A DNA stretch of 64,000 bases from the NCBI RefSeq assembly GCF_023101085.1, contig NZ_CP064703.1, positions 3,100,001-3,164,000 on the forward strand, written 5' to 3'. A program made the translations under genes and the position numbers. This DNA is from Bradyrhizobium sp. 170 (lineage in GTDB: Bacteria > Pseudomonadota > Alphaproteobacteria > Rhizobiales > Xanthobacteraceae). Positions 1 to 64,000 of the stretch are shown here, one piece after another (position 1 is the first letter of the stretch; each line of letters begins with the position of its first letter). The notes beneath the pieces were generated by a model, which worked only from the letters and a program-made list of their open reading frames with translations, was not told the origin of the DNA and made no database searches.

Positions 1-258
1 CGGGCATGGTCCGCCGGGAACGTGAGCAGCTATGCCGAGACCTGGGGCAAGCTGATGAACATTCCAACGTCAGTGCCGCTCAACTGGCTGACCCGGGCGA
101 AGATCAAGATCACACCGATCGATGACGGCGTCATTGCCGACGAGCAGAAGACCATCGATCTCTATTTCCGCTCGGGGCTCATCAAGCAGAATCTCAAGGC
201 GGCCGATATCGTCGACCGGACGTTTTCCGAGGCGATTGGCAAGGGGGCCGGCCTGTAA
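1..258 (+). CDS. ABC transporter substrate-binding protein, sulfonate/taurine type (C-terminal part)
   Basis: The reading frame is open from the first base and ends with TAA at 256-258; 85 residues are visible and the start lies outside the window. The tail has the look of NitT/TauT-family periplasmic binding proteins: a helical segment with PLNWLTRAKIKITPIDDG, then a stretch describing the last helices (TIDLYFRSGLIKQ, DIVDRTFSEAIGK). Such proteins deliver sulfonates, nitrate or similar small anions to an inner-membrane permease. No permease or ATPase follows, so the rest of the system must lie upstream or elsewhere. The ligand cannot be read from this fragment. Confidence 0.6.
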   Translation, partial: RAWSAGNVSSYAETWGKLMNIPTSVPLNWLTRAKIKITPIDDGVIADEQKTIDLYFRSGLIKQNLKAADIVDRTFSEAIGKGAGL

Positions 259-445
259 CGGCCGCTCCCGCGCAATGACGAACGCGTGAAGGCCGGAAAT
301 ACCATGCGGTTCGGGTGGCGCTTCAGACAAGGATTTTTCCCGTTTTCCGCGGTTGGGAATGACAAACTTGCTATTTTCGAAAGCGTCTTGTGGTGACCGG
401 CAGGCGGACCAAGATCAAACAGAACAAACAATGGAGTCCAGCACC

Positions 446-1291
446 ATGGGCCTGCAACAAGCAAAACTCGAATCGCTTCCCTTCGTGACGGCCGAGCTGA
501 ACTATCTTGCGCCGACCCCGGGAAAGCCCCGTACCTACGCCTTCGACCCGCCGCCGGGCGAACCCAAATCCACTGCGCTGCCCGAACCGCACAATGTCCC
601 GATCTTCGACGCGCGCCTGATCGCCGGCAACCTCTCGCTGGACCGTGAAGGTTTCGCGCTGGTCCGCCATCCCACGATCGTCAAGAATTTTTACGACGAT
701 AAGGAAGTGAAAGGCGTCTATTATCCCGCCGTGGAAGCCTTCCTGAAGGCGACGCTGAAGGCCGACCGCGTCGTCATCTTCGATCACACCGTGCGCAGGC
801 GCGTCGATGGCGCCGCGGATGTCAGGGGCGCCGGGCCGCGCCAGCCGGCCACGCGGGTCCATGTCGACCAGACGGATAAATCAGGCGCCAACCGCGTTCG
901 CGAACATCTGCCCGCCGAGGCCGAGGAGCTTCTGAAGGGACGCGTGCAGGTCATCAATGTCTGGCGGCCGATCCGCGGGCCGCTGCGCGATACGCCGCTT
1001 GCGATGTGCGACGGCCAGACGATCGAGCCGGGCGATCTCGTCGCCTCCGACCTGATCTATCCGAACCGCAGCGGCGAGACCTATTCCGTAAAATACAATC
1101 CGAACCATCGCTGGTACTACATCCCGGAAATGCGGACCGACGAGGCGCTGCTGCTGAAGTGCTACGATTCCGCAACCGACGGCCGCACGCGGTTCGGACC
1201 GCATACCGCCTTCACCGATCCGACCACACCGGCCGACGCAGTCCCGCGTGAAAGCATTGAGCTGCGGACACTGGTGTTCCACCGGAACTGA
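446..1291 (+). CDS. CmcJ/NvfI-family oxidoreductase
   Basis: 281 residues. The ATG at 446 is preferred over in-frame starts at 353 and 431 because GGAG at 433-436 lies 9 bases before it. The protein resembles the CmcJ/NvfI (AsaB, gibberellin GA4 desaturase-like) family, Fe/2-oxoglutarate-type proteins best known from fungal and cephamycin biosynthesis. Visible family features are a central segment with TRVHVDQTDKSG, a VINVWRPIRGPLRDTPLAMCD block, the YNPNHRWYYIPEM block and the closing ESIELRTLVFH. HVD and the later H residues are candidate metal ligands. It stands alone after a sulfonate-type binding protein gene, so the substrate is unknown. The family call is fairly firm, the chemistry is not. 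Confidence 0.7.
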   Translation: MGLQQAKLESLPFVTAELNYLAPTPGKPRTYAFDPPPGEPKSTALPEPHNVPIFDARLIAGNLSLDREGFALVRHPTIVKNFYDDKEVKGVYYPAVEAFLKATLKADRVVIFDHTVRRRVDGAADVRGAGPRQPATRVHVDQTDKSGANRVREHLPAEAEELLKGRVQVINVWRPIRGPLRDTPLAMCDGQTIEPGDLVASDLIYPNRSGETYSVKYNPNHRWYYIPEMRTDEALLLKCYDSATDGRTRFGPHTAFTDPTTPADAVPRESIELRTLVFHRN

Positions 1292-1370
1292 TCGTCGCGA
1301 TCAGCCGGATTCGCGTTCCCACCCTATTGGTGATAACTCGCCCTGAAGCAGTTTCGGGGCGAGACAGTTC

Positions 1371-2603
1371 ATGGACGGCAAGGCCGATGACGCGGGGATT
1401 AACATCCGCGCACTGATTTTTGCGCTTCTGGCGCTGGCCTGCGGCCACATGCTGTCGACGCTGCTGCGGACCATTCCGGCCATCAGCCTCGACGTGATGG
1501 CGGCTGACTTCCGCACCGCCCCGCAGACGCTGGCGAGCCTCACCTCGATCTATCATTTCGCCTTCGCCGCCTCGCAAATTCCGGTCGGCGCCGCGATGGA
1601 TCGTTTTGGCGTCCGGCCGGTTTCTCCGAGCCTCTTGATGGGAACCATCGTCGGCGCGCTGGCGTCGGGGCTCGCCACCGGGCCGGAGAGTTTTGTGTTC
1701 GGGCAATTCCTGCTCGGCGTCGCCACCTCGGGCATGCTGATGTGTCCGATGACACTGGCTGCCAAGCAGATGTCGGCGGCGCGGTTCGGCCTGTGGTCGG
1801 GGATCATCCTGTCGATCGGCAATATCGGCATGCTGCTGTCGGCGAGCCCGCTGGCCTTTGTCGTCGAACTCTGGGGGTGGCGCGCGGGATTCTGGATCTC
1901 GGCGGGCTTCGGCGCCGTGGTGGCGATGGCCGTGTTTGCACTGGTTCCGAAACAGCCGGCGGCGCACGCGGATAATTCCTCGCCGCTGTCGCAAATGGCT
2001 GAGGTCCTTCGAATCGGCCTGTCGTATCAGCTTCGCGGCTTGATCGCGCTGGCGCTGGTGTCGCTGGCGGCCACGCTGGTGTTGCGCGGATTGTGGGGAG
2101 GTCCGTGGCTGATGGAGATCAAGGCGCTTGGCCGCATCGAGGCAGGCAATGCGCTTGGCCTGTTTACGCTCGCGTTGATCGCCGGACCGGTGCTGATGGG
2201 AATTCTCGATCGCAGCATCGGCCACCGCCGCGAGCTGCTCGCCGCTACCCATTCCCTCGTGGCCTTGTTGCTCGTCCTGATGGCCGCCGGCGCGCCGCAT
2301 TATCCGCTGTCGGAACTGTTCGGGGTGACCGCGTTGCCGCCGCTATTTGACGGCGTGCTCCTGGTGCTGATCGGCCTTGCCATCTCGGCGCAGCCGCTGC
2401 TCTTCGGCATGACACAACAACTGGCCGGCGCGCAGAATGCCGGCAAGGCGCTGTCGGCCATCAACCTTGCGTTCTTCCTCGGGACCGCGCTGATGCAATC
2501 AGCGACAGGCGTAGTGGCAACGATCTTTGGCCTGCCCGCAGTGCTGCTATTCATGGCCGCGACCTTGATCATCGGGACGATTGTGTTTTTGATATACACG
2601 TAG
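1371..2603 (+). CDS. MFS transporter
   Basis: 410 residues and about 12 hydrophobic segments, the normal size for a major facilitator superfamily permease of the inner membrane. A conserved loop 2-3 pattern is present near residue 75 (GAAMDRFGVRPV, matching the G-x3-D-R-x-G-R/V motif). The pattern of paired six-helix halves with a polar centre around residue 200 is visible. It precedes an aminotransferase and hydantoinase genes on the same strand, so it may move a related amino acid or cyclic amide, but a hairpin repeat separates them and the substrate cannot be read. Confidence 0.8.
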   Translation: MDGKADDAGINIRALIFALLALACGHMLSTLLRTIPAISLDVMAADFRTAPQTLASLTSIYHFAFAASQIPVGAAMDRFGVRPVSPSLLMGTIVGALASGLATGPESFVFGQFLLGVATSGMLMCPMTLAAKQMSAARFGLWSGIILSIGNIGMLLSASPLAFVVELWGWRAGFWISAGFGAVVAMAVFALVPKQPAAHADNSSPLSQMAEVLRIGLSYQLRGLIALALVSLAATLVLRGLWGGPWLMEIKALGRIEAGNALGLFTLALIAGPVLMGILDRSIGHRRELLAATHSLVALLLVLMAAGAPHYPLSELFGVTALPPLFDGVLLVLIGLAISAQPLLFGMTQQLAGAQNAGKALSAINLAFFLGTALMQSATGVVATIFGLPAVLLFMAATLIIGTIVFLIYT

Positions 2604-2618
2604 GATAGGTCGAGCGCA

Positions 2619-2659
2619 GCGATACCCATCATGCCAGTTTGAGAGATGATGGGTATCGC
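2619..2659. repeat. Inverted repeat with GATACCCATCAT core
   Basis: Perfect 14-base arms at 2619-2632 and 2646-2659 (GCGATACCCATCAT and its complement) enclose a 13-base loop. The pairing continues imperfectly outward to about 2602 and 2680. It lies between the MFS gene and the aminotransferase gene. A diverged relative lies at about 4062-4137 on the other side of the aminotransferase gene. It could act as a transcription attenuator, but there is no T run; it is probably a dispersed genomic repeat. Confidence 0.75.
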
Positions 2660-2700
2660 TTACGCTCCAGCCATCCTACGATGAGGTTCAAGGAGCGCGC

Positions 2701-4017
2701 ATGTACCCGGATCCGAACTCGTCCTCGCAAAAAATGTACGACCGCGCGCTGGCGAGCCTGCCGGGTGGCAACACCCGCACCACCGTGTTCATGAAGCCGT
2801 ATCCGATCTACGCCGCGCGCGGCGAGGGCTGCCGGGTCTGGGATCTCGACGGCAACGTCTATATCGACTGCATCAACAATTTTACGTCGCAGATCCACGG
2901 CCACGCCCATCCCGCATTGATCAAGGCAGCGACGGCACAGCTCGCGCTGGGCTCAGCGTTCGGTCTTCCGACCGCGTCCGAGGTAGATCTCGCTGAACTT
3001 CTGGTGTCGCGTTTGCCGTCGGTCGAACAGGTCAGGTTTGCCAATTCCGGCACCGAGGCCGTGATGATGGCGCTGAAGGCGGCGCGGGCGCATACCGGTC
3101 GCCCCAAGATCGCCAAATGCGAGGGCGCCTATCACGGCTCCTATGACTACGCCGAGGTGAGCCTCGATCCGACACCGGAAGCCTGGGGCCGCAACGCCCC
3201 GGTCTCGGTCGCCTACGCCAAGGGCACGCCGGAGAATGTGCTGGCCGACGTCATCACCATTCCCTTCAACGATACCGAAGCGGCCGTCAGCCTGATCCTC
3301 GAGCATGGGCGGGAGCTCGCCTGTGTGCTGGTCGATCCCATGCCCAACCGTGCCGGTCTCGCGCCGGCGGACCGGGCCTATCTGAAGGCATTGCGAAAGG
3401 TCACGCGCGAGATCGGCGCGCTGTTGATTTTCGATGAGGTCATCACCTTCCGTCTCGGCTATCGCGGCGCGCAGCGCATCTGGAATATCGATCCTGATCT
3501 GACCACGCTCGGAAAAATCATCGGCGGCGGCTTTCCGGTCGGCGCGATCGGCGGCCACCGGGATGTCATGGCCGTGTTCGATCCGCGCCCGGGCAAGCCG
3601 GCGCTGCCGCATGGCGGCACGTTCTCCGCCAATCCGGTGACGATGCGCGCGGGGATCGCTGCAATGGAGCTGCTAGACGCTGCGGCCTTTGCGCGGCTTG
3701 ATGCGATGGGCGAGACGGTTCGCTCCGGCATCGACGCTGCGTTCAAGCGCCACGGCGTGCCCGGCGGTACGGTGGGCTTAGGCTCGCTACTGAAGATTCA
3801 CTTTGTCGACCGACCGGTCCGCGATTATCGTTCGGCCTATTTGAGCGAGGAGGAGGCGCGGCGTCAGGCGGTTTTCAATCGCGCATTTCTCAATTGCGGC
3901 GTGCTGGCGGCGGGCAACGGGTTGATGGCATTGTCGACCCCGATGACGGATGCCGACATACATGCGATCATCGACGCGGCATCGGGCGCGCTTGAAGAAG
4001 TCGCAGGCACGCTGTGA
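2701..4017 (+). CDS. Class III PLP-dependent aminotransferase (glutamate-1-semialdehyde aminomutase-like)
   Basis: 438 residues. ATG at 2701 follows AAGGAG at 2690-2695. Family features: an N-terminal LPGGNTRTTVFMKPYPIY block, FANSGTEAVMMALKAARAHTG around residue 118 (PLP phosphate binding), the LLIFDEVITFRLGY aspartate motif near residue 240, and TTLGKIIGGGFPVGAIGG near residue 268 with the PLP-binding lysine in LGKIIGGG. It belongs to the HemL-like branch (aspartate aminotransferase family protein), but a catabolic transaminase is more likely than haem synthesis given the hydantoinase genes downstream. The amino donor is not predictable. Confidence 0.85.
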   Translation: MYPDPNSSSQKMYDRALASLPGGNTRTTVFMKPYPIYAARGEGCRVWDLDGNVYIDCINNFTSQIHGHAHPALIKAATAQLALGSAFGLPTASEVDLAELLVSRLPSVEQVRFANSGTEAVMMALKAARAHTGRPKIAKCEGAYHGSYDYAEVSLDPTPEAWGRNAPVSVAYAKGTPENVLADVITIPFNDTEAAVSLILEHGRELACVLVDPMPNRAGLAPADRAYLKALRKVTREIGALLIFDEVITFRLGYRGAQRIWNIDPDLTTLGKIIGGGFPVGAIGGHRDVMAVFDPRPGKPALPHGGTFSANPVTMRAGIAAMELLDAAAFARLDAMGETVRSGIDAAFKRHGVPGGTVGLGSLLKIHFVDRPVRDYRSAYLSEEEARRQAVFNRAFLNCGVLAAGNGLMALSTPMTDADIHAIIDAASGALEEVAGTL

Positions 4018-4061
4018 CCAACGATATTGTGCAGGATTGAGCGACTTGTCCGCCGTGGCTC

Positions 4062-4137
4062 GAAGAGCGAAGGCGGATACCCATCATCGCCAGCGCATGA
4101 TAGTGATGGGTTTCGCAAGGGCTCTGCCCATCCTACG
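4062..4137. repeat. Diverged copy of the GATACCCATCAT repeat
   Basis: The stretch contains GGATACCCATCAT followed 13 bases later by TAGTGATGGGTTTCGC, an imperfect inverted repeat, and ends with CCCATCCTACG as does the copy at 2600-2680. It fills most of the gap between the aminotransferase and hydantoinase B genes. Confidence 0.6.
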
Positions 4138-4159
4138 AAACGAATAACAACGGCACCGA

Positions 4160-5827
4160 ATGTCCGCCAAGATCGATCCCATCACGCGCTCCGTCGTCCA
4201 GCACCGCCTCAGTTCGATCGTGAAAGAGATGGGCGAAGCCATGCTTCGCACCTCCTATTCGCAGATCCTCAATTCCAGCCGCGATTTTTCGCTGGCGATC
4301 TGCGACACCGGCGGAAGGCTGATCGCGCAGGCCGATCATCTGCCGGTTCATGTCGGCGCGCTGCCATGGGCGACGCTCGCGGTCGAGGAACGGTTCAAGG
4401 ATGTCAAGTCGGGCGACGTCATCCTGCTCAACGATCCCTATCACGGCGGCAGCCATCTGCCTGATCTCACCGCCTTCGTCCCGGTCTTCGCCGGCGGCAA
4501 GCGTCTGCTCTGGACCATCGTGCGCGCGCATCAGAGCGATATCGGCGGCGCCACCCATGGCGCCTATAATCCCGCCGCCACCGAGATCTATCAGGAAGGC
4601 CTGCGCGTCCCGCCGATCAAGCTCTATGAAGCCGGCAAGCTGCGCGACGACCTGCTCGATCTCCTGGCGCTGAACATTCGCAACCCCCGCGAATTCCGCG
4701 GCGACCTCGCCGCAATGCTCGGCGCGGCCCATCTCGGCGAGCGGCGGCTGTCGCGGCTGTTTGCCGAGTTCGGCTCGCCTGTCGTCGAAGCGGCGGTCGA
4801 AGCGATCCTCGACGCGACGGAGCAGCAGACGAGGGCTGTCGTTTCGACCTGGAAGGACGGCGTCTTCCACGGCGAGGCGTTTCTCGACGATGACGGCCAT
4901 GGCCGCACCGACATCCGCATCGCCGCCAAGGTGACCAAGAAGGGCAGCGACGTCGAGATCGACCTGTCCGACTCCGACCCGCAATCCACCAGCTTTGTGA
5001 ACTCCTCGCACGCCAATATGCAGGCGGCGGTGGCGATGGCGTTTGCCTATCTGATCGACGCCGAGATCCCAAAAAACACGGGCGCGCTGCGACCGCTGAA
5101 GGTCGTTGCAAAACAGGGCACGGTGGTGTGGGCTGATCCGGGCCGGCCGGTAACGCTGTGCACCAGCCATCCCTCGAATGAAATCGTGGAAGCCATCGTG
5201 AAGGCGCTGTCGGCGTCGTGCCCGGAGCGCGCGATGGCGGGCTGGAGCCGGAGGTTCCGGATCGCGATCCAGGGCGAGGACCCGCGCACCGGAAAAAACT
5301 TCATCTGGCACCTGTTCCAGGCGCGTCCCGGCGGCGGCGCATCGTCAGGCGGCGACGGCTGGTCGTCGATCGGCGAATGGCACTCCGTCGGCGGGCTGAA
5401 GTTCGGCAGTCTCGAAGTCGCCGAAGTGCGCTTTCCCCTGCATTTCCGCACGCATGAATTCCGCCCCGGCTCGGGCGGCGACGGCCAGCATCGCGGCGGC
5501 CTCGGGGTCTCTCTCGATCTGGTGCTGGAAACCCAGAAGATCGCAAAAGGAAACACCGCAGGCGATGGCGCGCGGCATGGCCCCTGCGGCATGCTCGGCG
5601 GCGAGGACGGCAAGCCGCATCACTATCGCTTGTTGTCCGAAGGCCGCGAGCCGCGCGTGTTGCGCACGAAGGAAGTCGGCATCGAGCTGCGCCCTGGCGA
5701 TTGTCTCGAGATACGCTCCTCCGGTGGTGGCGGCTGGGGACCGCCTGCAAAACGATCGGCCGAGGCGCGCCGGCGCGACCGCGAGCAGGGCCTGACGGAC
5801 GCCGCAGCGGAGCAGGCGTCCTCATGA
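4160..5827 (+). CDS. hyuB: Hydantoinase B / oxoprolinase beta family protein
   Basis: 555 residues, the usual length of HyuB-type subunits. The start MSAKIDPITRSVVQHRLSSI is the family's typical N-terminus. Conserved blocks include MLRTSYSQILNSSRDFSLAI near residue 30, LNDPYHGGSHLPD near residue 90 and a glycine-rich C-terminal region (GGASSGGDGWSS, RPGSGGDGQHRGGLG). HyuB pairs with HyuA to make an ATP-dependent hydrolase of cyclic amides such as N-methylhydantoin or 5-oxoproline. Its stop overlaps the start of hyuA (ATGA at 5824-5827), so the two are translationally coupled. The ring substrate is not known. Confidence 0.92.
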   Translation: MSAKIDPITRSVVQHRLSSIVKEMGEAMLRTSYSQILNSSRDFSLAICDTGGRLIAQADHLPVHVGALPWATLAVEERFKDVKSGDVILLNDPYHGGSHLPDLTAFVPVFAGGKRLLWTIVRAHQSDIGGATHGAYNPAATEIYQEGLRVPPIKLYEAGKLRDDLLDLLALNIRNPREFRGDLAAMLGAAHLGERRLSRLFAEFGSPVVEAAVEAILDATEQQTRAVVSTWKDGVFHGEAFLDDDGHGRTDIRIAAKVTKKGSDVEIDLSDSDPQSTSFVNSSHANMQAAVAMAFAYLIDAEIPKNTGALRPLKVVAKQGTVVWADPGRPVTLCTSHPSNEIVEAIVKALSASCPERAMAGWSRRFRIAIQGEDPRTGKNFIWHLFQARPGGGASSGGDGWSSIGEWHSVGGLKFGSLEVAEVRFPLHFRTHEFRPGSGGDGQHRGGLGVSLDLVLETQKIAKGNTAGDGARHGPCGMLGGEDGKPHHYRLLSEGREPRVLRTKEVGIELRPGDCLEIRSSGGGGWGPPAKRSAEARRRDREQGLTDAAAEQASS

Positions 5828-7869
5828 TGTTCAGGATAGGCGTTGACGTCGGCGGAACCTACACCGATCTCGTGGCCACCGATGAGAGCGGGCGAACGGT
5901 ATTCGCGAAATCGCCATCGACCCCGGCGGATCAGTCGCTCGGCGTGATGGCAGGGCTCGATGAACTGGCGCGGCGCTTGAACGTCACGCGCGCGGAAATG
6001 CTCACGGCGACTGACCGGCTGGTTCATGGCACCACGGTCGCGACCAACGCGCTGCTGGAGCGCAAGGGCGCAAAAGTCGCGCTGCTCACCACGGAAGGCC
6101 ATCGTGACGTCATCGAGATGCGCGAGGGTCTCAAGCCCGATCGCTATGACCTGCGCTCGCCGCCGCCGGAGCCCTTGGCGCCGCGCGAACGGCGTTTTGG
6201 TGTCAATGAGCGGCTGAAGGCCAGCGGCGACGTGCTGATTCCGCTGGATGCGAAATCGCTCGACGACGCGATTGCCGCCATCAAGCAGTCAGGCGCGACC
6301 TCGGTCGCCGTGTGTTTTCTGCATTCCTATCTCAATCCCGTGCATGAACTCGCCGCCGTTGAGCGGCTGACGCAGGCGCTGCCCGGCATCAGCATCTCGC
6401 GCTCCAGCGATGTGCTGCCGCAGATCAAGGAATATGAGCGTGTCTCGACCACGATCGTGAATGCCTATGTCGAGCCGATCGTGCGCCGCTATCTGAAAAA
6501 TCTCGAAATGCGGCTCGCCGAGGCCGGGTTCAAGGGCAGCCTCTTTGTGGTGCTGTCGCATGGCGGCATGGCGCCCGTCGAGGAAGCCTCGCGGCTCGCC
6601 GCAGGCACCGTATTGTCCGGACCCGCCGGCGGCATGTCCGGCGGAAGGCGCTGTTCTGAGCTCGTCGGTATTCCCGATCTGGTGCCATTCGACATGGGCG
6701 GCACCTCTACCGACATCTCGCTGATCTCAGGCGGGCAGGCGTCCTTGTCCGCCGACGGGATGCTGGCCGGCCAGCGCATCGCGCTGCGCAGCCTCGATAT
6801 CGCGAGCATCGCGGCGGGCGGCGGTTCGATCGCCAGCGTCGATGCCAGCCGCACGTTGCGGGTGGGGCCGGAAAGCGCGGGCTCGCTGCCGGGCCCGGCC
6901 TGCTACGGCAATGGCGGGCTGGCCGCGACCGTCACGGACGCCAATGTTGTGCTCGGCTATCTCGATGCGGCCGCCTTCATGGGCGGAAAACGCCCGCTCG
7001 ATCGCGCAGCGTCGGAAGCCGCCGTCGACCGCATCGCGAAGTCCATGGAGCTGTCACGCGTGGAAGCCGCCGCCGGCATCTATCGCATGATCAATCTGAA
7101 CATGGCCGACGGCATCCGCCTGATGACGCTGCGCCGTGGCGTCGATCCCCGAAAGTTCGCGCTGCTGAGTTTTGGCGGCGCCGCAGGCCTGCACGCGGCG
7201 GAAGTCGCGCGGGAACTCGAAATCAAGCGCATCGTCGTGCCGACGGTGGCCTCGGTGCTGTCGGCCTGGGGCATGCTGACCAGCGATCTCCGCTACGAAG
7301 TCAGCCGCACGCATTATGGCGCTAGCGCCCGCATCACCGCCGATGAAGTGCGCGAGCTCTTTGCCGGACTGGAGCAGCAGGCCGCCGGCCGGCTGCGCTC
7401 ATGGTTCAACGGAAAGATTGCAATCGAACGCTCCGCCGAGATGCGCTACGGCGAGCAGATCTTTGAAATCGACGTCTCGCTCGACGGCCTCGACTGGAAC
7501 GCCGCCAACCTGGTGGATCAGATCGAAGACCGTTTTCACGTCAGGCACGAGGAATTATACACCTACGCCTCGCGCGGCCAGGAAGTGGTCTTCGTCAACG
7601 CGCGCGTGGCAGCCGTCGGCGAAGTCGCGCGGCAGGACGAGGGCGCGCGGGAGGCCGCGGCGTCGAGCGTTTGTTTGCCACGCAGCCGGCGGCAGGCCTT
7701 CTTCGGCGACTGGAGCGAAGTTTCGGTCTATTCGCTCGACGAACTGCGGCCCGGCCATGCCCTGACTGGTCCCGCGATCATCGAGGCCGAGACCACGACG
7801 GTACTGATCGACACCGGCGATCGGGTCACGGTCAACGCGCTGGGCTGGCTGGATATCGCGCTGCGCTGA
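5824..7869 (+). CDS. hyuA: Hydantoinase A / oxoprolinase alpha family protein
   Basis: 681 residues. The start at 5824 is chosen because it overlaps the hyuB stop and gives the canonical N-terminus FRIGVDVGGTYTDLVATD, an actin-like ATPase phosphate-1 loop. Other ASKHA-fold features: HGTTVATNALLERKGAKVAL near residue 63, GGMSGGRRC near 270, VPFDMGGTSTDISLI near 285 (phosphate-2) and LSFGGAAGLHA near 447 (adenosine motif). It uses ATP to activate the ring carbonyl that HyuB hydrolyses. A transcription unit with the upstream aminotransferase suggests breakdown of a cyclic amide or its amino acid product. Confidence 0.92.
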   Translation: MMFRIGVDVGGTYTDLVATDESGRTVFAKSPSTPADQSLGVMAGLDELARRLNVTRAEMLTATDRLVHGTTVATNALLERKGAKVALLTTEGHRDVIEMREGLKPDRYDLRSPPPEPLAPRERRFGVNERLKASGDVLIPLDAKSLDDAIAAIKQSGATSVAVCFLHSYLNPVHELAAVERLTQALPGISISRSSDVLPQIKEYERVSTTIVNAYVEPIVRRYLKNLEMRLAEAGFKGSLFVVLSHGGMAPVEEASRLAAGTVLSGPAGGMSGGRRCSELVGIPDLVPFDMGGTSTDISLISGGQASLSADGMLAGQRIALRSLDIASIAAGGGSIASVDASRTLRVGPESAGSLPGPACYGNGGLAATVTDANVVLGYLDAAAFMGGKRPLDRAASEAAVDRIAKSMELSRVEAAAGIYRMINLNMADGIRLMTLRRGVDPRKFALLSFGGAAGLHAAEVARELEIKRIVVPTVASVLSAWGMLTSDLRYEVSRTHYGASARITADEVRELFAGLEQQAAGRLRSWFNGKIAIERSAEMRYGEQIFEIDVSLDGLDWNAANLVDQIEDRFHVRHEELYTYASRGQEVVFVNARVAAVGEVARQDEGAREAAASSVCLPRSRRQAFFGDWSEVSVYSLDELRPGHALTGPAIIEAETTTVLIDTGDRVTVNALGWLDIALR

Positions 7870-7882
7870 TGCGATGAAGCTC

Positions 7883-7971
7883 GTAGGGTGGGCAAAGCGA
7901 AGCGTGCCCACCATTTTCCGTCAACGCTGACCGATGGTGGGCACGGCGCTAAGCGCCTTTGCCCACCCTAC
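7883..7971. repeat. GTAGGGTGGGCAAAG palindromic repeat, copy 1
   Basis: A stem-like unit begins GTAGGGTGGGCAAAGCG and ends CTTTGCCCACCCTAC, with inner arms CGTGCCCACCAT and ATGGTGGGCACG. Further copies lie at 9318-9403 and 21536-21615. It is a dispersed intergenic repeat typical of Bradyrhizobium-like genomes, found here between hyuA and a binding protein gene. Confidence 0.85.
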
Positions 7972-8073
7972 GCGGCCAACATTTGATTTCAATAACCCGA
8001 TTTTGCACGCTATCATCGCGGCCGCTGGGTGGCGTCACAAGCTCCCGCGAGCTTGGCGTTCGAGGCCGCGCTG

Positions 8074-9306
8074 ATGAAAACAAGAATAAAATGGCTGCTA
8101 CCAGCCTTCTTCGTCGTATTGTTGTTGGCCTCGATTTCGGCCGCCCTGCAGCCAGGCCAAGCTGCCGGCGTGACCGACACTGAAATCCGCATCGGCAACA
8201 TCATGCCCTATACCGGGCCGCTGGCCGCGTTCGCTTCGATCGGCAGGGCGGAGGCCGCCTATTTCGACATGATCAACGAGCGCGGCGGGATCAATGGGCG
8301 CAAGATCAGGTTCATCTCCCGCGACGACAGCTCAAATCCGAGAACGGCGGTCGAGCACACAAGTGAACTGGTCGAGCAGGAGCGCGTGCACCTGATGTTC
8401 GGATCGTTCGGCACGCCGAGCAATCTGGCGACGCGAACCTATCTCAACGAGCGGAGTATCCCGCAGCTCTTTGTCGCTTCCGGCGACGAGGAGTGGGCGC
8501 ACCCGAAGCGATTTCCGTGGACGATGGGCTGGCAGCCGACCTTCCGCGCCGAGGGTCGGATTTATGCCAACTACATCCAGGCCGCCTATCCGAGCAAGAA
8601 GATCGCCGTGCTGTGGCAGAACGATCAGTTCGGCCGCGATCTGTTCCGGGGATTGCAGGAGGGGCTCGGCCTCACCGCCAACATGATCGTGGCCGACATC
8701 GCCATCGATGCAGACATGTCCATCGATGCCCAGGTTGACATCCTCAAGAACTCCGGTGCTGAAGTGCTCGTGCTCAATTGCGCGCCGCCGATCTCGGCGC
8801 GTGCCATCCGCAGGGCGGCCGAGCTGGATTGGCATCCCGTCCTGCTGCTGGTCAATGCGGCGGCTTCGATCGCCAACGCGCTGAGGCCGGCGGGGCTTCA
8901 GAACGCCGTCGGCGTGATCTCTACCTCGTTCCTGAAGGACGCCAGCGACGCCGCCTGGAAGGAAGACCCCGCCATCAAGGGGTGGCTCGCGTTCATGGAC
9001 AAGTATTATCCCGACGGCGACAAGGACGATAGCTACGCCATCTTCGGCTACGCGGCCGCCGAAACCCTGGTCCAGGTATTGACCCAGTGCGGCGACGACC
9101 TGTCGCGCGAGAACATCATGCGGCAGGCGGCGTCGCTGAGGAATTACCAGAGTCCGGTCGCGCTGCCGGGAATTGCGATCAACACCGGGCCGGCCGATTT
9201 CCACCCGATCGAACAGATGCGGCTGGTGCAATTCGACGGCAATTCCTGGCAGCCGATCGGCGACGTGATCGAGAGCGCGTTCGCGAGCCGGCCGAATGAT
9301 AATTGA
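8074..9306 (+). CDS. LIV-type ABC transporter substrate-binding protein (orphan)
   Basis: 410 residues. The ATG at 8074 gives a clean signal peptide (MKTRIKWLLPAFFVVLLL, cleavage near AAG), whereas the upstream in-frame start at 8029 would bury it. The mature part begins VTDTEIRIGNIMPYTGPLAAF, typical of the periplasmic-binding type-1 (Leu/Ile/Val, Peripla_BP_6) family, and includes GGINGRKI and a DDSSNPRTAVEHTSELVEQ block. No permease or ATPase neighbours it; it lies between two copies of an intergenic repeat. It probably serves a LIV permease encoded elsewhere, or has a sensory role. Confidence 0.85.
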   Translation: MKTRIKWLLPAFFVVLLLASISAALQPGQAAGVTDTEIRIGNIMPYTGPLAAFASIGRAEAAYFDMINERGGINGRKIRFISRDDSSNPRTAVEHTSELVEQERVHLMFGSFGTPSNLATRTYLNERSIPQLFVASGDEEWAHPKRFPWTMGWQPTFRAEGRIYANYIQAAYPSKKIAVLWQNDQFGRDLFRGLQEGLGLTANMIVADIAIDADMSIDAQVDILKNSGAEVLVLNCAPPISARAIRRAAELDWHPVLLLVNAAASIANALRPAGLQNAVGVISTSFLKDASDAAWKEDPAIKGWLAFMDKYYPDGDKDDSYAIFGYAAAETLVQVLTQCGDDLSRENIMRQAASLRNYQSPVALPGIAINTGPADFHPIEQMRLVQFDGNSWQPIGDVIESAFASRPNDN

Positions 9307-9317
9307 GAGTGTAGGGT

Positions 9318-9403
9318 GTAGGGTGGGCAAAGCGCAGCGTGCCCACCATCGATCCACACGCATTGTCAGGAATGGTGGGCACGCTTCGCTTTGCCCACCC
9401 TAC
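9318..9403. repeat. GTAGGGTGGGCAAAG palindromic repeat, copy 2
   Basis: Same unit as at 7883-7971: it starts GTAGGGTGGGCAAAGCGCAGCG and ends CTTTGCCCACCCTAC, with CGTGCCCACCAT and ATGGTGGGCACG arms inside. It lies in the convergent gap between the orphan binding protein gene and the enolase-superfamily gene. Confidence 0.85.
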
Positions 9404-9426
9404 GAAGTCTTCGTGCGGCCGCACAC

Positions 9427-10641
9427 CTACTTCTTCTGCCCGTAATTCAACAGCCCGCCCTTGCTCTTCGGCGGATGGGCGCGTAGGCCTTCCTCGTTGG
9501 GTTCGGTGCCCCAGCCCGGGCGGTCCGGCATCACCAGATGACCATCGACGATCTCGGGCACGTGCGTGAACAGTTCGTGGTCCCACGCCAGGCGATCGAT
9601 GTCGATTTCCATGATGCGCAAATTCGGCACGGCAGCGGAGAAATGCGCGTTCTGCATGGTGCAGAGGTGGCCGTAGAAATTATGCGGGGCGACGTTGACC
9701 TCGAAGTGCTCGGCGGCTGCGGCGATCTTCATTGATTGCCATATCCCGTTCCAGGGCGTGTCGATGATGGCGACATCCATCGCCTGTTCGTTGAAGTAGG
9801 GCAGGAATTCGCGCAGGCCCAGCAGCGTCTCGCAGGATGAGACCGGGTGCGGGCTCTGGCGGCGGATGTAGCCCAGCGCCTGCGGATTAAAAGTGTCGAT
9901 CTCCACCCAGAACAAATCCATGTCCTTGATGGCGCGGAGAATCTTGAGGTAGCCTTCCGTCTTGGCGTTGAAGTTGAGGTCGAGCAGCAAATCGACATCG
10001 GGACCGGCGCCGTCGCGGATCGCTTCCAGATGCATGCAGAGGTTTCGCAGCACCTTGCGATCGACGTTGATCTCGGGCTCGAACGGCGAGCCGAAGCCCG
10101 GCCGCCAGCCCTGCGGCTTGCCGTCGGTGTAGACGAAGATGTTGGTCTTCATCGCCGTAAAGCCTTTTTCGCGCACCTCGCGGCCGATTCCTTTCACGCC
10201 GTCGAGATCGGTAATCGCCGGCTTGAACCAGTCGGGGTGATTGATGCGCCAGGTCGCGCAGTGCGACCAGTAGACCCGGATGCGGTCGCGTATCTTGCCG
10301 CCGAGCAGCTCGTAGCAGGGCACGCCCAGCGCCTTTGCCTTGACGTCGAGCAGCGCGTTCTCGATGGCGCCAAGCGCCAGCGCCACCACGCCGCCGGCGG
10401 CCGGCCGCGTTGCGGCAAACAGTTCGGCGTAAATCCGCTCATGCTGGAAGGCGTTCTTGCCGATAATGCGCGCCGCGAGGCGCTCGATCGCCGCGGTCAC
10501 GCCGGGTGCGCCAAAGCCCTCATCGTACTCGCTCCAGCCGACGATGCCGTCTTCGGTCATGATCTTGACGAAGTGGTAGTTCCGCCAGCCGGCGTCGCAG
10601 GCGAGCGTTTCGACGCTTCTTACTTGAGTGGCCTTTTTCAT
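9427..10641 (-). CDS. Mandelate racemase/muconate lactonizing enzyme family protein
   Basis: 404 residues. The ATG at 10641 (MKKATQVRSVETLACDAGWRNY) is preferred over an upstream start at 10707. Enolase-superfamily features are clear: an N-terminal capping domain with DGIVGWSEYDEGFG, then a barrel domain with the metal-ligand series LLLDLN, FWVEID and SSCETL, and a general-base His candidate in NVAPHNFYGH. This fits acid-sugar dehydratases or related racemases, which abstract the alpha proton of a carboxylate with Mg2+. It stands alone on this strand, so the substrate is open. Confidence 0.85.
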   Translation of the reverse strand: MKKATQVRSVETLACDAGWRNYHFVKIMTEDGIVGWSEYDEGFGAPGVTAAIERLAARIIGKNAFQHERIYAELFAATRPAAGGVVALALGAIENALLDVKAKALGVPCYELLGGKIRDRIRVYWSHCATWRINHPDWFKPAITDLDGVKGIGREVREKGFTAMKTNIFVYTDGKPQGWRPGFGSPFEPEINVDRKVLRNLCMHLEAIRDGAGPDVDLLLDLNFNAKTEGYLKILRAIKDMDLFWVEIDTFNPQALGYIRRQSPHPVSSCETLLGLREFLPYFNEQAMDVAIIDTPWNGIWQSMKIAAAAEHFEVNVAPHNFYGHLCTMQNAHFSAAVPNLRIMEIDIDRLAWDHELFTHVPEIVDGHLVMPDRPGWGTEPNEEGLRAHPPKSKGGLLNYGQKK

Positions 10642-10754
10642 GGTTTCCTGCCCCGGGGCTTGTTGTTGTAGTTGGCTGATAACAACAATGATTGGCGGGG
10701 CCGTCAATTGCAGGGCAGCGTATAAGGCAGGGCACGGCCTGCATGGTTCGCCCG

Positions 10755-10781
10755 GAGGAGCGCGGCGTTGCCGCGCTCCTC
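10755..10781. terminator. Strong hairpin downstream of the amidohydrolase gene
   Basis: A perfect 12-base stem (GAGGAGCGCGGC, 10755-10766, with its complement at 10770-10781) has a 3-base loop. It lies 64 bases past the stop of the amidohydrolase gene that reads leftwards. No T run follows, so it may be a factor-dependent terminator or part of a dispersed repeat: the adjoining CTCATCCTGAGG segment at 10800-10811 is itself a common intergenic element. Confidence 0.45.
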
Positions 10782-10844
10782 ACCATGAGGATCTCAGACC
10801 TCATCCTGAGGCGCGCAAGCGCCGTCTCGAAGGATGCAGCCGGG

Positions 10845-12086
10845 CTAGCCCGTCGGACGAAACAGCGTCGGCTTCGGCCGCTCGAACACCTGCCGCCCGT
10901 TCTTGAATCCCATCAGCATGTCGGGCAGCTCTGCAATCGCGTTCGGCCCGCTGTCGGTGTCGAGGACGACCAAGTCGGCGGGATTGCCCGGCGCGATACC
11001 GTAATCCCCTAGGTTCATCAGCCGCGCCGGCAGCTCGGTGACGAGGTCGAGGCAGGCGTCGAATTCGCTGACGCCGGCATGCGCGACGTTGGCGTAGAAA
11101 TTCGCCATCCGCAGCAGTGAGGCATCGCCGAACGGCGTGAAGGGATTGAGCACATTGTTGGTCGCGACCGAACACACGACGCCGTTTTCGACGAGCTTGT
11201 GCGCCACCGTCAGCCCCCGCGGCGCATTATGCGTCGCGTCGCGGCCCATCAGATAGAGATCGGTCGCGGGCAGCACGGTCACGGCGACGCCCGATTTGGC
11301 CAGCCGGGCTGCGGCGGCCTTCAGCCGGTCCGGCGGCAGCGCCGACAATTTCGTCGCATGACCGATCGCGACGCGACCCTGGTAGTTACGCCGCTCGGTC
11401 TGCCGGCAGACCTCTTCGAGATGCCACCACGACGGATCGAGATCGAAGTCGAGGTGTAGGTCGATATCGACGTCGAACTCCTGCGCCAGATCGAAAATTC
11501 TTTCGAGATGCGCGTTCGGGTCGGTGTCCATATAAGGACAGCCGCCGATTGCTTCGCCGCCGCCGCGCAGCGCCGCGATCAGCAGTTCCTCGGCGCCGGG
11601 ATCGTTGGTCAGGCCTTCCTGCGGAAACACGCAGATCGAGAGATCGAGCGCCCAGGCATAGGCGCTCTTCAGCGCCTTGACCGCTTCGAAACCACGCAGC
11701 GCGATGCGCGGATCGATTTCCACATGGGTGCGCATGCGCGTGGTGCCATGCACGATGGCGCGCTCGATCACCCGCGCGCCGCGCGCGTACACGTCTTCCA
11801 CCGTGAAATCCCGCTTCATCGCCGCGACCGCGGCGATGGCCTCCGCCACGCTGCCATGGTCATGCCCGCAACGGCCGAGCAGGCAGGCCTTATCGAGGTG
11901 AATATGCGTGTCGACGAACCCGGGCAGGGCGAGTTTGCCGCCGACCTCGATCTCGGCCGCTTCGCAGGCAAGCCGGGGTTCGATGGCGGTGATCCTCCCA
12001 CCAGTGACACCGATATCGACTGTCGTGGCGGCAGACCGCGTCCTGGCGTTGCGGAAGATGAGGTCGAAGGCCGTTTTCGCGTTCAT
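10845..12086 (-). CDS. Amidohydrolase, cytosine deaminase-like
   Basis: 413 residues. Features of the CodA-like amidohydrolase branch: an N-terminal beta-sandwich strand, the metal-binding PGFVDTHIHLDKACLLG block near residue 55, DIDLHLDFDLDP near 205 and a VAIGHATKLSALPP block near 240. The position that carries the catalytic metal-binding Asp in cytosine deaminase (HDD in E. coli CodA) reads ATNNVLNPFTPFGDAS near residue 310, so Asn replaces Asp. That suggests a different reaction or a different metal centre within the family. It is divergent from the NTF2-like gene and near an ABC importer and GntR regulator that share an operator-like motif. Confidence 0.85.
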   Translation of the reverse strand: MNAKTAFDLIFRNARTRSAATTVDIGVTGGRITAIEPRLACEAAEIEVGGKLALPGFVDTHIHLDKACLLGRCGHDHGSVAEAIAAVAAMKRDFTVEDVYARGARVIERAIVHGTTRMRTHVEIDPRIALRGFEAVKALKSAYAWALDLSICVFPQEGLTNDPGAEELLIAALRGGGEAIGGCPYMDTDPNAHLERIFDLAQEFDVDIDLHLDFDLDPSWWHLEEVCRQTERRNYQGRVAIGHATKLSALPPDRLKAAAARLAKSGVAVTVLPATDLYLMGRDATHNAPRGLTVAHKLVENGVVCSVATNNVLNPFTPFGDASLLRMANFYANVAHAGVSEFDACLDLVTELPARLMNLGDYGIAPGNPADLVVLDTDSGPNAIAELPDMLMGFKNGRQVFERPKPTLFRPTG

Positions 12087-12156
12087 GGGTCCGGGCAGGG
12101 CTGGAGCTGGCCCCGAACCTAGCGGAAGCGCGCGCGCCGGGCAGCTCCAGATTGTG

Positions 12157-12202
12157 TGCAGTTTCGAGGCTCAATTGTTCAAAATATGTGCATGCAGTTT
12201 GA
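12157..12202. promoter_or_regulatory. Candidate GntR operator in the divergent amidohydrolase/NTF2-like promoter region
   Basis: Two direct copies of TGCAGTTT occur, at 12157-12164 and within TGCATGCAGTTTGA at 12189-12202. The full 14-base TGCATGCAGTTTGA recurs exactly at 13593-13606, between the GntR gene and the ABC importer. Shared long words in only these two regulatory gaps suggest a binding site for the GntR protein encoded at 12762-13520. CAATTG sits between the copies here. Confidence 0.45.
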
Positions 12203-12240
12203 CTGGCCGATTGTAGTATTATCCATCAGGAGAAACTGCC

Positions 12241-12657
12241 ATGTCCGTTGCGAAAGCCGAACCCAAGGGAATGTCTGATGCAGAGGTGGTCGAGGCCTAT
12301 CTCACCGCGTCGATGATCCCGGATCCTGAGGCGGCGGCCGCCTACATGAAGCCCGGCACGATCATCACCTTCACCGGCGGCCGGGAGTTCGACCATCCGC
12401 GCGGGCCGACCGGCTTCAACGCGGGGCGCTATCGCTGGGTCAAGAAGCAGATGGACCGTTTCGACGTCTGCCCCGGCGCGGACGAGACCGTCGTCTACAG
12501 CATCGGCGCGCTCTACGGCGAGTGGATCGACGGCACGCCGTTCGAAGGCAACCGCTACGTCGACCGCTTCGTGGTCAAGGGCGGCCAGATCGTGAAGATG
12601 GACGTCTGGAACGACAGCGCCGAGCGCATTCTGGTGCAGATGGGGATCGAGGCGTAG
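12241..12657 (+). CDS. NTF2-like (SnoaL/ketosteroid isomerase fold) protein
   Basis: 138 residues with AGGAG at 12228-12232 ahead of the ATG. The sequence has the NTF2-like pattern: an N-terminal helix (DAEVVEAYLTASMIPDPEAAAAYM), then strands ending with NRYVDRFVVKGGQIVKMDVWNDSAERIL, the usual closing beta hairpins of the SnoaL/DUF1348-like group. Members are small cone-shaped isomerases, hydrolases or binding proteins. It is divergent from the amidohydrolase and shares its regulatory gap, so it may act on an intermediate of the same pathway. Specific activity is unknown. Confidence 0.75.
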   Translation: MSVAKAEPKGMSDAEVVEAYLTASMIPDPEAAAAYMKPGTIITFTGGREFDHPRGPTGFNAGRYRWVKKQMDRFDVCPGADETVVYSIGALYGEWIDGTPFEGNRYVDRFVVKGGQIVKMDVWNDSAERILVQMGIEA

Positions 12658-12672
12658 GGCTTGCTGATAGAG

Positions 12673-12752
12673 CCGTCATTGCGAGCGCAGCGAAGCAATC
12701 CATCGTGCGGCAAGCGGAGATGTGGATTGCTTCGCTGCGCTCGCAATGACGG
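12673..12752. repeat. GTCATTGCGAGCGCAGCGAAGCAATCC palindromic repeat, copy 1
   Basis: The left arm CCGTCATTGCGAGCGCAGCG and its complement at the right end (12727-12752) enclose a short variable centre. The same element occurs at 16439-16550 and 21625-21711. It lies in the convergent gap between the NTF2-like and GntR genes and could form a terminator-like structure in either direction. Confidence 0.85.
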
Positions 12753-12761
12753 AGCCCTCGG

Positions 12762-13520
12762 CTACCTCGCTCTGACCACCTTCGGCAGTTTCACCACGCG
12801 GGCACTATCCGCCTCGTCCGCATAGGGCGCCAGAATATCCAGCAAATCCCGGCCGCGCTGCGGGGCAGGGGCCACCAGCGCGCGATTTGCCACCGAATCC
12901 AGATGGCTGTGCATCAGGCTCATCACCTTGCTCTCGTCGCCCTTGACGAGCGCTGCAATAATCGCGCGATGCTCGTTGATCGCGCATTCCGACGAATGCG
13001 GGCGGCTGTACAGCGACAGCGTCAGGCAGCAGCGGTAGGCAACCTCGCTGACGTAGCGCACCAGGATCGGGCTGTTCGTCATATTGGCGAGCAGGATGTG
13101 AAATTCCGTCGCGAGCCGGATCGACACCGCGTCCGTACCGTCACGGGCGCGGTCCTCGGCGTCGACATGGGTATTGAGTTCCGCGACCTGGCTCTTGGTC
13201 AGCTTGCCGGCAAGTTGCCGCACCACCAGCCGTTCGAGTTCGATCCGGATATCAAAGGCATCGCGCGCCTCTTGCCAGCTCGGCGTCGCCACGACAGCAA
13301 TCCGGTTGCGGCGAAGCTCGACGAGGCCTTCCGCGGCCAGTTGGCCCAGCGCATGGCGGGCGATGGTGCGGCTGACGCCGAACCTTTCTCCAAGCGAATC
13401 CTCCGGCAGTTTCGCGCCGGGCTCCAGCGCCTGCTCGATGATGGCGCGGCGAAGCGCGCGGCAGATCACGCCGACCTTGTCGGACGATTCAGCGGTTTTG
13501 CTGGCGGCGCGGGGCGCCAT
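12762..13520 (-). CDS. GntR family transcriptional regulator (FCD/FadR type)
   Basis: 252 residues from the ATG at 13520 (MAPRAASKTAESSDKVG); longer in-frame starts run into the divergent ABC gene. The N-terminal winged helix is visible at residues 15-80 (ALRRAIIEQALEPGAKLPED, then GVSRTIARHALGQLAAEGLV). The C-terminal all-helical FCD effector domain has the usual D/H ligand pattern (DAFDIRIELERLVVRQL, FHILLANMTNSP, EHRAIIAALVKGD, SLMHSHLDSV). It is divergent from the ABC importer genes, and TGCATGCAGTTTGA in the gap recurs upstream of the amidohydrolase, so it probably controls both units in response to the imported compound. Confidence 0.88.
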   Translation of the reverse strand: MAPRAASKTAESSDKVGVICRALRRAIIEQALEPGAKLPEDSLGERFGVSRTIARHALGQLAAEGLVELRRNRIAVVATPSWQEARDAFDIRIELERLVVRQLAGKLTKSQVAELNTHVDAEDRARDGTDAVSIRLATEFHILLANMTNSPILVRYVSEVAYRCCLTLSLYSRPHSSECAINEHRAIIAALVKGDESKVMSLMHSHLDSVANRALVAPAPQRGRDLLDILAPYADEADSARVVKLPKVVRAR

Positions 13521-13567
13521 CGGCGAATCCTTAAACGTGTGCTTCGAATGGCGCTCTCTTATCACAA

Positions 13568-13622
13568 TTGTGCACGGATCGAGCGCCTCAATTGCATGCA
13601 GTTTGAGGGCTGGATTGCACAA
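13568..13622. promoter_or_regulatory. Candidate GntR operator between regulator and ABC importer
   Basis: TGCATGCAGTTTGA at 13593-13606 matches the site at 12189-12202 exactly. It is flanked by TTGTGCA (13568-13574) and TTGCACAA (13615-13622), which form an inverted pair around it. The arrangement suggests a two-dimer GntR site controlling both the regulator gene and the importer. Confidence 0.45.
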
Positions 13623-13712
13623 AAGGAATCCGGCAGTTTCGGCGGTCATTTGCGATCCCCTTGATTTCCAAGGCAAGTTTTGCTGGCATTCGGCTTGCAT
13701 GCACTTCCAGCC

Positions 13713-14579
13713 ATGATGCGCATGCAACCACATTCTGAATTCCAGGGCTCGCCGGTTCCGGCTTCTGCCGCACCCATTGCCATCGAACTCTCCGAGGCCT
13801 CGGTCACCTTCGGCCGCGGCGCCCGCGCGGTGCCAGCCCTTGCCACGACGACGCTGCGGATCGCCGATGGCGAGTTCGTCGCTCTCGTCGGGCCGTCCGG
13901 ATGCGGCAAGTCCACCATCCTGCGGCTGGTGAGCGGGCTGGTGCAGCCATCCACCGGCGTGGTCATCGTCGGCGGCCGGGAAGTAGCGGCGCGGGCGCTC
14001 CGCGTCGGCATGGCGTTCCAGAACCCGACCATGCTGCCCTGGATGACGATCGAGCGGAACATCATGCTGCCGCTCAAGATCGTCGAACCGTTTCGCTCGC
14101 AGTTCCGCAAGCTGCGCAAGACCAAATTCCGCGACAAGGCCAATGCGCTGTTGGAGCAGGTCGGCCTCAAGGGTTTTGGCAACCGCTACCCCTGGCAGCT
14201 CTCCGGCGGCATGCTTCAGCGCGCCAATCTGTGCCGCGCACTGATCCATGAGCCACGCATGCTGCTGCTTGACGAGCCCTTTGGCGCGCTCGATCAGTTC
14301 ACGCGGGAAGAGCTGTGGTCGATCCTTCAGGATCTCTGGATCGCCCACCGGCCGACCGTGCTGCTGGTGACGCACGATCTGCGCGAGGCGGCGTTTCTCG
14401 GCAGCCGCATCTGCGTGATGAGCGCGCGCCCCGGCCGCATCCTCGACGACAGCCACGTCACCTTCGCCCGCCCGCGCACGGTCGCGATGACCTTCGAGCC
14501 GGACTTTGTGGCGCTGAACCAGAAGCTGCGCGCGTTCATCGTCGATGCCAGAACCGCGTCAGCACAGGGAGCGGCCTGA
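13713..14579 (+). CDS. ABC transporter ATP-binding protein, NitT/TauT type
   Basis: About 288 residues if started at the ATG at 13713; ATGs at 13716 and 13722 are equally possible because no clear ribosome site is seen. Walker A is GPSGCGKST near residue 61, the signature is LSGGMLQRANLCRAL near 164, Walker B is MLLLDEPFGALD near 185, followed by the switch His in LLVTHDLREA. These match the SsuB/TauB/NrtD branch. It powers the permease encoded at 14581 and takes ligand from the binding protein at 15405. Confidence 0.88.
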   Translation: MMRMQPHSEFQGSPVPASAAPIAIELSEASVTFGRGARAVPALATTTLRIADGEFVALVGPSGCGKSTILRLVSGLVQPSTGVVIVGGREVAARALRVGMAFQNPTMLPWMTIERNIMLPLKIVEPFRSQFRKLRKTKFRDKANALLEQVGLKGFGNRYPWQLSGGMLQRANLCRALIHEPRMLLLDEPFGALDQFTREELWSILQDLWIAHRPTVLLVTHDLREAAFLGSRICVMSARPGRILDDSHVTFARPRTVAMTFEPDFVALNQKLRAFIVDARTASAQGAA

Positions 14580-14580
14580 C

Positions 14581-15357
14581 ATGCCCGATTTCGATTACCG
14601 CCAGAAAGCCTGGTCGGCGGCACTGATCGTGCTGTTCTTCGTCGCCTGGGAGTTGTTTTGCCTGATGACGGGCATGTCAGACCTCGTGCTGCCGCGCCCA
14701 TCGCAGGTGTTCGTCACGCTGTTTGAGAAATTCCCGATTCTGTGGCCGCATATCCTGCAGACGCTGGCGACCACGATGATCGGCTTCGTGCTCGGCGTCG
14801 GCCTTGGCGTCGTGCTCGGCGCCGTCATCGGTGTCTCGAAGACGGCTTACGATACCGCCTATCCGCTACTGGTCGGCTTCTCCTCGATTCCAAAGGTCGC
14901 CGTGGTGCCGATTTTCGTGCTGTGGTTCGGCTCCGGCTCGGTGCCGGCGGTGCTGACCGCGCTCTCGATCTGCTTCTTTCCGATCGTGGTCAACATTGCG
15001 ACGGGCCTGGCAACCACCGAACCCGAACTCGAGGACGTGCTGAAGGCGCTCGGCGCCAGCAAACTCGACATTCTCTGGAATGTCGGGCTGCCGCGCACCA
15101 TGCCGTTCTTCTTTGCGTCATTGAAGGTCGCGATTTCTTACGCCTTTGTCGGCGCGGTGCTGTCGGAGACCGTCGCCTCGAACCGCGGCATCGGCAACGT
15201 CATGATGACCGCGTCCTCGAATTTCAACGTGCCGCTGGTGTTCGCGGGCCTGTTCGTGCTCGCCGGCCTCGGCGTCGCGCTCTACGTGCTCTTCTCAGCG
15301 ATCGAGGGACGCGTCACCGGCTGGGCCACCCGCAAGAACGACGTGATCGCGACATGA
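14581..15357 (+). CDS. ABC transporter permease, NitT/TauT type
   Basis: 258 residues, starting one base after the ATPase stop. It has about six membrane helices and the BPD_transp_1 coupling-loop motif near residue 155 (DVLKALGASKLDILWNVGLP, matching EAA-x3-G). It belongs to the SsuC/TauC branch. It overlaps a possible upstream start of the binding protein gene at 15354, so the three genes are one operon. Confidence 0.9.
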   Translation: MPDFDYRQKAWSAALIVLFFVAWELFCLMTGMSDLVLPRPSQVFVTLFEKFPILWPHILQTLATTMIGFVLGVGLGVVLGAVIGVSKTAYDTAYPLLVGFSSIPKVAVVPIFVLWFGSGSVPAVLTALSICFFPIVVNIATGLATTEPELEDVLKALGASKLDILWNVGLPRTMPFFFASLKVAISYAFVGAVLSETVASNRGIGNVMMTASSNFNVPLVFAGLFVLAGLGVALYVLFSAIEGRVTGWATRKNDVIAT

Positions 15358-15404
15358 AGCAAGTTTTCGCCACCCGCCATCCAACCCTTATCGAGGAGAT
15401 CGCC

Positions 15405-16430
15405 ATGCTAGCCAGAATAAGCGCCGCGCTGTTGGGAGTTGCCTTGTTCGCCGGCGCCGCCAATGCCCAGGAGACGACGATCAAGTTCACCCTCGGCTGG
15501 AAGACCCAAGGCTCCGATGCCGCGTTCTTCTATGCCAAGGACCACGGCTTCTTCAAAGCGGAAGGCCTCAATGTCGTGATCGACCAGGGCGAGGGCTCGG
15601 GCGCGACCGTGACGCGCATCATGTCGGGCGCCTATGACGCCGGCTTCGGCGACGTCAACGCCATCATCCAGAACGCCTCGACCAAGCCGCAGGATGCCCC
15701 GGTCATGGTCTACATGATCTGGAACCAGCCGCCGTTTGCGATCGTCACCAAGAAGACCAGCGGCATCAACACCATCAAGGATTTCGAGGGCCATACGCTC
15801 GGCGGCGCGCAGGGCACGCCGACCACGCGGCTGCTGCCGGTGTTCGCGCAAAAGAACAAGCTCGAGGGCGAGAAGATCAAGATCTCCAACATGGCGCCGA
15901 ACCTGCAGGAGCCGATGCTGATCAAGGGCGATATCGACGCCGCGCTGGTGTTCAACATCACGAGCTACTTTAACCTCGTGCTGAACCGCCAGGATCCCGA
16001 CAAGGACTACAAATGGTTCCAGTTCGGCGATTATGGCCTCGACCTCTATTCCAACGGCGTGATGGTGTCGCGCAAGCTCCTGGCGTCCAATCCGAAGGCC
16101 GTCGCCGGCCTCGTCCGCGCCGTCAACAAGGGCATGATCGCGATCGCCAAGGATCAAAATGCCGGTATGAAAGCCGCTGTCAATTACGACAATCTGATCA
16201 ACGTCGAAGTCGAAAAGCGCCGCCTGCAATATTCCTTCGACAAGCTGATCGTCTCGCCCGAGATGAAGGAAATCGGCGTCGGCGACGTCAAGGACGACCG
16301 CATGGCCCGCGCCATCGGCATCATCGTCGAGGGTTATCAGCTTGCCCGGGCGCCGACGCCGGCGGAAATCTTCTCGCGCGAATTTTTGCCGCCGCGCGCG
16401 GAACGCGAGCTGGTTTATACGGCGAATTGA
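15405..16430 (+). CDS. ABC transporter substrate-binding protein, NMT1/SsuA-like
   Basis: 341 residues from the ATG at 15405, which has GAGGAG at 15393-15398 and yields a standard signal peptide (MLARISAALLGVALFAGAANAQ). An alternative ATG at 15354 overlaps the permease stop. The mature protein starts TTIKFTLGWKTQGSDAAFFY, the NMT1/THI5-like or SsuA-like fold, with GEGSGATVTRIMSGAYDAGF near residue 65. This fold binds pyrimidines, sulfonates and nitrate. Two deaminase- or chlorohydrolase-like amidohydrolases flank the transporter, which favours an N-heterocyclic ligand. Confidence 0.88.
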   Translation: MLARISAALLGVALFAGAANAQETTIKFTLGWKTQGSDAAFFYAKDHGFFKAEGLNVVIDQGEGSGATVTRIMSGAYDAGFGDVNAIIQNASTKPQDAPVMVYMIWNQPPFAIVTKKTSGINTIKDFEGHTLGGAQGTPTTRLLPVFAQKNKLEGEKIKISNMAPNLQEPMLIKGDIDAALVFNITSYFNLVLNRQDPDKDYKWFQFGDYGLDLYSNGVMVSRKLLASNPKAVAGLVRAVNKGMIAIAKDQNAGMKAAVNYDNLINVEVEKRRLQYSFDKLIVSPEMKEIGVGDVKDDRMARAIGIIVEGYQLARAPTPAEIFSREFLPPRAERELVYTAN

Positions 16431-16438
16431 CGCCTTTC

Positions 16439-16550
16439 GTCATTGCCTGCGACAAACGCGAAGCGTTTGCGCAAGGGAGCGAAGCGACGAAGCAATCCAT
16501 TCTTTCTTTTCGCGGCGAGATGGATTGCTTCGCTGCGCTCGCAATGACGG
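16439..16550. repeat. GTCATTGC...GCAATGAC palindromic repeat, copy 2
   Basis: A longer variant of the element at 12673-12752: it starts CGTCATTGC, carries an inserted TTGCGCAAGGGAGC-like segment, and ends TGGATTGCTTCGCTGCGCTC then GCAATGACGG. It sits between the binding protein gene and the next amidohydrolase gene. Confidence 0.8.
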
Positions 16551-16562
16551 AGAGGGGATGTC

Positions 16563-18005
16563 ATGACGATGGAAGTTGCCGCACACAGCCTGTTCTCCGG
16601 CTCCGAACGCGGCCTGCTCGAAAACGTCGTCCTGCGGTATGACAACGGCGTCATCACCGATATCTCCGAGGGCGTGCCACCCACCACCGCCCCGCGCTCC
16701 CTCGTGCTTCCGGCCTTCGTCAACGCCCACGACCATGCGCGCGCGCCGGCGTCCTCGTTCGGTGCGCTCGGCATGCCGCTTGAAAGCTGGATCCTCCGCT
16801 CTGCGCTCGGTACGCCGGTCGATCCGTATCTGACCGCAGCTTCCGCGCTGGCGCGTTCGGCGCGCGCCGGCTGTGCGGCGATGATGATCCATTACACCCG
16901 TCCGAGCGGCACCATGCCGCTGGTGGAAGAGGCCAGCGCGATTGCGCGCGCGGCGTCCGACGTCGGCATCCGCATCGCGTTCGCGCTTGCCGTGCGCGAC
17001 CAGAATCCGGTGGTGTATGGCGATGAAGAGCCGTTCCTCTCCGGTCTCTCCAAAGACGATCGCGGCACGATCGAACAGATGTTCGTCCGCGCGCCGATGT
17101 CGCCGAAAGCCTATATCGAGCTGACGGATGCGATTGCCTCGGCCATCGCGGGGCCGAAGGTGGACGTGCAGCTTGGCCCGGCCGGCGTGCAGTGGTGCTC
17201 AAAGCCGCTGCTGGAGGCGGTGGCGGAGAACTCCGCGCAGACCGGTCGGCGCGTCCACATGCATCTGTTGGAGACCATCTATCAGCGTGCCTGGGTGGAC
17301 CAGCATTTTCCTGATGGCATCGTCCGCTACCTCCGCGACATCGGCTTCCTGTCGGACCGGCTGACGCTGGCGCATTGCATCCATGCTCGCCCCGACGAGA
17401 TCGAGATGATCGCGGCTTCCGGCGCGCGCATCGTCACCAATTTCTCTTCCAATCTCCATCTGCGCTCCGGCCTCGCGCCGATCGCCGCCGCGCACAAATG
17501 CGGCTGCGCGATCGCGGTCGGCGTCGATGGGCTGGCGCTCGACGAGGATGACGACGTGCTGCGCGAGATGCGGCTGGTTCAGATGGCGCACGGCGGTCTC
17601 GGCTTCCAGCGGACCTGGACGACTTCCGAATTCCTCGGCCTCGCCATCGCCAATGGCCGCAAGGCGACGGGCTCGCCCGGAACCGGCGCGCTCGTAGCCG
17701 GCGCGCCGGCCGATTTCGTCACCATCGATCTGGACCGGCTCGACCGGGACCAGATCATGCCGGTCGACCCCATCGACCTCCTGTTCGCGCGCGGCAATGC
17801 CTCGCTGTTGCGCGACGTGGTTGTGGATGGCCGAAAGATCGTCAGCGAAGGCCGTTGCACCGGCGTCGATCTTCCCGCGATCGAGCACGAATTGCGCGGA
17901 ATCTACTGCGCCAACGCAAAGCAACTCACGCCCTTCCAGCGGGCCTGGCCGCCGCTCTCGGTGTCGCTGAAGAACTGGTTCGAAGCGCATCTGGGTTGCC
18001 GGTGA
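16563..18005 (+). CDS. Amidohydrolase, chlorohydrolase/deaminase type (AtzA/TrzN/SsnA-like)
   Basis: 480 residues. Metal-site features: VLPAFVNAHDHARAP near residue 55 (HxH), MHLLETIYQRAW near 235 (His and Glu), LTLAHCIHARPDEIEM near 265 and AIAVGVDGLALDEDDDVLREM near 320, which supplies the Asp and matches the GTDG...DD...E pattern of the AtzA/TrzN/guanine-deaminase branch. These enzymes hydrolyse C-N or C-Cl bonds on N-heterocycles. It follows the ABC importer on the same strand, so it likely processes the imported compound, together with the CodA-like enzyme at 10845. Confidence 0.82.
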   Translation: MTMEVAAHSLFSGSERGLLENVVLRYDNGVITDISEGVPPTTAPRSLVLPAFVNAHDHARAPASSFGALGMPLESWILRSALGTPVDPYLTAASALARSARAGCAAMMIHYTRPSGTMPLVEEASAIARAASDVGIRIAFALAVRDQNPVVYGDEEPFLSGLSKDDRGTIEQMFVRAPMSPKAYIELTDAIASAIAGPKVDVQLGPAGVQWCSKPLLEAVAENSAQTGRRVHMHLLETIYQRAWVDQHFPDGIVRYLRDIGFLSDRLTLAHCIHARPDEIEMIAASGARIVTNFSSNLHLRSGLAPIAAAHKCGCAIAVGVDGLALDEDDDVLREMRLVQMAHGGLGFQRTWTTSEFLGLAIANGRKATGSPGTGALVAGAPADFVTIDLDRLDRDQIMPVDPIDLLFARGNASLLRDVVVDGRKIVSEGRCTGVDLPAIEHELRGIYCANAKQLTPFQRAWPPLSVSLKNWFEAHLGCR

Positions 18006-18044
18006 CGCGCTAAGCGCCTCATCTTACTGTGTGAATTCCGTGAT

Positions 18045-18061
18045 GTGGAACGAAATTCCAC
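18045..18061. promoter_or_regulatory. Inverted repeat upstream of the acyl-CoA carboxylase gene
   Basis: GTGGAA at 18045-18050 and TTCCAC at 18056-18061 are separated by CGAAA; a further TTCC at 18036-18039 pairs with the GGAA. Such TGGAA-n5-TTCCA dyads resemble IclR-type operators, but no regulator gene adjoins. It lies about 150 bases before the carboxylase start, in a gap that otherwise shows nothing. Confidence 0.35.
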
Positions 18062-18211
18062 TTGCACAGAATCCCGGCAAAGGTTTCATGTTCAGCAACA
18101 AGAATTGAACGGCGGCCGTTTCGCGCTGCCGTTGGTGCATGGGGAGGCATGCGGGGGCGAGGTGAGCCGGTTACCCGTTCATTTCGCGCCGGTGCCTGAA
18201 CGGAAACGTCA

Positions 18212-21200
18212 ATGTCCTTCCACAAGCTGCTGATCGCCAACCGCGGCGAGATCGCCATCCGCATCGCGCGCGCTGCCGGAGACGCCGGCCTTGCCACCGT
18301 CGCGATCCATTCCGCCGACGACGCGCAGTCGCTGCATGTCCGCGCCGCCGACGCCGCCTGCGAAATCCCCGGGCGCGGCGCGCGGGCCTATCTCGACATC
18401 GAGGCCGTAATATCGGCCGCCAAGGCGACCGGATGCGACGCCGTGCATCCGGGCTATGGCTTCCTCAGCGAGAATGCAACGTTCGCCCGGCGCTGCATCG
18501 AGGAAAGCATCGTCTTTGTCGGGCCATCGCCGGAAGCGCTCGACCTGTTCGGCGACAAGGCGCAGGCCAAGGCGCTGGCAAAACAATGCGGCGTGCCCAT
18601 CATCGAAGGCACCAGCGGGCCGACCAGCGTGGAAGAGGCAAAGGCCTTCCTGGAATCCCAGGGCGAGCGCGGCGCCATCATGATCAAGGCGATCGCCGGC
18701 GGCGGCGGCCGCGGCATGCGCATCGTCGATGACGCCACTAAGCTGGAAGAGGCCTATGCGCGCTGCCAGTCCGAGGCGATGGCGGCCTTCGGCAGCGACG
18801 GCGTCTATGTCGAGCGCCTGATTCGGAACGCCCGCCACATCGAGGTGCAGATCATCTGCGACCACTATGGCGCGATCAGTCATTTGTGGGAGCGCGAATG
18901 CACCATCCAGCGCCGCAACCAGAAACTCATCGAGGTCGCGCCGAGCCCGTCGCTGAACGATGCCTTGCGCGGGCGCATCATCGATGCCGCCAAGGAACTT
19001 GCCGCCGCCGCCAACTACGACAACCTCGGCACCTTCGAATTCCTCGTCGATAACGACGCCAAAACCAGCGACCAGGCGTTCGCCTTCATCGAGGCCAATC
19101 CGCGGCTGCAGGTCGAGCATACCGTCACCGAGCAGGTGCTCGGCCTCGATCTGGTGCAGTCGCAGCTCGCGGTCGCGGCCGGCGCCACGCTGGGGTCGCT
19201 CGGTCTGGCGCAGGCCTATATCCCGAAGCCGCGCGGTTTTGCGATGCAACTCCGCGTCAACATGGAGGTGATGGATGAGACCGGCGGGACCCGGCCGACC
19301 GGCGGAACGCTGGCGCTGTTCGACCTGCCGTCCGGCCCCGGCGTTCGCGTCGATACGTTTGGCTATTCCGGCTACCGCACCAGCACCGCCTTTGACTCGC
19401 TGCTCGCCAAGGTCATTGTGCATTCGCCGGGTGGCAACTGGACCGACGTCGTGCACAAGGCGACGCGGACGCTGCGTGAGTTCCGGGTTGGCGGCGTCGC
19501 CACCAACATCCCCTTCCTCGCGGCGATTTTGGCGCATCCGGATTTTGTCGAGAACCGCGTCAGTACCGGCTTCATCGAGGCCCATGTCGCTGATCTCGTC
19601 GGCGAGGCCAAGGCGACGGCGGAGACCGCGCTGATTGAATCCGGCGTCGCGGCCGATGACGGCGCACCCACGGCCGAAGTCTCGATGGCCGGGCCGGCAG
19701 GCTCAGAGCCTGTTCCTGCGCCGCTGCAAGGCACGATCGTGGCTGTCGACGTCAGGGAAGGGGACCTCGTCCGCCCCGGCCAGCAGATCGCCGTGCTGGA
19801 ATCCATGAAGATGGAGCATCTGGTGACCGCGCCGCATGGCGGCAGGGTGACGAAGGTTGTCGCGGAAACCGGCGTGACGTTGATGCAGGACGAGGCGATC
19901 CTCTATCTGGAGCCGGCCGAGATCGACGCCCATGATATGGCTGAAGAGGAGGACTTCGATCTCGATCACATCCGCCCTGATCTGGCCGAACTGCTCGAGC
20001 GCCACGCCATCACGCTGGATGAAAACCGCCCGGCGTCGGTCGAGCGGCGGCGCAAGACCAACCAGCGCACGGCGCGGGAAAACATCGCCCAGCTCGTCGA
20101 TGAAGGTTCGTTCGTCGAATACGGCTCGCTCGCCATCGCTGCCCAGCGCCGGCGGCGCGCGGTCGACGACCTCATCCGCAACACCCCGGCCGATGGCCTG
20201 ATCTCTGGCGTCGCCACCGTGAACGCGGAAAAATTCGGCGCGGACGCCGCGCGCTGCATGGTGATTTCCTACGACTACACCGTGCTGGCCGGCACCCAGG
20301 GCCACATGAACCACAAGAAGATCGACCGCATGCTGGGCCTTGCCGAGCAATGGCGGATGCCGCTGGTGTTTTACGCCGAGGGTGGCGGTGGCCGTCCCGG
20401 CGATACCGATCGGTTGGGTATGACCGGCCTCGACGGGCCTTCTTTCGTGCAATTCGCAAAACTCTCAGGCCTGGTGCCGGTCATCGGCGTGGTGTCAGGT
20501 TATTGCTTTGCCGGCAACGCCGCGATGCTCGGCTGCTGCGATGTCATCATCGCGACGATGAACGCGTCGATCGGCATGGGCGGCCCCGCGATGATCGAGG
20601 GCGGCGGCCTTGGCGTCTACCATCCAGCCGAAGTGGGGCCGGTGTCGTTCCAGTCGCCGAACGGCGTCATCGACATCCTGGTCGAGGACGAGGCGGAAGC
20701 GACAGCTGCTGCGCAAAAATATCTGTCGTACTTCCAGGGCGCGGTCGCCGACTGGAAGGCGCCGGACCAGCGCCTGTTGCGGCGGGCGATCCCGGAAAAC
20801 CGCCTGCGGGTCTATGATATCAGAACCGTCATAGATCTTCTCGCGGACGAAGGCTCGGTGCTGGAAATCCGCCGCGAATTTGGCGTCGGCATGATCACCG
20901 CCTTCATCCGCATCGAAGGAAAGCCGTTCGGCCTGATCGCCAACAACCCAAAGCATCTCGGCGGCGCGATCGATGCACCAGCCGGCGACAAGGCCGCGCG
21001 CTTCATGCAGCTTTGCGATGCCTTCGACATTCCGCTGCTGTCGCTGTGCGACACGCCGGGCTTCATGGTCGGTCCCGAAGCCGAAAAGACCGCGATCGTG
21101 CGCCATGTCGCGCGCATGTTCGTCACCGGCGCGAGCCTCACCGTGCCGCTGTTCGGCATCGTCTTGCGCAAGGGCTATGGCTTAGGGGCGCAATCGATGA

Positions 21201-21526
21201 TCGGCGGCGGCTTCCACGCCTCGTTCTTCACGGTGGCCTGGCCGACCGGCGAGTTCGGCGGCATGGGGCTGGAAGGCTATGTGCGGCTTGGCTTCCGCAA
21301 GGAGATGGAAGCAATCGAAGATCCGGACGAGCGCGAAGAGTATTATCAGGCCAAGGTCGACGAACTCTACGCCAACGGCAAGGCGGTCTCGATCGCCTCG
21401 GTGCTGGAGATCGACGAGGTGATCGATCCCGCCGACACGCGGCAATGGATCATGGCGGGCCTGCGCTCGGTGCCGAAGCCGGAAGCGCGCACGGCGAAGA
21501 AGCGGCCGTGCATTGATGCGTGGTGA
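18212..21526 (+). CDS. Single-chain biotin-dependent acyl-CoA carboxylase (BC-BCCP-CT)
   Basis: 1104 residues with three units in one chain. Biotin carboxylase, residues 1-450: KLLIANRGEIAIRIARA, ATP-grasp glycine loop GGGGRGMRIVDD near 168 and FIEANPRLQVEHTVTE near 295. Biotin carrier, about 505-575: AVLESMKMEHL with the biotinylated Lys at 533. Carboxyltransferase, about 600-1104, with paired crotonase-like halves (GSFVEYGSLAIAAQ; AMLGCCDVIIAT; GFMVGPEAEKTAIVRHVARM). This order and length match the single-chain long-chain acyl-CoA carboxylase (LCC) family described from Mycobacterium avium and relatives. Databases often mislabel it a carbamoyl-phosphate synthase large subunit because of the ATP-grasp part. 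The acyl-CoA substrate is an inference from family; the CYP153 and GMC genes nearby fit fatty-chain metabolism. Confidence 0.92.
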   Translation: MSFHKLLIANRGEIAIRIARAAGDAGLATVAIHSADDAQSLHVRAADAACEIPGRGARAYLDIEAVISAAKATGCDAVHPGYGFLSENATFARRCIEESIVFVGPSPEALDLFGDKAQAKALAKQCGVPIIEGTSGPTSVEEAKAFLESQGERGAIMIKAIAGGGGRGMRIVDDATKLEEAYARCQSEAMAAFGSDGVYVERLIRNARHIEVQIICDHYGAISHLWERECTIQRRNQKLIEVAPSPSLNDALRGRIIDAAKELAAAANYDNLGTFEFLVDNDAKTSDQAFAFIEANPRLQVEHTVTEQVLGLDLVQSQLAVAAGATLGSLGLAQAYIPKPRGFAMQLRVNMEVMDETGGTRPTGGTLALFDLPSGPGVRVDTFGYSGYRTSTAFDSLLAKVIVHSPGGNWTDVVHKATRTLREFRVGGVATNIPFLAAILAHPDFVENRVSTGFIEAHVADLVGEAKATAETALIESGVAADDGAPTAEVSMAGPAGSEPVPAPLQGTIVAVDVREGDLVRPGQQIAVLESMKMEHLVTAPHGGRVTKVVAETGVTLMQDEAILYLEPAEIDAHDMAEEEDFDLDHIRPDLAELLERHAITLDENRPASVERRRKTNQRTARENIAQLVDEGSFVEYGSLAIAAQRRRRAVDDLIRNTPADGLISGVATVNAEKFGADAARCMVISYDYTVLAGTQGHMNHKKIDRMLGLAEQWRMPLVFYAEGGGGRPGDTDRLGMTGLDGPSFVQFAKLSGLVPVIGVVSGYCFAGNAAMLGCCDVIIATMNASIGMGGPAMIEGGGLGVYHPAEVGPVSFQSPNGVIDILVEDEAEATAAAQKYLSYFQGAVADWKAPDQRLLRRAIPENRLRVYDIRTVIDLLADEGSVLEIRREFGVGMITAFIRIEGKPFGLIANNPKHLGGAIDAPAGDKAARFMQLCDAFDIPLLSLCDTPGFMVGPEAEKTAIVRHVARMFVTGASLTVPLFGIVLRKGYGLGAQSMIGGGFHASFFTVAWPTGEFGGMGLEGYVRLGFRKEMEAIEDPDEREEYYQAKVDELYANGKAVSIASVLEIDEVIDPADTRQWIMAGLRSVPKPEARTAKKRPCIDAW

Positions 21527-21535
21527 GCGAGATCC

Positions 21536-21615
21536 GTAGGGTGGGCAAAGGCGCACTTGCGCCGTGCCCACCATCCATCACCGATGGTGGGCACGCTACG
21601 CTTTGCCCACCCTAC
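21536..21615. repeat. GTAGGGTGGGCAAAG palindromic repeat, copy 3
   Basis: Starts GTAGGGTGGGCAAAGGCGC and ends CTTTGCCCACCCTAC, with the same CGTGCCCACCAT and ATGGTGGGCACG inner arms as the copies at 7883 and 9318. It lies directly after the carboxylase gene. Confidence 0.85.
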
Positions 21616-21624
21616 GAATTCTTG

Positions 21625-21711
21625 CCGTCATTGCGAGGAGCGTTAGCGACGAAGCAATCCACTTCTCCGCAAGCGGCGCTATGGATTGCTTCGCTGCGCT
21701 CGCAATGACGG
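21625..21711. repeat. GTCATTGCGAG...CTCGCAATGAC palindromic repeat, copy 3
   Basis: Third copy of the element at 12673 and 16439. Left arm CCGTCATTGCGAGGAGCG, right arm TTCGCTGCGCTCGCAATGAC. It follows immediately after another repeat family, so two dispersed repeats fill the convergent gap between the carboxylase and monooxygenase genes. Confidence 0.85.
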
Positions 21712-21740
21712 AAATGGCGTTCGCAGGGACGACGATGACG

Positions 21741-23369
21741 CTACCCCAGCCGCAACTCATCATACCCCTTCGCCGCCACCTCGTCGCACCTTGCGCGATA
21801 CGCAGGCGCGCTGCCGCTGTAGCGGGCGACGATGCGCGTCTGCTTGCCTTCGACGTTGGAATTGATGCCGGTCATCCAGGAATTGACCTCGTTGGACAAC
21901 AGCCCCACGCCGAGCGCTTTCACATGATCGGTCCAGGAGGCAACGCCCTCGGGCGTCGCCTCCAGCCGCGTCAATCCCTTGTCCATCGCAAACCGAACAA
22001 GCCCCGTCACCCAGTCGACGCTGTATTCGATACTGCGCGGAATGTTGCCGAGCGCGGTGTGCGGCCCCATCAGCATCAGCATGTTCGGAAATTCGTGCAC
22101 CATGATGCCGAGATAGGTCTCCGGCCCTTGTCTCCACTTGTCCTTCAGCCGCGCGCCGCCTGCGCCGCGAAAATCGATCTTGTCGAAACTGCCGGTGATG
22201 GCGTCGAAGCCCGTCGCGTAGATGATGATGTCGAACGCGTATTCCCTGTCGCTGGTCCTGATGCCCACGGATGTAATGCGTTCGATCGGCGCTTCGTTGA
22301 TGTCGACCAGTTCGACATTGGCCTGGTTATAGACCTCGTAATAGAAGGTCTCGAGCGGCAGCCGGCGGGTACCAAAACCGTGATTCCTTGGAATCAGCTT
22401 TTCCGCCACTGCCTGGTTCTTCACCCGCTGGCGAATTTTTCGCGCGACAAAATCCGAGATCGTCGCGTTCGCCTTGCGGTCGATCAGTATGTCGCGGAAA
22501 TTGCCCTGCCAGATGCCGAAGCCGCGCTCGCCATAGAGCTTTTCATAAAACGCCTCGCGCTCCTCGTCCGAAACCTCGAACGCGCCGCGCGGGTCCGGCG
22601 TGTGCAGGAAGCAGGCGAAGGTCTCCTGACAGCGGGCGAACATCTGGGGATAGCCGGCCTTGATCTTCACTTGCGTCTCGGCGTCGATCTTGCCGTTGTG
22701 CAGCGGCGCGCACCAGTTCGGCGTGCGTTGGAACACGGTGAGATGGCCGACTTGTCCGGCAATGGTCTGGATCGTCTGCACGCCGGTCGCGCCGGTGCCG
22801 ATCACGGCGACGCGCTTGCCGGTGAAATCGACGGGCTCCTTCGGCCATCGCGCAGTGTGGAAGGAGTCACCTGCAAAACTGTCGCGCCCCTCGATCCGCG
22901 GCAGCGTTGGCGTCGACAGCGGCCCGATGGCCGTGATCAGGAACCGCGTGTCGACGCGGCTGCCGTCTTCCAGGGTAATGCTCCAGCCCCGCGAGCCCTC
23001 ATCATAAACCGCCGCCGTCACCCGGCTGCGAAACTGGATATCGCGGCGCAGGTCGAACTTGTCGGCGACATAATTGAGATAGCGCAGCGTCTCCGGCTGG
23101 CCGGCGAAATGCTCCGACCACTCCCATTCGGCCAGCAACTCCCGGGAGAACGAATAGCCGTAGGAATAGCTCTCCGAATCGAAGCGCGCGCCGGGATAGC
23201 GGTTCCAGTACCAGGTGCCGCCGACATCGGTGCCGGCCTCGAACACGCGCACGCGAAAACCCTGTTCGCGCAGCCGGTAGAGCTGGTACAGGCCCGACAT
23301 GCCCGCGCCGATGATGATGGCGTCGAAATCCGGAATTGGCGTCGCTCCCAGGCTTGTAGTTTGCGCCAA
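21741..23369 (-). CDS. Flavin-containing Baeyer-Villiger monooxygenase
   Basis: 542 residues. Two dinucleotide-binding motifs: AIIIGAGMSGLYQLYRLRE near residue 18 (FAD) and VAVIGTGATGVQTIQTIA near 188 (NADPH). Between them lies the type I Baeyer-Villiger fingerprint FAGDSFHTARWP (F-x-G-x3-H-x3-W-P) near residue 165. These enzymes insert oxygen next to a ketone using NADPH and O2, giving esters or lactones. The gene is divergent from a CYP153-type P450, and the 165-base gap probably holds promoters for both. The ketone substrate is unknown. Confidence 0.92.
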   Translation of the reverse strand: MAQTTSLGATPIPDFDAIIIGAGMSGLYQLYRLREQGFRVRVFEAGTDVGGTWYWNRYPGARFDSESYSYGYSFSRELLAEWEWSEHFAGQPETLRYLNYVADKFDLRRDIQFRSRVTAAVYDEGSRGWSITLEDGSRVDTRFLITAIGPLSTPTLPRIEGRDSFAGDSFHTARWPKEPVDFTGKRVAVIGTGATGVQTIQTIAGQVGHLTVFQRTPNWCAPLHNGKIDAETQVKIKAGYPQMFARCQETFACFLHTPDPRGAFEVSDEEREAFYEKLYGERGFGIWQGNFRDILIDRKANATISDFVARKIRQRVKNQAVAEKLIPRNHGFGTRRLPLETFYYEVYNQANVELVDINEAPIERITSVGIRTSDREYAFDIIIYATGFDAITGSFDKIDFRGAGGARLKDKWRQGPETYLGIMVHEFPNMLMLMGPHTALGNIPRSIEYSVDWVTGLVRFAMDKGLTRLEATPEGVASWTDHVKALGVGLLSNEVNSWMTGINSNVEGKQTRIVARYSGSAPAYRARCDEVAAKGYDELRLG

Positions 23370-23534
23370 GGCTATCCGGTCTCGTGGCGGCGGACAAACC
23401 CTGCATGGACGCGTGGCAGGGTTGCAGGTTTGCCGTCAGCTCGTCTCAGTCGGCTTTACTCGCGGCCGCATCTGCCCGTATCGTTCGGATCAGGATCGCC
23501 CATCAAGCGGCGAACGCAAGCGGGGAGGGAAGCG

Positions 23535-24761
23535 ATGGCCGAGGCGGCGCAGCGCAGACTGACGTCGATCGACGTCAGCGGTCCTCAGCTTTATCAGAAC
23601 GACGCCTGGCGGCCGGTGTTTGCGCAACTGCGCCGCGAGGATCCCGTGCATTATTGCGAGGCCTCCCCGTCCGGCCCGTACTGGTCGGTGACTCGCTACG
23701 ACGATATCTTCGCGGTCGAGCTCGATCACGAGAGCTATTCATCGAGCTCGGAGCTCGGCGGTATTCAGGTGGCCGACCAGCCCAAGGGGCGTGAAATCTC
23801 CAATTTCATCCGGATGGACCCGCCCGGTCACACCGCGCAGCGGCGCACGGTCGCGCCGATTGTGGCGCCGTCCAATCTCGCCAATTTCGAGCCGCTGATC
23901 CGCAAGCGGACGTCGGATGTGCTGGATGCGTTGCCGCGCCACGAGACCTTCGACTGGGTCGAGCGGGTCTCGACCGACCTCACCAACATGATGCTGGCGA
24001 CGCTGTTTGATTTTCCATGGGAGGACCGTCAAAAGCTGACCTGGTGGTCGGACGTTGCGATCGCCAATGTCAACTCGCCCGATGCCGTCGTGCATTCGGA
24101 AGCCGAGCGTTTCGATGAACTGGTCAAGATGGGCGAATATTTCCGCAAATTATGGGAAGCGCGTGCCGACGCACCGCCGACCTTCGACCTGATCTCGATG
24201 CTCGCGCATGCCGAAGCCACGCGCCATCTGCAATCACGCGAATTCATCGGCACGATTGCGCTCCTGATCGTCGGGGGCAACGACACCACGCGCAATTCGA
24301 TGAGCGGTGGGTTAATGGCGCTGGTCGAGAACCCCGATCAGTTCGAGCTGGTGCGGGCGCGGCGTGAACTGATCCCGAACCTCGTTTCCGAAATCATCCG
24401 CTATCAAACGCCGGTGCTGCACATGCGTCGCACCGCGCGTCACGATGTCGAACTCGCCGGCCACCGCATCACCAAGGGCGACAAAGTCGTGATGTGGTAC
24501 ATCTCCGGCAACCGCGACGAAAGCAAGATCGACCGCGCCGACGAGTTCATCATCGACCGCGCCAAGCCGCGGCAGCATCTCGCCTTCGGCGCCGGCATCC
24601 ACCGCTGCGTCGGCGACCGCCTCGCCGAACAGCAAATCCGCATCCTCTGGGAGGAGATATTGAACCGCGACCTTCGCTTTGAGATCACCGGCGCGCCGCA
24701 AAGGCTCTATTCGAATTTCATCCGCGGCATCCGCTCGCTGCCAGTGAGGATTGTCAGGTAA
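23535..24761 (+). CDS. Cytochrome P450, CYP153-like alkane/fatty-chain hydroxylase
   Basis: 408 residues from the ATG at 23535, preceded by GGGGAGGGA at 23522-23530. I-helix motif LLIVGGNDTTRNSMSGG near residue 245, ExxR in VSEIIRYQTPV near 286, haem loop HLAFGAGIHRCVGDRLAEQQ near 350 with the axial Cys. The wording of the I-helix, of VVMWYISGNRDESKI and of the haem loop is that of CYP153, soluble P450s that hydroxylate the ends of medium-chain alkanes and fatty acids. CYP153 needs a ferredoxin and reductase, which are not adjacent. A GMC oxidoreductase follows after 5 bases and could oxidise the alcohol formed. Confidence 0.88.
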   Translation: MAEAAQRRLTSIDVSGPQLYQNDAWRPVFAQLRREDPVHYCEASPSGPYWSVTRYDDIFAVELDHESYSSSSELGGIQVADQPKGREISNFIRMDPPGHTAQRRTVAPIVAPSNLANFEPLIRKRTSDVLDALPRHETFDWVERVSTDLTNMMLATLFDFPWEDRQKLTWWSDVAIANVNSPDAVVHSEAERFDELVKMGEYFRKLWEARADAPPTFDLISMLAHAEATRHLQSREFIGTIALLIVGGNDTTRNSMSGGLMALVENPDQFELVRARRELIPNLVSEIIRYQTPVLHMRRTARHDVELAGHRITKGDKVVMWYISGNRDESKIDRADEFIIDRAKPRQHLAFGAGIHRCVGDRLAEQQIRILWEEILNRDLRFEITGAPQRLYSNFIRGIRSLPVRIVR

Positions 24762-24766
24762 CAAGA

Positions 24767-26371
24767 ATGAACAAGCACGATCCCGTTGACGTCCTGATCA
24801 TCGGCGCCGGCGCATCCGGCGCGGCGGTGGCGTGGAGCCTGGCCGATACCAAGATGCACATCCTTTGCCTCGACCAGGGCGGCTGGATGAACCCAGCGGA
24901 ATATCCGAGCACCGGCCGCGACTGGGAAGCGAAGTTCTACGGCGACTGGTCGACCAGTCCGAACATCCGCGGCCGGCCCGAGGACTATCCTGTCAACGAC
25001 GACAATTCGCCGATCAAGGTCGTGAACTTCAACGGCGTCGGCGGCTCGACCGTGATGTACACCGCGCATTGGCCGCGGCTGCACCCCTCCGATTTCAAGG
25101 TGAAGACGCTCGATGGCGTCGCCGATGACTGGCCGATCGATTACGATGCCTTGACCCCGTTCTTCGAAGAGAACGACCGGATGATGGGCGTATCGGGGCT
25201 GTCGGGCGATCCGCAGTCGCCGCTGACGCACCCGCCGATGCCGCCGCAGCCGCTTGGACTCTCCGGCCCGCTGATCGGCGCGGCCATGAACAAGCTCGGC
25301 TGGCACTGGTGGCCCTCGGACACCACGGTCGCGACGATGGATTATGAGGGCAGGGCGCGCTGCATCAATCTCGGCCATTGCACGCCGGCCTGCGCGCAGG
25401 GCGCAAAAGCCTCAACCGACATCACCTATTGGCCGCACGCGATCCGCGCCGGCGTCGAGCTCAAGACCCATTGCCGCGTGCGCGAGATCCTGACCAACGA
25501 GCACGGCATGGCCTCGGGTGTCGTCTACTTCGACCAGGACGGCGTCGAGCAGTTCCAGCCGGCCGAGGTCGTCATCATCGCCTGCAATGGCGTCGGCACG
25601 CCGCGGCTGCTCTTGAACTCGGTCTCCGGTCGTTTCCCTGACGGTCTCGCCAATTCGTCCGGCCTGGTCGGCAAGAACCTGATGTTCCATCCCTATGCGC
25701 AGATCTACGGCTACGTGAAGGAGCCGACTGACTCGAACCGCGCGCCGCCGACCTGCCTCTGGAGCAAGGAGTTCTACGACACCGACCTGTCGCGCGGCTT
25801 CGTCCGCGGCTATGGCATCCAGTTCGGCCGTGGCGCAGGGCCTGTGTTCGAAGCCGTCGCGAGCGAGCAGAAGGGCATCTTGCCGTGGGGCGCGGATCAT
25901 CACAGCGTGTTCCGCAAGCTCAACGGCCATCGCCTTGCGGTCTCTGCGATCTGCGAGGACCTGCCCGAGGAGCACAACCGCGTCACGCTCGATCCCGTGC
26001 TGAAGGACAGCCACGGAATCCCTGCGCCGAAGATCGACTACACGATCGGCGAGAACAGCCGGAAGATGATGGATCATGGACTGGCGCGCGGCCGGGAGAT
26101 TCTCGAAGCCGCCGGTGCGACCGATATCTGCATCAACAACCCGATCCCATGGGGCGGCTGGCATCTGCTCGGCACGGCGCGGATGGGCACCGATCCGGCG
26201 CGCTCCGTGGTCAACGAATGGGGACGCTCGCATGACGTGAAGAACCTCTTCATCGTCGATGGCAGCGTGTTCGTGACCTCAGGCGGCGTGAACCCGACCT
26301 CGACCATCCAGGCGATCGCGCTCTACGTCGCCGACCAGATGAAGCAACGTCTTGCAAACCTCTTCGACTGA
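24767..26371 (+). CDS. GMC family oxidoreductase
   Basis: 534 residues. FAD-binding motif DVLIIGAGASGAAVAWSLAD at residue 8, substrate-side motif FNGVGGSTVMYTAHWPRL near 90, and a C-terminal catalytic block with WHLLGTARMGTDP near 465 and VDGSVFVTSGGVNPTSTIQA near 500. GMC enzymes oxidise alcohols to aldehydes with FAD. It is probably in one operon with the P450 (5-base gap) and the small protein that follows (7-base gap), consistent with a membrane-linked alcohol dehydrogenase acting after alkane hydroxylation. Confidence 0.88.
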   Translation: MNKHDPVDVLIIGAGASGAAVAWSLADTKMHILCLDQGGWMNPAEYPSTGRDWEAKFYGDWSTSPNIRGRPEDYPVNDDNSPIKVVNFNGVGGSTVMYTAHWPRLHPSDFKVKTLDGVADDWPIDYDALTPFFEENDRMMGVSGLSGDPQSPLTHPPMPPQPLGLSGPLIGAAMNKLGWHWWPSDTTVATMDYEGRARCINLGHCTPACAQGAKASTDITYWPHAIRAGVELKTHCRVREILTNEHGMASGVVYFDQDGVEQFQPAEVVIIACNGVGTPRLLLNSVSGRFPDGLANSSGLVGKNLMFHPYAQIYGYVKEPTDSNRAPPTCLWSKEFYDTDLSRGFVRGYGIQFGRGAGPVFEAVASEQKGILPWGADHHSVFRKLNGHRLAVSAICEDLPEEHNRVTLDPVLKDSHGIPAPKIDYTIGENSRKMMDHGLARGREILEAAGATDICINNPIPWGGWHLLGTARMGTDPARSVVNEWGRSHDVKNLFIVDGSVFVTSGGVNPTSTIQAIALYVADQMKQRLANLFD

Positions 26372-26378
26372 GACCGCC

Positions 26379-26828
26379 ATGTCCGCAGCCAATGAACTGA
26401 CCTCTGCCCAATGCGACGATCTCCGCACCGTCGCTGCGATGATCATTCCCGCCAGCGAGGAGTACAGGGTACCCGGCGCGGACGACCCCGCGATCCAGGC
26501 CGACATGCTGGCGACGCTCGGCCGCGACGCCGCGCTCGTACGGCAGGCGCTCGATCATCTCGCGCGTCTCGCAGGCCAACCGCTGGCCGAACTCGATACG
26601 GCGAGACGCGATGTTATCGCGCAGGAGTTTCGCTCGACGGGCGGCGCAGCGGCGGCAACGCTCGTCCGCGTCGTCCTGCAATGCTACTACCGCGACGACC
26701 GCGTGTTGCGTTCGCTGGGACTCGAGCTGCGCGCGCCGTTCCCGAAGGGCTATGTGCTGGAGCAGGGCGACTGGTCGCTGCTTGATCCTGTCAGGGCGCG
26801 CCCGGCGAGCCTCAGGCGGGCGCCCTAG
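26379..26828 (+). CDS. Small partner of the GMC oxidoreductase, gluconate 2-dehydrogenase subunit 3-like
   Basis: 149 residues from the ATG at 26379; an in-frame start at 26352 would overlap the GMC gene. The pattern LTSAQCDDLRTVAAMIIPAS followed by VPGADDPAIQADMLATLG resembles the gluconate 2-dehydrogenase subunit 3 family, small subunits that partner FAD-containing GMC dehydrogenases. Its position directly after the GMC gene supports that. It lacks an obvious signal peptide, whereas many family members have a Tat signal. The family call is tentative. Confidence 0.6.
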   Translation: MSAANELTSAQCDDLRTVAAMIIPASEEYRVPGADDPAIQADMLATLGRDAALVRQALDHLARLAGQPLAELDTARRDVIAQEFRSTGGAAAATLVRVVLQCYYRDDRVLRSLGLELRAPFPKGYVLEQGDWSLLDPVRARPASLRRAP

Positions 26829-26908
26829 CAGGCCAGCCCTGCGCTGGATGCGGGCACTTGCGCATGCGGGTCCCGGCCACCAAATGATGAGGCCGAAGGA
26901 ATCTCGCC

Positions 26909-27934
26909 ATGTTGGATTTTACCTCAGATATCGCCGATGACGATCCGTCATCGCGAACGGCCGAGCCTGCCCGGGATAACGACCGGGTCTTGCTCGATGC
27001 CTATTCCAATGCCGTGATCGACGTGACCGAACGCGTCGGCCCCGCCGTCGTGCGCGTCGAAACCGGACCTAAAGTGCGTTCCGCGCGCGAACGCGGCGGG
27101 CTCGGCTCGGGCATTGTCATCTCGCCGGATGGTCTCGTGCTGACCAACAGCCATGTGGTCGGATCGTCCAAGGAGATCAGGCTGCGCGACAACGAAGGGT
27201 TCGTTACCGACGCCCATGTGCTCGGCGTCGATCCCGACACCGACCTCGCTTTGTTGCGGGCCGATGGCGCGCGCGATCTGCGCTATGCTTCGCTCGGCAA
27301 TTCCAAGAGCCTGCGCCGCGGCCAGCTCGTCGTTGCGATCGGCAATCCGCTCGGTTTCGAATCGACGGTGACCGCCGGCGTGGTGTCCGCGCTCGGCCGC
27401 TCGATCCGCTCGGTGAGCGGGCGGACGATCGAGGACGTGATCCAGACCGATGCCGCGCTCAACCCCGGCAATTCCGGCGGGCCGCTGGTGTCGTCGGCGG
27501 CCGAAGTGATCGGCATCAACACCGCCATCATCAACGGTGCGCAGGGCATCTGCTTTGCGGTCGCCAGCAACACCGCGCAATTCGTGCTGTCGGAGATCAT
27601 CCGCCACGGCTATGTCCGCCGCGCCTATATCGGCGTCGCCGGACAGACCGCGCCGATCCCGCGCCGGCATGCCGTGGTCGCCGGCGTCGACAACAAGATG
27701 GGCGCGCTGTTGGCGCAGATCGAGCCGGACAGTCCGGCGGCGAAGGCGGGGCTATTGCCGGGCGATGTCGTGATCAGGTTGGACAGCATCGAGATCAACG
27801 GCGTCGACGATCTGATCCGCGCCCTCGACCGCGACCGCATCGGCCGCACGCTGGCGATGGACGTGCTGCGGTTGGGCCGCCTGCGCGCGATCGACATTTA
27901 TCCGGTGGAGCGCAAGCGGGCGGGGCGGCAGTAG
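26909..27934 (+). CDS. HtrA/DegP-like trypsin-type serine protease with one PDZ domain
   Basis: 341 residues. Catalytic triad candidates: His in VLTNSHVVGSSKE near residue 81, Asp in DPDTDLALLRADG near 112, Ser in NPGNSGGPLVSSA near 191. A single PDZ domain follows (about 245-330, IEPDSPAAKAGLLPGDVVIRL). The N-terminus (MLDFTSDIADDDPSS) has no signal peptide or membrane anchor, unlike most HtrA proteins, so the enzyme may be cytoplasmic. It stands alone between the GMC operon and a repeat-filled gap. Confidence 0.88.
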   Translation: MLDFTSDIADDDPSSRTAEPARDNDRVLLDAYSNAVIDVTERVGPAVVRVETGPKVRSARERGGLGSGIVISPDGLVLTNSHVVGSSKEIRLRDNEGFVTDAHVLGVDPDTDLALLRADGARDLRYASLGNSKSLRRGQLVVAIGNPLGFESTVTAGVVSALGRSIRSVSGRTIEDVIQTDAALNPGNSGGPLVSSAAEVIGINTAIINGAQGICFAVASNTAQFVLSEIIRHGYVRRAYIGVAGQTAPIPRRHAVVAGVDNKMGALLAQIEPDSPAAKAGLLPGDVVIRLDSIEINGVDDLIRALDRDRIGRTLAMDVLRLGRLRAIDIYPVERKRAGRQ

Positions 27935-27956
27935 CAATCGTCGCCATTCGCGCTGC

Positions 27957-28140
27957 TTCCCTCTCCCCTTGTGGGAGAGGGTGGATCAATCGCGCAAAGC
28001 GCGATTGAGACGGGTGAGGGGTTCTCTCCGCGGATAGCGACCCCTCATCCGGCGCCATACCCGATGCGAAGCATCGGCGTTCTAAGAGACGGCGGCCATA
28101 GGCCGCCTATGCCACCTTCTCCCACAAGGGGAGAAGGAAG
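27957..28140. repeat. Composite palindromic repeat (CTCTCCCC...GGGAGAGG type)
   Basis: The gap between the protease and the alpha/beta hydrolase holds TTCCCTCTCCCCTTGTGGGA and, at its right end, CTTCTCCCACAAGGGGAGAA, an outer inverted pair. Inside lie TCAATCGCGC/GCGCGATTGA (from 27986) and GATGCGAAGCATCG (about 28062). A related element is at 40190-40337. It is a dispersed intergenic repeat that can fold into several hairpins. Confidence 0.75.
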
Positions 28141-28157
28141 AGTGGAGTTCGATGTTA

Positions 28158-28937
28158 CTACCGCAGCGCCGCCAGCAACTCGTCGGGCACCTCGACCATC
28201 ATCATGTGCCCCGCACCCGGCAGTACCACGGTGCGCGAATTCGGCGTCGCTGCGGCCAGCGTCTTGCCGGCCTTCGCGGGCGTCATCATGTCGCGCTCGC
28301 CGAGGATGAAGGTGGCGGGCACCTTGACCTGCGCCGCAGCAGCGAGCGCGTCCTGATACGAATTGCAGGCATTGAGATCGTTGTAGAGCACGCCCGGCCG
28401 CGTCTGCTGCAGAACGCGCTGCGCGCCCTGATGCATCCACAATCCGGGCGCGAGGCTGCCGCCGAGTTCGGCCTTGAAGCCGAGGCCCCAGATCGAGACC
28501 ATGTCGATGGCATCGGGATTGTTGACCTCCGCGGCCTTGAGCAGATCGGGCCCCACCGTCATCGTGGCGGCGGTGCCGATCAGGCTGAGGCCGGAGACCT
28601 TCTCCGGATGCCGCGCGGAAGTCTCCAGCGCGATCAGAGATCCCATCGAATGCCCGACCAGCTTGGCCTTCGGTGTGCCGGCCGCATCGAGCAGCGCCGC
28701 AGTCCAGTCGGCCATGTCGGCGATGGTCGGCAGCGGCGCACCGGAAGAGCGGCCATGGGCCGGCAAGTCCGGTGCCAACACCGAATAGCCGTGATGCGCG
28801 AACCATCGGCTGTGCAGCGCCCAGGTCGAATGATCAAAACCCGCGCCGTGCAGCATCACCACCGCGGGCAGCGACGGATCGAACGGACGGCCGCCGGTGG
28901 CGACGAAGACATCAGCACCATTAACGGAAAGCTGCAT
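28158..28937 (-). CDS. Alpha/beta hydrolase
   Basis: 259 residues. Oxyanion-hole region VVMLHGAGFDHSTWALHSRW near residue 27, nucleophile elbow KLVGHSMGSLIALE near 93 (Ser in GHSMG), acid in PATFILGERDMMTP near 205, and the terminal His in VVLPGAGHMMMVEVPDEL near 240. It resembles 3-oxoadipate enol-lactonase or ester hydrolases. It starts 3 bases after the sulfhydrylase stop on the same strand, so the two genes are likely co-transcribed. The substrate is not predictable. Confidence 0.88.
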   Translation of the reverse strand: MQLSVNGADVFVATGGRPFDPSLPAVVMLHGAGFDHSTWALHSRWFAHHGYSVLAPDLPAHGRSSGAPLPTIADMADWTAALLDAAGTPKAKLVGHSMGSLIALETSARHPEKVSGLSLIGTAATMTVGPDLLKAAEVNNPDAIDMVSIWGLGFKAELGGSLAPGLWMHQGAQRVLQQTRPGVLYNDLNACNSYQDALAAAAQVKVPATFILGERDMMTPAKAGKTLAAATPNSRTVVLPGAGHMMMVEVPDELLAALR

Positions 28938-28940
28938 GGT

Positions 28941-30236
28941 TCAAACCTTCTGCGATGCGCGAAGCGCCTGGCCGAGATCGTCGATGATGTCGGAGACGGT
29001 TTCGATGCCGACCGACAGCCGCACCAGCTCCTCGCCGACGCCGGCGGCCCTCAACTGCGCGGCGTCCATCTGCTGATGCGTGGTGCTGGCGGGATGAATG
29101 ACCAGCGTCTTGGCGTCGCCGACATTGGCGAGATGGCTGATCATCCGCAACGACTCGATGAATCTCTTGCCCGCCGCACGGCCGCCCTTGATGCCGAAAG
29201 AGACGATCGACCCGGCGCCGCGTGGCAGCAGCCGTTTCGCGAGCTGATGATCGGGATGATTCTCCAGCGCGGGATGCAGCACCCAGTCGACGGCCTTGTT
29301 GGCGGTCAGCGCTTCCAGCACCGCAAGCGTGTTGCTCATGTGGCGCTCCATGCGGACGCCCAGCGTCTCGACGCCCTGCAGCAGTTGAAACGCGTTGGTT
29401 GGCGACAGGCAGGCACCAAAGTCGCGCAAACCTTCCGTTCGCGCGCGCATGATGAAGGCGGCCTGGCCGAACTGCTCGTCGAAGACGATGCCGTGATAGC
29501 CGGCATAGGGCTCGGTGAGCTGGGGAAATTTGCCGGAGGCGTGCCAGTCGAACCGGCCGCCATCGACGATGACGCCGCCGATCGCGATGCCGTGGCCGCC
29601 GATCCATTTGGTCGCGGAGTTCATCACGATATCGGCGCCGAGCTCGATCGGCCGGCTGAGAAACGGCGTCGCAAAGGTGTTGTCGATCAAAAGCGGAATC
29701 CCGGCGTCATGTGCGATCTGCGCGACGTCAGGAATATCCAGCACCTCAAGCCCGGGATTGCCGATGGTCTCGCCGATCACGAGCCGCGTGTTCGGCTTGA
29801 TCGCCGTGCGGAATTCATCCAGCGCGCGCGGTTTGACGAACGTGGTCGTGATGCCGAAGCGCGGCAGCGTATGGGCGAGCAGGTTGATGGTACCGCCATA
29901 GAGCGAGGCCGAGGCGACGATGTGGTCGCCGGCATTGAGCAGCGTAGCGATCGCCAGATGCATCGCGGCCATGCCGCTGGCCGTGCAGATCGCGCCGACA
30001 CCGGCTTCGAGCGCGGCGAGGCGCTCCTCGAGTACCGCCGTCGTAGGGTTGGAGATGCGCGTGTAGATGTGGCCGGCGCGTTCCAGATTGAACAGCGCAG
30101 CCGCGTGGTCGGAATCCTGGAACACATAGGACGTGGTCTGGTAGATCGGAACGGCGCGGGCGCCGGTGGCGGGGTCCGGGCGCTGGCCGGCGTGCAGGCT
30201 CAGGGTTTCGAAAGCAGGCGGCTTGGGTGCGGGCAT
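28941..30236 (-). CDS. metY: O-acetylhomoserine aminocarboxypropyltransferase (sulfhydrylase)
   Basis: 431 residues, the usual length of MetY (shorter MetB/MetZ are about 390-400). Cys/Met-metabolism PLP features: FETLSLHAGQRPDPATGARA at the N-terminus, PIYQTTSYVF near residue 30, the ASGMAAMHLAI block near 85, and NSATKWIGGHGIAIGG near 210 with the PLP Lys. It makes homocysteine from O-acetylhomoserine and sulfide in the cytoplasm. It is in line with the downstream alpha/beta hydrolase gene. Confidence 0.85.
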   Translation of the reverse strand: MPAPKPPAFETLSLHAGQRPDPATGARAVPIYQTTSYVFQDSDHAAALFNLERAGHIYTRISNPTTAVLEERLAALEAGVGAICTASGMAAMHLAIATLLNAGDHIVASASLYGGTINLLAHTLPRFGITTTFVKPRALDEFRTAIKPNTRLVIGETIGNPGLEVLDIPDVAQIAHDAGIPLLIDNTFATPFLSRPIELGADIVMNSATKWIGGHGIAIGGVIVDGGRFDWHASGKFPQLTEPYAGYHGIVFDEQFGQAAFIMRARTEGLRDFGACLSPTNAFQLLQGVETLGVRMERHMSNTLAVLEALTANKAVDWVLHPALENHPDHQLAKRLLPRGAGSIVSFGIKGGRAAGKRFIESLRMISHLANVGDAKTLVIHPASTTHQQMDAAQLRAAGVGEELVRLSVGIETVSDIIDDLGQALRASQKV

Positions 30237-30280
30237 GCGGGGCTCGTCAAATCGGTGGTCTGGGATGGGTACTTAGAGCT

Positions 30281-31585
30281 TCAGACGTGCACGGCTGTGC
30301 GGACGCGGCCGGCATTTCCGAACACGCGCAAATAACGCTCGACCTCGGACGGGGATCCGGTGGCTTTCTCGGGATTATCAGACAGCTTGACCGCGGGGCG
30401 TCCATCGACCGACGTTACCTTGCAGACCAGCGAGATCGGGTCGAGATCGGCAGAACCATCCGGCGCGCAGCCGACGAAATCGTTGGTGAGGTTGGTGCCC
30501 CAGCCGAAGGAGATACGGACGCGCCCGGCGAAATGCCGGTAGGTCTCCTCGATCGAGTCGACATCCATGCCGTCGGAGAACACCAGCAGCTTCTCCCTGG
30601 GATCGCGGCCCTTCTGCTTCCACCATTTGATGATGTCTTCGCCGGCCGTGATCGGCGGCGCGCTGTCCGGGCGAAAGCCGGTCCAGTCGGCTACCCAGTC
30701 CGGCGCGTCGCGCAAAAACACCTTGGTGCCGAAGGCATCGGGAAGGGCGATCAAAAGATTGCCGCCATAGGTGTGCCGCCACTGGTCGAGGATGCGATAG
30801 GGCGCCCAGCGCAACTCCTCGTCGGAATCGGCGAGCGCGGCTGCGACCATCGGCAGTTCATGCGCGTTGGTGCCGATCGCTTCGAGATCGTTGTCCATCG
30901 CCAGCAGCACGTTAGAGGTGCCGGTGAAGGAAGGCCCAAGACCCTCCTTGACGGCCTCGACGCACCAGCGCTGCCAGAGATGGCCATGGCGGCGGCGGGT
31001 GCCGAAGTCCGACAGCCGCAAGCCTTCGAGCTTGCGCAGCCGCTCGACCTTGGACCACAGCTTGGCCTTGGCGCGGGCATAGAGCACGTCGAGCACAAAG
31101 CGGCCCTGTCCCTTGGTCGCCTGTCGCGAGCGCAGCTCGTTCATGATCGCGAGCGCCGGGATTTCCCACATCGTGGTGTGGGTCCAGGGACCGTGGAAGT
31201 GCAATTCGTACTGGCCGTCCACCTTGTTTAATTCGTATTCGGGCAGGCGGAAGTTGGCGAGCCAGTTGATGAAGTCGGGCGAGAACATCTGGGTCTTGCC
31301 GTAGAACGTATTACCCGCGAGCCAGATCAGTTCCTTCTTGGTGAAGCGGATGGAGCGCGCATGGTCGAGCTGTGCGCGCAACTCGCCCTCGTCGATGATC
31401 TCGGCGAGGCGGACATGCCTGGAGCGGTTGATGACCGAAAAGGTGACGCGCTGATCCGGATAGAATTCGCGGATCATCTGCAGCATCAGCAGCTTGTAAA
31501 AGTCGGTATCGAGCAGGCTGCGCACGATCGGGTCGAGCCGCCAGCCGTGATTGTAGGTCCGGGATGCAATATCGGTCACTGCCAT
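30281..31585 (-). CDS. pncB: Nicotinate phosphoribosyltransferase
   Basis: 434 residues. Clear family blocks: [20 protein letters not shown] near residue 25, [14 protein letters not shown] near 48, [17 protein letters not shown] near 140, [10 protein letters not shown] near 345 and [15 protein letters not shown] near 370 (phosphate binding). The enzyme converts nicotinate plus PRPP to nicotinate mononucleotide for NAD salvage. It lies 69 bases downstream of nicB on the same strand, next to a nicotinate-degrading cluster, so salvage and catabolism of the same acid may be linked. It could also be a coincidental neighbour. Confidence 0.93.
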
Positions 31586-31654
31586 GGCGGAACTCTACCG
31601 TGCCGGCGGCCGCCCAACCAGTGGGTTCTGGCCGGAACATGGCAGCTCAGCGCG

Positions 31655-34600
31655 CTATTCCTGCCGGATCCGGCCGACCGCCGCCTGGATACCGGTCCAG
31701 GCAGGCTTGTCCGGGGCGAATTGCCGCCGCAGATAGGCGGCCAGTTCCGCGACCTGGCCGTCGGTCAGGCTCTCCTTGAAGGCCGGCATATAGCCGAGGT
31801 CGGTTGCGGCCGGCTTCGCGATACCGTGCAGGATGAGCTGAATCAGATTGTCAGGCACGGCGCTGTGCAGATTGCTGTTCAGCGCCAGCGATGGCCGGCT
31901 GCCAAACAACGGCGCGCCACCGACCTCGTGACACACTGCGCAGGCGCCCTGGTAGATCCGGGCACCGACACTGGATGCGGCGTGCGCCCGGGTGCCGGTC
32001 GCGGCTTCGAGGCTGGCGGCGAGCGCTTGCTGCGCCGGCTTGTCGATGGCCTTGTCGTTGAACGAGCCGAGATAGACCGCCATGGCGCGGATGTCGGAAT
32101 CGGGAAGTGCTGCGAGTTCCTTCACCACCGGCGCCATCGGCCCCGCTGCGACGCCATGAAAGCGGGATTCTCCGGTCCGCAAGTACGCGTACAGTTCGTC
32201 CTCACTCCACGGGATCGGCGCCAGCGACAAGGACGTCAGCGCAGGCGCTTCCCAGCCTTCCGCAAATCCGCCGGCGAGATAGGCGTTCGCCTTCTCCGCG
32301 CCCAGTGCATTGCGCGGCGAATGGCAGGCGCTGCAATGGCCGAGGCCTTCGACCAGATAGGCCCCGCGATTCCAGATCTCGGACTTGGCCGGGTCGGGCT
32401 GGAATACGGTCGGCGTGTGGAACAGCGCATTCCATCCCGCCATCAGCGGGCGCAGATTGAACGGAAACGCGAGGGTGTTGTTCGGCGTCTCCGCGCGCAC
32501 TGCCGGCTGCGCCATCAGATAGGCATAGAGCGCCTGCATGTCGGCGTCGGTCGTCCTGGCGAAATGCGGATACGGGAATGCCGGATAGAGATGCCGGCCG
32601 TCGCGATGGATGCCCTCGCGCATCGCGCGCTCGAAGGCCGGATAGGACCATGCGCCGATTCCGGTTTCGACATCGGGGGTAATGTTGGTGCTGTAGATCG
32701 TGCCGAACGGAGTCTCCAGCGGCTTGCCGCCAGTGTTGAGCACTCCGTTTGTACTTGTATGGCAGACCGCGCAGTCGCCGAGCGCAGCGAGTTGCTGGCC
32801 GCGCGCGATGGTCGCGGCCGAATAGACCGAGGCATCGGGCCGCGCGATCGGTGCGATCGCGCGCCACGGCAGCACTGCAGCGCCGATGCCGATCGCGGCG
32901 GCGCACAGCGCTGCGGCTGTCGCGAACACGCCGCGGCGTGCGGCGAACGGATTGCGCCACCTGTCCGGGGCGGGCTGTGGCGCGGATATCGGCGACGGCA
33001 ACGCCTCCGGCGCTGCCTGTTCCTCGCCGCGCAATCCGCGCAGGATGCGTTCCGGCGTGAACGGCAACTCGCGAAAGCGCACACCGGTCGCATCATAGAT
33101 CGCGTTGGCGATGGCCGCAGCACTTGGAACGGAGGCGGACTCGCCGACACCGAGCGGCGGCTGGTCCTGCCGCGGCAACATCAACACGTCGATCTTGGGC
33201 ACTTCGGGGAATTTGATGATGGGGTAGGCGCCCCATTCCCGCGCCGTTACCGACGTGCGGTCGAACGAAACTTCCTCCATCAGCGCGCGGCTGGTCGACT
33301 GGATGACATTGCCATGGATCTGGTGGCGAACGCCGTCCGGGTTGATCATCAGGCCGGAATCCTGGCCGGCAACGACGCGCGTCACGCTGACATCGCCGGT
33401 CGCCTTGTTGACGGCGACGTCAGCGATCCAGGCCGACCACGCCGCGCCATAGCCGGGAAACTTGCTGTGCACATAGAGCGCATAGGCAAAGCCGCGCCCG
33501 CGCACGATGTCGCCTTCGGCTTCCGGTTCCTGCCACATCGGCCGCGGCTTCCAGCCCGCGCGCTCGGCCACCGCATTGACGAGATCGACCGCGCGCGAAT
33601 CCTTCAGATAGCGCAGGCGATATTCGATCGGGTCGACGCCGGCTTCATCAGCGCATTCGTCGATCCAGGATTCATGCGCAAAGGTGTTCGGCAGCGCCGA
33701 GACGCCGCGCAGCCAGGAGGCGCGCACGATCGGTGGCATGTCGTTGGCCACCACGCGCAGATTCTCGTAGTCGTAGGGCGGGATCGCGGTGCGGTCGCCC
33801 ATCTCGAAGACTACTGGCGTGTGCGGGATCGTGCCGGTCAAAAGCAGCGCCAGCGTCGGTGCGCCGTTCGATGGATAGCGCGTGGCAAAATCATAACCGG
33901 CGACGCTGCCGTCGGCGTTCAGTCCGCCATTGACGTCCATCAACTGCGCGGTGCCCTTGGGCTCCCACGCATGCTCCTGCTCGCGCGTCAATTGCACGCG
34001 CACAGGGCGGCCGACGGCGCGCGACAGCAGCACCGCGTCGGCGGAGACGTCGTCGGCGCAGTTGCGGCCGTAGCAGCCGGCGGCTTCCATCCGGATCACC
34101 TCGATCTCGGCTTCGCGGCGATGGATCAGCCGCGCCAGCTCGGTGCGCAGATGGTGCGGATTCTGCGTCCCGGACCAGACCCGCGTCTGATCCTCCTGAT
34201 AGTCGGCGACCGCGCAGGACGGGCCGATCGAGGCGTGCATCTGATAAGGCCAGATATAAGTCCGCGGCATCGGCTTGGCGGCACCGGCAATCGCCGCATC
34301 GACGTTGCCCTTGTCGATCAGCGTTCGCGGCGCAGACGGATTGGCGCGCAGCGCGGTCTCGATGTCCTTCAGGTCGGGCAGCGTCGGCACCGGCTTCCAG
34401 CTCACCTTGAGCTGCGCTGCGGCCTTGATCGCATTTTCCTCGCGCTCGGCGACCACGCCGACGAAGTCGCCGATCCTGACGACGGCGACAAGTCCGGGGA
34501 TGTCGCATACCGAGGTCTCATCCACCGCGATCAGGCTGGTGCCGATGAAGTCGCCGACATCGACACCGGCATAGGGCGGACGGACGACGCGGCCATGCAG

Positions 34601-35209
34601 CATGCCGGGAACGCGCATATCGTGGACGTAGACCAGCTCGCCGGTTGCCTTCGCCGGCAGATCGACGCGCGGCACCGACTGGCCGACGATGCTGTAGGCG
34701 CTGGCGGGCTTGACCGGAACATCATCCGCCAATTCAAGCTGGATGGTCTCGCCCGCGATCAGTTCGCCATAGCTGATGCTGCGATTGTCCTGGCCGTGGA
34801 TCAGGCCGTCTTCAACAATGAGATCATCAACCGGAAGCTCCAGCCGCGCCGCGGCACGCGCGATCAGAAACTGCCGCGCCTGCGCCGCAGCCTTGCGCAA
34901 CGGCACGGCGGTGATCTGGATCGTTTCGCTCGCGATCGTTGCGCCCTGATTGGGCACGAGAGACGTATCGCCGAGTACGACGACGACGCGCGCAAAGGAC
35001 ACGTCGAGTTCCTCCGCGACGATCTGGCCGAGCGCGGTGCGGATGCCGGTGCCGAGATCGACATGGCCGTTATAGGCGGTGACCGATCCGTCGGCGGTGA
35101 TCCTGATGAAGGTCTCGAACTTGACGGCCTCGACGGGAGAGGCGGGACGAACGACGGACAGCGTGCCTTGCAGCCGGTTGTGATCCTCGGTCGTGTCGGG
35201 AGCCGTCAT
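31655..35209 (-). CDS. nicB: Nicotinate dehydrogenase large subunit: molybdopterin hydroxylase fused to tri-haem cytochrome c
   Basis: 1184 residues from the ATG at 35209, whose first base is the last... shared with the nicA stop (TGATG); a GTG at 35212 is the alternative. The first 740 residues are a xanthine-dehydrogenase-family molybdopterin subunit (YNGHVDLGTGIRTALGQIVA near 40, then GRGFAYALYVHSKFPGYG near 575). A hydrophobic helix near 765-790 (AALCAAAIGIGAAVLPW) precedes three CxxCH haem motifs at about 813, 959 and 1090. Length and layout match Pseudomonas putida NicB (about 1187 residues), which hydroxylates nicotinate to 6-hydroxynicotinate and passes electrons through its cytochrome domain to the respiratory chain. 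The hnr and ena neighbours support this substrate. Confidence 0.88.
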   Translation of the reverse strand: MTAPDTTEDHNRLQGTLSVVRPASPVEAVKFETFIRITADGSVTAYNGHVDLGTGIRTALGQIVAEELDVSFARVVVVLGDTSLVPNQGATIASETIQITAVPLRKAAAQARQFLIARAAARLELPVDDLIVEDGLIHGQDNRSISYGELIAGETIQLELADDVPVKPASAYSIVGQSVPRVDLPAKATGELVYVHDMRVPGMLHGRVVRPPYAGVDVGDFIGTSLIAVDETSVCDIPGLVAVVRIGDFVGVVAEREENAIKAAAQLKVSWKPVPTLPDLKDIETALRANPSAPRTLIDKGNVDAAIAGAAKPMPRTYIWPYQMHASIGPSCAVADYQEDQTRVWSGTQNPHHLRTELARLIHRREAEIEVIRMEAAGCYGRNCADDVSADAVLLSRAVGRPVRVQLTREQEHAWEPKGTAQLMDVNGGLNADGSVAGYDFATRYPSNGAPTLALLLTGTIPHTPVVFEMGDRTAIPPYDYENLRVVANDMPPIVRASWLRGVSALPNTFAHESWIDECADEAGVDPIEYRLRYLKDSRAVDLVNAVAERAGWKPRPMWQEPEAEGDIVRGRGFAYALYVHSKFPGYGAAWSAWIADVAVNKATGDVSVTRVVAGQDSGLMINPDGVRHQIHGNVIQSTSRALMEEVSFDRTSVTAREWGAYPIIKFPEVPKIDVLMLPRQDQPPLGVGESASVPSAAAIANAIYDATGVRFRELPFTPERILRGLRGEEQAAPEALPSPISAPQPAPDRWRNPFAARRGVFATAAALCAAAIGIGAAVLPWRAIAPIARPDASVYSAATIARGQQLAALGDCAVCHTSTNGVLNTGGKPLETPFGTIYSTNITPDVETGIGAWSYPAFERAMREGIHRDGRHLYPAFPYPHFARTTDADMQALYAYLMAQPAVRAETPNNTLAFPFNLRPLMAGWNALFHTPTVFQPDPAKSEIWNRGAYLVEGLGHCSACHSPRNALGAEKANAYLAGGFAEGWEAPALTSLSLAPIPWSEDELYAYLRTGESRFHGVAAGPMAPVVKELAALPDSDIRAMAVYLGSFNDKAIDKPAQQALAASLEAATGTRAHAASSVGARIYQGACAVCHEVGGAPLFGSRPSLALNSNLHSAVPDNLIQLILHGIAKPAATDLGYMPAFKESLTDGQVAELAAYLRRQFAPDKPAWTGIQAAVGRIRQE

Positions 35210-35691
35210 CACGTCTGGGCCTCAACGGCACGGCCTGCGGCCCGCATCGCCGCACGCATGATCTCGATATGCGCGCCGCAACGACACAGATGATGGCGCA
35301 GCGCTTCCAGCACTTCATCGTCCGACGGGTGAGGGGAACGCAACAACAAGGCCTTGGTCGCGATGATCATGCCGTTGAGGCAATAGCCGCATTGCGCGGC
35401 CTGCTCGCGGATGAAGGCCTGCTGCACCGGATCGGGATGCTCGCGCGTGCCGAGACCTTCGAGCGTCACGATGTCGCGCCCGGTGCAGCCTTCGATAGGG
35501 ATCACGCAGGAGCGCGCGGCGACGCCGTCGATCAGCACGGCGCAGGCGCCGCATTCGCCGAGACCGCAACCATATTTCGGCCCGTTCAAGGCGAGGTCGT
35601 TGCGCAGGACATAAAGCAATGCGGTGTCGGGCGCGGCGTCGACGTTGTGAGTCTTGCCGTTGACGGTCAGGCGCATCATGCTCTGCGTCAT
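35209..35691 (-). CDS. nicA: Nicotinate dehydrogenase small subunit, two [2Fe-2S] clusters
   Basis: 160 residues. Plant-type cluster ligands in YGCGLGECGACAV near residue 41 and the following C in VAARSCVIP; second cluster ligands in AAQCGYCLNGM near 98 and HHLCRCGAHIEI near 135. This is the standard iron-sulfur subunit of molybdenum hydroxylases. Size and wording (NGPKYGCGLGECGAC, VQQAFIREQAAQCGYC) fit NicA of the cytochrome-linked nicotinate hydroxylase. GAGGGA lies just upstream of the start at 35691. Its stop overlaps the nicB start, so the subunits are made in step. A palindromic operator sits between the promoter-like boxes upstream. Confidence 0.9.
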   Translation of the reverse strand: MTQSMMRLTVNGKTHNVDAAPDTALLYVLRNDLALNGPKYGCGLGECGACAVLIDGVAARSCVIPIEGCTGRDIVTLEGLGTREHPDPVQQAFIREQAAQCGYCLNGMIIATKALLLRSPHPSDDEVLEALRHHLCRCGAHIEIMRAAMRAAGRAVEAQT

Positions 35692-35742
35692 GCTCCCTCA
35701 AGCCCTAGCTGCGTTGCAAAACTCTGCGTTGGACGCCCCGCG

Positions 35743-35770
35743 AAGATACCGTTTGTGTACAAACGTGCAA
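35743..35770 (-). promoter_or_regulatory. Predicted nicA promoter with operator in its spacer
   Basis: On the minus strand TTGCAC (35770-35765) and TATCTT (35748-35743) are 16 bases apart and resemble -35 and -10 boxes. The spacer is almost wholly the palindrome CGTTTGTGTACAAACG (35750-35765), whose core TTTGTGTACAAA matches the boxes at hnr and ena/fpr at most positions. A regulator bound here would block RNA polymerase, so repression relieved by the pathway compound is the simplest reading. Confidence 0.55.
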
Positions 35771-35872
35771 GCGCGCCATGCCGCGCTGCAGCGCGTTGCT
35801 CGCTTTATGAACAGAGATGCGAGGCAAGTGAGGTATTATGCGGCAAGCGAGACATTTGGCTTCCAGGCCCGC

Positions 35873-35915
35873 TTGACAGCGTTCAAGTCCGCGCGCAACA
35901 TCATTCGTATACGAA
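35873..35915 (+). promoter_or_regulatory. Predicted hnr promoter and operator
   Basis: A perfect TTGACA at 35873-35878 is followed after 17 bases by CAACAT (35896-35901), a weak -10. The perfect 12-base palindrome TTCGTATACGAA at 35904-35915 covers the expected transcription start. The same palindrome, with one or two changes, recurs in the ena/fpr gap at 51589-51614 and at nicA. The predicted binding protein is the NicR-like MarR repressor at 43805-44260. Confidence 0.6.
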
Positions 35916-35977
35916 CAAAGTGATCGGGCCGTGAGGAAACGGCTCCGATCGGCGCCTTCTCGACTGCAGGCTTGTTC

Positions 35978-37426
35978 ATGACCGATGCGACCGTCGCCGG
36001 TGGCGACAAGATCCGCTGCGATGCCTGTCCGGTGATGTGCTACATCAAGCCGGGCGCGGGCGGCGCGTGCGATCGTTATGCCAATCACAACGGCGAGCTG
36101 GTGCGCGTCGATCCGCACATCGTGCTGGAGCAGACGGTATCGCATGGCGGACGGCTGGTGCCGTTCCAGGCCGGCGGCGGTGATTGGGACGGCAAGATCG
36201 TCCACGAGCCGAACGTGTTCGTCACCGCCATCGGTGCCGGCACCACCTATCCCGATTACAAGCCGGCACCCTTCATCGTGTCCTCGGAAGTCGACGGCGT
36301 CGACATGGTCACGGTCGTGACCGAGGGCATTTTCAGCTATTGCGGCGTCAAGGTGAAGATCGACACCGACCGCTACCTCGGCCCCGAGACGGCGACGGTC
36401 CGTGCGGAAGGCGAGGCGATCGGCCATGTGACGACCAGCGAGTATGGATCGCAGATGCTGTCGCTTGGCGGCGTGCATCATCTGACCGGCGGTTCCAAGA
36501 AGGAGGGCCGCGTCACCTGCGACGCGCTGATGGATCTCTCCAATTGCAAGCCGGTGGAACTGACGATCGACGGTGGCGCTATCGTCGTGGTGCAGGCCGG
36601 CCATCCCCCTATCGTCAATGGCGTTGCCGAAGAGCGTATGCGGGTGGGCTGCGGCTCCGCAACCATCGGCATGTTCGCCAAGCAATGGCATGGCAAGGTC
36701 GATGAAGTCGTGGTCGTGGACGATCACATCACCGGCGTTCTCTCGGAACACCAGGCCGGCAAGCTGCTGGATATTCCCGATACCGGGATCAAGATGAAGG
36801 GGCGGCGCTCGACGCCGGGCCGTTATTTCCAGGTCGCCGAGCCCGGCACCGGCTGGGGCGGCACGAATATTTCCGATCCGCTGTCAGTGCTCGGGCCGTT
36901 CAATCCGAAGGAGGCGCGGCCCGGCCTGACCATGCTGATGGTCTCGACCACGGGCGAGCACGCGGCCTACTACGAACTCGATGAGGCGCTGCGGCCGATC
37001 GAAAAGCAGATGCCGCCCGATCTCCGTTTCTCGGTCGAGCGCATCCAGGAGAATTGCGAGCCTGCGCTGTGCACGGTGCTGTTCATGGGCGGCGCCGGCG
37101 GCTCGCTGCGTGCCGGCGTTACCGACAATCCGGTGCGGCTGACGCGCTCGGTCAAGGATGCGTTGACGCGGGTCACCAGCGGCGGTGCGCCGGTCTATGT
37201 CTGGCCGGGCGGCGGGATCACCTTCATGGTCGACGTCACGCAGATGCCAGCGGGTGCGTTCGGCTATGTGCCGACGCCGGCGCTGGTGGCGCCGATCGAG
37301 TTCACGCTGCGGCTCTCGGATTACGCCGCGCTCGGCGGCCACATGGATCATGTGCGTCCGCTGGCGTCGCTGCGGGACAATACCGAGCTCCGCCCGATGC
37401 CTTATATGCCGGGACGGCGCGCATGA
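35978..37426 (+). CDS. hnr: 6-hydroxynicotinate reductase
   Basis: 482 residues from the ATG at 35978; an in-frame TTG lies at 35972. The N-terminus carries an iron-sulfur-like cysteine cluster (IRCDACPVMCYIKPGAGGAC, Cys 14, 17, 21 and 31), with further cysteines in VTCDALMDLSNC, MRVGCGS and ENCEPALC. The whole sequence reads as the 6-hydroxynicotinate reductase family. In Eubacterium barkeri this enzyme reduces 6-hydroxynicotinate to 1,4,5,6-tetrahydro-6-oxonicotinate and holds a covalently bound flavin, one [2Fe-2S] and two [4Fe-4S] clusters. Here it opens the catabolic operon, divergent from nicA. No canonical [ST]GA[ST] flavinylation motif is seen. Its stop overlaps the UPF0280 start (ATGA). 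Confidence 0.88.
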   Translation: MTDATVAGGDKIRCDACPVMCYIKPGAGGACDRYANHNGELVRVDPHIVLEQTVSHGGRLVPFQAGGGDWDGKIVHEPNVFVTAIGAGTTYPDYKPAPFIVSSEVDGVDMVTVVTEGIFSYCGVKVKIDTDRYLGPETATVRAEGEAIGHVTTSEYGSQMLSLGGVHHLTGGSKKEGRVTCDALMDLSNCKPVELTIDGGAIVVVQAGHPPIVNGVAEERMRVGCGSATIGMFAKQWHGKVDEVVVVDDHITGVLSEHQAGKLLDIPDTGIKMKGRRSTPGRYFQVAEPGTGWGGTNISDPLSVLGPFNPKEARPGLTMLMVSTTGEHAAYYELDEALRPIEKQMPPDLRFSVERIQENCEPALCTVLFMGGAGGSLRAGVTDNPVRLTRSVKDALTRVTSGGAPVYVWPGGGITFMVDVTQMPAGAFGYVPTPALVAPIEFTLRLSDYAALGGHMDHVRPLASLRDNTELRPMPYMPGRRA

Positions 37427-38331
37427 AACGGCTCCCGCAAATCGCACTTCTTCCTGACGGCAAGCGGCTGCATTTGCAGGACGGTCCGATCGATCTGATC
37501 ATCGAGGCGAAGGGAAGTGAAATCGACGTACGCGCTGCTTACGAGACTGCGGCGCGGCGCTTCACCGGCCTGCTCGATGAACTCTGCGAGGAACTGGTGG
37601 AACTGCGAACGGCCGTCGATCCCGTTCGGTGCACGTTGAAAGGTATCGTCGCGCGCCGCATGCATGCGGCCGTCGCGCCGTTTGCAACGGCTGCCTTCAT
37701 CACGCCGATGGCGGCAGTGGCGGGTAGCGTCGCGGAAGAAATTCTCGGCTCGATGCTTGCCGCGGCGCGGCTCGACCGTGCTTACGTCAACAATGGCGGT
37801 GACATAGCGCTGCATCTCACCGGTGGCGAGCAATTCACCGTCGGGCTGATGGATCGGCCGGACCGGCATGGCTTGATGCGCACGACGGTGATTGACGCCG
37901 ACGATCCGGTGCGGGGCGTTGCGACCAGCGGGCGGCACGGCCGCAGCTTTTCGCTCGGTATCGCGGATGCCGTCACCGTGCTGGCGAAAACGGCATCGCA
38001 GGCGGATGCCGCGGCCACCGTCATCGCCAATGCCGTCGACTTGCCCGGCCATCCCGCCATCGTCCGCTGTCCGGCGAATGAATTGCAGCCCGACAGCGAC
38101 CTCGGCGCACGCCTCGTCACCCGCGGCGTCGGCGCACTCGGGGAAGGCGAAATCGACGATGCGTTGAGGGCAGGGGTCAGCCGGGCACAACAATTGCTCG
38201 TGGCGGGATTGATCGAAGGTGCGGCCTTGCGTCTACTAGGCGAGACGGCCGTGGTGGGTGCAACTGGGATCAAGGCAGGCGCGTTGCCGGCGTTTCATGA
38301 AAGGTCACTTGAAAGAATAGCGCATGTTTGA
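37423..38331 (+). CDS. UPF0280 family protein (ApbE-like), candidate flavin transferase for Hnr
   Basis: 302 residues. It resembles the UPF0280 family, which is structurally related to the flavin transferase ApbE. Visible blocks: MHAAVAPFATAAFITPMAAVAGSVAEEILG from about residue 83, YVNNGGDIALHL near 122 and VRGVATSGRHGRSFSLGIADAVTVLA from about 163. The NGGD and TSG-x2-G-x-S-x3-GIADA patterns echo ApbE's nucleotide and metal sites. The start overlaps the hnr stop. Since the studied 6-hydroxynicotinate reductase carries covalent flavin, the simplest inference is that this protein attaches it. That role has not been shown, and no other function is known to me. Confidence 0.8.
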   Translation: MKRLPQIALLPDGKRLHLQDGPIDLIIEAKGSEIDVRAAYETAARRFTGLLDELCEELVELRTAVDPVRCTLKGIVARRMHAAVAPFATAAFITPMAAVAGSVAEEILGSMLAAARLDRAYVNNGGDIALHLTGGEQFTVGLMDRPDRHGLMRTTVIDADDPVRGVATSGRHGRSFSLGIADAVTVLAKTASQADAAATVIANAVDLPGHPAIVRCPANELQPDSDLGARLVTRGVGALGEGEIDDALRAGVSRAQQLLVAGLIEGAALRLLGETAVVGATGIKAGALPAFHERSLERIAHV

Positions 38332-38349
38332 CCGGGAGCGAGGCTGACA

Positions 38350-38934
38350 ATGAGCGCGATCATTCGCAAGATCGTCACGGTGGTCGAGGAGACTCATCTG
38401 GAGATGGGGCAGAAGGTTGCGCCGCCGACGCGGCGCGCCGCGGCGATCGCCGTGATCGAGAATCCTTTTGCAGGCCGGTACGTCGAGGATCTCTCGCCGC
38501 TGATCGAAATCGGTGAGGAGCTCGGCGAGCTGCTTTCGAAGAAGGCAGTCGCGGCGCTCGGCATCGACGGCGCCAAGGCGCACAGCTACGGCAAGGCCGC
38601 AGCCGTCGGCGAAAACGGCGAACTGGAGCACGCGGCCGCGATCCTGCATCCGAAGATGGGCGCGCCGGTGCGCAAAGTCCTGAGCAAGGGCGCGGCGCTG
38701 ATTCCCTCGTCGAAGAAGCGCAGCGGGCCGGGAACGACGCTGGATATTCCGCTCGGCCACAAGGACGCGGCCTTCGTGCGCAGTCATTTCGACGGGATGG
38801 AAGTGCAGATCAATGACGCGCCGCGCGCCAACGAGATCATGGTCGCGGTTGCGGTTACCGACAGCGGCAGGCCATTGCCGCGGGTCGGCGGACTAACGGT
38901 TTCGGAAGTCAAAGGCGAAGACGGTTTGAGATAA
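38350..38934 (+). CDS. DUF1185 'amino acid synthesis' family protein
   Basis: 194 residues, family length. The pattern IRKIVTVVEETHLEMGQ at the N-terminus, AAAIAVIENPFAGRYVEDL near 30, AAAILHPKMGAPVRKVLSKG near 95 and MVAVAVTDSGRPLPRVGGL near the end is that of DUF1185 (named amino acid synthesis family, function unproven). It lies 18 bases after the UPF0280 gene in the hnr operon. A role in processing the ring-opened product, such as 2-formylglutarate, would fit the gap in the pathway, but that is inference. DUF1185 genes elsewhere accompany ABC importers and hydrolases. Confidence 0.8.
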   Translation: MSAIIRKIVTVVEETHLEMGQKVAPPTRRAAAIAVIENPFAGRYVEDLSPLIEIGEELGELLSKKAVAALGIDGAKAHSYGKAAAVGENGELEHAAAILHPKMGAPVRKVLSKGAALIPSSKKRSGPGTTLDIPLGHKDAAFVRSHFDGMEVQINDAPRANEIMVAVAVTDSGRPLPRVGGLTVSEVKGEDGLR

Positions 38935-38958
38935 TTCACAGGGATATTGGAGGTAGGG

Positions 38959-40161
38959 ATGCGACGGAGACACTTACTGGGCGCGGGACTGGCGATTGCG
39001 GTTGCGGGCATGGCGGGCAACGCCATGGCGCAGGGCGAGATCAAGATCGGCGAGATCAACAGCTACTCGCTGTTGCCCGCCTTCACCGAACCGTATCGCA
39101 AGGGCTGGCAGCTTGCGGTCGAGGAAGTCAACGCGGCGGGCGGCATCAACGGCAAGAAGCTCGTCGTCATCTCCAAGGACGATGGCGGCAAGCCGGCGGA
39201 TGCGCAGACGGCGGCCAACGAACTGGTGTCGAGCGAGAACGTGGCGATGCTGACCGGGACATTCCTGTCCAACATCGGTCTGGCCGTCAGCGATTTCGCC
39301 AACCAGAAGAAAGTATTCTTTCTGGCGGCAGAACCTTTGACAGACGCCATCACCTGGTCCAAGGGCAACCGCTACACCTTCCGCCTGCGTCCTTCCAACT
39401 ACATGCAGGCGGCGATGCTGGTGGAAGAAGCCGCGAAGCTCCCGGCCAAGCGCTGGGCGACGATTGCGCCGAACTATGAATACGGCCAGTCGGCGGTCGC
39501 GGTGTTCAAGAAGCTGATGTCGGAGAAGCGGCCCGATATCCAGTGGGTCGACGAGCAGTGGCCGCCGCAGGGCAAGATCGACGCCGGTCCGGTAGTGCAG
39601 GCGGTTGCCGCCGCCAATCCCGAGGCGATCCTCAACGTCACCTTCGGCGCCGATCTGGTAAAACTCGTGCGCGAGGGCAACACCCGCGGCCTGTTCAAGG
39701 GGCGCTCGGTGGTATCGTTCCTCACCGGCGAGCCGGAATATCTCGACCCACTGAAGGACGAGACGCCCGAGGGCTGGATCGTCACCGGTTACCCCTGGTA
39801 CGACATCAAGACGCCGGACCATGACAAGTTCCTGAAGGCCTATCAGGCCAAGTACAATGACTATCCACGTCTTGGTTCGATCGTCGGCTATCAGACCATC
39901 AAGGCCGCTGCGGCAATCCTTGCGAAAGCCAATTCGACCGATCCGGAGAAGCTGATTGCCGCCACCGAAGGCCTGTCGATGCCGTCGCCATTCGGCGAGA
40001 TCACCTTCCGCAAGATCGATCACCAATCGACGCTTGGCGCCTATGTCGGCAAGACCGCGCTGAAGGACGGCAAGGGCGTAATGGTGAACTCGGTCTATCG
40101 CAAGGGCACGGATTATCTCCCGAGTGACGCGGAAGTTGCCAAGCTGCGTCCGAAGGATTGA
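38959..40161 (+). CDS. LIV-type ABC transporter substrate-binding protein of the nicotinate operon
   Basis: 400 residues from the ATG at 38959, with GGAGG at 38949-38953. The signal peptide MRRRHLLGAGLAIAVAGMAG ends near AMAQ; its three arginines could be a Tat-like start. The mature part (EIKIGEINSYSLLPAFTEPY, NAAGGINGKKLVVISKDDGG) is a type-1 periplasmic binding protein. It stands between the DUF1185 gene and the matching permease and ATPases, so it likely binds nicotinate, 6-hydroxynicotinate or a related pyridine acid in the periplasm. The ligand is inferred from context only. Confidence 0.88.
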   Translation: MRRRHLLGAGLAIAVAGMAGNAMAQGEIKIGEINSYSLLPAFTEPYRKGWQLAVEEVNAAGGINGKKLVVISKDDGGKPADAQTAANELVSSENVAMLTGTFLSNIGLAVSDFANQKKVFFLAAEPLTDAITWSKGNRYTFRLRPSNYMQAAMLVEEAAKLPAKRWATIAPNYEYGQSAVAVFKKLMSEKRPDIQWVDEQWPPQGKIDAGPVVQAVAAANPEAILNVTFGADLVKLVREGNTRGLFKGRSVVSFLTGEPEYLDPLKDETPEGWIVTGYPWYDIKTPDHDKFLKAYQAKYNDYPRLGSIVGYQTIKAAAAILAKANSTDPEKLIAATEGLSMPSPFGEITFRKIDHQSTLGAYVGKTALKDGKGVMVNSVYRKGTDYLPSDAEVAKLRPKD

Positions 40162-40189
40162 GGCACTTCGCGGGGAGGGGCGCTGAACT

Positions 40190-40337
40190 GCTCCCTCTCC
40201 CCGCTCTTGCGGGGAGAGGGTCGGGGTGAGGGGCTCTCTCCACGAGCCGTATACCAGCTGATAGACCTGTACCCCCTCACCCGAAATTCAAGCTGGCGCT
40301 TGAATTTCGACCTCTCCCCGCAAGCGGGGCGAGGTTG
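40190..40337. repeat. Composite palindromic repeat inside the nicotinate operon
   Basis: Contains CTCCCTCTCCCCGC with GCGGGGAGAGGG as a hairpin, a second hairpin CGAAATTCAAG (40282-40292) with CTTGAATTTCG (40299-40309), and CCTCTCCCCGCAAGCGGGGCGAGG at the right end. It resembles the element at 27957-28140. It separates the binding protein gene from the permease gene and may tune the higher expression of the binding protein relative to the membrane parts. Confidence 0.75.
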
Positions 40338-40396
40338 AGTCGAGCCCAGCAACGCCGATCTAATACGACGCGATCACGCACCAACCCGGACCGCCC

Positions 40397-42283
40397 ATGG
40401 CCTTTTACTTCGTTCAGTTCCTGACCGGTCTCGCCAGCGCGGCGTCGCTGTTTCTGGTCGCGTCGGGGCTGTCGATCATCTTCGGCGTGACGCGGATCGT
40501 GAACTTCGCCCATGGCGCGTTCTACATGCTCGGCGCCTATGTCGCGTTCACGTTGACCGAACGCTTTTCCGGCGCGCTTGGCTTCTGGGGCGGCATCGTC
40601 GTCGCGGCGCTGGTGGTGGCGGTTGTCGGCGTACTGGTCGAGATGGTGCTGCTGCGGCGGATCTACCATGCGCCGGAACTGTTCCAGTTGCTCGCAACCT
40701 TCGGCCTGACCTTGATGGTCCAGGATATCGTGGTGCTGATCTGGGGGCCGGACGATCTGCTCGGCCGCCGCGCGCCCGGCTTCAAGGGTGCGGTCGACTT
40801 CTTCGGACAGAATATTCCGAGCTATGATTTGTTCCTGATCGCGCTCAGTCCGATCGTGCTCGGCGTTCTGTGGCTGCTGTTCCAGCGCACGCGCTGGGGC
40901 GTGCTGGTGCGCGCGGCGACGCAGGACCGCGACATGGTGGCGGCGCTCGGCGTCAATCAGAAATGGCTGTTCACCAGCGTGTTTGCGCTCGGCGTGTTTC
41001 TCGCGGCGCTCGGCGGCGCGCTGCAGATCCCGCGCGATGCCGTGCATCACGCGCTGGATCTTCGCATCATCGTCGAAGTGTTCGTGGTGGTGGTGATCGG
41101 CGGCCTCGGCAGCATCATCGGCGCTTTCGTTGCCGCTGTGCTGGTGTCCGAGCTCAACGCGTTCGGCATTCTCATTTTCCCGAAGATATCCATCATCCTG
41201 GTGTTCCTGGTGATGGCGGTGGTGCTGATCGTGCGGCCGTGGGGCCTGTTCGGCAAACCGGAAGCGGCCGCGCGCCGCACGCCGGGCCTGACCGTCACGC
41301 CCTGGCGACCGCTCACCTCCGGTGAACGCTGGATCTCACTCGGCGCGCTGGTCCTTGCGGCGATGCTGCCGCTGTTCGCTGGAAATTACGCGCTCACAGT
41401 CGGCTCGGAGATCGCAATCTTCGTGATCTTTGCCGCCAGCCTGCACTTCCTGATGTCGGTCGGCGGGCTCGCCTCGTTCGGCCACGCCGCTTATTTCGGG
41501 CTTGGCGCCTATGGCGTCGCGTTCCTCGCCAAGGCGGCGGGGCTACCGATGATCGTCTCGCTTCTGCTGGGTCCGGTGCTGGGCCTGCTCGGCGCCGCCG
41601 TGTTCGGCTTCTTCGCCGTGCAACTCTCCGGCGTCTATTTTGCGATGCTAACGCTCGCCTTTGCGCAGATCGTCTGGTCGATCGCGTTCCAGTGGGTAGC
41701 GGTGACCGGCGGCGACAACGGCGTTCTGGGCGTCTGGCCGGAGAAGTGGGCCGCGGGCCCGGCCGCGTTCTACTGGCTGTCGCTCGGCATCGCCGCGCTC
41801 GCGGTCACCGTGCTGCGGGTGATCGTGTTCTCGCCATTCGGCTTCGCGTTGCGCGCGACGCGGGACTCGCCGCTGCGCAGCGAGGCGATCGGCATCAACG
41901 GCAAGCGCGTGCAATGGACGGCCTTCGTCATATCAGGCACGGTGGCAGGGATTGGCGGCGCGCTGTTCGCCTATCTGAAGGGAAGCGTCTTCCCTGACAG
42001 CCTCGGCATCTCGCTGTCGGTCGATGCGCTGGTCATGGTGCTGCTCGGCGGCGTCGAGACGGTTTCCGGTGCCGTTATCGGCGCCATCGTATTCAAGGCG
42101 GCCAATATCTGGCTGGTCAGCCAAACTGATTTGTCCAAGCTGGTTCTGGGCGGCTTCATCGTGCTGATGGTGGTGGCCTTCCCCAAGGGAATCGTCGGCA
42201 CGCTGGAGACGATCAGGAATCGCTGGCGATCCCCCGAGAAAAAATCCGCGCTTGCTACCTCCCGCGTCGAGGTTGCCGAATGA
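40397..42283 (+). CDS. Fused LivH-LivM ABC transporter permease
   Basis: 628 residues, about twice the length of a single LIV permease. The first half (1-290, starting AFYFVQFLTGLASAASLFLVASGLSIIFG, with RIVNFAHGAFYMLGAY near 34) is LivH-like and the second half (from about 305, with SVGGLASFGHAAYFGLGAYG near 352 and SPLRSEAIGINGKRVQW near 491) is LivM-like. About 16 membrane helices are expected. The fusion puts both permease halves in one chain. Its stop overlaps the ATPase start. Confidence 0.9.
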   Translation: MAFYFVQFLTGLASAASLFLVASGLSIIFGVTRIVNFAHGAFYMLGAYVAFTLTERFSGALGFWGGIVVAALVVAVVGVLVEMVLLRRIYHAPELFQLLATFGLTLMVQDIVVLIWGPDDLLGRRAPGFKGAVDFFGQNIPSYDLFLIALSPIVLGVLWLLFQRTRWGVLVRAATQDRDMVAALGVNQKWLFTSVFALGVFLAALGGALQIPRDAVHHALDLRIIVEVFVVVVIGGLGSIIGAFVAAVLVSELNAFGILIFPKISIILVFLVMAVVLIVRPWGLFGKPEAAARRTPGLTVTPWRPLTSGERWISLGALVLAAMLPLFAGNYALTVGSEIAIFVIFAASLHFLMSVGGLASFGHAAYFGLGAYGVAFLAKAAGLPMIVSLLLGPVLGLLGAAVFGFFAVQLSGVYFAMLTLAFAQIVWSIAFQWVAVTGGDNGVLGVWPEKWAAGPAAFYWLSLGIAALAVTVLRVIVFSPFGFALRATRDSPLRSEAIGINGKRVQWTAFVISGTVAGIGGALFAYLKGSVFPDSLGISLSVDALVMVLLGGVETVSGAVIGAIVFKAANIWLVSQTDLSKLVLGGFIVLMVVAFPKGIVGTLETIRNRWRSPEKKSALATSRVEVAE

Positions 42284-43071
42284 GCATGGTCCCCACATTG
42301 CTGTCGGTCGAGGGCTTAAGCAAATCCTATGGTGGCGTCCATGCCGTGCGCAGCGTGTCGTTCGAACTGCGCGCGGGCGAAATCCTGGCCCTGATCGGGC
42401 CCAACGGTGCCGGCAAGAGCACATGCTTCGACATGCTCAACGGCCAGAACATCCCGGACAGCGGCCGGATCAATCTGCTCGGCGAGGATACGGTCGGCCG
42501 AAAGCCGCGCGCGATCTGGCGGCTCGGCGTCGGGCGCACATTCCAGATCACCGCCACGTTCCCGACCATGACCGTGCGCGAGAACGTGCAGGTCGCGCTG
42601 GTGTCTTATGGCAGGCAATTGTTCAATCTCTGGGGCTCGACCGCAGGTTACGCGCGCGAGGAGGCGGGCCGGCTGCTCGATCTCGTTGGCATGGGCGCCT
42701 ATGCCGGGCGTCCGTGCGGCGAGCTCGCCTATGGCGATCTCAAGCGGCTCGAGCTTGCGATCGCGCTCGCCAACCAGCCTAAATTGCTGCTGATGGACGA
42801 GCCGACGGCGGGCATGGCGCCGCGCGAGCGGATCGAACTGATGCGGCTCACCGCGCGCATCGCCCGCGAAAAATCGATCGGCGTGCTCTTCACCGAGCAC
42901 GACATGGACGTGGTGTTCGAACACGCCGACCGCATCCTGGTGCTGAACCGCGGCAGCCTGATCGCCGAAGGCTCGCCCGAGCAAGTCCGCGGTAATCCGC
43001 AGGTGCGTGCGATCTATCTCGGCGAAGGCCTTGTGTACGACGCACGTCACCGCGAGGGAGCCGGCGCATGA
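42280..43071 (+). CDS. livG: LIV-type ABC transporter ATP-binding protein (LivG-like)
   Basis: 263 residues, start overlapping the permease stop (ATGA); a second ATG at 42286 is possible. Walker A ALIGPNGAGKSTCFDML near residue 38, a LAYGDLKRLELAIAL signature near 148 (LAYGD instead of LSGGQ, normal for LivG), Walker B KLLLMDEPTAGMAP near 168, then TEHDMDVVFEHADR. It belongs to the importer of this operon. Confidence 0.9.
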   Translation: MSMVPTLLSVEGLSKSYGGVHAVRSVSFELRAGEILALIGPNGAGKSTCFDMLNGQNIPDSGRINLLGEDTVGRKPRAIWRLGVGRTFQITATFPTMTVRENVQVALVSYGRQLFNLWGSTAGYAREEAGRLLDLVGMGAYAGRPCGELAYGDLKRLELAIALANQPKLLLMDEPTAGMAPRERIELMRLTARIAREKSIGVLFTEHDMDVVFEHADRILVLNRGSLIAEGSPEQVRGNPQVRAIYLGEGLVYDARHREGAGA

Positions 43072-43772
43072 AGCTGCAGGTCGCCGATCTCAACAGCTTT
43101 TACGGTCCGGCGCATATCCTGTTCGATATCGCGCTGGAAGTCGGCGAGGGCGAAGTGGTGGCGCTGCTCGGGCGCAACGGCGCCGGCAAGTCGACCACGT
43201 TCCGCTCCATCGTAGGTCTCGTCGAGAACCGCTCGGGACGGATTGTCTTCGAAGGCAAGGATGTCTCGCGCGAGCCGACACACGCGATCGTGCGCGGCGG
43301 GCTCGGCTACGTGCCGGAAGAGCGGCGCATCTTTACCGACCTGACGGTCGAGGAAAATCTCGAAGTCGGACGCCAGCCGAAACGGCCAAACGCACCGCAG
43401 TGGACGCGCGAAAAGCTGTTCACGCTGTTTCCGAACCTCGGCGAAATGCGCAACCGCCCGGGCGGGCGCATGAGCGGCGGCGAACAGCAGATGCTGACCA
43501 TCGCGCGAACGTTGATGGGCAATCCGTCGCTGGTGCTGCTTGACGAGCCGTCCGAAGGGCTATCGCCGAAGATCGTCGAACAGATGGTCGAAGCCATCCT
43601 CGCGATGAAGCGCGAAGGCGTCAGCATCGTGGTCTCGGAGCAGAACCTGCATTTCGCACGGCTGATTTCGGACCGCGCCTACATCATCGAGCGCGGCAAG
43701 ATCTGCTTCGGCGGCACGATGGCGGAACTAGACGCGCGGCCGGATATCCGGGACGCGCATCTGTCGCTGTAA
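43068..43772 (+). CDS. livF: LIV-type ABC transporter ATP-binding protein (LivF-like)
   Basis: 234 residues, coupled to the previous gene by an ATGA overlap. Walker A ALLGRNGAGKSTTFRSI near residue 35, GYVPEERRIFTDLTVEENLEVG near 84 (the LivF hallmark), signature MSGGEQQMLTIARTL near 135 and Walker B SLVLLDEPSEGLSPKIVEQM near 152. It forms the second ATPase of the importer. Confidence 0.92.
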   Translation: MKLQVADLNSFYGPAHILFDIALEVGEGEVVALLGRNGAGKSTTFRSIVGLVENRSGRIVFEGKDVSREPTHAIVRGGLGYVPEERRIFTDLTVEENLEVGRQPKRPNAPQWTREKLFTLFPNLGEMRNRPGGRMSGGEQQMLTIARTLMGNPSLVLLDEPSEGLSPKIVEQMVEAILAMKREGVSIVVSEQNLHFARLISDRAYIIERGKICFGGTMAELDARPDIRDAHLSL

Positions 43773-43804
43773 GCGGCTGGCAAGGGATAAGGGCGGGGGC
43801 GCAG

Positions 43805-44260
43805 ATGGCAAGGAGTGTTTCGCCGAAACGAGCGGTCAAGCCTGCGCGGCCGTCTTACATACTCGACGAGCAGATCGGCTTCATCCTGCGCCAGGTGTGG
43901 CAGCGCCATGCTACCATCTTCGCCCGCGAGATCGGTATCAATCTGACGTCGGCGCAATGGGCGGCGCTGGCGAAACTGACCGAGACCGGGCCGTGTTCGC
44001 AAAACCTGCTGGGCCGTTTGACGGCGATGGACGTCGCGACCATCAAGGGCGTGATCGACCGCCTTACCGCGCGCGGGTTGACCGAGACCAGCCCGGACCC
44101 CGAGGACGGCCGCCGCTTGCTCGTAAGTCTGACGCGCGCCGGCCAGCAACTGGCCGAGAAGGCCGCACCGAACGCGCTTGCGATCTCGCGCGAGACGCTG
44201 GCGCCACTCGATGCCAAGGAGCGCGAGATACTGATCGCGTTGCTCGACAAGTTGCGTTGA
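43805..44260 (+). CDS. nicR: MarR family transcriptional regulator, NicR-like
   Basis: 151 residues. The winged-helix core is visible: YILDEQIGFILRQVWQRHATIF as the dimer helix, TSAQWAALAKLTETGPCSQNLLGR as the helix-turn-helix approach, MDVATIKGVIDRLTARGL as the recognition helix, and SPDPEDGRRLLVSLTRAG as the wing. As far as I can judge by memory, the wording is close to NicR of Pseudomonas, the MarR-type repressor of nicotinate genes that responds to 6-hydroxynicotinate. It is the last gene of the hnr operon, 32 bases after livF. Its probable targets are the GTATAC-centred palindromes upstream of nicA, hnr, ena and fpr. The regulatory role here is inferred. Confidence 0.8.
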   Translation: MARSVSPKRAVKPARPSYILDEQIGFILRQVWQRHATIFAREIGINLTSAQWAALAKLTETGPCSQNLLGRLTAMDVATIKGVIDRLTARGLTETSPDPEDGRRLLVSLTRAGQQLAEKAAPNALAISRETLAPLDAKEREILIALLDKLR

Positions 44261-44281
44261 ATGCCGGCTGCGACTGCCGCG

Positions 44282-44947
44282 CTAGACCAGGTTGAGCACG
44301 AGTGCAATGGCCCCCACCAGAATCAGGCTGACGGCCCAGATCGTATCCAGATTGAACCAGCTTTGCGATATGAATTTGAGACCGAGATAGCGGTAGGCGA
44401 GCCACGCGCAGCACCCGCCGGCGGCGATCATCGCGGCGGCGTGAACGCTGGCAACCAGCACGGCCACGCCGAGATTGGCGTTGATGAGGGTGCCGGCGGC
44501 AGCGTGGCCGCGGTCGAGTTCGACTTCCCGGCAGAGCCCGAGATAGATCGGCACCAGCATCAACGCCGCGCCATGCGCGAGCGCGACGGCAAACGACCAA
44601 AGCCCCAATTGCGCTGGTGATATACGCGCCAGCACCCTTGGATGGCGCCGGTTGGCAAGTCGGAAGAGACCGAAGGCGATGACGAGAAGGCTGGCGCTGA
44701 TCTGTATCGTGCGCTGCCATTCGACGACGGCAACGAGCAGCGCGAAGGGCAGGATAACGAGCAGCATCGCGAGCAGATGGCCGACCGTGAGCGGCCCAAG
44801 CGCGGCCACCAGCGCGCGCGGGCTCTTCTCCATCAATCCAGCGGAAACAGCGAGCGGCCACCCCATGCCCGGGTTGACGCCATGGTAGAGGCCGCTCGCG
44901 ATAACAGCCAGCCAGAGCCAGGCAGGTGTCCAGTCGGCTGCGCTCAA
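44282..44947 (-). CDS. Membrane protein co-transcribed with methanethiol oxidase
   Basis: 221 residues, about six membrane helices. The N-terminal helix holds a distinctive GLYHGVNPGMGW, and a second block reads LGPLTVGHLLAMLLVILPFA. The HG-x2-PG spacing followed by a later GH recalls the metal-exporter signature of NicO/RcnA-type proteins (HGLEPGH), but the likeness is distant. It starts only 2 bases after the SBP56 stop, so the two are surely one transcript. SBP56 enzymes are reported to need copper, so metal supply or export is one possible role; a sulfur compound is another. No firm family can be given. Confidence 0.7.
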   Translation of the reverse strand: MSAADWTPAWLWLAVIASGLYHGVNPGMGWPLAVSAGLMEKSPRALVAALGPLTVGHLLAMLLVILPFALLVAVVEWQRTIQISASLLVIAFGLFRLANRRHPRVLARISPAQLGLWSFAVALAHGAALMLVPIYLGLCREVELDRGHAAAGTLINANLGVAVLVASVHAAAMIAAGGCCAWLAYRYLGLKFISQSWFNLDTIWAVSLILVGAIALVLNLV

Positions 44948-44949
44948 AT

Positions 44950-46350
44950 TCAGACCGACGGATAGCAGAATGAATCCGTCGAACAGTCACCGCCGTCGAG
45001 CCGGACTTGATGCGCGCGGTAACCGTCGGGGAAATTGACCCAGTAGTCTCTTGCCAGTTCGAGACCACCGTCCGGCTTCGCATTGGCCATCACCATGGCG
45101 CCCGGCACACCCTCGGGATAGAACTGGTCGTCCCACGTCGAATACAGCGAGTTGGTCCAGTACACCCGCTTGCCGTCGCGGCTGATCTCGACCATCTGCG
45201 GACCGCCTCCAAAGGCCTTGCCGTTCGGGTGCGGTGTGCGGCGCGTGATGCCGCCGATGCGTACCGAACCGGCAAGCTTCGGCTTTCGCGGATCTCTGAC
45301 GTTGTACTGACGCATCTCGCCGGTGCCCCAGCAGGCGACGTAGAGGAATTTGTCGTCCATCGACAGGTCGATGTCCGAGACCAGCGGCGGCACGGCGCCG
45401 AACCCCTGCAGCAGCGGCGGCAGTTGCTCCTTCGGCGCGGGCTCGGGCGGGATCGTCGCCGTCTTCTCGATGTGAAACTTGCCGCCCTCGCGCCACCAGG
45501 TCCAGATTGAGCCTTCGAGGTTGGTGGTGTCGACCACGACGCCCAGGAAGCCGTACTCGCGAACCGGATCGTGTGCGGGCCGCACTTCCAGCGCCATCTG
45601 ATGGTTGGCGCCGAGGTCGATGGTCTGGACATTGCGCCGGGCGCGCAGATCCCAGAAGTGGATCCGGTGGCCGTATTTGTTGGAGAGCAGATCTTCCGGC
45701 ACGATGCCGTTCTCGAACTGCGGCGGCAATGCCCACTCGCTCGTCACCATGTAGTCGCGCGGCAGGTTCCACCAGAAGTCATAATGCAGTGTTTGCGGAC
45801 CGCGATCGAGCTCCCACCGTCCGAGCACCTCGAACGTCTCGCAATCCATGATGAAGACGCCGGGCGGTCCGTCCGTGCCGTTCTTGCCGCCGCCGCCGAG
45901 CGTAGAGACATAAATGCCTTCCGGCCCGCAATGAACCGTGTGGGGCCGCGAGTATCCCGTCTTCCTGAAGATTTCCTCGGGCTCGATGATCTTGTGTATC
46001 GCCGCCTTGGTGGGATCCGGCTTGGTATCGACGATGTAGATGCGGGAAGACCGCATGCCGGGGATGATGAGATAGCGGCGCTCGAGGAACGCATGGCCGG
46101 TCAGCGGCGATAGCGACGACGAGCAGGCGTTCCAGCCGAAATGGTGAAACTCGTCGCCCTTGTTCGGCATCGTCACGGTGTGAACGACCTGGCCGTAGCT
46201 CGAGGAGCCTGGCTTGACGTCGATGACAGCAAGCGCGTCCGGTTTTGAAGAATCCGGGCTGAGCAGCACGGTGTAGGCGAAGCTCTCCGGCGGAGCTTCC
46301 ATGGCAAGCTTTGGCGAAGCGTGAAACGTGGGGTCGGGCCGAATGTTCAT
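44950..46350 (-). CDS. mtoX: Selenium-binding protein 56 family; methanethiol oxidase
   Basis: 466 residues from the ATG at 46350, preceded on this strand by GGGAGG. Family blocks: GDEFHHFGWNACSSS near residue 66, RPHTVHCGPEGIYVSTLGG near 138, TLHYDFWWNLPRDYMVTSEW near 190, HFWDLRARRNVQTIDLG near 235 and PHPNGKAFGGGPQMVEIS near 385. This is a seven-bladed propeller enzyme that oxidises methanethiol to formaldehyde, H2S and H2O2. No signal peptide is seen, so it may act in the cytoplasm, unlike the periplasmic Hyphomicrobium enzyme. A membrane protein gene follows directly and a sox operon lies 6 kb away. Confidence 0.88.
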   Translation of the reverse strand: MNIRPDPTFHASPKLAMEAPPESFAYTVLLSPDSSKPDALAVIDVKPGSSSYGQVVHTVTMPNKGDEFHHFGWNACSSSLSPLTGHAFLERRYLIIPGMRSSRIYIVDTKPDPTKAAIHKIIEPEEIFRKTGYSRPHTVHCGPEGIYVSTLGGGGKNGTDGPPGVFIMDCETFEVLGRWELDRGPQTLHYDFWWNLPRDYMVTSEWALPPQFENGIVPEDLLSNKYGHRIHFWDLRARRNVQTIDLGANHQMALEVRPAHDPVREYGFLGVVVDTTNLEGSIWTWWREGGKFHIEKTATIPPEPAPKEQLPPLLQGFGAVPPLVSDIDLSMDDKFLYVACWGTGEMRQYNVRDPRKPKLAGSVRIGGITRRTPHPNGKAFGGGPQMVEISRDGKRVYWTNSLYSTWDDQFYPEGVPGAMVMANAKPDGGLELARDYWVNFPDGYRAHQVRLDGGDCSTDSFCYPSV

Positions 46351-46561
46351 CGTACTGCCTCCCTGTTTGCCTCGATGGATAGCAACACGGCTCAGCGGCA
46401 TGCAGCAGCAAGAAATCACCCGGCGTTGAGTTCCTCTTGCGAGTGCCGCCGGCCGGGGTTTGCGCAATCGACCATACACCCCTATACGGCAGGCGAAAAT
46501 AACGATGGTGCGACCAATCCGGGTGCGGTGCCTGCCCGAGCCGGCCAAGGTCACAGAGGCA

Positions 46562-46843
46562 TCACGCGCGCGCCTTGCGCTCCGTCTGCGCGTCGAGGAA
46601 CCCGCGCATCCTCAATTGCGGCTCGTCGGTGTTGTCGGCGCTGGCGAACGCGTCGATCCCGGCGGCGATCGCAGCGCGCAGGGGCAGGTCTTCCCAGGAA
46701 CGGATCAACGATTTCTGCAGGCGCACCGCTGCCGGTGCGCAACTCAGCGCCTGACGGACATAGGCTTGCACCGCATTGTCCAGTTGTGCGCCCGGCGTCA
46801 CCTGCTCGACGAATTTCCATTCCAGCGCCTGAGCGGCCGGGGC
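46562..46843 (-). pseudogene. C-terminal fragment of an enoyl-CoA hydratase gene
   Basis: Read leftwards from about 46843 to the TGA at 46562, the frame gives AAQALEWKFVEQVTPGAQL and then QALSCAPAAVRLQKSLIRSW ... DEPQLRMRGFLDAQTERK, which is the C-terminal third of an enoyl-CoA hydratase (crotonase). The N-terminal two thirds, including the oxyanion-hole glycines, are missing. Upstream, the sequence switches into an opposite-strand fragment of a similar kind. It is best read as a decayed gene, not a functional small protein. Confidence 0.6.
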
Positions 46844-46953
46844 TGAACTTCAAGCGGCGGTCGGAGGAGATGGGCTGGAAACGTGCGGTCGACGAGCGCG
46901 ATCAGGGTACCTTCGACTGGACGACCAATCAGCCGATCACGCAAAACACGTAA
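46838..46953 (+). pseudogene. C-terminal fragment of a probable CoA-hydratase-type gene, opposite strand
   Basis: From about 46838 the plus strand reads PGLNFKRRSEEMGWKRAVDE followed by RDQGTFDWTTNQPI and a stop at 46951-46953. The phrase looks like the tail of a crotonase-family or related CoA enzyme, with no start or body. It abuts the opposite fragment back to back, as if a deletion or inversion had fused two gene ends. The family call is weak. Confidence 0.35.
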
Positions 46954-46992
46954 TTCGAAGCGCAGCGATGCAAGTCGGCGGAGAGTTCCGCT

Positions 46993-47418
46993 CTATCTGA
47001 CCGTGATGGTAATTTTCTGCGAGACCACTGGAGGATTGTGCGGGAAGTGTTCGGCGTCGCCGAGCACGAGCTGAAGCGTGTACTTGCCGGGTGGAAGCTC
47101 GATCCGGGCTTCGGTCTGACCCGCCCCAAAATGAAGATGTGACTTGTCTTGCGGGATCGGTTCGTTCGGATTGAGCGGCTCGTTCACATTGACCAGAAGA
47201 TGATGATGGCCGCTGTTTGGATAATTATCGCCGGCGTGCGTAACGCCCATGTTGCGCAGACCAAAGCGGCACCAAAATCCACCTTTGATGGAGGCGCCGT
47301 TCTGCGGCCACACGAAATAGAGAAGGGCATCCTTCGCTGCGGGCTTTCCCTGAGCGCACGCGTCGAACGGCAGGCAAGTGAGCGCTGCTGACAGGGCGAT
47401 CCACTGCATCACCTTCAT
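46993..47418 (-). CDS. DUF4399 periplasmic protein
   Basis: 141 residues with a signal peptide (MKVMQWIALSAALTCLPFDA, cleavage near CAQ). The mature domain shows the DUF4399 pattern: VWPQNGASIKGGFWCRFGLR near 38, GDNYPNSGHHHLLVNV near 63, PQDKSHLHFGAGQTEARIEL near 88 and YTLQLVLGDAEHFPHNPPVV near 110. The GHHHL and HLHFG histidines suggest a metal site. Function unknown. It is not tightly linked to any neighbour; hairpins separate it from the cyclase gene. Confidence 0.8.
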   Translation of the reverse strand: MKVMQWIALSAALTCLPFDACAQGKPAAKDALLYFVWPQNGASIKGGFWCRFGLRNMGVTHAGDNYPNSGHHHLLVNVNEPLNPNEPIPQDKSHLHFGAGQTEARIELPPGKYTLQLVLGDAEHFPHNPPVVSQKITITVR

Positions 47419-47439
47419 GACTGCCTCTCACGCTCCCTA

Positions 47440-47487
47440 GAGCATGATCCGGAAAAGTGGTACCGGTTTTCCGAAAAGATCATGCTC
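47440..47487. repeat. GAGCATGATC...GATCATGCTC inverted repeat
   Basis: Arms GAGCATGATC at 47440-47449 and GATCATGCTC at 47478-47487, with an inner stem CGGAAAA (47450-47456) and TTTTCCG (47467-47473) and a four-base bulge. This is a familiar dispersed element in Bradyrhizobium and relatives. It lies in the gap between the cyclase stop and the DUF4399 start. Confidence 0.8.
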
Positions 47488-47499
47488 AAATCAACGAGA

Positions 47500-47540
47500 T
47501 AGAGCGGGATGACGATTCGAAGAAAAGTCATCCCGCTCTA
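47500..47540. terminator. Perfect hairpin overlapping the cyclase-FGE stop codon
   Basis: TAGAGCGGGATGAC at 47500-47513 and its exact complement at 47527-47540 form a 14-base stem with a 13-base loop. The right arm includes the TAG stop (47538-47540) of the leftward cyclase gene, so the structure would form at the very end of its message. No T run follows; it may stabilise or end the transcript, or be a second dispersed repeat beside that at 47440. Confidence 0.55.
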
Positions 47541-49136
47541 GGGGGATAGTGCGACGCGGAACCCGTGTGTGGGATATCGCACGTTGGTGTCGTAGCTGCC
47601 GCGGCTTGACGTCCGGGCATAGTCTGAGTCTTTCCTCCAGGAGCCGGAACGGATGACGTGCGAGGGACATGCATTCTCGACCCACGCTGATCCGTCCGCC
47701 GGAGCGCCTTGATAATTTCTGTGCCAGCAGTCTTCGACCCATTGATCGACGGCGCCGCCCATATCGAATAGGCCAAACGGGTTTGGCTTCAGGCTGCCGA
47801 CCTTCACCGGCTGATCGATGGCTGGAATGTCACTGCAGTTCTTGCAATTGACCATGCCGGGCTGAAGCTGATCGCCCCACCAAAATCTGGTCTGCGTGCC
47901 GCCACGCGCCGCATATTCCCATTCGGCTTCGCTCGGCAGCCGATACGGCTTGCGGGTGGTTTCGGCGAGCCAGGCAGCGTACTGCTTTGCGTCGCTCCAG
48001 CTTACGTTTCCAACAGGCGCATCGTCCTTTCCGCTCGCCGTAAACCCACATGCCTTTGCGGCGGCGCATGCATTCCATTCCCGCACGGAGACGGGAAATT
48101 TCCCCATCGCAAACGGCTTGACCGTTACCTGACGGACCGGTTTTTCCGAAACATCTTCGTTGCTGCCCATCGCGAAGCTGCCACCCCGAAGCGTGACCAT
48201 TTCGGGTTCTCGAATCGACGCAGCCGCCTGCGTGGCTGGTTGACCCGCAGGCGCGTCGGGTGAAGCGGACGACGGTAGCGGCGCGGCCTGTTTGGGTTCC
48301 GGAGAAGGCGCAGGCTGAGGCGCCGCCTGCTGCTGCGTTGGGGCCACCGTCGGCGCAGGCTGGGCGGGCGGCGCTGGTGGTTTTGCGGCGGGCGCCTTCT
48401 GCACTTCAGCCGGAGGCGAAACGGGAGCCGAAACCAGACCTGGCAACTTGCCGGTTGGCGAGAACGTGTACCAGAGAACGCCGCCCGCAAGGAGCAGCAG
48501 CGCAAGGATCAGCAAGGAGACCAGAATGCCTTCGCGCCGCTTCCGGTTTTGCAGAAGCGCATTCGGATCGGAAAGCACGCGATAGACCCGCACCGGGTCG
48601 GTGATGTTCTTGACATGGCGATCACCGAGCGACTCGTATCCGCAAACCAGCTTGTGCTTTATCTGTTCGTAGATGCCGCCGGAGATATAGACTTCGCCGG
48701 GATGGGCTATGCCTTCAAGCCGCGTGGCGATATTGACGCCGTCGCCGTAAACGTCGTCGGTCTCAATGATGACATCGCCGAGATTGACGCCAATTCGATA
48801 CTCGATCCAATGATGCTTCGGCAGTGCCGCATTGCGTCCCACCAGATTTTGCTGAATTACGATGCTGCAGCGGACAGCTTCGACAGGACTATCGAAAATC
48901 GCAATGAACCCGTCGCCGGTGGTTTTAACAAGCCTGCCGTGATGCTCTACGATGCTGGGTTCGATGAGATCGCGCTCGATGCGCTTGACACGGTTGTGCG
49001 TGCCCTCTTCATCGATTTGCATCAGGCGGCTGTAACCGGAGATATCGCCTGCCACGATGGCCGCAAGGCGGCGCGGCGTTGGTTCGCGTGGTGGCGCGCC
49101 AAATTTGCCTGACTTGATGTCACGAATCTGGGCCAT
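47538..49136 (-). CDS. Membrane class III adenylate cyclase fused to an FGE-sulfatase-like domain
   Basis: 532 residues from the ATG at 49136 (MAQIRDIKSGKFGAPP). Residues 20-190 are a class III cyclase: AAIVAGDISGYSRLM with metal Asp 31, LVKTTGDGFIAIFD with Asp 75, and GDGVNIATRLE with Asn 135 and Arg 139, so it looks catalytically complete. One membrane helix at about 203-223 follows, then a Pro/Ala/Gln-rich linker to about 300. Residues 305-532 are a formylglycine-generating-enzyme-like domain (MVTLRGGSFAMGSNED, YRLPSEAEWEYAARGG, GFRVAL at the end). The C-terminal region RSGSWRKDSDYARTSSRGSY lacks the active-site Cys of true FGE, so this is probably a periplasmic binding or sensing domain. 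Confidence 0.88.
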   Translation of the reverse strand: MAQIRDIKSGKFGAPPREPTPRRLAAIVAGDISGYSRLMQIDEEGTHNRVKRIERDLIEPSIVEHHGRLVKTTGDGFIAIFDSPVEAVRCSIVIQQNLVGRNAALPKHHWIEYRIGVNLGDVIIETDDVYGDGVNIATRLEGIAHPGEVYISGGIYEQIKHKLVCGYESLGDRHVKNITDPVRVYRVLSDPNALLQNRKRREGILVSLLILALLLLAGGVLWYTFSPTGKLPGLVSAPVSPPAEVQKAPAAKPPAPPAQPAPTVAPTQQQAAPQPAPSPEPKQAAPLPSSASPDAPAGQPATQAAASIREPEMVTLRGGSFAMGSNEDVSEKPVRQVTVKPFAMGKFPVSVREWNACAAAKACGFTASGKDDAPVGNVSWSDAKQYAAWLAETTRKPYRLPSEAEWEYAARGGTQTRFWWGDQLQPGMVNCKNCSDIPAIDQPVKVGSLKPNPFGLFDMGGAVDQWVEDCWHRNYQGAPADGSAWVENACPSHVIRSGSWRKDSDYARTSSRGSYDTNVRYPTHGFRVALSP

Positions 49137-49480
49137 GGCTCGGATTGTTCCAAGAGCTGTAAATGACAGCGTGAGGCAAACAATCTTTCCAGCGCCAATA
49201 GGGTAGCATATTGAGGGTATGTCGCAAGCGAGCGCGCGACGGCCACGAATGCGTGGAACCGTCACCGATAGCGGTCGGACGGATCGCGACCAACCACCGG
49301 TATGGATCTTCCGATACTGTGGCACGCTTACCCGCATCGAACGAGCGGGTTTCATCGGGCGCTTGGAATGATGGCGATATTGCAACAGGACTTGGCCTTG
49401 ATGCTCTTCTCGGGTGAGTTCCCGCGCTGGCGGTGCAGACGAGCGTTGCGACGGTAAAATTCAACGCTAATTCGCGTAGC
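49137..49480. other. Non-coding gap between the cyclase gene and an unknown membrane protein gene
   Basis: 344 bases with no supported gene on either strand. Short frames here lack codon bias or recognisable residues. The first part must carry the cyclase promoter. I saw no clear repeat, hairpin or operator. Confidence 0.5.
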
Positions 49481-50221
49481 TCAATCCGGCCCCGGCCATT
49501 TGGCGCGATAGCGAATTTCGCTGCCGTCGATATTCGGCTGCCACGGTCCAAGTTCGGATGTATGCGGCGCCTTGGCTGACAGTCCGATACTGTAGAGCCT
49601 GTCGGGCTGGCCTTTGACCTTGATCTCCAGCTGCCGATGCGCGGTGCGGAACGCCAGTTCGACGTCGCCCGCGATTACCGGCCTGTCGCCGTCGCTACGG
49701 AACCGGTTGAAGCGTGGCTCACCCGGCATGCGGTTGATGTCGGTCTGCAGTTCGATCGCTATGTCACGGACAGAATTCGGCAGTGCCGCTCCTGCGGGCA
49801 GACGAACTTCAAAGACGAGAAGTGGGGTGGCGGCATTCGGGTTGAGCCAGGGCGTGGCTGATGTGACCGCGTAGACATAATAGGAGACGCCGGCCGCCAC
49901 GCAGAGTGCGACGACAACGGCAAGTGCCTTCAGGCTGTTACGCAAAAGTGTGCCGGTGTTTTCTCCGCCGCGCAGCCGCCTCGCCAGAGCCGTGCCGAGC
50001 ACGAGGCCGCCGATCGCGCCGCACGGCGCAAACACCAGCAGCGCCAGAATACCGGACATGATGGGGTCGGCCCGGTTTCCGAAGCCGAGCAGCTCCAGCA
50101 TCAGCAGTGTGGCGATAAAGCCCACGACCGCACCAACTACGCCGCCGGCGACTTGCAGCGAATTTTTCACGTATCCCTCGATGACCAGAGCAAAGCAGGC
50201 TGCCAGCAAGGCAGCCCGCAT
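49481..50221 (-). CDS. Unknown membrane protein with C-terminal soluble domain
   Basis: 246 residues. Four hydrophobic segments are visible in the first 125 residues (around 1-16, 22-45, 55-80 and 98-118), the second and third rich in Gly, followed by a soluble beta-rich part with LLVFEVRLPAGAALPNSVRD and VIAGDVELAFRTAHRQLEIK. No family is recognised. The start at 50221 has no strong ribosome site, so an internal start is possible. It lies upstream of the cyclase-FGE gene on the same strand, 344 bases away, and may or may not be related to it. Confidence 0.65.
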   Translation of the reverse strand: MRAALLAACFALVIEGYVKNSLQVAGGVVGAVVGFIATLLMLELLGFGNRADPIMSGILALLVFAPCGAIGGLVLGTALARRLRGGENTGTLLRNSLKALAVVVALCVAAGVSYYVYAVTSATPWLNPNAATPLLVFEVRLPAGAALPNSVRDIAIELQTDINRMPGEPRFNRFRSDGDRPVIAGDVELAFRTAHRQLEIKVKGQPDRLYSIGLSAKAPHTSELGPWQPNIDGSEIRYRAKWPGPD

Positions 50222-50313
50222 TTGACGGTGCTGACCGGCAATTCGTTCAATGCTTTCGAGGCTTAACGCAATTTTTCAATGCGTCTGGCGCGATTGCGCC
50301 AGGTCTGCCGGCA

Positions 50314-51513
50314 TCAATGCCCGATGATGATCTCCGGCACTTTCCCGGCCGGCGGCGTGTTGCGGCTACGCTGGGTGCGGACGATGCCGTCGATGATGGT
50401 CATGCCGATGCCGGGCAGGTCGCCGAGCTGCACGCTTTCAAGGATGTTCTTGCCGGGTGAATGCTGCGCCTTGTCCATCAGGACGAAATCGGCGGAGCGG
50501 CCGACTTCGATGATGCCGCAATCCAGCTCGCGCATGCGGGCGGTGTTGCCGGTCGCAAGGCAGAAGGCGAGTTCGGCCGGCAGGTCGCCGAGCGAGGACA
50601 GCATCGAGACCATGCGCAAGATGCCGAGCGGCTGCACGCCGGAGCCGGCCGGCGCATCGGTGCCGAGGATGACGCGGTTGAGGTCGCCCATCTCGCGCGC
50701 GATGCGCAGCGTGAACAGCGCCGAGCGTTCGTTGCCGTTGTGAACCAGTTCCAGCCCGCGCTTGCAGCCCTCGCAGATGCAGCGGATCTGGTCGTCGGGC
50801 AGGGCGGTGTGGCCACCATTGATATGGCCGACTACGTCGGTGTCGGCTTCCAGCACCACGTCCTTGTCGATCAGGCCGGAGCCGGGGATCGAGGGACCGC
50901 CGGTGTGGATCGTGCTCTGGATGCCATACTTGCGCGCCCATCCGACCATTTTCCGCGCGGTCGGGCCATCCTTGACGCCGCCTAAGCCCACTTCGCCGAG
51001 CAGCTTGACGCCGGCCGCGGCCAATTCCTTGAAATCGTCCTCGACCATCTCGCATTCGATCACTGGCGCGCCGGCATGCACCTTCACGCCGCCGGGGCGG
51101 AGCGTCCAGAATGCGCGCTGCGCGAAGATCGCCATCGCCTTCAGGCCGACGACGTCGCGGGGGCGGCCGGGCATATGCACTTCACCAGCGGAAATCATGG
51201 TGGTGACGCCGCCGTGGAGATAGCTGTCGATCCAGTTGAACTGGTTCTGCCGCGGCGTCCAGTCGCCGGCGACGGGATGGACATGGCTGTCGATCAGGCC
51301 CGGCGCGACGGTGGTGCCGTTGGCATCGACAACGGTGGTGGCGCCCTCGGTGTCGACGTCCTTGAAGCGTCCGATGGCAGTGATCTTGCCATTCTCGGCC
51401 ACGATCGTATCGCCGTCCAGGATCGGCTTTTCCAGCGCCCCCGACAGCAGCAGCCCGATGTTGCGGATCACCAGCTTGTTCGGGCCGGTCGCCTGGGGTG
51501 CATCGTGGGCCAT
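50314..51513 (-). CDS. ena: Enamidase (1,4,5,6-tetrahydro-6-oxonicotinate hydrolase)
   Basis: 399 residues from the ATG at 51513. It is a binuclear-metal amidohydrolase: GLIDSHVHPVAGDWTPRQNQ near residue 70 (HxH), LLGEVGLGGVKDGPTARKMV near 172, IHTGGPSIPGSGL near 203, VGHINGGHTALPDDQ near 228 and VILGTDAPAGSG near 280 (Asp). The phrases HGGVTTMISAGEVHMPGRP, PLGILRMVSM and the tail SRNTPPAG match what I recall of Eubacterium barkeri enamidase closely. That Fe-Zn enzyme opens tetrahydro-6-oxonicotinate to 2-formylglutarate and ammonia, the step after Hnr. It is divergent from fpr across two operator-like palindromes shared with the nicA/hnr region. Confidence 0.88.
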   Translation of the reverse strand: MAHDAPQATGPNKLVIRNIGLLLSGALEKPILDGDTIVAENGKITAIGRFKDVDTEGATTVVDANGTTVAPGLIDSHVHPVAGDWTPRQNQFNWIDSYLHGGVTTMISAGEVHMPGRPRDVVGLKAMAIFAQRAFWTLRPGGVKVHAGAPVIECEMVEDDFKELAAAGVKLLGEVGLGGVKDGPTARKMVGWARKYGIQSTIHTGGPSIPGSGLIDKDVVLEADTDVVGHINGGHTALPDDQIRCICEGCKRGLELVHNGNERSALFTLRIAREMGDLNRVILGTDAPAGSGVQPLGILRMVSMLSSLGDLPAELAFCLATGNTARMRELDCGIIEVGRSADFVLMDKAQHSPGKNILESVQLGDLPGIGMTIIDGIVRTQRSRNTPPAGKVPEIIIGH

Positions 51514-51559
51514 GGTTTTTCCTTTTGGTTCAATGCCTTCGCCGGACATTCTGCCCGGC

Positions 51560-51630
51560 TTGACGATCGGATCAAGCTGGATTATTCATTTGTATACGAA
51601 CGATCGTATACGAATGATTGAACCGGTCAA
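51560..51630. promoter_or_regulatory. Divergent ena/fpr promoters with paired operators
   Basis: Two palindromes, TTTGTATACGAA (51589-51600) and ATCGTATACGAA (51603-51614), have centres 14 bases apart. For fpr, TTGACG (51560-51565) and TATTCA (51583-51588) are 17 bases apart, with the operators just downstream. For ena, on the minus strand, TTGACC (51630-51625) and TACGAT (51608-51603) are 16 bases apart and overlap the second operator. The match with TTCGTATACGAA before hnr points to the same regulator, probably the NicR-like protein. Confidence 0.6.
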
Positions 51631-51658
51631 TCCGGCGTGCAGGTCAGGGAACGGTGCG

Positions 51659-52432
51659 ATGAGCAATTTCAACCAGGAAAGCGTTTTGAGCGTCCATCAC
51701 TGGACCGACACGCTGTTCAGCTTCACCACCACGCGCGATCCCTCGTTCCGTTTCCGCAACGGCGAGTTCACCATGATCGGGCTGAAGGTCGGCGAGAAGC
51801 CGCTGCTCCGCGCCTACTCGGTCGCCAGCGCCAATTACGAGGACCGGCTCGAATTCTTCTCGATCAAGGTGCCGGACGGGCCGCTGACCTCGCGCCTCCA
51901 GCACCTGAAGCAGGGCGACGAGATCATCGTCAGCCGCAAGGCTACCGGCACGCTTGTCATCGACAACCTCGAAGACGGCCGCAACCTCTATCTGATCGGC
52001 ACCGGTACTGGGCTCGCGCCGTTCCTTTCCGTGATCAAGGATCCGGAGACCTATGAGCGGTTCGAGAAGGTGGTGCTGCTGCACGGCTGCCGCCGCGTGA
52101 AAGAACTCGCCTATGGCGAGATGATCACCGAGAAGCTGCCGAACGACGAATTGATCGGCGAATATATCCGCAACCAGCTGGTCTATTATCCGACCGTGAC
52201 GCGCGATCCCTTCCGCAACCGCGGCCGCATCACCGACCTGATCAATACCGGCAAGCTGTTCGCTGATATTGGCCTCGCCTCGCTCGATCCCGCCCATGAC
52301 CGCGTCATGATCTGCGGCAGCCCGGCGCTGGTGACGGACACGCGGGCGCTGTTGACGGGCAGGGGCTTCGTCGAAGGCAATCACGGCGAGGCCGCGCAGT
52401 TCGTGGTCGAGAAAGCGTTCGCGGAGCGCTGA
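51659..52432 (+). CDS. fpr: Ferredoxin-NADP reductase
   Basis: 257 residues from the ATG at 51659, exactly the usual length of bacterial FPR. FAD-binding block LLRAYSVASANYEDRLEFFS near residue 50 (RxYS), NADP-binding LIGTGTGLAPFLSVIKDPET near 112, HGCRRVKELAY near 140, MICGSPALVTDT near 221, and the closing FVVEKAFAER. It moves electrons between NADPH and ferredoxin or flavodoxin. Its promoter gap is shared with ena and carries the nicotinate-regulon palindromes, so this copy may feed reducing power to 6-hydroxynicotinate reductase. It ends convergent with soxA. Confidence 0.92.
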   Translation: MSNFNQESVLSVHHWTDTLFSFTTTRDPSFRFRNGEFTMIGLKVGEKPLLRAYSVASANYEDRLEFFSIKVPDGPLTSRLQHLKQGDEIIVSRKATGTLVIDNLEDGRNLYLIGTGTGLAPFLSVIKDPETYERFEKVVLLHGCRRVKELAYGEMITEKLPNDELIGEYIRNQLVYYPTVTRDPFRNRGRITDLINTGKLFADIGLASLDPAHDRVMICGSPALVTDTRALLTGRGFVEGNHGEAAQFVVEKAFAER

Positions 52433-52443
52433 ACGTCGACGGC

Positions 52444-53217
52444 CTAGGGCCGCACCGCTGGCGCTTCCATCGCCATGCCGCGCGCCCGGGACATCAAGTA
52501 CAACTCCAGTTCGACCAGTTCCGATGCGCCGTAGTCATAGGGCTGCGCCCGGATGCCCGTGATGCAGGCGCGCAGGCGCCGCTGTAACGATCCCAGCGAC
52601 TGCCATTCCAGCCGGTAGAGCGGGTAGCCGGTCGGGTGCGCTTGCGTGATCGCGGAGCCGGCGAGCCGCTTATCCCAATTATCGTCATGGCAATTGGCGC
52701 AGCCGAGATTGAGCTGGCCCTGCCGCTGCATGTAAAGCTCGCGTCCCTTGGCGATGAACGGCGCGAGCTGCGGATCGGCGCCGGCTTCGATTCGTACGCC
52801 TTGCGACTGCCGCGCGACAAAGGCTGTGAGCGCCAGCAACTCGCGGCTCTCGAAAGGCAGCGGCGTCGCCTGCTGGTGGTTGCTGCGGCACGAATTGATG
52901 CGCTGCTCCAGATCGACGGGACGGGCGGTTGCCTTGTCGAAGGCGGGGTAGCTGATAGCCACGCCCTTCATGCTGGTGCGGGCATCGTCGTGGCAATCGG
53001 CGCAGGCCTTGTTGGCAGTGCCAGCCTTGCGCTTCCAAAGCGCCTCGCCGTCGAGCACCCAGAGCATGCCGGGATTGGCGGTATCCTCGTCCTGCATCGC
53101 CTTGGTGTCGGGCTTCATGAAGTCGTAGCCGGAGCGGCGGTCGGCTTGCGGGATTTCGGCGGCGAAACCAGTGTTCGCGATCAGCAGCACAGCGGCTATG
53201 GCGCCGGCAAATCTCAT
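52444..53217 (-). CDS. soxA: Sulfur oxidation c-type cytochrome SoxA
   Basis: 257 residues from the ATG at 53217, overlapping the soxZ stop (ATGA). Signal peptide MRFAGAIAAVLLIANTGFAA. Haem motifs CADCH near residue 70 and CANCH near 165, so it is a di-haem form. The active-site Cys is present in RRLRACITGIRAQPYDYGAS near 213 and INSCRSNHQQATP matches the conserved CR. With SoxX it attaches thiosulfate to the SoxY cysteine in the periplasm. It is the last gene of the operon and converges with fpr after 11 bases. Confidence 0.92.
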   Translation of the reverse strand: MRFAGAIAAVLLIANTGFAAEIPQADRRSGYDFMKPDTKAMQDEDTANPGMLWVLDGEALWKRKAGTANKACADCHDDARTSMKGVAISYPAFDKATARPVDLEQRINSCRSNHQQATPLPFESRELLALTAFVARQSQGVRIEAGADPQLAPFIAKGRELYMQRQGQLNLGCANCHDDNWDKRLAGSAITQAHPTGYPLYRLEWQSLGSLQRRLRACITGIRAQPYDYGASELVELELYLMSRARGMAMEAPAVRP

Positions 53218-53534
53218 TCGACCGTTATCGAAGCGGATGCGGTTTCGGAAAATCCCCGATCGCCGGTCCATTCGAATTCGAACTTGCCGCTCTCGGTAGC
53301 GGTGGTGAAGAAGGTGATGAAGGGGTTGGCAGAGATCGCCGGAAACAGGTCGGCGCGGAAAATCTCGTTGCCGTTGAAGCGGCATGTAAAGCTCGTGATG
53401 ATGTCGCGCGGAACGACTTCGCCTGACGCTTTATGGCGATAGCCGGTTTCCATGATGTGCGACATCAGCGTCTTGATCTCGATAATGTCGCCGCGTTTGG
53501 CTTTCGCTGGAACGTTGATCAGTGCCGAGGCCAT
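53214..53534 (-). CDS. soxZ: Thiosulfate oxidation carrier protein SoxZ
   Basis: 106 residues, family length. ALINVPAKAKRGDIIEIKTL at the N-terminus, HIMETGYRHKASGEVVPRDI near 26, FTCRFNGNEIFRADLFPAIS near 49 and FEFEWTGDRGFSETASASI near the end are typical SoxZ. It pairs with SoxY as the periplasmic carrier; it has no signal peptide and would be exported with SoxY. The start overlaps the soxY stop by one base. Confidence 0.95.
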   Translation of the reverse strand: MASALINVPAKAKRGDIIEIKTLMSHIMETGYRHKASGEVVPRDIITSFTCRFNGNEIFRADLFPAISANPFITFFTTATESGKFEFEWTGDRGFSETASASITVE

Positions 53535-54016
53535 CAGATCACATCCTCCGTGCAGGCCGCCAGCGTCACCACGACATCGACACTGGCCGACCAGAACGAC
53601 CCGTCCGAAAGCTTTGCGATCGCGACGATCTTCTGGCTGTCGGCGAGACGGACGCGGGTCGAAACCTGCGCGCGGCCGTTATGCGGACCGAGATGGAAAT
53701 TGGCGAAGTTGGGCTGCGGATTCTTTTCGTTGAAGATGTGGATGCTCCGGACGTGATCCTCCGCCGCCATCGGGTGCGCGACGCTAACCGTCATCGGTAC
53801 CGTGTTGCCGTTCTCGACCAGCGGCGGGATGTCGAGCTTGACCTTGCCGGTACGCACCGCGGCGCCGCCGGTGACATTCTGGATCGCTGACGCAAGCATC
53901 GCAGGCGTCGCCTCCGCGGGACGGACAATAACGACCGGGAGCGCGCCGAGCACGGCCGTGCCACCGGCGAGGCCGAGGAACTGGCGACGTGATGAATTTG
54001 ACAGTTGCTGCATCAT
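53534..54016 (-). CDS. soxY: Thiosulfate oxidation carrier protein SoxY, atypical C-terminus
   Basis: 160 residues; a second ATG at 54013 is equally likely. Tat signal SSRRQFLGLAGGTAVLGALP near residue 8. The mature domain is SoxY-like (VKLDIPPLVENGNTVPMTVS near 60, HIFNEKNPQPNFANFHLGP near 92, STRVRLADSQKIVAIAKLSD near 120). The usual end is a GGCGG swinging arm whose Cys carries the sulfur intermediate. Here the end reads VVVTLAACTEDVI: the Cys is kept, but the flanking glycines are replaced and five residues follow. Function as a sulfur carrier is still likely, with changed arm flexibility. Confidence 0.92.
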   Translation of the reverse strand: MMQQLSNSSRRQFLGLAGGTAVLGALPVVIVRPAEATPAMLASAIQNVTGGAAVRTGKVKLDIPPLVENGNTVPMTVSVAHPMAAEDHVRSIHIFNEKNPQPNFANFHLGPHNGRAQVSTRVRLADSQKIVAIAKLSDGSFWSASVDVVVTLAACTEDVI

Positions 54017-54022
54017 TGCTTC

Positions 54023-54460
54023 CTATTCGCGCAAGCTTACGAGATACGCCACGATATCCTCGATCTGTTCGGCCGACAGGATCGGCTTGCCGCGCCACGG
54101 CGTCACGACGCGATCGAGGCCGTCCACGCGGTAAAAGGACGGCATGATGGTCGCGGCATTGAGACGGGACGCGTCCACCAGCCGGAGCCGAAGCTGGCCC
54201 TCGGACGCGCGGCTGCCGGAACCGGAAAGATCAGGCGCCAGGTCGCCCTGAAATTTCTGTTCGGGAAATGGGCCGCTGTGGCAGAGGATGCAAGTGCTGG
54301 AGCGTTCGATGACGAGGGCCCGCCCGCGCGTCGCATCGCCGGCCGTGTCCGTCAGCGACTGCGGAATGCCATCGCCGATGATGGTGTAGCTTCGAAGTTC
54401 CTGCGCTGCGGCACCGCCGGGCAGGGCAAGGAGCGCGCCAGCAAGGATCGGAACCGACAT
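54023..54460 (-). CDS. soxX: Sulfur oxidation c-type cytochrome SoxX
   Basis: 145 residues from the ATG at 54460, 13 bases after the soxF stop. Signal peptide MSVPILAGALLALPGGAAAQ. One haem motif CILCH near residue 54 in SSTCILCHSGPFPEQKFQGD, and a distal Met candidate in NAATIMPSFYRVDGL near 105. It closes with QIEDIVAYLVSLRE. It partners SoxA in the SoxXA complex. Confidence 0.93.
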   Translation of the reverse strand: MSVPILAGALLALPGGAAAQELRSYTIIGDGIPQSLTDTAGDATRGRALVIERSSTCILCHSGPFPEQKFQGDLAPDLSGSGSRASEGQLRLRLVDASRLNAATIMPSFYRVDGLDRVVTPWRGKPILSAEQIEDIVAYLVSLRE

Positions 54461-54473
54461 GCGAAATCCGAGT

Positions 54474-55754
54474 CTAGCCAAAGACTTCCGCCGTAATCGT
54501 CGCGAACCAGGACTGCCCGTAATCGGCCTCACGCGCGCGGAACTCACGTGGCACATCCGCCGGGCTGACGCCGCCGGCGCCCTCGACATCGGCGAGCAGT
54601 CCGTTCTTCGGTTGGTACACGCCGGCAACGGAGATGCCATAGCCCGGGGCCGCCAGACTGTAGCAGGTATTGATCAGCTTCGGCGTGACGGGCGTTCCGC
54701 CTGATATCAGCGTGGCAATTGCGGCCGCGCAAACCTTGGCCTGCGCATTGGCCGAGAATGCGGATTTGGGCATGGCGCCGGCGAGACAGGCATCGCCGAT
54801 GACATGGATGTTCGGCGCCGACTTGGACTCGAACGTGACAGGATCGATCGCGCACCAGCCGGTGTTGTCAGTCGCGCCTGCGATCGTGGCGATGCGGCCG
54901 GCCCGCTGCGGCGGAATGACGTTGGCTACCTGGGCGGTGTGGTTACCGAAATCGGTGATCAGCGTGTTGGTCGCAGGGTCCACGGCGTTCACCTTGCCGC
55001 CCTGCGACAGCGATACCCATTCTATCATTCCCGGATAGAGCTCCTTCCAGGCGTTCTGGAACAGGCGCTGCTTGGAGAAGGTGTCCTTTGCGTCGAGGAT
55101 GATCAGCTTCGAGCGCGGCTTTTTGGTTTTCAGATAATGCGCAATCAGGCAGGCGCGTTCATAAGGTCCCGGCGGGCAGCGGAACGGATTGGCGGGGGCT
55201 GCGATCACCACCAGACCGCCATCGTCCATGGCCTCCAGTTGCTTGCGCAGCAACAGCGTCTGCTCGCCGGCTTTCCAGGCATGCGGCATCTTCGCGGCGC
55301 CAGCTTCGTCGTAGCCCTGTAGCGCGTCGAAACGCAGATCGATGCCAGGCGACAGCACCAGCCGGTCGTAGCCGAGCGAGGTGCCGTCGGCGAGCCCGAC
55401 GGTCCGCGCCGCTGCATTGACGGCCGTTGCCGCCTGCGCCACCACGGTCACGCCGCCGGCCGCGATCTTGTCATAGCCGAATTGTTGCTCCTCGATGGAG
55501 CGCAGTCCGGCAATGACATTGTTGCTGAACGGGCAGGCGGTGAAGCTCTTGTTCGGCTCGACCAGCGTGACCTGCAGTTTCGGGTCGATCTGTTTCAGCG
55601 CGCGGGCGCAACTCGCGCCGCCAAAGCCGCCGCCGATCACGACGACACGTGGCGCGGCTTGCGCGAACGCGGGTAGCGGAAACGTCAGCGCCGTTACGGT
55701 GGCTGCGCTGGCGCCCACGAATTCCCGGCGGCTCATGCGATGGCTGGTACCCAT
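54474..55754 (-). CDS. soxF: Flavocytochrome c sulfide dehydrogenase flavoprotein (SoxF/FccB)
   Basis: 426 residues from the ATG at 55754. Tat signal [20 protein letters not shown] near residue 8. FAD-binding [20 protein letters not shown] near 37, then [40 protein letters not shown] and [20 protein letters not shown]. Cysteines in [16 protein letters not shown] and TGWCAIDP include candidates for the redox-active pair. With SoxE it oxidises sulfide to sulfur and reduces cytochrome c in the periplasm. Confidence 0.9.
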
Positions 55755-55768
55755 GATGGCGCCCCCTT

Positions 55769-56065
55769 TTACTTCTGTGCCGCGAGCCACGCAGCAATCG
55801 CGCGCAACTCGTCGTCGGAGAAGCCCTTGGCGATGCGGTTCATGACCGTGGCGGGAAGCGTGCCGTCGCGAAATCCAGTCATTGCGGTCATGATTTCGCC
55901 CGGGTCGCGGCCGTACAGCCGCGACACAGAGAAGGCTGCCGGCGCCCCGGAGGTGTGGCAGCCGGAGCAGGACGCCGCGCCGGGCGGGGGCAGGGAGGCC
56001 GCCAGCGCCGGCACGCTCGATGCCGCTACCGTTGCGATCCCGAGGATGACAGGCCACGTTTTCAT
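55769..56065 (-). CDS. soxE: Cytochrome c subunit of flavocytochrome c (SoxE/FccA-like)
   Basis: 98 residues from the ATG at 56065. Signal peptide [20 protein letters not shown], one haem motif CSGCH near residue 35 in [20 protein letters not shown], a distal Met candidate in [17 protein letters not shown], and the closing [12 protein letters not shown]. It lies 14 bases before soxF and would accept electrons from it. The mono-haem size fits FccA/SoxE. Confidence 0.85.
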
Positions 56066-56124
56066 CAGCGAATCTCCCGATGGTGGAGCGGCGGCTCTCG
56101 ACTGAGGCCGCCGCCCGCTTGTCG

Positions 56125-58311
56125 TCAGGCAAACGTGATGTTCTGGTCCTTCAGCGGCACTGAGCGTATGCGTTTTCCGGTTGCCGCGAAATAGGCATTG
56201 AGCACCGCGGGCGCGGCGACACCGATGGTCGGCTCTCCGACGCCGCCCCAGAAGCCGCCGCTTGGCACCATCACGCATTCCACCTTCGGCATCTCGGCAA
56301 TCCGCATCGAGTTGTAGGTGTCGAAGTTGGTCTGCTCGATCTTGCCGTCCTTCACCGTGCAGCCGCCATAGAACAGCGCGGACAGGCCATAGACAAAGGA
56401 GCCCGCGATCTGCCGCTCGACCTGCGCCGGGTTGACGACGTAGCCGGGGTCGGTCGAGGCGACGATGCGATGCACCTTGATCTTGCTGCCTTCGGAGACG
56501 GAGATTTCCGCGGCGCCCGCGACATAACTGCCGTAGCCCATCACCTGCGCGACCCCGCGATAGACGCCTTGCGGCGCGGGCGTGCCCCATCCGATTTTCT
56601 CGGCCACGGCGTTGAGCACGGCGAGATGTTTCGGATGCTTGCTCATCAGCTTGCGGCGGAATTCCACCGGATCCTGGCCCACCGAAAGCGCCAGCTCATC
56701 CATGAAGCATTCCATATAGATTGCGTTCTGGTTCACGTTGACGCCGCGCCAGAAGCCGGGTGGAACGTGGGGATTGCGCATGGAATGCTCGACCAGCAGG
56801 TTAGGCACGGAGTAGCCGATTGCCGCGTCGCCGGAGGGGGCGAGGCCCTGGAACGCAGCCGTATCCATGCCGTTCACGAGCGCCGCCGGACCCACCGTGA
56901 ACAGGATCGATTGACCAGATATCCGTACATGCAACGCCGTCAAATTATTGTCGGCATCGAAGGCCCCGGTCAGCTTGCATTGCGTGACCGGATGAAACTT
57001 GCCTTGCGCCATGTCCTCTTCGCGCGACCACAGCAGCTTGACCGGCGTGCCCGGCATCTCCTTGGCGATCAGAACCGCCTGCCGGACGTAGTCAGTCATG
57101 CCGCGGCGGCCAAAGCCGCCACCGAGGATAAGCTTGTGCACCTCGCATTTTTCCGCCGGCAGGCCTGAGGCTTCCATGGTGGCGGCGAACGCCGCTTCGC
57201 CGTTCTGCGTGCCGCACCAGACCTCGCATTTATCCGGTGTATAGAGCGCCGTGGCGTTCATCGGCTCCATGGGCGCATGGTTCTGGTAGGGATAGTTGTA
57301 GACCGCTTCGACCTTCTTGACGGCGCCGGCAATCGCGGCCTTGGCGTCGCCATTCTGGTTGCCGATGTAAGCGGGCTGTGCGTTGTCGAGACCTTCGGCC
57401 AGCCACTTTGCGATCGACTCGCTGGAGACTTTTGCGTTCTCGCCTTCGTCCCAGACGATCGGCAGCGCATCGAGCGCGGTCTTGGCGTGCCACCAGGTAT
57501 CGGCGACGACGGCGACACTGCTGTCGCTGACGCGCACGACCTTCTTGACGCCCTTCATGCCCATGACTTTGGCTTCGTCGTAGCTCTTCAGCTTGCCGCC
57601 GAACACGGGGCAATCCTTGATCGCGGCATTGAGCATGCCGGGCAGCTTGACGTCGGCGCCGTAGATCATCGCGCCGGTGGTCTTGTCCACCGTATCGAGC
57701 CGCTTCACACCCTTGCCGACGATCTTCCAGTCCTTGGGATCCTTCAGCTTCACGTCGGCAGGCGGCTCGAGCTTCGCGGCGGCTTCCACCACCTTGCCGT
57801 AGGTCGTGGTCTTGCCCGTCGGCGTGTGGGTGATGATGCTGTTGGCCGCGGTGCATTCCGAGGCCGGCACCTTCCATTCGTTCGCGGCCGCCTGGATCAG
57901 CATCACCCGCGCAGTGGCGCCACCCTTGCGGACATATTCCTGGCTGGTGCGAATGCCGCGACTGCCCCCGGTCGAGAAATCGCCCCAGGCGCGCTTGCGT
58001 GCGACACTTTGACCCGGCGTCGGATATTCGGTGACGACCTTCGACCAGTCGCATTCCAGCTCTTCGGCGACGAGTTGGGCAAGGCCGGTGAGGGTGCCCT
58101 GGCCCATCTCCGAGCGGGCAATGCGAACCACGGTCGTGTTGTCGGGGCGGATCACCACCCAGACATTGACTTCGGGCGAGCCATCGGCGGCGCGAACCAC
58201 GGTCGGTCCGCCGAAGGGGATATCGAGGCCTATGGCGAGGCCGGCGCCGGCGGCAGCCGTGCCGATCACGAAGCCGCGGCGAGTGAGTTTGGGCGTGACG
58301 TGTTTGTTCAT
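56125..58311 (-). CDS. Molybdopterin-binding subunit of an IorB-like aldehyde/N-heterocycle oxidoreductase
   Basis: 728 residues. Tat signal [20 protein letters not shown] at the N-terminus. Typical blocks: [20 protein letters not shown] near 62, [19 protein letters not shown] near 400, and the catalytic-Glu region [20 protein letters not shown] near 695. It belongs to the isoquinoline 1-oxidoreductase beta branch of the xanthine dehydrogenase family, periplasmic enzymes that hydroxylate aldehydes or aromatic N-heterocycles. It lies between its iron-sulfur partner (10-base gap) and soxE (59-base gap). No cytochrome subunit of its own is present, unlike nicB. Confidence 0.88.
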
Positions 58312-58321
58312 GGCGTCCCCC

Positions 58322-58771
58322 TCAAGCGTTCGCGGCGGCGTGGATCGCCTCGCGGACCTGCTGGAAGGTCCCGCATCGGCAGATATTGGTGATGGCTTCG
58401 TTGATGTCCTGATCGGTCGGCTTCGGCTTTTCCTTGAGAAGCGCTGCGACCGCCATGATCATGCCGGCTTGGCAGTAACCGCATTGCGGCACATCGTTGG
58501 CGACCCAGGCCTGCTGCACCTTGTGCAGCGCGCCATTGCTGGCGAGACCTTCGATCGTGGTGATCTGCTTGCCGGCCGCTTCGCTGACCGTTACGCCGCA
58601 GGAGCGCATCGCGACCCCGTCGACATGCACGGTGCAGGCGCCGCATTGTGCAATGCCGCATCCGTATTTGGTGCCGGTCAGCCCGACGTTCTCCCGGATT
58701 GCCCAAAGAAGCGGCGTGTCGTCTTCGACGTCCACGCTGATTGATTTGCCGTTGATTGTGAGATTTGCCAT
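58322..58771 (-). CDS. [2Fe-2S] subunit of the IorAB-like oxidoreductase
   Basis: 149 residues. First cluster ligands in [17 protein letters not shown] near residue 41 plus AMRSCGVTV; second cluster in [17 protein letters not shown] near 99 and [17 protein letters not shown] near 130. This is the small subunit of the molybdenum hydroxylase encoded next. It is the first gene of a run of eight leftward genes that ends with soxA; the 150-base gap upstream probably holds the operon promoter. Confidence 0.9.
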
Positions 58772-58924
58772 CGCGTATCCCCTGTTCGCTCAATCCACCG
58801 AGTGAGCTGCGCGCGGGAAGATGGCCTGCAACTTGGAATAGTTCAAATCAAGAAAATGCGTGTTTACAAGCCGGATGAAAGTTAATCCGCCGGTGTTGCG
58901 TGGGCAGGTGCCGTCGCATGGCTG

Positions 58925-60319
58925 TCATGTCGGCTCCGCGCCCACGGTCAGGCGCAGGAAACTCATCAGGCTTCCGAGCGCGGCAAACCCGGCGCCGAGC
59001 ATCAGCGCAACCGTCGCGCCGTCATGACCGGCGAGGGCAAAGCACAGGGCCGCGAGCGCCGCGCCGAGCGTCTGTCCGGTCAGGCGTGCGGTCGCGACGA
59101 TGCCGCTCGCGCTTCCACTGCGGTGCGGCGGTGCGCTCGACATCAGCGCCCGCAAATTGGGCGTCTGAAAGAATCCGAATCCGATCCCGCAAATCACGGT
59201 GCGCCAGACGATGTTGGCAATGCCGGGATCCGGTGGCAGCGTCGCGAGCAGCGCCATGCCAATGCCGAGCAGCACCAGACCGATGCCGCCGAGGATGCCG
59301 ACGGGATAGCGGTCCGACAGCCGGCCTCCGATCGGCGCCATGATCGCCACCACCAGCGGCCAGGGCGTCATGAAGAAGCCGGTCTCAACCTGGGACCGGT
59401 GCAGCACGTCCTCGAAGTAGAAGGGCAGCGAGACGAAGGCCAATCCCTGCACCGCGAACGTACAGACCGAAGTGGCCGCCGACAGCGCGAACATAGGCCG
59501 CCGGAACAAATCGATCGGCAACATCGGTGCGGGGTGGTCCGCATCTCTGCGGGTCATCATCCAGCCGAGCAGCAATGCAGCGCCAAGCTCCAGTCCGACC
59601 AGGGCGGGAGGCGCCTGATGCGCCGCGCTGCCGATGCCGATAATAAAGAGCCCGAGGCAGCTTGCGGTCAGCGCCGCGCTCGCAAAATCGAACGCGTGCT
59701 TTGCGCGCGGCGTTTTCGGCAAGGTCTTCAGGCCGATCCAGATTGCAATCACGCCGAATGGGATATTGATCGCAAACAGCCACGGCCATGTTCCGATCGC
59801 AAGGATCGCGGAGGCAATCGTCGGCCCGAACGTGAACGCCGTTCCGACCACCAGTGCGTTGTGGCCGAAGCCACGGCCGAGCATATGGGTCGGGTAGACG
59901 AAACGGACCAGCGCCGCGTTCACGCTCATGATGCCGCTAGCGCCTAGTCCCTGCAGCGCTCGGGCTGCCGTCAGGCTGGGCAGCGACCATGCCAAAGCGC
60001 AGCCGAGCGAGGCCAGCGTGAACAGCACGAGGCCGCCGATATAGATTCGCTGATGGCCGACGATTTCGCCGAGCGCGCCGAGCGGCAGCAGCGTCGCAAC
60101 CAGCGCGATCTGATAGATGTTGACCACCCAGACCACGTCGGCCGGGCTGACGTGGAGATCGGCGGCGATGGCGGGTAGCGCAACGTTGGCGATCGCCGTA
60201 TCCAGCGAAGCCAGCGCCAGCGCGGTAAAGATCGCCGCGACCGCCCAGCGCCGGAGTTCCGGGGGCAGGCCGTCGATGGGGGCGTGGGCGGGCGGCTTTG
60301 CGGTTGTATCCAGTGACAT
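58925..60319 (-). CDS. MFS transporter, DHA2 (EmrB/QacA-like) family
   Basis: 464 residues from the ATG at 60319; earlier in-frame starts add a charged tail. The first membrane helix carries LALASLDTAIANVALPAIAA (motif D1, LDxTIxNVALP) near residue 40, then WVVNIYQIALVATLLPLGAL and GALGEIVGHQRIYIGGLVLF (motif A region) and GLGASGIMSVNAALVRF (motif C region). About 14 helices are expected, as in proton-driven drug exporters. It is divergent from the ferric-type ABC importer; the 250-base gap shows no clear operator. Confidence 0.9.
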   Translation of the reverse strand: MSLDTTAKPPAHAPIDGLPPELRRWAVAAIFTALALASLDTAIANVALPAIAADLHVSPADVVWVVNIYQIALVATLLPLGALGEIVGHQRIYIGGLVLFTLASLGCALAWSLPSLTAARALQGLGASGIMSVNAALVRFVYPTHMLGRGFGHNALVVGTAFTFGPTIASAILAIGTWPWLFAINIPFGVIAIWIGLKTLPKTPRAKHAFDFASAALTASCLGLFIIGIGSAAHQAPPALVGLELGAALLLGWMMTRRDADHPAPMLPIDLFRRPMFALSAATSVCTFAVQGLAFVSLPFYFEDVLHRSQVETGFFMTPWPLVVAIMAPIGGRLSDRYPVGILGGIGLVLLGIGMALLATLPPDPGIANIVWRTVICGIGFGFFQTPNLRALMSSAPPHRSGSASGIVATARLTGQTLGAALAALCFALAGHDGATVALMLGAGFAALGSLMSFLRLTVGAEPT

Positions 60320-60569
60320 TCTCTCGGGCTCTCCGCGCCGGGGCGGTTGTGCCCTCCGCGGCATGTACTACGGACGCGGCACGGGCCACAGGCACACCGC
60401 TGCATGATGCGTATGCGAAGCAACAGTCGGTGTCGAAAGAAGCGCCTTCCGCGCCATATCCGCGCGCCGACTTTCGGATACCTTTCCGCGCGCCGCGCAA
60501 TCGACTAGGCTTCCCACGCATCGCGACCGCAATTCCATAAAAAGACGGTCACCGGCGAGGGAAAGCGCG

Positions 60570-62333
60570 TTGAACGGACAGGTGAGCCGGCGCAGCGAGG
60601 TCATGCGTAGCGTCAATGAGGGGCAGCGCGCGTGGGCCGGCTTGTGGGTCACGCTCCTGCTGGCGATCCTCGGCTTTCTGGTCATCTATCCGATCCTGAT
60701 GCTGCTGCTTGGCGCGCTCACCGACACCAATCCGGTGGTCGAGGGCATCTCGCTCAGTCACCTCTCGGTCACGAACTTCCTCACCGTGCTGGCGAACCCG
60801 AATGTCGCCGAGGCGCTGGCGAATACGTTGATCGCCTGTGGCGGCGGCACCCTGATCGCGGTTGTGATCGGCTTGTTGTTTTCCTGGATCGTGGTCCGCA
60901 CCAATACGCCGTTCAAGGGGGTTATCGCGGCAGCCAGTATTCTGCCGCTGTTCGCGCCGCCGCTGGTCGCGGGCGTCGCATGGGCGATCCTCGGCTCGCC
61001 TAAAACGGGCCTGATCAACACCATGTTCAAATGGATCGGGCTGGACTGGCGCGTCGATTTCTATTCGATGTGGGGCCTGGTGTTCGTGTTCGGCATCTAC
61101 TATGCGCCGTATGTCTACATGTTTACCGCATCGGCCCTGCGTAACATGGACCCCAGCCTGGAAGAGGCCGCCGAGATTTCGGGCGCCAGTGCGTTCGCGA
61201 CACTGTTCACGGTGACGTTTCCGCTGATCATGCCGGCGATCGTCTCGGGCATGCTGCTGTCGTTCATCGTCATGCTCGGGATCTACGGCATTCCGGCGGT
61301 GCTGGGCGCGCCGACCAACCTTGCGGTGCTGACTACCTATATTTTCAAGCTCACCAACTGGTCGCCGCCGCTTTACAATACGGCTGCAGCGGTCGCGATC
61401 ATTCTGATGGTCGTCACCGGCCTGCTCGTGTTCCTGCAGCACAAGGTGCTGAGCGGCCGCAGCTACACCACCGTCGCCGGCAAGGCATTCCGTCCGCGCA
61501 GCCTCGATCTCGGGCGCTGGCGCTGGTTCACCTTCGGCCTTGGCATCGTCTATCTCCTGGTCGTGGTGGTGCTGCCGTCGCTCGCGCTTATCGTCGCGGC
61601 ATTTCGAAAGTTCATGTTCATCCGCGACGTCAGCAGCCTGTTCGACGCCAGGCAGTATTCCCTGATGCATTTTCACAGCATCTTCGACAATCCGCTGACC
61701 ATGCGCTCGATCTATAACTCGGTCGAGGTCGGCATCATCACCGCGGTGGTCGGCGGCGCGCTCGCCTTCGCCATCGGCTACACCATTCACCGCACCCAGG
61801 TAACGGGCCGGCGCTGGATCGACGTGATCTCGACCCTGCCGGTCGCGATCCCCGGCCTCGTGGTCGGCGTCGCCTATCTCTGGGCATGGATCGGCATTCC
61901 CGGCGGCCTCTACGGCACGATCTGGATCCTGGCGCTGGCGTTCATCGCGCGCTTCATGCCGGATACGGTCAAGTCGCTGTCGACCTCGTTCCTGCAGATT
62001 CATCGCGAGCTCGAGGAAGCGGCCTGGGTCTGCGGCAAGGGCGTGCTCGGCACCATCAGGACGATCGTGCTGCCCTTGGCGCGGCCGGGCGTCGTCGCCT
62101 CGATGACGCTGTTGTTCGTGCTGGCGATCCGCGAACTCGGCTCCTCGCTGTTCCTCTACACCAGCAACACCATGGTGATGTCGGTGCTGCTGCTCGACTA
62201 TTACGAAGGCGGAAACCTCGGAAAGACTGCCGCGTTCAGCCTGGTGCAAACCGTTCTGCTCGGCGTTCTCATCGGCGGCGCCAACTGGCTGTCGCGCGGT
62301 GCGGCGCAGGGCAGTGTCGCCCGAACCGGATAA
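60570..62333 (+). CDS. Two-domain ABC transporter permease, ferric iron type
   Basis: 587 residues from a TTG at 60570 with GAGG at 60557-60560; an ATG at 60603 is the alternative. Two BPD_transp_1 halves, each with about six helices and an EAA loop: LEEAAEISGASAFATLFTVT near residue 197 and LEEAAWVCGKGVLGTIRTIV near 480. This fused SfuB/FbpB architecture belongs to importers of ferric iron, phosphonate or related ligands. The binding protein follows after 23 bases. Confidence 0.88.
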   Translation: MNGQVSRRSEVMRSVNEGQRAWAGLWVTLLLAILGFLVIYPILMLLLGALTDTNPVVEGISLSHLSVTNFLTVLANPNVAEALANTLIACGGGTLIAVVIGLLFSWIVVRTNTPFKGVIAAASILPLFAPPLVAGVAWAILGSPKTGLINTMFKWIGLDWRVDFYSMWGLVFVFGIYYAPYVYMFTASALRNMDPSLEEAAEISGASAFATLFTVTFPLIMPAIVSGMLLSFIVMLGIYGIPAVLGAPTNLAVLTTYIFKLTNWSPPLYNTAAAVAIILMVVTGLLVFLQHKVLSGRSYTTVAGKAFRPRSLDLGRWRWFTFGLGIVYLLVVVVLPSLALIVAAFRKFMFIRDVSSLFDARQYSLMHFHSIFDNPLTMRSIYNSVEVGIITAVVGGALAFAIGYTIHRTQVTGRRWIDVISTLPVAIPGLVVGVAYLWAWIGIPGGLYGTIWILALAFIARFMPDTVKSLSTSFLQIHRELEEAAWVCGKGVLGTIRTIVLPLARPGVVASMTLLFVLAIRELGSSLFLYTSNTMVMSVLLLDYYEGGNLGKTAAFSLVQTVLLGVLIGGANWLSRGAAQGSVARTG

Positions 62334-62356
62334 CAAAACGAAGGGGAGGATTGGCT

Positions 62357-63391
62357 ATGACTGGAAGGTTCTTCACCAACATTGCCGCAATCGCCGGCAT
62401 CGCCGGTCTTGCGCTGACATGGAGCGCAGCGGCGCAGGCGCAGGAGTTCGGCTCGCCCGAATTGATTGCGGCGGCGAAGGCCGAAGGCAAGCTGGTGTTC
62501 TACACCGCGAATTTCGCCGAAGTGGAACAGCAGGTCATCAAGGCCTTCAACAAGCGCTTCCCCGAGATCAAGGTCGAGATGGTGCGCGCGCCGGGCGGCC
62601 AGCTCATCACGCGCGTGAAGACCGAGGCCGCGGCCGGCAAATTGATCGCCGACGTGGTCGATCACTCGGACCGTGCGCTGATGCAACCGATGGCGGACAT
62701 GTTCCAGGATTACGCGCCGCCGAACGCCGCCGACTACAATCCCGACGCGCAGATCGCGCCCCAGCTCTGGCCGCGCGCCACGCTGGTATGGTCGATCGCC
62801 TACAACACCGAGCTGGTGAAGAACCCGCCCAAGACCTGGATGGACCTCACCAAGCCCGAATACAACAAATTGACGGGGCAGGTAATCGCACCATCGGGCG
62901 GCACCACATGGACCCGGGTGATGTTCGAACGGCAAGTGCTCGGCGAGGATTATTGGGCCAAGCAGGCTGCGACCCGTCCGGTGCTGTATCCATCGGGCGC
63001 GCCGATGTCGGATTCGCTGGTGCGCGGCGAAATCGCCATGGGGCCTTTGCTCTATAACGCGATTTATCCGAAGCAGAAGGATGGTGCGCCGATCGAGATC
63101 TTCTTCCCGCCGGAAGGTGCGCCGGTCAATCCCTATGCCACAGGCATTCCGAAGACTGCGGCACACCCCAATGCTGCAAAACTGTTTTTGAACTGGTGCC
63201 TGTCGAAAGAGGGGCAGACCTTCATGATCAAGGAGCTAGGCAACCTCACATCACTGAAGGTGCCGCCGGCCTATCCGGAAGGCTTTGATCCCAAAGTCGT
63301 CAAGGTGTGGTTTCCCAAATTCGACGAGTATGTGAAGCTCCACGCGGCCTGGGTGGCCGACTGGAACAAGACCTACGGCTACGCGCAATGA
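62357..63391 (+). CDS. ABC transporter substrate-binding protein, ferric iron/AfuA-like
   Basis: 344 residues from the ATG at 62357, with GGGGAGGA at 62343-62350. Signal peptide about 27 residues ending QAQ. The mature part (ELIAAAKAEGKLVFYTANFA, FNKRFPEIKVEMVRAPGGQL) is the extracellular binding protein type 2 fold used for ferric iron, thiamine and phosphonate uptake. The two-Tyr ferric ligand of FbpA is not evident, so iron is not proven as ligand. Operon with the permease and the ATPase that follows after 16 bases. Confidence 0.88.
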   Translation: MTGRFFTNIAAIAGIAGLALTWSAAAQAQEFGSPELIAAAKAEGKLVFYTANFAEVEQQVIKAFNKRFPEIKVEMVRAPGGQLITRVKTEAAAGKLIADVVDHSDRALMQPMADMFQDYAPPNAADYNPDAQIAPQLWPRATLVWSIAYNTELVKNPPKTWMDLTKPEYNKLTGQVIAPSGGTTWTRVMFERQVLGEDYWAKQAATRPVLYPSGAPMSDSLVRGEIAMGPLLYNAIYPKQKDGAPIEIFFPPEGAPVNPYATGIPKTAAHPNAAKLFLNWCLSKEGQTFMIKELGNLTSLKVPPAYPEGFDPKVVKVWFPKFDEYVKLHAAWVADWNKTYGYAQ

Positions 63392-63407
63392 TCGTCACAA
63401 GGAAACC

Positions 63408-64000
63408 ATGGAACCGATGACGGCAACCCTCGACGTCACCGACCTGCGCAAGCAGTTTGCGATCGGCCGGCCGGCGATCGACGGCGTCAGTTTTGGCGTG
63501 CCGGCCGGCGAGATCGTGGTCCTGCTCGGCCCCTCCGGCTGCGGCAAGACCACGACGCTGCGCTGCGTTGCCGGACTGGAGCATCCGACATCGGGCGAGA
63601 TCAGCATCGCCGGCAGGGTGGTCTCGTCGCCCGAGCGCGGCATTCTGGTGCCGCCGCGGTTGCGCGACCTCGGCATGGTGTTTCAGTCCTATGCGGTGTG
63701 GCCGCATATGACGGTGCGGCAGAACGTGGTCTATCCGCTCAAGCACCGAAAGCTTTCGCGCGCCGACGCCCGTCGCAAGGTCGACGAGGCGCTCGAACTG
63801 GTCGGGCTGTCGGAATATGCCGAACGGCCGGTGGTCGCATTGTCAGGCGGCCAGATGCAGCGCGTGGCGCTGGCGCGCAGCATCGTCTACCGGCCGCAGT
63901 TGCTGCTGCTCGACGAGCCCTTGTCGAACCTCGACGCCAAGCTGCGCCTGCGGCTGCGCGACGATCTTCGCGTGATCCTCAAGCAGACCGGGATGACGGC
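63408..64000 (+). CDS. ABC transporter ATP-binding protein (cut by the window end)
   Basis: Open from the ATG at 63408 to the last base (197 full codons); a second ATG is at 63417. Walker A LLGPSGCGKTTTLRCVAG near residue 39, Q-loop MVFQSYAVWPHMTVRQN near 88, signature ALSGGQMQRVALARSIV near 144 and Walker B LLLLDEPLSNLDAKLRL near 165. It is of the FbpC/PotA type and drives the importer encoded upstream. The rest of the gene lies beyond the window. Confidence 0.92.
   Translation, partial: MEPMTATLDVTDLRKQFAIGRPAIDGVSFGVPAGEIVVLLGPSGCGKTTTLRCVAGLEHPTSGEISIAGRVVSSPERGILVPPRLRDLGMVFQSYAVWPHMTVRQNVVYPLKHRKLSRADARRKVDEALELVGLSEYAERPVVALSGGQMQRVALARSIVYRPQLLLLDEPLSNLDAKLRLRLRDDLRVILKQTGMT

Follow-up and report, generated by a model that had tools for sequence, protein, structure and literature searches.

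A predicted reductive nicotinate pathway in Bradyrhizobium sp. 170 and its exchangeable steps in related genomes

The gene cluster analyzed here is very probably accounted for by the nicotinate pathway of Azorhizobium and Bradyrhizobium, including the roles predicted below for a UPF0280 protein, a ferredoxin reductase relative (Fpr) and a MarR-family regulator. It resides in a chromosomal window of 64,000 nucleotides from the soil bacterium Bradyrhizobium sp. 170 (NZ_CP064703.1, forward strand, 3,100,001-3,164,000). The co-occurrence of nicAB (31655-35691), hnr (35972-37426) and ena (50314-51549) described in the initial annotation is real; all three reading frames are open and show the third-position GC typical of coding sequence. 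A nicotinate hydroxylase, Hnr and an opener of the ring of 1,4,5,6-tetrahydro-6-oxonicotinate (THON) are found in one genome, the combination by which membership in the reductive nicotinate pathway of aerobes was judged. The features are listed by position in the window and strand:

30281..31585, minus: nicotinate phosphoribosyltransferase (NAPRTase), adjoining nicB; TIGR01514, 297.4 bits (cut-off 269.55)
31655..35212, minus: nicB, molybdopterin subunit fused to cytochrome c domains, 1185 aa; Pfam MoCoBD_1, MoCoBD_2, Cytochrom_C
35209..35691, minus: nicA, [2Fe-2S] subunit, 160 aa; Pfam Fer2, Fer2_2
35904..35915, no strand: palindrome TTCGTATACGAA, putative operator, exact, preceding hnr
35972..37426, plus: hnr, 6-hydroxynicotinate reductase, 484 aa, assigned by names of database relatives and conserved Cys
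37423..38331, plus: UPF0280 (ApbE superfamily) protein; NF003322, 420.8 bits (cut-off 290); PDB 2o34, E=7.7e-8
38350..38934, plus: DUF1185 / PF06684 AA_synth protein; PF06684, 250.4 bits; PDB 2qtp, E=2e-87
38947..40161, plus: ABC transporter substrate-binding protein; Peripla_BP_6
40397..42283, plus: ABC transporter permease (fused); BPD_transp_2 in two stretches
42280..43071, plus: ABC transporter ATPase; ABC_tran
43068..43772, plus: ABC transporter ATPase; ABC_tran
43805..44260, plus: MarR-family regulator, BpsR-like; PDB 2nnn, E=1.7e-43; 6pcp, E=5.1e-25
50314..51549, minus: ena, enamidase, 411 aa; PDB 2vun, residues 24-407, E=3.2e-108
51589..51614, no strand: palindrome copies TTTGTATACGAA and ATCGTATACGAA between ena and fpr, one mismatch each
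51659..52432, plus: fpr, ferredoxin--NADP+ reductase relative, divergent from ena; NF008178, 157.9 bits (under the cut-off of 390)

In the proposed pathway, nicotinate would enter by the ABC transporter and be hydroxylated by NicAB to 6-hydroxynicotinate, with the electrons passed to cytochrome c. The Fe-S flavoprotein Hnr would reduce this product to THON, the ring of which would be hydrolysed by Ena to yield 2-formylglutarate and ammonia. UPF0280 may serve the covalent attachment of flavin to Hnr, low-potential reduction of Hnr in an aerobe could be driven by NADPH via the cluster's Fpr and a ferredoxin, and the BpsR-like MarR protein may act on TTCGTATACGAA to control both hnr and ena-fpr. 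In Azorhizobium the pathway continues via glutarate (cited in PMC3511419), and by analogy the same steps may follow here; as the initial annotation stated, none of them was found in the cluster, with window genes annotated in part.

The pathway of the cluster is already published, and the parts not yet reported are worth testing. According to Shettigar et al. (2012; PMC3511419), a conserved nicotinate cluster is present in A. caulinodans, B. japonicum USDA110 (blr3818-blr3830), R. palustris HaA2 and SG-6C, the same family of organisms as the window's strain, and comprises the genes for the first three steps, an ABC transporter and two unknown genes that the paper leaves unassigned, probably UPF0280 and DUF1185. 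The gene identities and the route from NicAB via Hnr to Ena put forward in the initial annotation are supported, whereas the hybrid that it describes is no surprise in view of that publication. Unlike the published conserved cluster, that of Bradyrhizobium sp. 170 has several genes between ena-fpr and the remainder, which place ena 13 kb from hnr; in many relatives ena directly follows marR. In the literature searched, neither HyuAB nor UPF0280 is described as part of the nicotinate pathway. Work on the pathway by Alhapel in 2006 and by Kitts in 1989 and 1992 predates that of Shettigar.

The Hnr and Ena steps are shared with the fermentation of Eubacterium barkeri, which, following Alhapel's work, reportedly starts with a selenium-containing hydroxylase, NdhFSLM, and proceeds by 2-(hydroxymethyl)glutarate; the enzyme here is the cytochrome-linked NicAB. 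In common with the nic pathway of Pseudomonas and Bordetella, the cluster has NicAB as its hydroxylase and a BpsR-like regulator of the MarR family, but there 6-hydroxynicotinate passes to NicC, whereas here it would pass to Hnr. The absence of a NicC-like gene from the window is borne out, as none of the 50 PF01494 (FAD_binding_3) matches in the genome falls there. Their number could mean that a NicC route exists elsewhere in the genome and that Hnr represents a side branch, which we consider most unlikely. Twelve of the regions were fetched and ten compared with NCBIfam (L160 as a 349-aa piece; L165 and L166 left out), four of these also with the PDB, and no clear NicC emerged from these comparisons. 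Two of the four candidates match NicC structures (L162 with 217-220 bits, L158 with 188-189 bits) but reach higher scores, 260-261 bits, with tropone 2-monooxygenase, and the other two are UbiH-like.

Sequence cannot tell the substrate, and the substrate-binding protein of the transporter, for which nicotinate uptake is presumed, resembles urea and branched-chain amino-acid types. The main substrate of the cluster might be a different 6-substituted pyridine or a plant alkaloid product, with action on nicotinate only incidental. This is very unlikely given the adjacent NAPRTase gene, the close relationship of Ena to 2vun and the use of nicotinate and 6-hydroxynicotinate, each as sole carbon source, by SG-6C, which has the cluster in its published form (PMC3511419). 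NAPRTase, which is the salvage branch of nicotinate, adjoins nicB in many, not all, Bradyrhizobium/Afipia loci and is absent from stretches such as L034, L061, L077, L083 and L085.

The similarity of Ena to 2vun extends over the full length, with the HxH, HTGG, HINGG and DAP stretches aligned, which we take to be the metal ligands of amidohydrolases. The ena gene called in the initial annotation is real, but it was ended at 51513 instead of at 51549 as in the longer frame; the shorter version may reflect a later start codon, and in the longer frame residue 24 is where the 2vun match starts. Neither the NAPRTase gene (30281-31585) nor the linked fpr (51659-52432) falls within the span given there, 31655..51513, and these two genes, UPF0280, DUF1185 and the shared palindrome went unmentioned.

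Hnr, for which an alternative ATG start at 35978 is possible, has no match at E 0.001 among Pfam and NCBIfam families (one sub-threshold Pfam match, GCV_T_C, has E=0.02) and none in the PDB up to E=1. Among its database relatives, the name is 6-hydroxynicotinate reductase for some and hypothetical protein for others. Cysteines C16, C19, C23, C33, C124, C227 and C362 are invariant in all 37 aligned relatives and C183 is kept in 34, the Hnr of genome G016, which reads in two pieces, being left out of the alignment and retained in counts of 38. These eight residues would suit two [4Fe-4S] clusters; the E. barkeri enzyme has one further [2Fe-2S]. A similarity of 42% between SG-6C Hnr and the E. 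barkeri enzyme is given in PMC3511419. Residues 378-384 of Hnr read SLR[A/S]G[V/A/I]T, with T in 36 of the 37 sequences and no Asp. The target motif of ApbE is D-x-x-[S/T]-G-A-[S/T] (PMC12052999), and this motif in full is missing from Hnr in the 37 aligned sequences.

UPF0280 and hnr occur in the identical set of 38 out of 397 Pseudomonadota genomes surveyed, the remaining 359 having neither, and they are neighbours on the same strand in all 38 (Fisher test without correction for kinship: P 6e-54 by genome, 3e-28 by genus). In the window, the hnr 3' end and the UPF0280 start overlap in ATGA. An apparent Hnr-UPF0280 fusion, P0021, was not counted as evidence because its joint looks like a frameshift across this overlap. 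The family is still labelled hypothetical protein in NCBIfam, and since the protein reaches only 16.5 bits with Pfam ApbE (cut-off 25.6), it was filed as UPF0280 and not as ApbE proper. We infer that UPF0280 attaches the covalent flavin of Hnr. This role is favoured by the placement of the family in the ApbE superfamily, by name, in sources, by GGD, TSG, AD and AT columns that are invariant in 38 aligned sequences, neighbouring columns being nearly so, and by the covalent flavin that E. barkeri Hnr, according to Alhapel's work of 2006, is said to carry. The GGD, TSG and ADAxAT-type columns presumably correspond to ApbE motifs. Rather than a flavin transferase, UPF0280 might be a partner of Hnr in some other capacity, such as a chaperone or a subunit that binds flavin or substrate, a reading that we regard as less likely and that draws on the low Pfam ApbE score, on the degenerate motif in Hnr and on His172 beside TSG, which varies among relatives, so that the catalytic general-base His of Vibrio ApbE has no evident counterpart. 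A flavin transferase would suggest how the reductase obtains its flavin. DUF1185, the fold of which we take to be RidA-like, follows UPF0280 in 37 of the 38 genomes.

Two slots of the pathway, the ring opener and the hydroxylase, are exchangeable across the 38 genomes. Ena is present in 23 and a caprolactamase-like HyuA in 17, including all 15 that lack Ena (identity limits of at least 63% and at least 60%, respectively, chosen once the gap down to the following matches, at 42-45%, was apparent); NicB is present in 19 and an FAD/Mo enzyme in 20, with both in one genome. The nearest NCBIfam models of HyuA and HyuB in the Neorhizobium cluster L137 are those of the ATP-dependent caprolactamase CapAB (PMC8453981), with 482.5 and 309.2 bits below the cut-offs of 1000. 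This CapAB-like pair sits in relatives and not in the Bradyrhizobium sp. 170 cluster; HyuAB-like genes at 4160-7869 of the window were left out of the pathway because their identity with the cluster type is no more than 33-34%. A wider model, which we put forward tentatively as a serious possibility, would combine UPF0280 as a cytoplasmic flavin transferase devoted to Hnr and acting on an Asp-less motif (SLRAGVT, Thr384 counted from 35972), ATP-dependent HyuAB replacing the enamidase in many relatives and DUF1185 perhaps releasing ammonia from the enamine, in an aerobic, NADPH/Fpr-driven modular pathway with two slots. The swap of enamidase for ATP-dependent lactamase, if true, would give pyridine breakdown a new way of opening the ring and bear on vitamin B3 turnover and neonicotinoid residues; 6-chloronicotinate joins the pathway at 6-hydroxynicotinate (PMC3511419).

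Reduction of a pyridine ring in an aerobe needs low-potential electrons, and the linked Fpr, which may supply those of Hnr, suggests a source. Among L009-L088, 29 loci contain ena together with either fpr or 490 or more bases past ena, and in 26 of these fpr and ena are divergent; L060, L062 and L064 have ena without fpr. In the wider loci outside L009-L088, fpr is present in only 9 of 26. A second Fpr gene in the genome (C1:8691415-8692185) is 62% identical to that of the cluster.

The 12-base palindrome precedes hnr with at most one mismatch in 79 of 81 loci (the window and L009-L088), the exceptions being L061 with two mismatches and L049, the sequence of which starts inside hnr. It is mostly absent before hnr from the wider non-Bradyrhizobium loci L129-L154, where only L137 (one mismatch) and L139 (two) have it. 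A 20-base palindrome pattern gave no second site near hnr, whereas the shorter 12-base unit did; five matches of the latter occur in the window, those at 53271 and 60408 (two mismatches each) lying outside the places of interest. The structure 6pcp is presumably that of BpsR; it agrees with the residue numbering used in the BpsR paper. Of the contacts to 6-hydroxynicotinate (6-HNA), Tyr15, His23, Arg26 and His32, the MarR protein keeps Tyr, Arg and His32, and His23 is replaced by Phe.

In the window (C1:3100001-3164000 of a single-contig genome of 9,195,219 bases) the following genes are pertinent to nicotinate degradation:

31655-35212, minus strand: nicB, molybdopterin protein with a cytochrome c part at its C-terminal end
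35209-35691, minus strand: nicA, [2Fe-2S] protein
35972-37426, plus strand: hnr, some database relatives of which bear the name 6-hydroxynicotinate reductase
37423-38331, ATGA overlap with hnr: UPF0280 gene, 302 aa
50314-51549, minus strand: ena, matching enamidase 2vun over residues 24 to 407 (E=3.2e-108)
51659-52432, divergent from ena: fpr, ferredoxin-NADP reductase relative (NF008178, 157.9 bits, below the cut-off of 390)

The co-location of nicAB, hnr and ena stated in the initial annotation is confirmed by domain matches, the names of relatives and the 2vun match. The absence of a NicC-like gene from the window also holds, as none of the 50 genome matches to the NicC-type family PF01494 falls there. 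The hnr product itself matched nothing in Pfam, NCBIfam or PDB at the limits used; its named closest kin (best 80 of 385 loci) belong to Bradyrhizobium, with B. algeriense at 99% and Bradyrhizobium sp. SRL28 at 98%. Genes for an O-acetylhomoserine sulfhydrylase-like protein, an alpha/beta hydrolase and NAPRTase adjoin nicB (28158-31585), the first two of which were not seen in the available stretches of Afipia loci.

Prior work on the nicotinate route was reportedly done by Alhapel in 2006 and by Kitts in 1989 and 1992. The hybrid formed by nicAB, hnr and ena is not unusual, because the conserved cluster has been described for A. caulinodans, B. japonicum USDA110, R. palustris HaA2 and SG-6C (Shettigar et al. 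2012, PMC3511419) and Azorhizobium is named alongside E. barkeri for the route (Bokor et al. 2022, PMC9304392); it is the ordinary aerobic form. SG-6C uses nicotinate and 6-hydroxynicotinate as sole carbon source, its Hnr is 42% identical to that of E. barkeri, and the glutarate route of Azorhizobium was judged likely (Shettigar et al. 2012, PMC3511419).

The initial annotation missed UPF0280, DUF1185 (PF06684) and fpr; DUF1185 comes after UPF0280 and is followed by ABC transporter genes and marR. Hnr occurs in 38 of 397 Pseudomonadota genomes and UPF0280 in the same 38 and none of the 359 others, counts that are not corrected for kinship; by genus, both amount to 19/231. UPF0280 lies downstream of hnr on the same strand in 38/38 genomes, with one marR-like gene in between in genome G155. 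In genome G016, hnr (L136, G016:C1:2969823-2971186) consists of two overlapping pieces in different frames and appears to be broken or to contain a sequencing error.

UPF0280 matches NF003322 (NCBIfam) with 420.8 bits (cut-off 290) and PDB 2o34 with E=7.7e-8, while the ApbE match is weak (16.5 bits, below the cut-off of 25.6). Its alignment keeps GGD, TSG and ADAxAT-type columns, which we take to be ApbE-like motifs; the His beside TSG is not conserved. The ferredoxin-using Hnr of E. barkeri carries a covalent flavin, one [2Fe-2S] and two [4Fe-4S] clusters. Across the alignment of Hnr sequences, seven Cys never vary (37/37) and C183 is present in 34/37, enough for two [4Fe-4S] clusters. Hnr residues 378-384 read SLR[A/S]G[V/A/I]T (Thr in 36/37), which recalls but differs from the flavinylation-target motif of ApbE, D-x-x-[S/T]-G-A-[S/T], given in a review whose main text yielded no hit for 'nicotinate' in a text search (PMC12052999). 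With the motif columns kept but the His lost, and the Hnr motif only reminiscent, we infer that UPF0280 is somewhat more likely than not a flavin transferase. Open-licence PMC yielded no literature on UPF0280 or linking any two of UPF0280, ApbE and hydroxynicotinate, which does not prove novelty.

DUF1185 is next in order in 37/38 hnr genomes (exception G134) and also occurs in 14/359 hnr-negative genomes (E 1e-30). As an Ena-like amidohydrolase (42-43%) directly adjoins DUF1185 in two genomes without hnr (G235:C84:4131-5844 and G199:C15:5077-6797), there is a hint that its partner may be the ring opener rather than Hnr. In this clade, the marR-ena interval (44282-50221 in the window) encodes a 221 aa unknown protein, SBP56 (methanethiol-oxidase-like), DUF4399 and an adenylate-cyclase/FGE-sulfatase fusion; these genes are missing from many Bradyrhizobium and Afipia loci, where ena comes directly after marR.

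For ring opening there are two candidate alternatives. Ena (at least 63% identity) is present in 23/38 hnr genomes and HyuA (at least 60%) in 17/38, including 15/15 without Ena; both occur together only in G122 and G170, five Ena genomes with only 42-45% HyuA being scored as HyuA-negative at the E limit used. None of 80 hnr-negative control genomes reached the HyuA limit, with a query that gave matches in 22/38 hnr genomes. Among the 15 Ena-less genomes, HyuA lies about 10 kb or less from hnr in nine and elsewhere in six. The closest NCBIfam family of the Neorhizobium HyuAB pair is, below cut-off, ATP-dependent caprolactamase. Caprolactamase opens a lactam, and THON is a six-membered lactam. 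No literature combining hydroxynicotinate with hydantoinase, oxoprolinase or caprolactamase was found among the matches listed (open-licence PMC). The ATP-dependent lactamase/carboxylase family is also represented in the window by a HyuB/HyuA-type pair (4160-7869), which shares 33-34% identity with its counterpart in nicotinate clusters lacking Ena.

For the hydroxylase, NicB (at least 59%) is found in 19/38 and the FAD/Mo enzyme (at least 53%) in 20/38 hnr genomes, together only in G223. The combinations Ena-NicB (16) and HyuA-Mo (12) predominate; the two slots nevertheless vary separately, since the Mo type is the sole hydroxylase in five Ena genomes and NicB the sole one in two HyuA genomes. 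Genus-majority tables give 9 HyuA vs 10 Ena and 12 Mo vs 7 NicB, without overlap. Annotated clusters illustrate the combinations: NicAB, HyuAB and fpr in Neorhizobium; FAD/Mo, fpr and an amidohydrolase with 75% identity to Ena in Sulfitobacter; NicAB, Ena and fpr in Comamonadaceae; and the HyuAB type, there annotated as acetophenone carboxylase, in Pleomorphomonas.

The palindrome TTCGTATACGAA has an exact copy at 35904, before hnr, and the ena-fpr interval has two copies, at 51589 and 51603, that each differ from it at one position. Allowing up to two mismatches, it occurs five times in the window against 0.65 expected, and 0/100 shuffles reached five. Across the window and 80 close hnr loci (L009-L088), all close kin, it precedes hnr with at most one mismatch in 79/81, and a copy with two mismatches or fewer separates ena from fpr in 24/27. 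The MarR protein of the cluster resembles BpsR, whose DNA binding is relieved by 6-hydroxynicotinate (PMC6837509), and keeps 3/4 residues contacting this ligand; at a guess, it might bind the palindrome.

The fpr gene is divergent from ena, 111-190 bases apart, in 26 of the L009-L088 loci; three further ena loci, L060, L062 and L064, lack fpr although their sequence runs on for 490 bases or more past ena. It is present in 9/26 wider loci (8 + 14 genome stretches, two genomes twice, and 4 plasmids), and a single further close copy, with 62% identity, exists in the genome. The nicotinate genes are adjoined, at 52444-58771, by genes for SoxA, SoxY, flavocytochrome c sulfide dehydrogenase and another molybdenum hydroxylase pair, the second in the window (56125-58311 and 58322-58771).
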